From a virus, in the IMG/VR virus record IMGVR_UViG_3300020442_001944, positions 1 through 24,888 of that record: DNA of 24,888 bases; one strand, written 5' to 3'. Positions 1-24,888 of this stretch are shown piece after piece. The notes under the pieces were generated by a model. The model did not search any database and was not told the origin of the DNA. It saw nothing but the letters and a program-made list of their open reading frames with translations. Position 1 is the stretch's first letter, and the number at the start of each line of letters is the position of its first letter. The position numbers and the translations under genes are program-made.

Positions 1-212
1 ACTGCATCCGTTCCTCTTTCGACCAGATTGTAGAAGTTTCGTCGTTGGTATTCATAGTCATTATCAATATCCTCATTCAACTCATCACCACCAAACATGA
101 CAGGATCATGGCGGCTCGTAACTATTTGTGATTTTCCGTTATCAACTAGATCATCGATGATCATCTTATCAACAATTCCAAGCGTCTCATCTAGTTTTTC
201 TTTACTAGACAT
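1..212 (-). CDS. 16: Terminase small subunit, gp16-like (N-terminal part, cut by window edge)
   Basis: Reading the minus strand from an ATG at 212-210 gives an open frame of about 70 codons that runs off the left edge. It begins MSSKEKLDETLG and continues with an acidic stretch and a basic/aromatic segment (YEYQRRNFYNLVERGTDA). The ATG overlaps the TAA of the gp15-like gene (TAATG), so the two are probably translationally coupled. In T4 the order is 13-14-15-16-17, and gp16 is the small terminase subunit that recognises DNA for packaging. Position immediately after gp15, together with the helical, acidic N-terminus, supports this call. The DNA-binding and oligomerisation parts lie outside the window, so the assignment rests mainly on synteny. 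Confidence 0.68.
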   Translation of the reverse strand, partial: MSSKEKLDETLGIVDKMIIDDLVDNGKSQIVTSRHDPVMFGGDELNEDIDNDYEYQRRNFYNLVERGTDA

Positions 213-994
213 TACGATTCACCTTCTCCAGCATCTTGAAAGAATGAACTCGTTTCATTAAAACCAAAATCATCATCAGCATCAGCTGTAATTGGATCAG
301 GCGAGACTGTAAAGCGTTGCTCACGTTTAGGCGACTTATCTGGCAAGTCTGTAAACTGATCAGCAATAACTGTTTTGATGACCTTACTAGATGTAACAGG
401 GCCGTACAAGTAAAACTTAGCAGTAAAGTCTAGAGAGTAGATGATAGACCGTCTAGATGTAAAGTCTCCCTGATAGTCATCCTCATACCCCACATTCGTT
501 AGCACCACAGGAACGTCCCTTTTGATTCCCATATCAGGCATATCGTTCATGGTGATTGTATAATCGGGCTGAAAATACGGCAGAATTTGTTCTACAATCT
601 GCAACGCATCATCCGATTGTTTCGAAAGGATGTATAAACCAAAATCAATATTGTAAGGCACAGGCATATACTGCGTATCTAATGACTTGTTAGTTGTACC
701 CTTAACTTTTTTGAACTGTTGAACACGACTAAGTTTTCGAGAGGGATCATAGGACAAACCAGTAATTTCAAAACCGATACGAGGCAAGGTCACAGCAACT
801 TTTTTTCCGAGCTCTGGATCATCACCCAATCGCACCAAAAATTTTTGCCGTGGGCCATATGCCAACGGAACTTTCATGGATTGTGTGACATTTCCATCGT
901 TATCCTTCCTTACCAGATGGATATCGTTGAAAATTGTACCGAATGATACTACAACCTTCCTTATTGTTTCGTGGTAAAACTGCTGTCCTAACAT
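212..994 (-). CDS. 15: Tail sheath stabiliser / tail terminator, gp15-like
   Basis: A 260-residue protein starting MLGQQFYHETIRKVVVSFG, which matches the start typical of T4 gp15 homologues (an N-terminal segment on forming the hexameric ring at the head-proximal tail end). T4 gp15 is of similar size (272 residues). It caps the tail tube and sheath and docks the neck, so it acts in virion assembly. The middle contains the family-like stretch DFGLYILSKQSDDALQIVEQ followed by FQPDYTITMND. The C-terminus is acidic with FNETSSFFQDAGEGES. A Shine-Dalgarno-like AAAGGGA lies 9 bases before the ATG. It sits 6 bases after gp14 and overlaps the gp16 start, within a clear 13-14-15-16 order. Confidence 0.9.
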   Translation of the reverse strand: MLGQQFYHETIRKVVVSFGTIFNDIHLVRKDNDGNVTQSMKVPLAYGPRQKFLVRLGDDPELGKKVAVTLPRIGFEITGLSYDPSRKLSRVQQFKKVKGTTNKSLDTQYMPVPYNIDFGLYILSKQSDDALQIVEQILPYFQPDYTITMNDMPDMGIKRDVPVVLTNVGYEDDYQGDFTSRRSIIYSLDFTAKFYLYGPVTSSKVIKTVIADQFTDLPDKSPKREQRFTVSPDPITADADDDFGFNETSSFFQDAGEGES

Positions 995-1000
995 GATATA

Positions 1001-1975
1001 TTATCCCTTTGTTCCAACATCACCAAAAGGATTTGATTCACTGAAATCCAATATGGTATCGTCTTGTTCATCAAACAGTTCATTTTGAGCTGTTTTATCT
1101 GTAGTCATGTCACCTACTATATAGTCCTCTTGTACAATGTACGACCCATTTTCAAGTTGCAGTGCCTCACCCACAGAAGTAGAATCATCTTCGCCAATGA
1201 TATTATCGCTGTCTGTCTCATCGATGACCAAATCACCGTCGGCCAATCTTTCGATTCTGAAGTTCTCATTTACAGCAGCTGACTGTTCCAGAGTAATCTG
1301 ATAACTCAAGGCGTTCACTGACAGATCATCTTCTATAGCATCAATTTCTGCGATACCAGTATCCAAAGCCTCTGAACCATATTCAAACAAGCGACAACGT
1401 AGTTTATATACTGGATTGTTGTCTAATTGATGGAATGGCTCGTCATGGTCAACAAAGTTGACTTCGAATAATTTCTTTAAGATAGGATGATATACGGCAT
1501 CCCCTTCTTGAGGCCTGTCAGCGTCTGTGCTAGCAGTATCTTGCACAATGTAAAAACTACTACCGTCCAACTTCTCTGTACTATCACTCGTTCCTGACTC
1601 CTGCAAAATGGAACCGCCTGTAGTGTCTGTGCCGTCCTCTATTCTCAGCTGAGAGTCCATTGTTTGAAATCTCTCTTTTGCGACTACAAATGTTGCTTCA
1701 CTCAAGTTCTGTAAACCGAACTGAGTCATCAGTTCTCGTTCGCCGGCAAAACCACCAGAAGCATCTTCCATATACATCTCTATAAGATGTTGACTATTAA
1801 ATTTTGAAAGGGAGTCTTCTCCCATAATCGTATCTTCAGCAACCAGAGTTCTGTCCAGATAGTAAACATCATGACCATATATCTGTATAGCCTCAGTAAC
1901 CAAATCTCTATAGAGATTTTTTTCGGATGTTATTGCCTGTGAGCCGCTGGTGTGAAAATGTTTATTGACAGCCAT
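1001..1975 (-). CDS. 14: Neck protein, gp14-like
   Basis: A 324-residue protein with the N-terminus expected of gp14 neck proteins (MAVNKHF, then EKNLYRDLVTEAIQIYGHDVYYLDR). T4 gp14 has 256 residues and, with gp13, forms the neck connecting the filled head to the tail. This copy is longer. The extra length lies in the middle and C-terminal half, which is rich in D, E, S and T and repeats a short pattern resembling (F/Y)IVQ(D/E), for example SSFYIVQDTAS and GSYIVQEDYIVG. The final segment is acidic and ends FGDVGTKG. The start codon lies just after the gp13 stop (TAAGATG), indicating coupling. The assignment rests on the N-terminal similarity and on synteny. Confidence 0.9.
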   Translation of the reverse strand: MAVNKHFHTSGSQAITSEKNLYRDLVTEAIQIYGHDVYYLDRTLVAEDTIMGEDSLSKFNSQHLIEMYMEDASGGFAGERELMTQFGLQNLSEATFVVAKERFQTMDSQLRIEDGTDTTGGSILQESGTSDSTEKLDGSSFYIVQDTASTDADRPQEGDAVYHPILKKLFEVNFVDHDEPFHQLDNNPVYKLRCRLFEYGSEALDTGIAEIDAIEDDLSVNALSYQITLEQSAAVNENFRIERLADGDLVIDETDSDNIIGEDDSTSVGEALQLENGSYIVQEDYIVGDMTTDKTAQNELFDEQDDTILDFSESNPFGDVGTKG

Positions 1976-1976
1976 C

Positions 1977-2798
1977 TTAACCCACCATGTAATCTAATGG
2001 AAGTTCGTATGCCAATTTGATTTCTTCTTCTAGTGCGGTCAACTCCTCCACAGCCTGTGAGTATATGTCTGTACCATTCATCTCAACACCACCCAACATC
2101 TGAATACCTGAGAACTTGGATAGATTTGCTCCCCATTGTTTTTTGATAAGAGAGGTTGCATATCGTTTGAGAAAAATATCATCGTAAACATCTGTGTATG
2201 TTGTTGGGTCTAGTTTTCTGTAACATTCGATAATCATATAGTCTTGATCTGCTGTTACATCATTTTCCCAATCCATGTCCACATACAAACGGTTTTGGTG
2301 TTGGTTGAAACGGATTGGTGTTTCGCCCACAAGAATATGTTCAATCAGGTCTAGGTTATCCATAGCCATTTGATACTGAATAACAGAGGTAGATGATAGA
2401 TCATACAGGTCATTTAGTCGCAGCTGGTATTTAACATCGAACATGTTACTACCACCGCCAGTGTCAGTGAAGGGAAACACCCGTAATACTGATACGACAG
2501 CACTTGGGAGAGGTATCCAGTTATTACCCTCTTTCCACGTTGCCGTGATCGAATTGTCAACGGTATCAGTAGCTGTTGCTGATGTATCACTGCGGGCCCG
2601 TGTAACTTCTGCTGAAGTTATCAGGTGTTTGAGATACATTTTCTCAATGCCATCGTAATGATATTGAGCAAAGTATTGTAGTGCTTCATCTATACGATCA
2701 TCTGCCTGATCATCTGAGACGTTTATATCAATAACACCTTGGCCAAGAGCTCGAAGGCAATAATCTTTAAAGGTTGATTTTGTTGTAGGTACGGCCAT
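1977..2798 (-). CDS. 13: Neck protein, gp13-like
   Basis: A 273-residue protein beginning MAVPTTKSTFKDYCLRALGQGVIDINVSDDQ, the typical opening of T4-like gp13 (FxxYCLRxLGxPVIxINVxxxQ). T4 gp13 (309 residues) is a neck/head completion protein acting with gp14. Downstream segments such as RIDEALQYFAQYHYDG and FLKRYATSLIKKQWGANL fit this family well. A strong ribosome binding site (AAAGGAAGAG) and a perfect T4-type late promoter word lie immediately upstream, inside the end of the acetyltransferase gene. This gene therefore probably starts its own late transcript, carrying 13, 14, 15 and 16. Confidence 0.92.
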   Translation of the reverse strand: MAVPTTKSTFKDYCLRALGQGVIDINVSDDQADDRIDEALQYFAQYHYDGIEKMYLKHLITSAEVTRARSDTSATATDTVDNSITATWKEGNNWIPLPSAVVSVLRVFPFTDTGGGSNMFDVKYQLRLNDLYDLSSTSVIQYQMAMDNLDLIEHILVGETPIRFNQHQNRLYVDMDWENDVTADQDYMIIECYRKLDPTTYTDVYDDIFLKRYATSLIKKQWGANLSKFSGIQMLGGVEMNGTDIYSQAVEELTALEEEIKLAYELPLDYMVG

Positions 2799-2809
2799 AG
2801 ACTCTTCCT

Positions 2810-3319
2810 TTACAAGTATTTATATGCCACGGCATTTGGGCCAAATTCCACAGTTTCGTCTAACCATTTCCCTATCTTGTTAAATCCTACTGACTCATAC
2901 GTTGATAGAGCTTTTTTGCGTGGCATACTCCATATAACCTTACATTTCTCATTTTTTGCTTGTTGAAACGCACATCTCAACAAAAGTTGTCCATGACCAA
3001 AATGCCTATGTTCTGGATCGACCCATAAACCCCTAGATCGATAAACATTATCCTCTGTTCTAAATCCACTATTAACACCCACGATTTCTTTTTCTAAAAA
3101 TAAACCAAAGAATTTAGGCTCATATTTATCAAATATAGCACTATCTTTTTTTATCTCTGAGTTCCCCCAAGTAAGAAACAGCTGAGAGTTCCATACAAGA
3201 CTGCTCATGGGTTCAATTTTACTTATTCTTCCCGGCCACAATTTCTCGTTCCAAATGGGAAAAATTGTATCAAAATCAATTTCTTTTAGATAATATGTGG
3301 GAATGTCAATTAAAGGCAT
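2810..3319 (-). CDS. GNAT-family N-acetyltransferase
   Basis: A 169-residue protein when started at the ATG at 3319 (MPLIDIPTYYL), which has AGGA about 9 bases upstream. Upstream in-frame start codons would overlap the divergent gene. The acetyl-CoA-binding motif A is visible as GLWVDPEHRHFGHGQLLL (V-D-P then the R/Q-x-x-G-x-G type loop), followed by YESVGFNKIGKW, the usual motif B 'Y...GF...G' of GNATs. GNATs transfer an acetyl group from acetyl-CoA to an amine. In natural-product and sugar pathways they often acetylate amino sugars, but the substrate here is unknown. It stands apart from the main enzyme run, back to back with the sulfotransferase at 3333 (13 bases between start codons), and its 3' end carries the gp13 late promoter. 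Confidence 0.8.
   Translation of the reverse strand: MPLIDIPTYYLKEIDFDTIFPIWNEKLWPGRISKIEPMSSLVWNSQLFLTWGNSEIKKDSAIFDKYEPKFFGLFLEKEIVGVNSGFRTEDNVYRSRGLWVDPEHRHFGHGQLLLRCAFQQAKNEKCKVIWSMPRKKALSTYESVGFNKIGKWLDETVEFGPNAVAYKYL
2816..2824 (-). promoter_or_regulatory. T4-type late promoter for gp13-16
   Basis: On the minus strand the bases read TATAAATAC, an exact match to the T4 late promoter core (TATAAATA), which is recognised by the phage late sigma gp55 with the gp33/sliding-clamp coactivator. The gp13 ATG is 18 bases downstream, with AAAGGAAGAG in between as ribosome binding site, so the leader would be only about a dozen bases. The same bases encode the Y-K-Y that precedes the last Leu of the acetyltransferase. 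The match and spacing are directly visible; use by a phage late sigma is inferred. Confidence 0.72.
3265..3294 (+). promoter_or_regulatory. Possible sigma70-like promoter for the plus-strand trio
   Basis: TTGTAT (3265-3270) and GATAAT (3289-3294) are separated by 18 bases, and GATAAT matches the -10 consensus at five of six positions; the -35 is weak. A start near 3301 would give a leader of about 30 bases before the ATG at 3333. This lies inside the 5' part of the divergent acetyltransferase gene. It would fit host-polymerase (early) expression of the plus-strand genes. In AT-rich phage DNA such matches also occur by chance, so this is tentative. Confidence 0.28.
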
Positions 3320-3332
3320 TATATATAGTCCT

Positions 3333-3950
3333 ATGAGAGTTGGATTAGTCGCCACTTCAAGAAGTGGTTCAACATTATTTCGTAGTTATGCTTGTAACAT
3401 GTTAGGTCTACTTGACTCTGGCTCGTGGTTGAAGCACAACTCTTATTCAGACATTGAATCTCAGGATTTCGCAAAAGACACACATCTCCTTAAAGTTCTA
3501 CCTCACTATATATCAGACTCACCAGAAGAGGTTCATGAAGTCACCAAAAACTTTACGAGCATATGGTTGCATCGTGAGGATATTGTTGCACAGTTTCTAA
3601 GTCATGTTGCTCGACTTCGCACTGGTGTAAATCATGTGTATAAAGCAGAGGATAGGCCACAGATAGAGAATGTTAGTCTAGAAGCCACCAGAGAAGAGTT
3701 TGACAAATTCAAGGCCAAACTAGATTGCTTTTGGAACCTGTACAGAAATTATCACCAAGGCGAGCCACTCATATCCCTAGAATATTTTCTTGCAGACCCA
3801 TCAGAAAACCTTGCAAAACTTTCAAACTTCTTTAATATCAACTCAAATCAAGTTGTGAGGGTTCCTGTTCCTATAGAGTTAGGAATCAAGTATGATGACA
3901 AATTTAAAAACTACGATGAAATTGTAGAGTGGTTTCAAAACTATGAGTGA
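3333..3950 (+). CDS. Sulfotransferase-like protein 1
   Basis: A 205-residue protein from the ATG at 3333 (MRVGLVATSRSGSTLF). The N-terminal strand plus T-S-R-S-G-S-T (residues 8-14) is the 5'-phosphosulfate-binding loop of PAPS-dependent sulfotransferases. IWLHREDIVAQFLS (from residue 77) matches the 3'-phosphate-binding 'R...S' segment. The C-terminal pattern LISLEYFLADPSENLAKL is also usual in these enzymes. Such proteins move sulfate from PAPS to a hydroxyl or amine of a sugar, lipid or peptide. Upstream in-frame starts (3297, 3303) would overlap the divergent gene and precede the first beta strand, so 3333 is preferred although no good ribosome binding site is seen there. It overlaps the next gene by 8 bases. 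The length is short for the superfamily (about 250-350). Confidence 0.72.
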   Translation: MRVGLVATSRSGSTLFRSYACNMLGLLDSGSWLKHNSYSDIESQDFAKDTHLLKVLPHYISDSPEEVHEVTKNFTSIWLHREDIVAQFLSHVARLRTGVNHVYKAEDRPQIENVSLEATREEFDKFKAKLDCFWNLYRNYHQGEPLISLEYFLADPSENLAKLSNFFNINSNQVVRVPVPIELGIKYDDKFKNYDEIVEWFQNYE

Positions 3951-4698
3951 CTTTTGCATCGTGTGTACTCCACGATCAGGCAGTTACTATTTTTTCGAAT
4001 ACATGAGTAAAACATTTGATCTGGTGGAGGGCACTGAATGGTTCGGCCGAAATAAGAGCGTTGATCTAACAAAACCATTCGACCTTATTACAAAACGTGT
4101 TGACATTGATTGGACAAAAAACGAAGACCTTCTAACTGAACAAGATATTCGTAGAAGGCTTCGTCATCTAGAAAATTTTCCTCTGCCGTATTGTATCAAG
4201 ACTATGCCTTTACAACTTACAAATACACCTACACAATGCGAATGGCCTCCTATAAAAAGAGTCCAGTTTGCAACTGAAATATTGAGAGAGTTTGATTTGG
4301 TTTGGTTTCAACGAGAGGACAAGGTATCACATTTCTGTTTTGAGCTTACCGCAATGTTTTGCAGTCAACCAGACTATCCAAGGGACAGGGAATATTCTAC
4401 GTATGATCCGCCTTCTAGGAGAACGCCTCCACCCAACTCTTTCACGGCTACATACGAAGACTATAAAAAGTATATGTATAGAGAGGACATAACCAATCTT
4501 ATCATGCAAAATTTTGATGTTCCTGTGATAACATATGAAGAATTCGCAAAAGATCAGGATACTGCCATGATGAAAATACAAGAACACTACGGCATCAAAG
4601 CCAACTTTAAAGAAGAGAATAAAAAAGAGATTATCGAAAATCCAGACTATTCTAAGATATTTACAAATTATGATGAGATAGAAAAATGGTTTCTTTAG
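3943..4698 (+). CDS. Sulfotransferase-like protein 2
   Basis: A 251-residue protein starting MSDFCIVCTPRSGSYYFFEYM. T-P-R-S-G-S at residues 9-14 is the classic 5'-phosphosulfate loop (TPRSGS, as in the Stf0-type trehalose sulfotransferases). LVWFQREDKVSHFCFEL supplies the second PAPS-contacting segment. The C-terminus ends with a YDEIEKWFL-like tail that is shared with the preceding gene (YDEIVEWFQNYE), and the same 'QRED/HRED' motif occurs in both, so the two are probably paralogues from a tandem duplication. The start overlaps the end of the first sulfotransferase and the 3' end overlaps the kinase-like gene, which suggests one plus-strand operon. The acceptor substrate cannot be told from the sequence. 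Confidence 0.75.
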   Translation: MSDFCIVCTPRSGSYYFFEYMSKTFDLVEGTEWFGRNKSVDLTKPFDLITKRVDIDWTKNEDLLTEQDIRRRLRHLENFPLPYCIKTMPLQLTNTPTQCEWPPIKRVQFATEILREFDLVWFQREDKVSHFCFELTAMFCSQPDYPRDREYSTYDPPSRRTPPPNSFTATYEDYKKYMYREDITNLIMQNFDVPVITYEEFAKDQDTAMMKIQEHYGIKANFKEENKKEIIENPDYSKIFTNYDEIEKWFL

Positions 4699-5306
4699 AC
4701 TATATGATTAAGGGTGGGTGGATCGAAGGAGAGATGTTAGATACTCCTGGCCCCAAATTCATTGAGCAGTTAGCTGACCTGTTGGCAGAGTTGCACTCAT
4801 TGCCGCATGGGGAAGACTTTGCAACATATGATAATATTCCTGAATCGTCAATGTGGGATAACATTGACGATCTGGTTAAGTGGAGTGAAAAAGACACATT
4901 CACTGAAGATGCGTTATATGATTTTTATGCGGTAAAATCAAGATGTGATAAGCGTTTTTATATACACGGCGATTTATGGCGGCAAAATATTTTGGTAGAT
5001 AAAGAGGGAAATCTAACTGGTCTACGAGATTGGGAATCTTTATCCTACGGTGATCCACATTGGGATTTTCGTATGATCAGACGTTGGATAGGTTGGCAAG
5101 GCCTTGATAAATTACTATTTCTATACAATTCTAGTGTTGATTGGCATTGTGATCGTATAGTCATCGAAATTCTAGACAGAATTTCCATATGTCACTCTAT
5201 AAGGATTAGACAAGATCGTGGCTTGTTACGTCATGACGAACCTGACGCTATTGAGAAATTTGAGGATATGAAACGTGTTTGGAATAACAGACCAGAGGGT
5301 TATTGA
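4686..5306 (+). CDS. APH/choline-kinase-type phosphotransferase, C-lobe only
   Basis: A 206-residue protein with the catalytic core of the aminoglycoside phosphotransferase family. H94-G95-D96-L-W-R-Q-N101 is the catalytic loop (Asp96 base, Asn101 metal ligand). D115-W-E is the metal-binding aspartate, followed by the usual SYGDPHWDFRMI segment. The protein opens with YMIKGGWIEGEML, which corresponds to the hinge of complete family members, so the N-lobe with the ATP-phosphate loop and Lys is absent. An in-frame TGA at 4674-4676 rules out an upstream extension, and the start overlaps the preceding sulfotransferase. Either the N-lobe comes from another protein, the protein binds nucleotide unusually, or it is a remnant. 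Its stop overlaps the convergent minus-strand gene by 7 bases. Confidence 0.75.
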   Translation: MVSLDYMIKGGWIEGEMLDTPGPKFIEQLADLLAELHSLPHGEDFATYDNIPESSMWDNIDDLVKWSEKDTFTEDALYDFYAVKSRCDKRFYIHGDLWRQNILVDKEGNLTGLRDWESLSYGDPHWDFRMIRRWIGWQGLDKLLFLYNSSVDWHCDRIVIEILDRISICHSIRIRQDRGLLRHDEPDAIEKFEDMKRVWNNRPEGY

Positions 5307-5593
5307 GTTCCTGGCTTTACTCGACTAATACCATTATTGGTTTCATAGGTATTTCGAGCAGTTCTCATAGAAGCACAAACTGCATCATCATACCATTCCT
5401 GAGCTGAGGCTTCATCTTTCCATGTTACTACAACTTGTCTAACCGTAGCACTAACATCAGTACGAGAGATGGATTCTATTTTACCATTGTCAATATAATT
5501 TGTCTGTCGATATGCCTTAAACTCATCAGTAGGCACATACCAAGATATGCCAGCATCTTCTCTAGTTGTTCTTGACGTTGTTTGAAATGTCAT
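5300..5593 (-). CDS. Small protein of unknown function
   Basis: A 97-residue protein beginning MTFQTTSRTTREDAGISWYVP. I do not recognise a family with certainty. The central part, VRQVVVTWKDEASAQEWYDDAV, has the strand-helix pattern (VTWxDExxAxxWY) seen in small dimeric alpha-beta barrel proteins, but that is only a pattern impression. The start is supported by GGAG about 7 bases upstream of the ATG. It overlaps the end of the nucleotidyltransferase gene by 32 bases, so it is the last gene of the long minus-strand enzyme operon. Its stop codon overlaps the stop of the plus-strand kinase-like gene tail to tail. Confidence 0.65.
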   Translation of the reverse strand: MTFQTTSRTTREDAGISWYVPTDEFKAYRQTNYIDNGKIESISRTDVSATVRQVVVTWKDEASAQEWYDDAVCASMRTARNTYETNNGISRVKPGTQ

Positions 5594-5912
5594 TCCTTAG
5601 CTCCGTTGCGGATATATTTTCTATATCTTCTCCGAGATGTTCCTGTTCTATTTTATAACCAACATCTCTGCCGTATGTTATATTTATAATGTTAGGTACG
5701 TCCATTACCTCAAAATCCAAATGCTGAGTATAACCATGAACATGTAAATCACGAATCATGTCATTTCTATCGTGGTATTCTTCACCTGTGTCACGAACCA
5801 TTATGACCACTTGGCCAGTCTTTGCGTGAGCTCTTTTGAAAAGTTCTCTATGTCCACGGTGCCAAGGTTGAAATCTTCCAAGCATTTGAACAGTTGGTTT
5901 TCGTCTATCCAT
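5562..5912 (-). CDS. HIGH-superfamily nucleotidyltransferase (cytidylyl/adenylyltransferase-like)
   Basis: A 116-residue protein with the signature GRFQPWHRGH (residues 12-21), the T/HxGH nucleotide-binding motif of the nucleotidyltransferase superfamily that includes glycerol-3-phosphate cytidylyltransferase, NMN adenylyltransferase and phosphopantetheine adenylyltransferase. ISATELR (100-106) is the second signature (ISxTxxR), which contacts the triphosphate. It joins a nucleoside monophosphate to a phosphorylated substrate; the substrate is not determinable. The start at 5912 has AAGGA 8 bases upstream and an in-frame stop 18 bases before it, yet lies 112 bases inside the kinase gene. Starting at the next Met (5885) would still overlap by 85 bases. 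ATP sulfurylase shares this fold, but this protein is much shorter and lacks that family's usual QxRNP motif. Confidence 0.8.
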   Translation of the reverse strand: MDRRKPTVQMLGRFQPWHRGHRELFKRAHAKTGQVVIMVRDTGEEYHDRNDMIRDLHVHGYTQHLDFEVMDVPNIINITYGRDVGYKIEQEHLGEDIENISATELRNDISNNVKNN

Positions 5913-6262
5913 TTCGTAATCCTTAGATCATATATTTTAGTGGGTGGATGAAACAATTTATTTGTGTCCTCATATTTAGACTCCTTTATCGTATCCATCC
6001 AAATAAGAAGATCAGGCCCAAACAAATATCTCAGTCCCGGCAAAGGACACACAAAACCAGAAATACTAACAGGGTCCAACTCTGCGAGTTTTCTCATTCT
6101 TTCTGCCTGAATAATTCTACCACCCATAGACATATCGTAGTCATTTCCATAGGTAGTTCTAACGACATCTGCATCCCAGTATGGAATTTTGAGGTTCTTA
6201 GAAAGCCTCTCCCCCAGCCAACTTTTGCCCGAGCCAGGCAAACCCATAATTAAAATCTTCAT
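5801..6262 (-). CDS. APS-kinase-like P-loop kinase
   Basis: A 153-residue protein from the ATG at 6262 (MKILIMGLPGSGKSWLGE), which has GAGAGGG just upstream. The Walker A motif is GLPGSGKS (residues 7-14). WDADVVRTTYG (29-39) corresponds to the LDGDxxR segment of adenylylsulfate kinases, followed by RIIQAERMRKLAE. LLIWMDT is a Walker-B-like strand. APS kinase makes PAPS, the sulfate donor used by sulfotransferases, two of which lie nearby on the other strand. The family of small phage P-loop kinases is broad, so another small-molecule kinase is possible. The start shares ATGA with the stop of the upstream oxygenase. The C-terminal 37 codons overlap the nucleotidyltransferase in the -1 frame. 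Confidence 0.72.
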   Translation of the reverse strand: MKILIMGLPGSGKSWLGERLSKNLKIPYWDADVVRTTYGNDYDMSMGGRIIQAERMRKLAELDPVSISGFVCPLPGLRYLFGPDLLIWMDTIKESKYEDTNKLFHPPTKIYDLRITKWIDENQLFKCLEDFNLGTVDIENFSKELTQRLAKWS

Positions 6263-6786
6263 GTCCAAACCCTCTCTAGTACATGGTAAGATGTGTTGGT
6301 TAGCACTACTGGATCGTATCTGTCGGGCACACCTTTCCACCAAACCCACGATGCTGATACTCTGTTTCCTTCATATGGTTGCACTCTGTGGGTCAGTGTT
6401 GCATCAAAATAGACCAACCGATTAACCTTAGGCTCTATTGTTTCATTTATTGACCATTTTTCTCCACCTATCTCTAAATGACCACCACTATCTGGCTCTC
6501 GCATATAGTAGACAAATGTCAATTCTGGTAATTGATTCGTTGGATACTTATCATTATATGATAAGATGTCACTATGCCAGACAGGATCAATTGGTCGCAC
6601 GTTATACCATGCAGTTGCACCATGAGCCCGTTCTTTTAGTTTTGGTTTAGTTGACATGACCAAATCTATTAAAGGATTCTTTTTACCACTATATTCGTAG
6701 CCAATCCAGTGTACCTTTGCATACTCTATGTGGAGTTCATTTAGAGTTTGCATTTGATCATCTGTCAGGTAGTTATCTTCTATCAT
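6259..6786 (-). CDS. 2OG-Fe(II) oxygenase (prolyl-4-hydroxylase-like)
   Basis: A 175-residue protein with the iron triad and cosubstrate residue of the family: H71-S-D73 (VWHSDI), H133 (LTHRV) and R142 (EGNRVSASWVWW). The strand LTFVYYMREPDSGGHLEIG between them matches the jelly-roll pattern 'YLN...GG.L'. These soluble enzymes use 2-oxoglutarate and O2 to hydroxylate peptides or small molecules; many T4-like marine phages carry one. The start shares an ATGA-type overlap with the upstream asparagine-synthetase-like gene, and the end overlaps the P-loop kinase start. The substrate is unknown, but its place in an enzyme cluster with sugar-modifying genes suggests a pathway role rather than a stand-alone one. 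Confidence 0.85.
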   Translation of the reverse strand: MIEDNYLTDDQMQTLNELHIEYAKVHWIGYEYSGKKNPLIDLVMSTKPKLKERAHGATAWYNVRPIDPVWHSDILSYNDKYPTNQLPELTFVYYMREPDSGGHLEIGGEKWSINETIEPKVNRLVYFDATLTHRVQPYEGNRVSASWVWWKGVPDRYDPVVLTNTSYHVLERVWT

Positions 6787-7838
6787 ATCGTTAGTGCTTC
6801 TCTCTTCATGTAGTTCATAATATTATGTCTATTGACAACTGTACCATCCTCTGTTATAGCCAAAACATTAAAATTAGAAGATAACGGCACTGAGTGTTCA
6901 TATTGAACATCCGCCCTCATATTTGTCTTACCTTGACTATAAGCGTAGCCCTTATCAAATCTTGATATGAAGTTGCGAATGTCCATTTTAGTTTTTAAAA
7001 AACTCTCATCATTGTCCCACCAGTTAGTGTGCCACACTATCTTTTTTTCTATGTGCATATTCATTGCATACCTCAGTATGTCTGGACACAAAAAGAAAGG
7101 TTGATAATTATCAAGGTCTATTTTATCAACAGATATGTTTTGCAAGAATCTGAATGACTGCGTTAGATATGTGTGTCTTGTAATAGGCCACCATCGTTTA
7201 GCATTATATTCGTCCTCTTTATTTTTAGTATATGTCTGGTTGTTGGAAGCTCTGCCATGAGGGTATCCTGTGCTACCAAATAACCTATCGGCTTCACATC
7301 CTGTAGTGAACAGGCGCTTGTCTGGTCTTGTGATACCAAACATATTGCCATTAGAAAATTCGTAATGCAAATGTCCGACCACATTTTTATATCCATCTGG
7401 ATATATATTCACTGGAGTCTCATCTCCCATAATAATGCGTATCTGATCTTTTGGACACACCTCTGTTAAGGCATACATAATTGCTACACTGTCAATGCCT
7501 CCAGAATATAATAACTCTATCTCTTTACCTTTGTCTCGCATTTCGATGGCTCGGTTCATCATGATATCATCAAATGATGGTAAACCATCTGTATACTCAA
7601 ATTCTATTTTAGGAAAATTAAACGTGCTCATGTTGAAAACAAATTCATTTTCACCTAACAAATCATTAAGATACCAGTGTGGTGGTCTAGTATATTCACG
7701 CAAACTCACTTGTTCCGCATCCAAAAGAAACTCAAACTCATCTGAGTCTATTTCTGGTTGCCACATCTTATCAACATTTAAAAGGTAAGTTCTCCAGGCT
7801 TGTCTATAATCATCACTAACATAAACGAATTTTGTCAT
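6783..7838 (-). CDS. Asparagine-synthetase-like ATP-pyrophosphatase without glutaminase domain
   Basis: A 351-residue protein from the ATG at 7838 (MTKFVYVSDDYRQAW, with GGGAA upstream). S112-G-G-I-D-S117 is the PP-loop that binds ATP pyrophosphate, and TTGCEADRLFG resembles the GxGxDExFxG segment of asparagine synthetases. The usual N-terminal Ntn glutaminase domain with Cys1 is absent and is replaced by about 100 residues of unrecognised sequence. Enzymes of this fold adenylate a carboxylate and form an amide (asparagine synthetase, beta-lactam synthetase, lasso peptide cyclase). Without a glutaminase it would use free ammonia or another amine. It overlaps the glycosyltransferase before it by 23 bases and the oxygenase after it by 4. 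Confidence 0.75.
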   Translation of the reverse strand: MTKFVYVSDDYRQAWRTYLLNVDKMWQPEIDSDEFEFLLDAEQVSLREYTRPPHWYLNDLLGENEFVFNMSTFNFPKIEFEYTDGLPSFDDIMMNRAIEMRDKGKEIELLYSGGIDSVAIMYALTEVCPKDQIRIIMGDETPVNIYPDGYKNVVGHLHYEFSNGNMFGITRPDKRLFTTGCEADRLFGSTGYPHGRASNNQTYTKNKEDEYNAKRWWPITRHTYLTQSFRFLQNISVDKIDLDNYQPFFLCPDILRYAMNMHIEKKIVWHTNWWDNDESFLKTKMDIRNFISRFDKGYAYSQGKTNMRADVQYEHSVPLSSNFNVLAITEDGTVVNRHNIMNYMKREALTI

Positions 7839-8520
7839 AGTATTCCCATTGATGCGGTTTATTATTTCTGTGAGTAAAGTGTACGAATTTAATATCTGGG
7901 TGAAACTCTCCACCAAGAAATATGTAGTCGTTTCCTGTAATTTTCTGATACTTACGAGTTATCTGCACTTGCCACTTTGTCATACTTCTGCCCACAATAT
8001 CCTCATCGACAACCCAACGTGTAAACCATTCTTTAGGTAGAAGCTTCAACTCCAACCTCTCCTTCACCGAGTCTTCAACAAAATACTGTTCTCCGTTGAC
8101 GGGGCCTCTTGTAACGCCGTTTTCAATATAATGTTTTTGCCATCCCGATATATCCGACATAAACTTGTCATAGATATATTTGCAATCTTTTGGATAGTAT
8201 TTGAAAAACCCGCCATTGATAGAGTATCCTTCTTTCTCCGTATCTCTCCACCAGCCAGGCATCGCAAGAAACTGACCACGTTCAATAGGGTAGTCGAATA
8301 TTTCATTATAGTCGTTCATAAGTAAAATGTCAATGTCCATTACACACAAAGGTTCATCTTGATCTAACTGCATACCCCACATCTTATTCCACTGTAGAGT
8401 GACACGATCATCGTAAGGCTCGTGCATCCAATGAATTTTGTACTTAGATAACTTTTTGTTCAAGTAGTCCTCATACTCTGGGCCATATTTGTCACCTATT
8501 CGTATAGCGAGGATATCCAT
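7816..8520 (-). CDS. GT-A-like glycosyltransferase (second module)
   Basis: A 234-residue protein from the ATG at 8520 (MDILAIRIGDKYG, with GGGAG upstream). LCVMDIDILLMND contains a D62-x-D64 motif typical of metal-dependent GT-A glycosyltransferases. INGGFFKYYPKD gives the 'N-G-G-F-F' acceptor-side pattern seen in GT8-like and other nucleotide-diphosphosugar transferases. It shares IGDKYxxxY near the N-terminus, a DxD strand, and a GWW-(R/N)-D segment with the protein at 12814-13560, so the two are paralogues. It would transfer a sugar from a nucleotide sugar to an unknown acceptor. It overlaps its upstream neighbour by 25 bases and its downstream neighbour by 23. Confidence 0.72.
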   Translation of the reverse strand: MDILAIRIGDKYGPEYEDYLNKKLSKYKIHWMHEPYDDRVTLQWNKMWGMQLDQDEPLCVMDIDILLMNDYNEIFDYPIERGQFLAMPGWWRDTEKEGYSINGGFFKYYPKDCKYIYDKFMSDISGWQKHYIENGVTRGPVNGEQYFVEDSVKERLELKLLPKEWFTRWVVDEDIVGRSMTKWQVQITRKYQKITGNDYIFLGGEFHPDIKFVHFTHRNNKPHQWEYYDKIRLC

Positions 8521-9812
8521 TTTCGCTCCCACTGTTTTGTCGGTCTAGTTCCTTGAAACCAGCACCTGTCTGCATATGCTAAAATCTCATGTAGTCCCTC
8601 ATAGGCCCAGATTAGTTCGTCTAAAGTGTATCTCGCATGTGAGATGTGATAGCTGAATATGTTGCTGGTATCAAAGAAAACGTTTCGGTTTCGAACAAGG
8701 TTTATCAATCGTGTGGCATCAAACTCTATGAGATTCATCAACCAATACTGGACATCATATTCCTCGTTCATTTTGAGTTGTAAAGCTCGTAACTCTTCGT
8801 GTGTTCCCATAGATTTGCTTCTGATAGATGCCGGCAAGTTACCAGTGTTATCCACCATATTGATTCCTGTAGACTTTCTGTACATGTATATTTCTTCCAG
8901 CGACATATTCATGTCCACAATCGCCCGTTTTGTGTCAAGGTTTTCTTGTGTGTAATCGTACAGAACAACAGTCCCTTCGAAGTCAAGTTCGTTTGCGTAG
9001 ACCTCTGCACTATAACCAGCTGTTGGTGAAAACAACAAATCAAATTTACCTTCTGGAATTTTTTTAAGACCTTCTGTATTAAAGATATAAAATGCCTCTC
9101 CTATCCTTGTATTAAATCTAGAGAAGTAATATTCATCGCCGCTGAAGTCAGACCAATCCTGTTCTCTAAAATATGAAAACGATTTACGTTCTCTCTCTTG
9201 ATGCGTGAAGTTTTGTACTCTGCCCCAAGTCTCAATTTCTGCCCAGTGTGGTGTGTAGTCATCGTGATAATTGTTCTCTGAGCGTTCTATAACTTTGTAT
9301 CTACCGTAAACGTCTGGACACTTCAAAGTTTTCCACATATCCACATTTAGGTTTATGTGCTGGTAATGAAAGAATGAAAGCTTACCTGGCCGTGCCAAAA
9401 TATGGCCCTTTACTAGCTCGCCACTTTCTACAAAATCAAAAAAGTCAGTGACCGGCGTTACCTGATTTATAGAACCCCCTCTCCACTTAGCAGAAAGATC
9501 ATCAGTCCACCCCACCGTATCAAAAACCATTCCAACGGAAACAATCATTGCATGGGAGTGTTCACAGGTTTCTAGAAAATCGTTAACCTCGCTCCTGTAA
9601 CAGAATTGTACATCATGACCTGTACTTGCACCTGTCGGCCCACCAGAAACCATAAGAGTTGTTGTCTGACACTGTTTTTCTACCGAGAAGTCCCATTCGA
9701 TTTCGTCTGGATATACAACAAGAAAGAGAAGGTGTGAGTATTCTTTTCTGATCTTAACACCTTTCGTTTGCTCTTTCCAAACATTCACGAACTCATCAAA
9801 TTCTTTTACCAT
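8496..9812 (-). CDS. Two-part protein of unknown function, possibly methyltransferase-like at the C-terminus
   Basis: A 438-residue protein from the ATG at 9812 (MVKEFDEFVNVW), whose ATGG overlaps the TAA of the radical SAM gene. I do not recognise a named family. The N-terminal part holds aromatic-rich segments such as SHAMIVSVGMVFDTVGW and LVKGHILARPGKLSFFHYQHINL. The C-terminal part has Rossmann-like alternations (KFDLLFSPTAGYSAEVYANEL, then GTVVLYDYTQENLDTKRAI), which would fit a nucleotide- or SAM-binding fold, and later FFDTSNIFSYH. It sits between radical SAM enzyme and glycosyltransferase in the second module. This is the position where the first module has no counterpart, although a methyltransferase-like gene follows its glycosyltransferase. 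Confidence 0.55.
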   Translation of the reverse strand: MVKEFDEFVNVWKEQTKGVKIRKEYSHLLFLVVYPDEIEWDFSVEKQCQTTTLMVSGGPTGASTGHDVQFCYRSEVNDFLETCEHSHAMIVSVGMVFDTVGWTDDLSAKWRGGSINQVTPVTDFFDFVESGELVKGHILARPGKLSFFHYQHINLNVDMWKTLKCPDVYGRYKVIERSENNYHDDYTPHWAEIETWGRVQNFTHQERERKSFSYFREQDWSDFSGDEYYFSRFNTRIGEAFYIFNTEGLKKIPEGKFDLLFSPTAGYSAEVYANELDFEGTVVLYDYTQENLDTKRAIVDMNMSLEEIYMYRKSTGINMVDNTGNLPASIRSKSMGTHEELRALQLKMNEEYDVQYWLMNLIEFDATRLINLVRNRNVFFDTSNIFSYHISHARYTLDELIWAYEGLHEILAYADRCWFQGTRPTKQWERKWISSLYE

Positions 9813-10837
9813 ACGTTTACTCTGTAATTTGAAGTTCTGAGGTTGTCCGTAAATGAACAGGTGCTGGAGCAAGGAGCCAGACAAGACTCCTTATTTTTCC
9901 AAGATTTTTGTAACTTATCGTAAAAATCATCAGTTAATATTTCTTCTATACTTTTGTCTATCAGGTTGTTACTCATATCATAATAATACTTATCGTAGTA
10001 ATCCTGCTCACCAACTAGGTGTTTCATATTAGGCAAATAACAACAAGGCCAAACTCGACACAGGTAATCCACATAAACAGAATTTACCTCTTGAAACTTA
10101 CATACGATACTGCCCACTTCTCTGTGATTCAACCTTTCTTTCTTGATAGTCTCCCACTCTTTCCATCTGTCCTGTGGCTCAAGGTTGTATTCCTTTCCCT
10201 TGTATGTGAATGGGCCGTGGATATCTCTTCGATTAGAGTACTGATAAGAGAACTGGTGAAACCCATATTGCTTTGCAAGTTTCTCGGCATCTTCTACTTG
10301 ATGCTGATTATGTTTAAATATAATCATTCGCCATTCAGTTCGTCCGCCGCCTTCCATGAACGCTATAGCGTTTTCAATGATCTTGTCATAATTAGCGTTT
10401 ATACGATACAGACTCAACTCTTCATGTATTCCATCTAAACAGAAAACAATTTTACTCGTTTCTTGATTCTTGTATAGTTTGCCTAGTTCGTGCCACCACT
10501 TCGTGCTTCTTAAAGAGCCGTTAGTACTAGTAAGCAATCGAACATTTTTACTAAACGCATATTCATTGATCTCAAAGAAATTGCTACTTGCAACATTCTC
10601 AGACACAGTTCCATAGAATTTTATCAGACCAACCTTTCCTAGATTGTCTAGAGAAGCCTTGAAATCGTCAAGAGACATTTCATAACTATCAAGAGTAGAT
10701 AGGGGATTGCCAGTCGTATCTGGATTTTTCTGCAACTCACCATCTTTGATAATGTTTCGACTACATTGTGGACACATGAGATTGCACTTGTTATTTAGCT
10801 CAAATGAAGCGTCCACTGGTTTAGTTAAGTCAATCAT
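9806..10837 (-). CDS. Radical SAM enzyme with C-terminal SPASM-like cysteine cluster
   Basis: A 343-residue protein. The radical SAM motif CxxxCxxC is C18-N-L-M-C22-P-Q-C25, close to the N-terminus as expected. A second group of cysteines near the C-terminus (VCKFQ, LCRVWPCCY, then CLAPCSSTC) matches the SPASM layout that holds auxiliary iron-sulfur clusters. SPASM enzymes modify peptides, proteins or small molecules by radical chemistry. The start ATG overlaps the TAA of the SGNH gene upstream (TAATG), and the stop overlaps the next start. The best-known SPASM substrates are ribosomal peptides, but phage and sugar-pathway members exist, so the substrate is open. Confidence 0.85.
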   Translation of the reverse strand: MIDLTKPVDASFELNNKCNLMCPQCSRNIIKDGELQKNPDTTGNPLSTLDSYEMSLDDFKASLDNLGKVGLIKFYGTVSENVASSNFFEINEYAFSKNVRLLTSTNGSLRSTKWWHELGKLYKNQETSKIVFCLDGIHEELSLYRINANYDKIIENAIAFMEGGGRTEWRMIIFKHNQHQVEDAEKLAKQYGFHQFSYQYSNRRDIHGPFTYKGKEYNLEPQDRWKEWETIKKERLNHREVGSIVCKFQEVNSVYVDYLCRVWPCCYLPNMKHLVGEQDYYDKYYYDMSNNLIDKSIEEILTDDFYDKLQKSWKNKESCLAPCSSTCSFTDNLRTSNYRVNVW

Positions 10838-11460
10838 TAGTAAAGTTCTTTATATTTTTCATAGAAAAAATCAGCTATAAACTCATGACCTCTATCGTTG
10901 GGATGAGAGTCATTTTTACCTACTCTATGAGTCTCTCGCCGAGGGTCTATATCATCTAATTTATCTGACATGTGATATCCACCAATTTCATGATACATTG
11001 GCCACCCAATAAATTTAGAATTGATGTAATCAAATTGTGGAGTATCTAAAATATCTTTCATAATTATTTCAGTTGGTTCAAAAGCTTGCATCTGTAGATA
11101 TGGTAATTTATAAAATTCACAATAAGTTTGAAAGGAGTGTATATATCTAACAGACTTCTTTAATAATTCTGGTTCATTACGAAAAGTGTTTGGATATAAT
11201 CTAAATGTTTTACCATAAAAATCCCACCTCTCAAACATAGACCAAAAACAAATTGCTAGGCCTATTTTGTTTTTATGTTGCAATAATGCATCAATCATCG
11301 TATTGTGAATATATTCATTACCAACTCCACCTCTGGCAACATTTACACATTCCATACCAAGTTTATCTGCAAGAATGTCAGGCCAAACATATGTTTGGCC
11401 AATTTTGCCCGATCCAGCAGTAAAACTATCCCCAGACACCACTATTTTTTTTCTACTCAT
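10837..11460 (-). CDS. SGNH-hydrolase-like protein (second module)
   Basis: A 207-residue protein from the ATG at 11460 (a TTG one codon earlier is also in frame). G-D-S12-F-T is the block I nucleophile motif, GGVGN is block II/III-like, and D184-S-H186-P-N-x-x-G-H is the block V Asp-His pair. SGNH proteins are esterases, lipases, or O-acetyl transfer/removal enzymes acting on carbohydrates. No signal peptide is present, so it acts inside the cell. It shares several segments with the protein at 14942-15733: GWP....IGGY, QxQ and D-(S/T)-H-P-N-x-x-G-H. The two are clear paralogues. The gene overlaps both neighbours by 1-8 bases. Confidence 0.8.
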   Translation of the reverse strand: MSRKKIVVSGDSFTAGSGKIGQTYVWPDILADKLGMECVNVARGGVGNEYIHNTMIDALLQHKNKIGLAICFWSMFERWDFYGKTFRLYPNTFRNEPELLKKSVRYIHSFQTYCEFYKLPYLQMQAFEPTEIIMKDILDTPQFDYINSKFIGWPMYHEIGGYHMSDKLDDIDPRRETHRVGKNDSHPNDRGHEFIADFFYEKYKELY

Positions 11461-12193
11461 CAATCTCTTTCAATACATCTTTACCAAACTGTTTAACAAG
11501 GGACTTTCTCATAAGCTCCTTACGTTCCTTGTTAAACCCACCATGCATGATAAAGTGAAATCTGTTCTCTGTAGACGCATTGTAAGCTTCATGTTCCACA
11601 CCGTTATCAAACCAGAAACCAGTGCAGTTCTCAAAGGGCAACTCTTCCTTTGTGTCTGCTCTTCTCAGGTAACAATTCTTCGGTTGATAGAATGCAAGGT
11701 TGATCGCACCAGCAATATTCCTTACACGGTTCTCTTTTATCCGTTGTTCACTGGCATCGTTGTGTGCAACTATTCTGCCGCCTGGCTTCAAAAGCATAAA
11801 TCGCAAACGCCGATAAGATTTGTGTGGAAAGTCTTCCAACCACCTCTTAGTCTCTGGTGCGACTTCTGCAATCTCTGTCCACCCCCACTTGACGTTCTCT
11901 TCAGTAAACCCATGTCCGGCAGGATTCTTGGTGTGATGCCAACCGAGACTAGTATCACTCGCATCCTCATGTACAAAACTATGAATGGCTGCAGAACACC
12001 AGCCATCACCGTCACCATATCGATGATCGACAAAGAAGCCTTCATCATAGACCGCCTGTGCTTCTTGAATACAAACCTCTGGTATCTCTATGTCAATCTT
12101 GAGATACCAAACGTCATGATCTCGGCACCACTCTACGATGTTTCCCGCTTTGTAGGGTTTGAGATATACGTTATTGTCAGCTCCGTGAATCAT
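11453..12193 (-). CDS. Aspartyl/asparaginyl beta-hydroxylase-like 2OG oxygenase
   Basis: A 246-residue protein with the features of this branch of 2OG-Fe(II) enzymes. LLKPGGRIVAHNDAS provides H144-x-D146, INLAFYQPKNCYLRR is the next jelly-roll strand, FWFDNGVEHEAYN provides H201, and R211 (NRFHFIMHG) would bind 2-oxoglutarate. The usual 'L.PG..I.PH.D...R.H..L...G.....FD...H...N.S...R' spacing is evident. Members hydroxylate peptides, lipid A or free amino acids and natural products. About 120 residues precede the catalytic core, with a Trp/His-rich stretch (GWHHTKNPAGHGF) of unknown role. It closes the first module, overlapping the methyltransferase-like gene by 17 bases and the next SGNH gene by 8. 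Confidence 0.82.
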   Translation of the reverse strand: MIHGADNNVYLKPYKAGNIVEWCRDHDVWYLKIDIEIPEVCIQEAQAVYDEGFFVDHRYGDGDGWCSAAIHSFVHEDASDTSLGWHHTKNPAGHGFTEENVKWGWTEIAEVAPETKRWLEDFPHKSYRRLRFMLLKPGGRIVAHNDASEQRIKENRVRNIAGAINLAFYQPKNCYLRRADTKEELPFENCTGFWFDNGVEHEAYNASTENRFHFIMHGGFNKERKELMRKSLVKQFGKDVLKEIDE

Positions 12194-12842
12194 ATCCTAT
12201 CGCCATAAATCTCTCCATACCATTATTTAGTTTGAGAGTCGCCGTATGCAGCGGGTCAATTCCTGCTTGTTCGGCCAACTCTTCTGGGCTGCTTACACAA
12301 TTTATGTGATCATCATATTGATCATCACTGGTCGATTGTAGAACGTAGAGTGGGTTAATATATTCTCTATTCAAGTCTATAAACCGTTTCATAGGAAACA
12401 TATGCTCACACGATGTGTTGATCACTGTATCAAATTGATAGTCAGGGTCTAGGTCTACGTTTGGATTTTCTTTTCTTTTGAGAGGTTTGTACATAACGTC
12501 TTTAATAGAGCACTGATATTTACCAACATCTTTGTGTCGTTTATTATATTTGTAACTTATATTTTTTACGTCCTCATCAATTTCAAAATTATGTACCAGT
12601 TCAGCTCCGTCAGTGATAAGAAGCTCTGCAAGATACTGACAAAACCAACCGCCAATAACAGCAACTTTTTTGACAGCGAAAAACTCTAATTCATTTATTA
12701 ACCAGAGTTTGCTCTGCATCTGTGAAGAGGTAGATGCATCCAGAACTCTACGAAATTGATATGGGTAGTCCTTCTGCACATCTGCCTGAGCCTGTTTCCA
12801 ATCGTTTGCAACCTCAGGCGTATATTTTATGTAACTTGTCAT
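12177..12842 (-). CDS. SAM-dependent methyltransferase-like protein
   Basis: A 221-residue protein from the ATG at 12842 (MTSYIKYTPEVAN, with AGGTG upstream). KKVAVIGGWFCQYLAELLI looks like motif I of a class I methyltransferase with a degenerate glycine loop (IGGWF). HNFEIDEDV supplies the acidic residue after strand 2. FDTVINTSCEHMF corresponds to strand 4 and its following loop. The assignment rests on this strand order and spacing, since no diagnostic catalytic motif is visible. It would methylate an O, N or C atom of an unknown substrate. The gene overlaps the preceding glycosyltransferase by 29 bases and the following hydroxylase by 17. Confidence 0.62.
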   Translation of the reverse strand: MTSYIKYTPEVANDWKQAQADVQKDYPYQFRRVLDASTSSQMQSKLWLINELEFFAVKKVAVIGGWFCQYLAELLITDGAELVHNFEIDEDVKNISYKYNKRHKDVGKYQCSIKDVMYKPLKRKENPNVDLDPDYQFDTVINTSCEHMFPMKRFIDLNREYINPLYVLQSTSDDQYDDHINCVSSPEELAEQAGIDPLHTATLKLNNGMERFMAIGYDSRS

Positions 12843-13560
12843 CGCTCTCACCTTCACCAAAACCGCTGTTATTATACAAACAAATCTTGTGATCTTCTCT
12901 TAACACATGTGCTTTCATGTCATCAGGAAACACATTCCCTTTGTACCATGAGTATACGTCTCCCTGTGGAAATCCTCTAAAGAATCCTTTATCTTCATTC
13001 CACACATTGTACCAATGATGGTTGAAATAATTATCTGCACTTGGATACGTGAAGAAAATGACTTCTGCATTTTTATCAATATGATTATACACCTTCTTCA
13101 GCTGACCACGGTCCCAACGGATCACTGAGGAGTTTAGGGGCGTGGACTTATGCTTAGAGAAATTACGTTTCACGGTATCGGGATCGTTCCACCATCCACG
13201 AACAATCCAAGGTTTGTCCATAGGTAGCTCAAAGAAATATTTGAGGTCTTGGTGTATGCGAACATCAAGGTCTAGAAGAAGAAACCGCTCACCATCGATC
13301 TTCCAAAAGTCCTTATCTGGTTCCTCGTCTAATTTGAAAACATAGTACTTCCGATAGGCCCAGAAGAAACCACGATTTTCGTGATAGTATGAATCCCAAG
13401 TTGTAGGAAGCTGTATGTCGTATGGTTGTGTGGGGTTATCTGTAAGACAATAGAAATTGAAAGGCACAGAGCAGTTCTGTTCACATTGTTCTTTTAGTTT
13501 CTCAACATATGTATGATCATACTTGTCACCCCACTTCACGCATAATATTGTATTAGTCAT
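12814..13560 (-). CDS. GT-A-like glycosyltransferase (first module)
   Basis: A 248-residue protein. FLLLDLDVRIHQDL holds a D97-x-D99 motif preceded by hydrophobic residues, as in GT-A nucleotide-sugar transferases. PWIVRGWWNDPDT and TPLNSSVIRWDRG resemble the acceptor side of GT8/GT32-like enzymes. CLTDNP near residue 38 is the common 'F.CLTD' strand of this group. It is related to the protein at 7816-8520 (shared GDKYxxxY, DxD and GWW). No transmembrane segment is present, so it is soluble. Its ATG overlaps the end of the radical SAM gene by 8 bases. Confidence 0.78.
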   Translation of the reverse strand: MTNTILCVKWGDKYDHTYVEKLKEQCEQNCSVPFNFYCLTDNPTQPYDIQLPTTWDSYYHENRGFFWAYRKYYVFKLDEEPDKDFWKIDGERFLLLDLDVRIHQDLKYFFELPMDKPWIVRGWWNDPDTVKRNFSKHKSTPLNSSVIRWDRGQLKKVYNHIDKNAEVIFFTYPSADNYFNHHWYNVWNEDKGFFRGFPQGDVYSWYKGNVFPDDMKAHVLREDHKICLYNNSGFGEGESDDKLHKIYA

Positions 13561-14791
13561 AATAAGGTTTCCACTCCGGCCATAAATCTAACAAACATGT
13601 GCCTCTATACTTATCTCTTGCCTTAACATCCTTCATCATGGACTTGTGTTTTTTCTCATCAAAAGGCATGTCTGTGAGGAAGTTAATTAATTTTTGATAG
13701 TCTTTCACGTACCTCAAGTTTGGATTGTCGTAATATTTTTCAACGTAGAACTCTCGCAGATCAAGAGGTATAGCTGTCACAGTGTATTTTTCCCATGACC
13801 CCCAAACCAAACTGCCCGTAGCAAACGGGTGAAAAACATCTGGATATTCTTTTATGAATTCTTCACATCCAGCAGCGACTTCCCACAAATACCCCACACT
13901 TAAACTATTGACAGTGGACACAAACAATACATTGACTTTATCCATCTCTGCAAATTTACGGACATTGTTCATAATATCGTCCCACTTCGAAGGATATCTT
14001 ATATAACTGTTTCGATCAGCCCAACCTTCGATTGATACGTTTATTAGTGTAGACCTAAATTTAGGTATGTAATCAAAAATGTCTTTACCATTGAACTTCG
14101 GTGTTAGAGTACCATTTGTGGTAATTCTCAAATCCATCTCTTCACTGTTAAAATTATTAACTGTCGTTTCTAGCAAGTCATAGTTATATTTGATCGCAAG
14201 TGTCTCTCCACCAGTGAGCTTGAGTTCAACTAGATTGTCCAACACCTTATTTTCAAATTCACTTATGTCTTCTTCGGCCACATCGTCATCTTTATACAAG
14301 GATTTGTTTCCAAGGATGGGAAAATTAGGATGACCTATTTCTTGATTTTCTCTGGCGATACTGGATGAATTGCCGGAGCCACACATGTGACATTTTAAGT
14401 TGCAGTAGTTACTTGGGGCCAACCACTCCATCGTTTTGACAAGTGGTTTCTCCATGTCAGTCTCTACATATTCTTCAAGTTCTGATTTTATCTCTGGCTT
14501 GTTATACTCAAGATATCCCAGATACGTTCTTCTGTGACTCTCAGGGGAATGTTTCTCTTGTTCTATGCAAACGCTACATGTCCTAGCAACTTCTTCGCCA
14601 GGTGTGGTTAGCATTTCTTGACGCAAATTCTTTAGTCTATCACTAGAAAAGTATTCGTCTATGGATGAGTATCGCCACTCGGCCTCTTGTTTGGTGACAC
14701 AGCAAGGTTTGATTGAACCAAAAACATTTTTGTATAAGTTCATAAATGGTTGTGGACAGAACCATTCATAGTCCTCTATTTTTTTAGTCAT
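13553..14791 (-). CDS. Radical SAM enzyme with N-terminal cysteine (twitch/SPASM-like) domain
   Basis: A 412-residue protein. The radical SAM motif lies in the middle: C130-N-L-K-C134-H-M-C137, followed by LKLTGGETLAI, the GGE motif that contacts SAM. Before it, about 120 residues carry C12, C30-C31 and C72-x-x-C75 in a WFCPQPF...IKPCC...CSVC arrangement, which resembles the half-SPASM ('twitch') cluster domain normally found after the radical SAM core. Domain order is therefore inverted compared with typical SPASM proteins, an arrangement I associate with phage and marine bacterial members. It would carry out radical chemistry on an unknown substrate. The start forms an ATGA overlap with the 59-residue gene before it. 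Confidence 0.83.
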   Translation of the reverse strand: MTKKIEDYEWFCPQPFMNLYKNVFGSIKPCCVTKQEAEWRYSSIDEYFSSDRLKNLRQEMLTTPGEEVARTCSVCIEQEKHSPESHRRTYLGYLEYNKPEIKSELEEYVETDMEKPLVKTMEWLAPSNYCNLKCHMCGSGNSSSIARENQEIGHPNFPILGNKSLYKDDDVAEEDISEFENKVLDNLVELKLTGGETLAIKYNYDLLETTVNNFNSEEMDLRITTNGTLTPKFNGKDIFDYIPKFRSTLINVSIEGWADRNSYIRYPSKWDDIMNNVRKFAEMDKVNVLFVSTVNSLSVGYLWEVAAGCEEFIKEYPDVFHPFATGSLVWGSWEKYTVTAIPLDLREFYVEKYYDNPNLRYVKDYQKLINFLTDMPFDEKKHKSMMKDVKARDKYRGTCLLDLWPEWKPYYD

Positions 14792-14967
14792 TCCATCATT
14801 TTTCGGTTCCAGCTTCTCTGAAGATGTTTGGCTTGATCTTCAGTGGTCAAGGTCTGGAACTGTTCATCCTCCACCTCATATATGAAACCAGATTCTTGAC
14901 TGACATTCTGTCGATGAAACCTAGACAGAAACAACCTACATCTAAGAATAAATTTTCGCATACGCAT
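14788..14967 (-). CDS. Small basic/acidic 59-residue protein of unknown function
   Basis: A 59-residue product beginning MRMRKFILRCRLFLSRFH and ending WNRKMME. GGAGG lies 9 bases before the ATG at 14967, the strongest ribosome binding site in this neighbourhood, and the stop overlaps the radical SAM start (ATGA). Both argue that the small frame is translated. The N-terminal third is strongly basic and hydrophobic and the rest is acidic and polar; there is one cysteine. I recognise no family. A short gene directly before a radical SAM enzyme could be a partner, a leader/precursor peptide or simply a coupling device, but no precursor core motif is visible. It overlaps the upstream SGNH gene by 26 bases. 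Confidence 0.6.
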   Translation of the reverse strand: MRMRKFILRCRLFLSRFHRQNVSQESGFIYEVEDEQFQTLTTEDQAKHLQRSWNRKMME

Positions 14968-15733
14968 CGTAAATAGCCTCCGCCATAATTTTGTGGCCCT
15001 TTGCGTTGGGGTGTGTATCTTCTTCACTAATTCTATGATCGTCTTGTAACAAATCGTCCATGCAGTAACCACCAATTCTTTTGTCTATTGGCCAACCTAC
15101 AAAACTATTTTCCATTGTATCTATGTATGGACTGTTTATAATGTGTTTACAAAATTCCTTGTAATAAATCTGTTCAATGTGTTCAAAATGGCCCATAAGA
15201 GGTTTACAGCCCTGTGTCTGAAGAACGGGAACTGTAATGACCGACTGTAAGGCGTGCATGTAGGAGAGTGTTTCTAGCGCTCCTGCCTTGATACTGTTGA
15301 TATGGGCATCACAATGCATCTTACTAACATTATATTTTAGGCCCTGTTTCTTAGGATTACGAGCCGGTGGTTTATAGAACTTATCATGCCAATCAGCGTC
15401 CTTGATTATTCTCTCTGGATGAAAACATCTCCAAGGATTTTGATTTAGATTTCTGTCTTTGACATCAAGGTATAGACTTACTCGTTGGTGTTCAGACCAC
15501 ATAGCAACAACAAGTCCAACATTTTTCTCTACCAGAAACCTCTCTGTAATTGTCCTGTATATTGCCTTGTTACCAAAGCCACACTCGCCTAGATTAATGA
15601 GCTTCATGTCCAACTTATCAGCCAGAAGCTCTCCCCACAAAGGAAACTCTTCAATTTTCTCTTGTCTCGCATAGTTGTCAGTGTAGGAGCATCCACCTAC
15701 AATCAACTTCTTTTTTTTAGAAAACAGGGACAT
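14942..15733 (-). CDS. SGNH-hydrolase-like protein (first module)
   Basis: A 263-residue protein. LIVGGCS16YTDN is block I with the serine nucleophile, the usual GDS being replaced by GCS. LGECGFGN carries the block II glycine and block III asparagine-like residues. D239-T-H241-P-N-A-K-G-H is the catalytic Asp-His block. Like its paralogue at 10837-11460 it has no signal peptide. It differs by an insertion of about 50 residues after VVAMWSEHQRV. These enzymes commonly add or remove acyl groups on sugars, which fits the neighbouring glycosyltransferase. The start overlaps the end of the carbamoyltransferase by 17 bases. Confidence 0.8.
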   Translation of the reverse strand: MSLFSKKKKLIVGGCSYTDNYARQEKIEEFPLWGELLADKLDMKLINLGECGFGNKAIYRTITERFLVEKNVGLVVAMWSEHQRVSLYLDVKDRNLNQNPWRCFHPERIIKDADWHDKFYKPPARNPKKQGLKYNVSKMHCDAHINSIKAGALETLSYMHALQSVITVPVLQTQGCKPLMGHFEHIEQIYYKEFCKHIINSPYIDTMENSFVGWPIDKRIGGYCMDDLLQDDHRISEEDTHPNAKGHKIMAEAIYDAYAKIYS

Positions 15734-17060
15734 TATATTTTCTTGACCACTCTTCTGCTTGTTCCCATGTATTGATCATGGGTTCTCCCTTGATATTAAG
15801 GGATGTATTAAGTAACATGGGACAACCTGTTCGATCATACCATTCTTCTAAAATTTCTCTGAGCACAGTACCACACCCCTGTTTGACTATCTGCACTCGA
15901 GCAGTGCCATCCACATGTGTAACCGACTTATAATCGTGTTTTGCCTTTGCGACAAACTGCATGTACTCATTCATCGGCCCGGAGAAATATTCATCAGCAT
16001 ATTCATCCAGAATAGCAGGAGCAAAAGGCCTAAATAACTGTCTGCGCTTAATCCTATTAACCGTATCCTTAATATCATATCGTGGATCGCCAAGGAGCGA
16101 ACGATTGCCAAGAGCTCTTGGGCCAAACTCTGCTCTTCCATTTGCTAGACCAACGATATGATTTTTCTCAAGTTCTTCCACAACTTCCTTTACATGTGTC
16201 CGCCTCATGATAGGATACCCAAGGAAAGGATTTGTCCACTGTAACTTTTTCTTTCGCACCAATGCAGCTGCACCAAGCGCACTGCCGGAATCGCCGGGTG
16301 AAGGCATGATCCAGATATTTTTACCTTTTATCTTAGAGTTCGCAGCACAGTTCAGCGCACACCCGCCCATGAGAACGAGGTTTTGGTGTGGACACATCTT
16401 TACGAGTTTCAGCAACTCTTGTTCATATAATGCTTGAATTGACGCAGCCAAATCTTCATTTTTAGCATCAGGAAGAATATTACCAATACCACGATGATTG
16501 TTCTCCCACAATCGCTCTTCTAATTGCTTAACATAAAGAGGTTGTCCAAACGCAGCCATACCCATTGTGATGTACTCATCCTCGTTGGGTTTGAGTCCTA
16601 TGCGTTGGGTAACTGCTGAATACAACAATCCTAGAGAGTAAGGATATTTCCAAGAGGTAATCTTTTTAAGCTTATCATCTTTTGCTTTCCATATGGAAAT
16701 AGTGTCCCACTCACCAATTGCATCAATGACCAATACATTACACTCATCAAACGTAGAAGTGTAGTAACCAGCAGCTGCGTGAGACTCATGATGACCAAAA
16801 CTTGTGTCGTAGTTAATTCTAGGCTTTTGCCAGGACTGACCGGCCCACCAACGTCTTAAATTTTTTTTGAAAGGTTTTTCGTAGTATGCAATAACGTCTG
16901 GTTGATATCTTTTTGATTTAGGCCACTGCTCTGAATGAACCCACTTATCACCTTTTATCCTACTATATCTCTCGGAGTGTGATGCGTAAATAATTTTACT
17001 GTCTTGAAGAAGAGCCAGCGCACCGTCATGAAACCCTTCTGATATACCTATGATATTCAT
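15717..17060 (-). CDS. Carbamoyltransferase, NodU/CmcH family
   Basis: A 447-residue protein. GISEGFHDGALALL opens the Kae1-like N-terminal domain. FGHHESHAAAGYY (H90, H91, H94) is the metal-binding motif. LVLMGGCALNCAANSKI and MPSPGDSGSALGAA are the ATP-binding signature segments. GRAEFGPRALGNRSLLGDPR and LNTSLNIKGEPM mark the C-terminal domain. The family first makes carbamoyl-adenylate from carbamoyl phosphate and ATP, then transfers the carbamoyl group to a hydroxyl, usually of a sugar or antibiotic. At 447 residues it is shorter than NodU or TobZ (about 550-570) but keeps all signatures, so it looks complete. Homologues are known in marine T4-like phages. AGGGTGAGG precedes the ATG. It is the first gene of the enzyme run. 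Confidence 0.92.
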   Translation of the reverse strand: MNIIGISEGFHDGALALLQDSKIIYASHSERYSRIKGDKWVHSEQWPKSKRYQPDVIAYYEKPFKKNLRRWWAGQSWQKPRINYDTSFGHHESHAAAGYYTSTFDECNVLVIDAIGEWDTISIWKAKDDKLKKITSWKYPYSLGLLYSAVTQRIGLKPNEDEYITMGMAAFGQPLYVKQLEERLWENNHRGIGNILPDAKNEDLAASIQALYEQELLKLVKMCPHQNLVLMGGCALNCAANSKIKGKNIWIMPSPGDSGSALGAAALVRKKKLQWTNPFLGYPIMRRTHVKEVVEELEKNHIVGLANGRAEFGPRALGNRSLLGDPRYDIKDTVNRIKRRQLFRPFAPAILDEYADEYFSGPMNEYMQFVAKAKHDYKSVTHVDGTARVQIVKQGCGTVLREILEEWYDRTGCPMLLNTSLNIKGEPMINTWEQAEEWSRKYNVPVF

Positions 17061-17096
17061 AGCCTCACCCTACCATACCAAAAAGATAAAATCAAG

Positions 17097-17594
17097 TTAC
17101 TTTACAAATTTATTATACGCTACAATCGCCTCCAGCGGGGTAGTTGACTTTCGAATATCAGTCTTACCCTTTTTTGCCTTAGAATTCTTGACGGAATCTT
17201 GTTCAAACATTTTGAGTTTAAGTTTGAAAAGCATTTCTTTATGTTGTTCGTTTTCCTCATCAAAATCGAATAAGAGATCAAATGAAGCTTGTCTTTCTTC
17301 ACCACCCTGGCCCGTTCCATCATTACCATGACCATATAGGTTGTTATCTGTAGCATATTGGTGAAACGCATCTCTGAACTCTTGACGAACACGTTCATTT
17401 CTATTACGTGTGCATTCATCAAGGCTCTCATACGACCATTCCTTTAGAAGAGCTTGGAATTGATGATCCTCTTCATCAACAACAACATAATACTCACGAT
17501 TTACTTCGCCATCACTGTACAGGACACACACCGTATCCAGTTCTGGATTGGTATAATATGCCTCTACAATTTTTTCCGAAAATGGATAACTCAT
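17097..17594 (-). CDS. Protein of unknown function, conserved-looking in marine T4-like phages
   Basis: A 165-residue, acidic, soluble protein opening MSYPFSEKIVEAYYTNPELD. The central stretch, NERVRQEFRDAFHQYATDNN, is helical, followed by a Gly-rich linker (GHGNDGTGQGGEE) and a second helical region (FDEENEQHKEMLFKLKLKMFEQD). The lysine-rich C-terminus ends AYNKFVK. From memory it resembles small proteins of unknown function encoded next to structural genes in cyanophages, but I cannot name a family. AGGAG sits before the ATG and a late-promoter-like CATAAATAA lies about 20 bases upstream. Late expression with the virion genes is therefore likely. About 36 bases separate it from the carbamoyltransferase. 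Confidence 0.7.
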   Translation of the reverse strand: MSYPFSEKIVEAYYTNPELDTVCVLYSDGEVNREYYVVVDEEDHQFQALLKEWSYESLDECTRNRNERVRQEFRDAFHQYATDNNLYGHGNDGTGQGGEERQASFDLLFDFDEENEQHKEMLFKLKLKMFEQDSVKNSKAKKGKTDIRKSTTPLEAIVAYNKFVK

Positions 17595-17611
17595 TTTAAT
17601 CTCCTGACTCT

Positions 17612-17619
17612 TATTTATG
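17612..17619 (-). promoter_or_regulatory. Probable T4-type late promoter before the 165-residue gene
   Basis: The minus strand reads CATAAATAAG, one mismatch from the T4 late core TATAAATA. The ATG at 17594 is 18 bases downstream of the motif, with AGGAG between them. The spacing to the start codon equals that at the gp13 promoter. The motif overlaps the stop codon of the preceding structural gene. It could begin the transcript that carries the carbamoyltransferase and the rest of the enzyme run. Confidence 0.5.
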
Positions 17620-18562
17620 CCTTGGCAATACGTAAATTCGTGGTTGTGATCGTCGCTGGTGAACCATTCGGAAATTCCTGTGACCTATAATCATCTCCAA
17701 CCTGTCTAGTTTGATAGTTGCCCGAGCCATTCAACCGTGTGTCAACCATAGCTGTGCCTCTAGTATTACCGCCAGAAGTTGCCATAGTGTATGTAATTTT
17801 ATATCCATCATCGGACGCAGCAGCCCAGTAACGTAACCAGGCCCCAAGGACACTATCTATTGTTGAAGATGACATTGATTGTAATTCATTGCTGCCATCA
17901 ATAATTATAGGAAAAACACTCGGCGTGGTTGAAGCCGCATTTCTACGATGTAAGTAATAACTTGTAATAGTAGTTGGTTGGTCAAGTGTCTCTGGAATGC
18001 CGCCGGAGGTATACGCACTTGTATCTGCTCTGGTATCAACAAAAACAGCGTCAGAAGAAACAGCAGTATAATTGGAAGCGGCCGTTGCAGAAGTGGTAAT
18101 AGTATACGTTCCTGCCGTGTTGGCACTTTCTGTTCCAGATACTAAGAGATCAATTGCTGGTTTAACAAACGTATCTTTCATGTCAGCTTCTGTCATTGCA
18201 ATAATTGAACCAGAACCCGAATCATAATACACTGGAAATGATGTATTAGTTGACGGTTGAGAATGTCCGCTGGTCGTCTGAGTCATTCCCACACGATCAT
18301 AAGAAACTGTCACGGTTGATGGTTCAGCAGTAGAACTTTCAGCAACAAAAGCAGTGCTGGATTGTGATGTTGACCCTGCTTGTTGTCTTGTATCGCTAAT
18401 AGCATCCAAGTTTTGTGCTGAACCAGTGTCCACGGCCAAAGTCACAGAAGGAGACTGTCCATAGTAGTAGATCATTCTTTCTTGAATTTCTACGATCTCT
18501 GCGGCAGTCATTTCTTGAAGGTCGTTGCTGCCGTTAACATACAAAGGTGTTCGTGCAGTCAT
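17615..18562 (-). CDS. Virion structural protein built from three repeats
   Basis: A 315-residue protein, rich in Ser, Thr, Gly and Ala and low in Lys and Cys, which is typical of phage fibre or tail-surface proteins. Three segments share a pattern: PLYVNGSNDLQEMTAAEI (from residue 6), PVYYDSGSGSIIAMTEAD (from 110) and PIIIDGSNELQSMSSSTI (from 218). Each is followed 50-65 residues later by a (V/S)DTR motif (near residues 57, 176 and 274). It is therefore three divergent modules of about 105 residues. The start overlaps the stop of the fibre-like gene (TAATG) and the gene is likely late-expressed with it. The exact virion location is unknown. Confidence 0.75.
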   Translation of the reverse strand: MTARTPLYVNGSNDLQEMTAAEIVEIQERMIYYYGQSPSVTLAVDTGSAQNLDAISDTRQQAGSTSQSSTAFVAESSTAEPSTVTVSYDRVGMTQTTSGHSQPSTNTSFPVYYDSGSGSIIAMTEADMKDTFVKPAIDLLVSGTESANTAGTYTITTSATAASNYTAVSSDAVFVDTRADTSAYTSGGIPETLDQPTTITSYYLHRRNAASTTPSVFPIIIDGSNELQSMSSSTIDSVLGAWLRYWAAASDDGYKITYTMATSGGNTRGTAMVDTRLNGSGNYQTRQVGDDYRSQEFPNGSPATITTTNLRIAKA

Positions 18563-20241
18563 TAAGAGATTCCCTTCACAGTCTTCAAGGTACTTCCAGC
18601 CGCATTTTTAATTAACAAAGTAGAACCGGCTGTGGCCGTAACCGTACCAGAAACAGTTAAGTTTCCACCAGAACTCAAAGACATTTTTTCTGTTGCGGTT
18701 TCACTTGCACCAACTCTAAACGCTAATTTGGTCGCATTATTATCTGCGGCAAAATCTCCTTCGGATATGGCATCAATAGCTGCAGCAACTAATACTGCAT
18801 CTGTGCCTGTGCCTTCATCTGGTGCTTGCCACCTAATACTTCCTAGTACATCAGAAGCCTGAATATCCGTTTCACCAGTTTGTAAAACAAAAACTACAGG
18901 TTTATCATCACCTGATGCGGTATGTTTTAATGCAAGGCCAGTATCTGCAACATGGGTCAGGGTGATTTCACCATCAGTGCCAAATGTCGTTACTACACCA
19001 TCATGTGACAACGCAACATCACTACTAACATTTAACGCACCATTCAAATCAAGTGCGCCTGTTATAATAACGCCACCAGAATAGGTTTCAAACTTTTTAG
19101 CATTATCATAGTAAAGTTCTACTGCACCATCTGGATTAAAATCTGCCATTGTTTCGGTGCTATATTTAAGAGTAATACCGCCACCACCTTGATCATCTAT
19201 GATAAGATTACCAGCATTATTTACAATATATCCATGACTTCCGGTATGGTAAATCTGTAAATCACTATCAGTACCAAGTAGAATTTTTGCGCTATCAGGA
19301 AACAGAACGTCATCTGTGCCTGTTGGAATTGAGAATACCGTAGCATCGGCATCGTTCTTGAAAGTGATATCTGAGGTTGAGCCTTGACCTGTTAAGATTA
19401 GGCCTTCAGCAGAGGTATAACCAATAGCTGCGTTGTCTCCAGCAGAGGTATCTCCATCTGGTTCAAAGGTATTGGCTGTGGCCACTCCTGTAATTGCAAG
19501 AGTAGAACCATCAAAGGTAAGATTAGCTTCGCCGACAGCCTGTGTAGAACCGTTTGTAGTGAGAACACGGTTGTTAACGTCACCAGAAGCTATACTAAGA
19601 CCAGTGGACTGATTAACAAATTGAAGATTACCAGCCCCATCAGTAGACAGAACTTGGTTTGTGGTGCCATCAGCTGCTGGCGTAGTATACTGAATACCAC
19701 CAGAAGCTGGTGGGACAAACAGGGCACCAAGTAGATTATCTCCTGTTGCACTTTGATATTCTATTTTGTCGCCATCACGTTCATCCAAAAGAAAATCAGG
19801 TTTACCAAATGTTGATGTTTCCAAAAGAACATCATCTTCTGGAATTGGTGCTGGGTTCGTTAAGTGATCGCCGGTATTTTCCTCAAAGAGAAGTACATCC
19901 TCAACATCAACGCCATCGGCAGAGGCATCTAGAAGCAAAGCGCTTCCAGCGTTTGAGTTGGATGAATCTGTTCCATCTAAAATAATGGAGTCAGTGGTAT
20001 CTGAACCGATAATGGCAAGTGTGCCACTTTTATTTTGAAGCGTCTGAGTTTGGTCAGCCGTAGGATCAACTAAAGTCAGCGTTGTCTCAAATTCATCTTC
20101 AGTAGCTCCTTCAAACGTAATAGATGTACCAAACGTAGCACTGGTCTGCAACGAATCAACATCAGTTTGAAGTTTATTAAACTCTAAACGAAATTCCTCT
20201 AATGTTTGAGAGGCTGTTATCTGTGAAGCACTAATCGCCAT
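18562..20241 (-). CDS. Tail-fibre-like structural protein
   Basis: A 559-residue protein. A short N-terminal coiled coil (LEEFRLEFNKLQTDVDSLQT) probably trimerises it and attaches it to the tail. The rest is beta-rich with repeated fibre motifs typical of marine phages: TNQVLSTDGAGNLQFV, LGTDSDLQIYHTGSHGYIV, ELYYDNAKKFETYSGGVIITG and LSSGGNLTVSGTVTATAGS. It ends TLLIKNAAGSTLKTVKGIS with no visible intramolecular chaperone domain. It would bind the host surface or connect to a receptor-binding protein. The gene starts 11 bases inside the end of the small coiled-coil gene and overlaps the next structural gene by the TAATG arrangement. Confidence 0.82.
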   Translation of the reverse strand: MAISASQITASQTLEEFRLEFNKLQTDVDSLQTSATFGTSITFEGATEDEFETTLTLVDPTADQTQTLQNKSGTLAIIGSDTTDSIILDGTDSSNSNAGSALLLDASADGVDVEDVLLFEENTGDHLTNPAPIPEDDVLLETSTFGKPDFLLDERDGDKIEYQSATGDNLLGALFVPPASGGIQYTTPAADGTTNQVLSTDGAGNLQFVNQSTGLSIASGDVNNRVLTTNGSTQAVGEANLTFDGSTLAITGVATANTFEPDGDTSAGDNAAIGYTSAEGLILTGQGSTSDITFKNDADATVFSIPTGTDDVLFPDSAKILLGTDSDLQIYHTGSHGYIVNNAGNLIIDDQGGGGITLKYSTETMADFNPDGAVELYYDNAKKFETYSGGVIITGALDLNGALNVSSDVALSHDGVVTTFGTDGEITLTHVADTGLALKHTASGDDKPVVFVLQTGETDIQASDVLGSIRWQAPDEGTGTDAVLVAAAIDAISEGDFAADNNATKLAFRVGASETATEKMSLSSGGNLTVSGTVTATAGSTLLIKNAAGSTLKTVKGIS

Positions 20242-20470
20242 TATTGTTACCTACCAATTCTTTGAGTAGACTTTTAATCTCATGCATTTCGCATTTTAGA
20301 TTATTTATCTCTCTAGTTGTTTGTCTTATTGCATCCCTCTGCATTTCAGCAGCCTGCGCTCTCTTTTTTGCCCTTTCATAAGCACTCTTGTCTGTATTAA
20401 TAACAGCCTTGCTATTCATATCTTTAACTAAGTGTTCATAACCTTCTACTTGTCTAATATTATCACTCAT
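20231..20470 (-). CDS. Small coiled-coil protein beside tail genes
   Basis: A 79-residue protein from the ATG at 20470, one base after the TAA of the giant tail gene; longer in-frame extensions would run back into that gene. It opens MSDNIRQVEGYEHLVKDMNS, followed by AVINTDKSAYERAKKRA, and then two heptad-like helices (AEMQRDAIRQTTREINNLK, EMHEIKSLLKELVG). Its charge pattern and position match a small conserved protein of unknown function that I recall from cyanophage tail clusters. It may be a tail-fibre assembly or attachment factor; that is inference. It overlaps the fibre gene start by 11 bases. Confidence 0.75.
   Translation of the reverse strand: MSDNIRQVEGYEHLVKDMNSKAVINTDKSAYERAKKRAQAAEMQRDAIRQTTREINNLKCEMHEIKSLLKELVGNNNGD
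20302..20308 (-). promoter_or_regulatory. Possible late promoter before the tail-fibre-like gene
   Basis: The minus strand reads GATAAATAA inside the small coiled-coil gene, 61 bases before the fibre start codon. It is one base from the T4 late core, but the distance to the start is longer than at the two better sites, and the coding context makes chance likely. Confidence 0.22.
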
Positions 20471-20471
20471 T

Positions 20472-23400
20472 TTACATCGCCAGGGCAATACACCGCAAAT
20501 CTTTAAGTCTAGGCGGTTGTGCTGAATTGGTTCCTTTAAGAACAATCTTAATTGAGAAGGCAATAAACTCATCAAGAGCTGTGCCCTCACCCTGATCAGT
20601 CACCCCTCCAGTGTAAAGATACTGTTGGAAATCTGACTTAACGAGTGATGGTTGCGCTACTGTATCAGGTTCACCAGCAGCATTAAATGGGGCATAACCC
20701 AGATCGTCAAATGCAGATGCATCATCAGACCGCAAGATTTTATAATAAACTTCAATATCAGCAGTGTTATGTCTATTCGCAGCAAAGAAAACCTTTAAAG
20801 CAGTAGCAGGATTTTCTAGAGAAACCTTCCTTGTAATATAAATTGCCGCATTGTTATCTCCCTCTGGGGCCACAGATGAAACATAATCGGTTGTTGGATA
20901 AACATCTGAAGCACTATCAATTTTGTTCAGCCTGTTACCCACAGCAATAAACGAAGCCCGATCCATGTCAATGACAGGAGACACATCAGAATTTTCTGTG
21001 GTAAGTTTCAAGTCCATGAAGAAAGATTTATTACCATCGTTTTCCAATGTTTCATTAACAGATGAAGCAATCATATGTGGTTTATCAAAATCTATATTCT
21101 GATCTAGATCAATGTCAAACGCATCCGCAGCCAAAGTGTTAACAAACGAAGACTGAGCTCCAGAAGCGCTCGTCGCCGTCATAGGCCTAATACTGGTTTC
21201 AATATTTGTTTTAGGTAATTTTAAATGCCCTAGTTGCGTATTACCTGTATCCATCATAGCATTTTCAGACGCAACCACTTTATCTCCGCCATTCTGAGCA
21301 GTTGTAGAACCGCCACTAATTTGAGGTGTTGTTGATAGAGTAACCGTGTAAGAATCAATACCAATGTTACCAAGAGCGGTGTGCGTCTTGTTAATCTCTG
21401 TAAGAGGAACACCATGCAACATATAAAATTCAACAGTTGCACCAGCCGAGTGAGCAACAGCTGTTGTGCTGTTCTGACCACGAACCGCACTTGATACAGT
21501 CGATCCAGATATAGCAGTGTATTTGATAATTTCGTCACCAATTTTGACGAACCATTCACCACTGGTGTTGTTTCTAAATTTCCCACTGGTATCGTCAAAA
21601 TCAGTAGAAGATGTAAGAGTAAACGTGGTCGCAGTGCTATCCAGTGCTGCAGCCAATGTGGTTGATGCGCCAGATACGACACCACTGATTTCCACATTAT
21701 TAGTTGATGCATACATATGATGATTTTGGTGCAACACACGTAAAGCGGTATTTCCATGATCAAATATAATTGGATTGTTTGCCAACGTCTTTGTTGGAAC
21801 AGCATCATTCGTCAGTGTTACTGTTCCCCCTGTAGTCTCAAACTTAGCGGCCCGCATCACAAAGGCTATGTCCTCGGTTAAGGACGGAGCCCATGTGCTC
21901 GCATTGTGTGATTTAAACATAGTGCCAAGATGCGGTTGTTCAGAAACAGCACGAGCACCGTCAATGGTCGTTTCTCCCATACGAGAAATAAATAATTTAT
22001 ATTCTGGTGAGGAAGTCATCACCAGAAACGCATACTCAACCCCATGTTGACAAAACACAGGACTAGGAAATCTAAATGTTGTGGCTGTTGCGCCAGTAAG
22101 ATCAGCGTTTACCTCACTTGGTTTTTTAACAGAACGAGCAAATGGCAATGTTTTTGGGCCAGGGAAACCGTTCACAGTATTTCTAATTTCTACCCAAACA
22201 GGTAGATTTTGGTCTTTGTGAGTGAAGTAAAGGTCAATTGATGTGATAAATCGACCAGGCGATTGGCTACTCTTACCACCACGAGGCGCTACTTTACCGT
22301 CATTATGCAACCCATCGCCAGGTTTAATGAAGAAAGTTTGAGCAATTGGATCACCGCCGTCGCCGTTGTCCCAATCGGTCCAATCGTCTCCATCTTGAAC
22401 CGGAGGCAACGGGACAACAGTTTGAGAGACATTGGTGCTGGTAACACTTCGGTTTGAGCTAACCTCTCTCAATTCTAATCTAGCATTACGAGTTGCAATA
22501 ATTGTTTCTTGTTCTGTTTCCAAAATTCCAACCGCATTATATATCGTCTGGCCCTCAGTTTCCGGCATTTTTGATGTAACGTTCGTCGGACTAGAGGTTA
22601 ACCTAAATTCGACTTCGCCGGTTCTAAATTTAGGATTTCCATCAATTTTAGGATCAGGGATTGCAAATACACCTTTAATTTCACCAGTAGCATCAGTAAT
22701 CAAAGGTGTTCCAGCGGCAATAACACCACTAACATCAGCGGCATCAGTTGTGTAACCAGAAGTAGCTGTAATGTATTGAGTAACATCTTGTTTATCAAAG
22801 AACGCATACAGTCTCATATTTGGATAGAAACCTGTGCCTTCGAAAGCAACATTCCTTGCACGAACAAATGGAATAAAAGCCCTCTGTATAACTTTTGTGC
22901 CTTGAGATTCCAAATCAATCTGTGGAACAACATTTGTTTGGATGCCTGTGCGTGTTTGGTCTGATCTCGTTGTTGTTATGGTAGTAATTATATCACCGCC
23001 GCCGGCGAAACCTGTCTGTTGCGAGCCGTCACGGGTGGTTGAAGTTCCGACAACGCCACTCCACGTTGTTTGCCAAGAATTCCAAACAGTTCCTAACCTA
23101 CTTCTGTTTGCCTCAAGGAATGTATCGAAATTACCTTCTACGTTAACAATCAAATCTGGTGCTTGTTCTGTTTCAAACCATTCATCACCAGAGGGCGACA
23201 ATTCAATCCGGCCCTGCCAGTTAGCCAAAAGAACTGGTGTTACTCGTTCCACACGAGTCTTATATGGTTGTTCTTGGAACACCACCTCATTATATGGAAG
23301 TGTTATTAGATCACCTGTTCTCGCATATCCAGCAGTTGCTCTTTCAGAGTCGGTTTCTGCCTGTTCGATTAAGCTAATACCTTTTGGAGTACATTCCGGC

Positions 23401-24888
23401 CGCATTTCGTTTGCAGTCATATCAATGGCAACTTTATAATCTGGACTTCTAGCATCACCAACAGAATGGCCAGAAAAATTATCTACAACAAATCCAGACT
23501 TGAACCTGTCAAGACCGTTAGCATCTTGAATTTGAAAACTCTCAGCATCTCGTTCTAGCATGTTAAGTGAAGTATAGTACTCAACATGATTTAGTCGTTG
23601 TTCAAGTTTTCCGATATCTTTCATAGTATATCGTTGATTTTTGAACTTCCTGACATTTACCTGTGTGGGTCTAAACGTGTACGCCGGAATTCTAAGTTCC
23701 AACATAGGCATGTTCTGATCTTTACCAGCAGGCATCTCTGGGCGTTCGGCCGGAACACCCTTGAATAATTCAAAGTCTCCATTTTGATTCAACTCAATTT
23801 TTGCATTATACGGTAGATAATATTCAAAGTCAGAGGTGATCAAAGATGACGGTTTCAAGAAATCGACCTGAGACGAACCTGTGCCATCAAATTGTCGATG
23901 AAAGAAATCAAAAGAATTTCCTGTCACTTGGTCTGTAGAATTAATATTAGTCGATGTTCCAGCAATGTCCTCTACTCTAGGACGAATATCAAAACAGTCT
24001 TGCAATTTAAACGTACCAGAAGGAGCTGGATCATCAGGGTCAACCTTCGTTGCAACGTATGCTGGAATATCCTCATAAGTCATCTGATCAGCAACGTCCA
24101 CATAAGAATCTACAGTGAAGAAATCGCCCGTTCCATGTTCCATATAGTCGTAGATCACAAGAAGTCGGCCAATGGGACTTACCTGGCCAGGTTTCAGAAC
24201 AATACGACCAATATCATAATAGTTGTCTCGTTGTCCTGTATCTAGCAAATATCTATCTGTAATATTAGGGGAACCAGTATTAACAGCAGACACCACGGCA
24301 GTTGCACCACTAGAAAATCCTGTTATTGTTTCGCCCGCCGCAAAATCAGCTGTGGTTCCTCGCCTAAGAACATATTCAATTGGAGAGGAAGTAGAAATAA
24401 TTCTACCCTTAGCACCACTGGTTCCACCTGTAATTTGTTCGCCTCTTGTAAATGTGCCTGTAATTGTTCCAACTGTCAATGTAGGTGTGGTTGCATCTGT
24501 ATCTGTTAATTCTGAATCAAACACACCAACCAGTTTAAAGACATCTGCTCTCCCCAAGGAAACAGTCTTATCTGTAGGCCTAGTTCCATATGCTGCTGAA
24601 ACACCAGGCACCACTTTAAGTTTTTTCATCAAGTTTACAGTCTTGGTCTTTGCCGAAGCAGAAGACTTTTGTAGAGTAGCCGTAATTTTTAATTTAGCAC
24701 CATTTCCAAATACTCCGTTATTTGTAATGGTAACTGTTGCGGTTCCCCCACCAGAAAAACCAGTTCCAGCACTGACAACATCACCTTGTTGGCCTGTTCC
24801 GCCCGAGCCCGCAGACAAAATAGATATAGTATAATCCACCTCTGAGTGAGCAAGAAAGACCTCATTAGTCCCAGCACTAATTGTTACA
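20472..24888 (-). CDS. Very large DUF4815-type tail structural protein (5' end outside window)
   Basis: At least 1,471 residues. The frame stays open to the right edge (upstream of the GTG at 24839 it reads VTISAGTNEVFLAHSEV), so the real start is outside. LLDTGQRDNYYDIGRIVLK is the signature of DUF4815 proteins found in the tails of marine T4-like phages. Preceding it, two copies of a GE-x-ITG-x-x-SGA motif occur (GEQITGGTSGAKGRI, GETITGFSSGATAVV). Near the middle WVEIRNTVNGFPGPKTLPFA suggests a carbohydrate- or protein-binding beta domain. Further on, WFVKIGDEIIKYTAISG and VRGQNSTTAVAHSAG form another known tail module. It is probably a baseplate-peripheral or fibre-network component. The downstream gene follows within one base. 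Confidence 0.85.
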   Translation of the reverse strand, partial: VTISAGTNEVFLAHSEVDYTISILSAGSGGTGQQGDVVSAGTGFSGGGTATVTITNNGVFGNGAKLKITATLQKSSASAKTKTVNLMKKLKVVPGVSAAYGTRPTDKTVSLGRADVFKLVGVFDSELTDTDATTPTLTVGTITGTFTRGEQITGGTSGAKGRIISTSSPIEYVLRRGTTADFAAGETITGFSSGATAVVSAVNTGSPNITDRYLLDTGQRDNYYDIGRIVLKPGQVSPIGRLLVIYDYMEHGTGDFFTVDSYVDVADQMTYEDIPAYVATKVDPDDPAPSGTFKLQDCFDIRPRVEDIAGTSTNINSTDQVTGNSFDFFHRQFDGTGSSQVDFLKPSSLITSDFEYYLPYNAKIELNQNGDFELFKGVPAERPEMPAGKDQNMPMLELRIPAYTFRPTQVNVRKFKNQRYTMKDIGKLEQRLNHVEYYTSLNMLERDAESFQIQDANGLDRFKSGFVVDNFSGHSVGDARSPDYKVAIDMTANEMRPECTPKGISLIEQAETDSERATAGYARTGDLITLPYNEVVFQEQPYKTRVERVTPVLLANWQGRIELSPSGDEWFETEQAPDLIVNVEGNFDTFLEANRSRLGTVWNSWQTTWSGVVGTSTTRDGSQQTGFAGGGDIITTITTTRSDQTRTGIQTNVVPQIDLESQGTKVIQRAFIPFVRARNVAFEGTGFYPNMRLYAFFDKQDVTQYITATSGYTTDAADVSGVIAAGTPLITDATGEIKGVFAIPDPKIDGNPKFRTGEVEFRLTSSPTNVTSKMPETEGQTIYNAVGILETEQETIIATRNARLELREVSSNRSVTSTNVSQTVVPLPPVQDGDDWTDWDNGDGGDPIAQTFFIKPGDGLHNDGKVAPRGGKSSQSPGRFITSIDLYFTHKDQNLPVWVEIRNTVNGFPGPKTLPFARSVKKPSEVNADLTGATATTFRFPSPVFCQHGVEYAFLVMTSSPEYKLFISRMGETTIDGARAVSEQPHLGTMFKSHNASTWAPSLTEDIAFVMRAAKFETTGGTVTLTNDAVPTKTLANNPIIFDHGNTALRVLHQNHHMYASTNNVEISGVVSGASTTLAAALDSTATTFTLTSSTDFDDTSGKFRNNTSGEWFVKIGDEIIKYTAISGSTVSSAVRGQNSTTAVAHSAGATVEFYMLHGVPLTEINKTHTALGNIGIDSYTVTLSTTPQISGGSTTAQNGGDKVVASENAMMDTGNTQLGHLKLPKTNIETSIRPMTATSASGAQSSFVNTLAADAFDIDLDQNIDFDKPHMIASSVNETLENDGNKSFFMDLKLTTENSDVSPVIDMDRASFIAVGNRLNKIDSASDVYPTTDYVSSVAPEGDNNAAIYITRKVSLENPATALKVFFAANRHNTADIEVYYKILRSDDASAFDDLGYAPFNAAGEPDTVAQPSLVKSDFQQYLYTGGVTDQGEGTALDEFIAFSIKIVLKGTNSAQPPRLKDLRCIALAM

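Follow-up and report, generated by a model that had tools for sequence, protein, structure and literature searches.

The "host recognition cluster" (HRC) of pelagimyophages is a variable island with fibre genes that lies between VrlC and the neck genes, and GT8 glycosyltransferases and radical SAM cassettes were reported there in 2020 (PMC7029224). The same study gives an aspartyl/asparaginyl β-hydroxylase as core to all pelagimyophages, its position not being given. In some highly abundant ocean phages the HRC is the largest of the variable islands, and so far its enzymes have been interpreted loosely as O-antigen genes. Elsewhere, phages such as Che8, Corndog, and Myrna glycosylate capsid or tail proteins (PMC12363180), and mimivirus L230, a hydroxylase joined to a glycosyltransferase (GT), acts on viral collagen (PMC9546862).

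The window analyzed here, a whole stretch of 24,888 nucleotides, contains a variant of the HRC: 19 enzyme genes (2810 to 17060) are flanked by fibre-side genes (P0028 to P0024) and by gp13. An earlier note had placed this run between tail-fibre and neck genes, and family matches of gp13 to gp15 and of the VrlC and fibre proteins confirmed it; the island thus lies between VrlC and gp13-gp14-gp15 of a T4-like phage and combines fibre genes with glycosyltransferases, its content varying between phages. Since the HRC has already been described (PMC7029224), an enzyme island at this site is not in itself new. The fibre-side flank (17097 to 24839, minus strand) consists of a 1,455-residue VrlC-like structural protein, a virion protein, a fibre protein, and two fibre-side genes. 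P0028 (20472 to 24839; PHROG 358, score 1208; PF16075, E = 1.6e-20), the VrlC-like large baseplate/structural protein at the left HRC border, has a profile matching the genes annotated as VrlC in Mosig and HTVC008M. Next to it are the virion structural protein P0027 (20231 to 20590; PHROG 473, 4e-21), whose true start is probably internal, and the tail-fibre-like P0026 (18562 to 20241; PHROG 8745 tail fibre, 4.8e-13). P0025 (17615 to 18562), which borders the cassette in relatives and is a candidate acceptor, is 54% identical to a protein of Pelagibacter phage Mosig; the conserved fibre-side protein P0024 (17097 to 17594) mostly follows it directly. On the right border is the neck protein/head-tail adaptor gp13 (1977 to 2798, minus strand; PHROG 211, 1.5e-42), accompanied by gp14 (PF11649, 4.8e-25) and gp15 (PF16724, 2.5e-83). 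gp13 is 63 to 65% identical to the proteins of HTVC008M (SAR11) and Melnitz (OM43). No near DNA match to the stretch was found in phage records.

As the earlier note had it, the genes are soluble and mostly overlapping: none of the 19 proteins attains a Kyte-Doolittle 19-residue mean of 1.6, and 17 of the 18 junctions overlap when longest-ORF starts are used. Starts taken from homologues shorten most overlaps and leave the divergent P0001/P0002 pair without one. Pfam and PHROG matches and hydropathy revealed no flippase, polymerase, initiating transferase, lipid-linked transferase, ligase, or membrane acetylase among the 19 proteins. Three genes, two sulfotransferase-like and one APH-type kinase, are on the opposite strand; the earlier note is amended in that 3297 to 5306 (P0002 to P0004) lies on the plus strand and that P0013 and P0018, unmentioned there, are SGNH hydrolases. 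The reading frames of the run are under purifying selection. Counts of the late-promoter motifs TATAAATA and VTAAATA were at chance level, with no excess. DNA hypermodification was rejected as a role for the run, which has no hydroxymethyl-pyrimidine or base-modifying gene and a structural location.

Set in the otherwise variable island is a five-gene core, P0016-P0015-P0014-P0011-P0010 (minus strand), with the order GT8-like enzyme, methyltransferase, AspH-type 2-oxoglutarate (2OG) hydroxylase, often a radical SAM enzyme, a novel GT/methyltransferase-fold protein, and a GT-A enzyme. The hydroxylase P0014 (11453 to 12193) exceeds the gathering score of the Asp/Asn β-hydroxylase family (PF05118, 2.8e-10; 40.7 bits versus 22.6), and the metal/2OG ligands of its HxD...H...R signature (H144-x-D146, H201, and R211) are invariant in 17 sequences. 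It is the most conserved gene of the cassette (pN/pS, 0.026 versus 0.118 for gp13), and in 82 of 96 loci its conservation exceeds that of gp13; its profile did not match the Asp_Arg_Hydrox genes of the isolate Mosig. P0011 (462 residues; 8496 to 9812 with the homologue start, longest ORF from 9884) belongs to a new protein family, found neither in Pfam nor, by tblastn, in 50,697 phage records. Its AlphaFold model (pLDDT 86.6) gave weak Foldseek matches to GlyE and NNMT-type folds, which at the fold level tentatively suggests a GT-A-like N-terminal half and a methyltransferase-like C-terminal half. P0010 (7816 to 8520, longest ORF from 8532) has an invariant DID motif and matches GTA/GTB, GlyE, and LgtC (GT6/GT8) with Foldseek probabilities of 0.99 to 1.00 (E = 1.8e-4), as well as the human collagen hydroxylase-glycosyltransferase LH3; fold match and DxD together point to a retaining GT-A fold, on a low-confidence model (mean pLDDT 66). 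Its GT8-like paralogue P0016 (12814 to 13560; DLD motif) matches the P0010 family by profile (probability 83), and 4 of 22 P0016 relatives match PF01501 (GT8) weakly (best E = 0.005), a family that neither window protein matches. P0015 (12177 to 12860; alignment A5) is methyltransferase-like, with a weak match to PF01564 (0.022). PDB sequence searches with the P0011, P0016, P0014, and P0002 profiles gave no useful match.

In uncultured relatives the core order is constant across 51 distinct spans, of which 46 have both P0014 and P0011, none P0014 alone, two P0011 alone, and three neither; in one lineage (L112 to L114), P0014 stands alone beside gp13. Fixed order in these spans and purifying selection on the frames indicate that the arrangement of the core exceeds chance. 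The left neighbour is P0024/P0025 in all 14 core spans with sufficient left flank, and the right neighbour is gp13 in 16 of 18 with sufficient right flank; P0024/P0025 is found in none of nine gp13 loci lacking the core. Members of the GT/methyltransferase set occur in 50 of the 56 loci fetched with P0025 that have at least 5 kb downstream. The two signature proteins of the core were not found in 50,697 phage records. The combination called unusual in the earlier note is unusual against isolates but not among uncultured marine phages, in which the core is frequent. No published description of the core was found in the literature, and a fixed core within a variable island seems to be the new part.

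The peripheral genes P0009, P0008, P0007/P0006, P0004 to P0002, and P0019 to P0017 are gained and lost independently among relatives; the single coordinated pathway that the earlier note had envisaged therefore holds for the core and not for the whole run. On the minus strand, P0019 (15717 to 17060) exceeds the cut-offs of both NodU/TobZ-type O-carbamoyltransferase domains (PF16861, 6.9e-48; PF02543, 1e-40; PHROG 1601, 2e-87). P0018 (14942 to 15733; PF19547, 4.5e-6, and PF00657, 0.007, both below cut-offs) and P0013 (10837 to 11463; PF00657, 9e-5, slightly under cut-off) are SGNH/GDSL hydrolase-like. Two radical SAM enzymes are encoded, the recurrent P0017 (13553 to 14791; PF04055, 3.7e-10) and the SPASM-type P0012 (9806 to 10837; PF04055, 5e-5; PF13186, 6e-4), often between P0014 and P0011. 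Just ahead of P0017, a 59-residue ORF (14788 to 14967, minus strand) with a basic amphipathic start and an FIYE(x)DD motif keeps its frame in about 20 relatives. P0009 (6783 to 7838, longest ORF from 7916) resembles PP-loop ATP-pyrophosphatases or amide-forming enzymes by its invariant SGG-DS motif (YSGGIDS); Pfam gave no significant family, and its PDB search match was insignificant. P0008 (6259 to 6786; PF13640, 1.5e-9) is a 2OG-Fe(II) oxygenase. The P-loop kinase P0007 (5801 to 6262, longest ORF from 6349) has APS kinases as its nearest enzyme relatives (2yvu, 3.3e-6); its top matches, 9fqr and 9d2f, were set aside as P-loop matches within long, unrelated-looking chains. It overlaps by 112 nucleotides the HIGH-type nucleotidyltransferase P0006 (5562 to 5912; PF01467, 7.6e-6), which resembles generic nucleotidyltransferases, with ATP-sulfurylase matched at just 4e-4; together the two span PHROG 10255. 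The small P0005 (5300 to 5593) matches phrog_21546 weakly (0.0012), and the GNAT acetyltransferase P0001 (2810 to 3319, longest ORF from 3355; PF00583, 3.6e-11) often adjoins gp13. The plus strand carries the APH-type phosphotransferase P0004 (4686 to 5306; PF01636, 1.2e-13), the sulfotransferase-like P0003 (3943 to 4698; PF00685, 0.008), and the Stf0-like P0002 (3333 to 3950, longest ORF from 3297; PF09037, 0.021; W-L-x-R-x-D motif); the latter two are weak by sequence (0.008 to 0.02), yet their P-loops (TPRSGS and TSRSGST, respectively) are conserved. The earlier family assignments stood for the carbamoyltransferase (7e-48), GNAT (4e-11), APH kinase (1e-13), both 2OG oxygenases, both radical SAM enzymes, and the nucleotidyltransferase; they are weak by sequence for the sulfotransferases, the methyltransferase (0.02), both GTs, and the amide-forming P0009 (PP-loop only).

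AspH-type and P0011-like domains also occur in one chain in Bacteriovoracales-type bacteria, in one order in L149 to L151 and L153 and in the other in L162, and as adjacent unfused genes in L152. Fusion in both orders ties P0014 and P0011 functionally. This cellular form is rare (4 of 129 genomes in a class-wide search). Radical SAM genes adjoin L152 and L162/L163, P0012-like genes lie beside the cellular fusion, and in L163 four radical SAM genes flank the fusion and glycan genes are absent. In L151 and L152, NodU carbamoyltransferase and GT2 genes are found beside the AspH/P0011 relatives, with a YdjC deacetylase in L152.

The cassette probably hydroxylates, glycosylates, and further trims a surface molecule, most likely the phage's own fibre protein. 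To the full reading, an HRC variant whose core is a cytosolic hydroxylate-then-glycosylate pathway with a virion fibre-side protein as acceptor, we assign a probability of about 0.4. P0014 would hydroxylate the acceptor; sugars would be added by the GT-A enzymes P0010 and P0016 and by the half of P0011 that resembles a GT, and methyl groups by P0015 and by the other, methyltransferase-like half. The radical SAM enzymes, the carbamoyl-, sulfo-, and acetyltransferases, and the SGNH esterases may diversify the product between phages, PAPS for sulfation perhaps coming from P0007/P0006. The acceptor would be a co-produced virion protein, P0025 or its neighbours, yielding a changeable decorated fibre. 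Gene content, core order, selection, and the P0014-P0011 coupling are shown; we infer the chemistry and the order of steps, and the acceptor least firmly of all. P0025/P0024 also occurs in Mosig-type cassettes lacking P0014/P0011 and in the cassette-free loci L242 and L243, so P0025 was ruled out as an obligate hydroxylase partner or substrate. It is unlikely that the AspH hydroxylase and a bifunctional GT/methyltransferase family represented by P0011 form a phage system of protein hydroxylation and glycosylation that writes interchangeable carbamoylated, sulfated glycans onto the tail fibres, thereby setting receptor binding, and that has a common ancestry with the system of predatory Bacteriovoracales-type bacteria.

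Location, the strict P0025/P0024 border, and the absence of membrane machinery favour fibre decoration indirectly. The enzymes might instead remodel the envelope of the infected SAR11- or OM43-type cell, altering an O-chain or other surface glycan, for example against superinfection, which we consider possible but somewhat unlikely. Sulfo, carbamoyl, and acetyl groups are frequent on surface polysaccharides, as are SGNH esterases, and LpxO, a lipid A hydroxylase, is of the same Pfam family as P0014. The relatives in L151 and L152 have a surface-glycan setting (carbamoyltransferase and GT2, with YdjC in L152). Zaragoza-Solas et al. (2020) assigned the island's GT8 enzymes to O-chain modification (PMC7029224). 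However, the 19 genes encode no membrane protein, flippase, polymerase, initiating transferase, or ligase, which is the main reason for favouring a fibre protein over an envelope glycan; with all 19 proteins soluble and no lipid-linked transferase, a cytosolic acceptor is expected. None of them has a transmembrane-strength segment, as gtr/oac-type or LPS-cluster modification of O antigen would call for; moreover, the enzyme genes sit within a structural operon, and L163 combines only radical SAM genes with the fusion. We counted against the favoured reading as a whole that the bacterial relatives have no nearby fibres, two being beside surface-glycan-type genes (GT2, YdjC), as well as the absent late-promoter excess, P0014 alone beside gp13, and the weakness of the fold-level GT and methyltransferase assignments of P0011.

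It is decidedly unlikely that the product of the core is a modified peptide or small molecule acting on the host or competitors, the glycosyltransferases being tailoring enzymes. Radical SAM/SPASM enzymes, a hydroxylase, a PP-loop amide former, and a carbamoyltransferase would suit such a product, the four radical SAM genes of L163 resemble peptide-modifying clusters, and the 59-residue ORF that lies ahead of P0017 in the window recurs in relatives; against this, the Pfam and PHROG matches of the run include no transporter or exporter, leader peptidase or other protease, or known precursor family, as a RiPP biosynthetic cluster would call for. The ORF is unlike a leader/core precursor, because it is conserved along its whole length and is present with or without the following radical SAM gene. 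That a recombination hotspot near fibre genes has gathered enzymes of separate roles is very unlikely: the island is known to be hypervariable, isolates (HTVC008M, Mosig, and Melnitz) carry quite different sets, and peripheral genes vary freely, but core order is invariant across large divergence, selection on core genes is strong, and P0014 and P0011 co-occur and are fused elsewhere.

That the fixed core has a hydroxylase more conserved than a neck protein implies that a single specific reaction is retained even as the decorations vary. Were the product located on the virion, host range would have a chemical route of variation in addition to changes in fibre sequence. The confident P0011 model and cellular fusions hint at assay partners.

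Compared with known systems, the locus shares with the pelagimyophage HRC its VrlC-to-neck location, fibre genes, GT8 and radical SAM cassettes, and variability; unlike here, no conserved ordered enzyme core was described and no hydroxylase was named within the HRC (PMC7029224). Among isolates, HTVC008M has four 2OG oxygenases at the site and Melnitz fibres only. In Mosig EXVC030M (MT647606), P0025- and P0024-like genes precede an island of enzymes, among them proteins resembling P0010, P0015, P0016, and P0019 as well as radical SAM enzymes, but the enzymes are on the opposite strand, the P0014 and P0011 families are absent, and an epimerase, an ArnB-type aminotransferase, nitroreductases, and a heme oxygenase are present. 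In the Bacteriovoracales/Bdellovibrionia operons (L149 to L153, L162/L163), an AspH-type hydroxylase is likewise joined or adjacent to a P0011-type protein, with P0012/P0017-type radical SAM genes in several and NodU in L151 and L152; these are chromosomal, 23 to 31% identical, with no phage structural genes seen nearby and no P0010/P0016 relatives detected. Although mimivirus L230 and collagen LH3 use a different hydroxylase family, so that the resemblance is in working and not in membership, they follow the logic proposed here, with a residue hydroxylated and then glycosylated on a viral fibre-type substrate, and the predicted GT-A fold of P0010 resembles LH3.

The 24,888-base IMG/VR virus record, which the window covers in full, is a piece of a larger genome. 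The enzyme run is flanked on one side by T4-like gp13, gp14, and gp15 (212-2798, minus strand) and on the other by genes for a VrlC-like 1455-aa protein, a virion structural protein, a fibre-like protein, and two fibre-side proteins (17097-24839, minus strand); by gp13, the closest isolates are Methylophilales phage Melnitz (65%) and the Pelagibacter phages HTVC008M (63%) and Mosig (59%). The solubility and overlap of the run's genes, as described in an earlier note, were both borne out: 2810-17060 is occupied by 19 soluble open reading frames (top 19-residue hydropathy mean, 1.28), which, with longest-ORF starts, overlap at 17 of 18 junctions. Since homologues of P0001, P0002, P0007, P0009, P0010, P0011, and P0015 start later, several overlaps are reduced to a few bases or disappear, and the tight packing is unaffected. 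P0002 to P0004 (3297-5306) lie on the plus strand, and the GC skew reverses at the same place.

Family assignments are confident for the carbamoyltransferase, the GNAT protein, the APH-type kinase, two 2OG oxygenases, and one radical SAM enzyme, and moderate for the second radical SAM enzyme (with SPASM), the nucleotidyltransferase, and two SGNH hydrolases; two sulfotransferases, the methyltransferase, two glycosyltransferases, and the PP-loop enzyme are weak by sequence, with intact motifs. The sulfotransferases P0002 and P0003 (3297-4698, plus strand) are adjacent distant paralogues (~22% identity) on the strand opposite the structural genes. P0007 and P0006 (5562-6349, minus strand) overlap by 112 nt, as is also found in several relatives, and jointly cover PHROG 10255, as though a single kinase-nucleotidyltransferase had been divided between two overlapping genes. 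A 59-aa ORF (14788-14967, minus strand) starts with a basic amphipathic segment, MRMRKFILRCRLFLSRF, and contains an FIYE(x)DD motif; its frame is preserved in about 20 relatives, mostly downstream of an SGNH gene and ahead of P0016 or the radical SAM gene P0017.

Relatives of the locus were retrieved from IMG/VR by gp13, P0014 (AspH-type hydroxylase), P0011, P0009 (PP-loop), and P0025 (one of the fibre-side pair) and annotated with profiles made from the window proteins; they are metagenome assemblies, many of them fragmentary, and counts refer to contigs rather than independent events. A recurrent core, P0016 (GT8-like)-P0015 (methyltransferase-like)-P0014-(radical SAM or SGNH)-P0011-P0010 (GT-A), has an invariant gene order in 51 of 51 distinct spans. 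P0014 and P0011 are both present in 46 of these spans, P0011 alone in 2, P0014 alone in 0, and neither in 3 (Fisher p 5e-4, which, the contigs being related, is not a clean probability). Among spans with >7 kb on the relevant side, P0024/P0025 lie left of the core in 14 of 14 and gp13 lies right of it in 16 of 18. Outside the 51 spans, the lineage L112 to L114 carries a lone P0014 adjoining gp13 and lacks the remaining core; in L114, it is preceded by carbamoyltransferase and SGNH genes.

Of 18 loci retrieved by gp13 only and having at least 5 kb upstream, the core is present in 9 and missing from 9; several of the coreless loci have VrlC-like P0028 and the structural gene P0027 upstream, and P0024/P0025 occur in none of these 9. 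Among the 56 P0025-retrieved loci with 5 kb or more downstream, members of the glycosyltransferase/methyltransferase set occur in 50, as counted by hand from the locus list, the automatic tally having omitted opposite-strand genes. About 14 of these 50 are of the Mosig type: the set lies on the opposite strand, in most cases together with a carbamoyltransferase, and P0014 and P0011 are absent. Two of the 56 (L242, L243) are cassette-free, reading P0025-P0024-P0001-gp13. The fibre-side pair therefore accompanies the glycosyltransferase/methyltransferase set; P0014 and P0011 form a module that belongs to one cassette type. No relatives of P0014, P0011, or P0016 were detected by tblastn in 50,697 phage records; with the P0016 profile, which is more sensitive than tblastn, a weak relative (6e-6) was found in Mosig. 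Relatives of P0011 are encoded by 340 IMG/VR stretches in the profile scan.

Applied to 84,980 bacterial and archaeal genomes, the P0011 profile yielded five loci, whose titles read Bacteriovoracaceae, Halobacteriovoraceae, and Bdellovibrionia. L149, L150, L151, and L153 each encode one chain in which an AspH domain precedes a P0011-like domain, and the two are neighbouring genes in L152; in L162 the fusion is reversed, P0011-like then AspH. The two opposite orders suggest that the domains were joined in independent events, which is strong evidence for a shared function of P0014 and P0011. L151 and L152 also contain NodU-type carbamoyltransferases, glutamine amidotransferase/PP-loop proteins, and GT2 enzymes, and L152 a YdjC deacetylase gene. 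In L163, the reversed fusion of L162 lies amid four radical SAM genes (two P0017-like, two P0012-like); this operon (5374-12017 of that locus), downstream of a large subtilisin-like protease, is a minimal cellular version. Such cellular forms are rare, occurring in 4 of the 129 genomes of this class.

Compared with the closest relative, L131, pN/pS is 0.026 for P0014, 0.027 for the radical SAM enzyme P0012, 0.118 for gp13, and 0.42 for P0009, and conservation of P0014 exceeds that of gp13 in 82 of 96 loci (not deduplicated); thus, a hydroxylase in a hypervariable island is more constrained than a neck protein. The predicted model of P0011 (pLDDT 86.6) gave weak matches to solved structures, none at E <= 0.001, in two groups, GT-A (GlyE, glycogenin) and NNMT-type methyltransferase, which correspond to its two halves. 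In a viral structure library it matched uncharacterised phage proteins (E 2e-21) and also glycosyltransferases. The P0010 model (pLDDT just 66) matched GT6/GT8 retaining enzymes, with probabilities reaching 1.00, and human LH3 at a lower one; P0016 and P0010 are related by profile (probability 83).

These features are best read as a cytosolic chain in which hydroxylation by P0014 would be followed by GT-A glycosylation and methylation, with the exchangeable genes adding optional carbamoyl, sulfate, or acetyl caps and esterase editing after the core steps. P0007 and P0006 may supply the sulfotransferases; P0007 resembles APS kinases, and the assignment is tentative because P0006 matches solely generic nucleotidyltransferases. 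The wholly soluble 19-gene set contains no flippase, polymerase, ligase, or lipid-linked transferase, which suits a cytosolic acceptor, and virion proteins expressed from the same region would be the obvious candidate. Such logic has precedents in those mycobacteriophages that add sugars to capsid and tail proteins (PMC12363180), and, for hydroxylation-glycosylation, in mimivirus L230 (PMC9546862). Remodelling of host glycans by the same enzymes is a close second: it is the reading already in print for this island, and two bacterial relatives are situated among surface-glycan-type genes.

The island itself is known: Zaragoza-Solas et al. (2020) described it under the name host recognition cluster, invariably placed between VrlC and the neck gene gp14 and averaging 44.6 kb; they reported radical SAM cassettes and GT8 enzymes in it and suggested modification of the O-chain (PMC7029224). 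They also listed an aspartyl/asparaginyl beta-hydroxylase as core in all pelagimyophages (PMC7029224). P0014 is probably a different AspH, because its profile does not match the Asp_Arg_Hydrox genes of the isolate Mosig. Relative to the described cluster, the new elements are the fixed core with its bordering pair, the strong conservation of P0014, the family to which P0011 belongs, and the fusions in bacteria.
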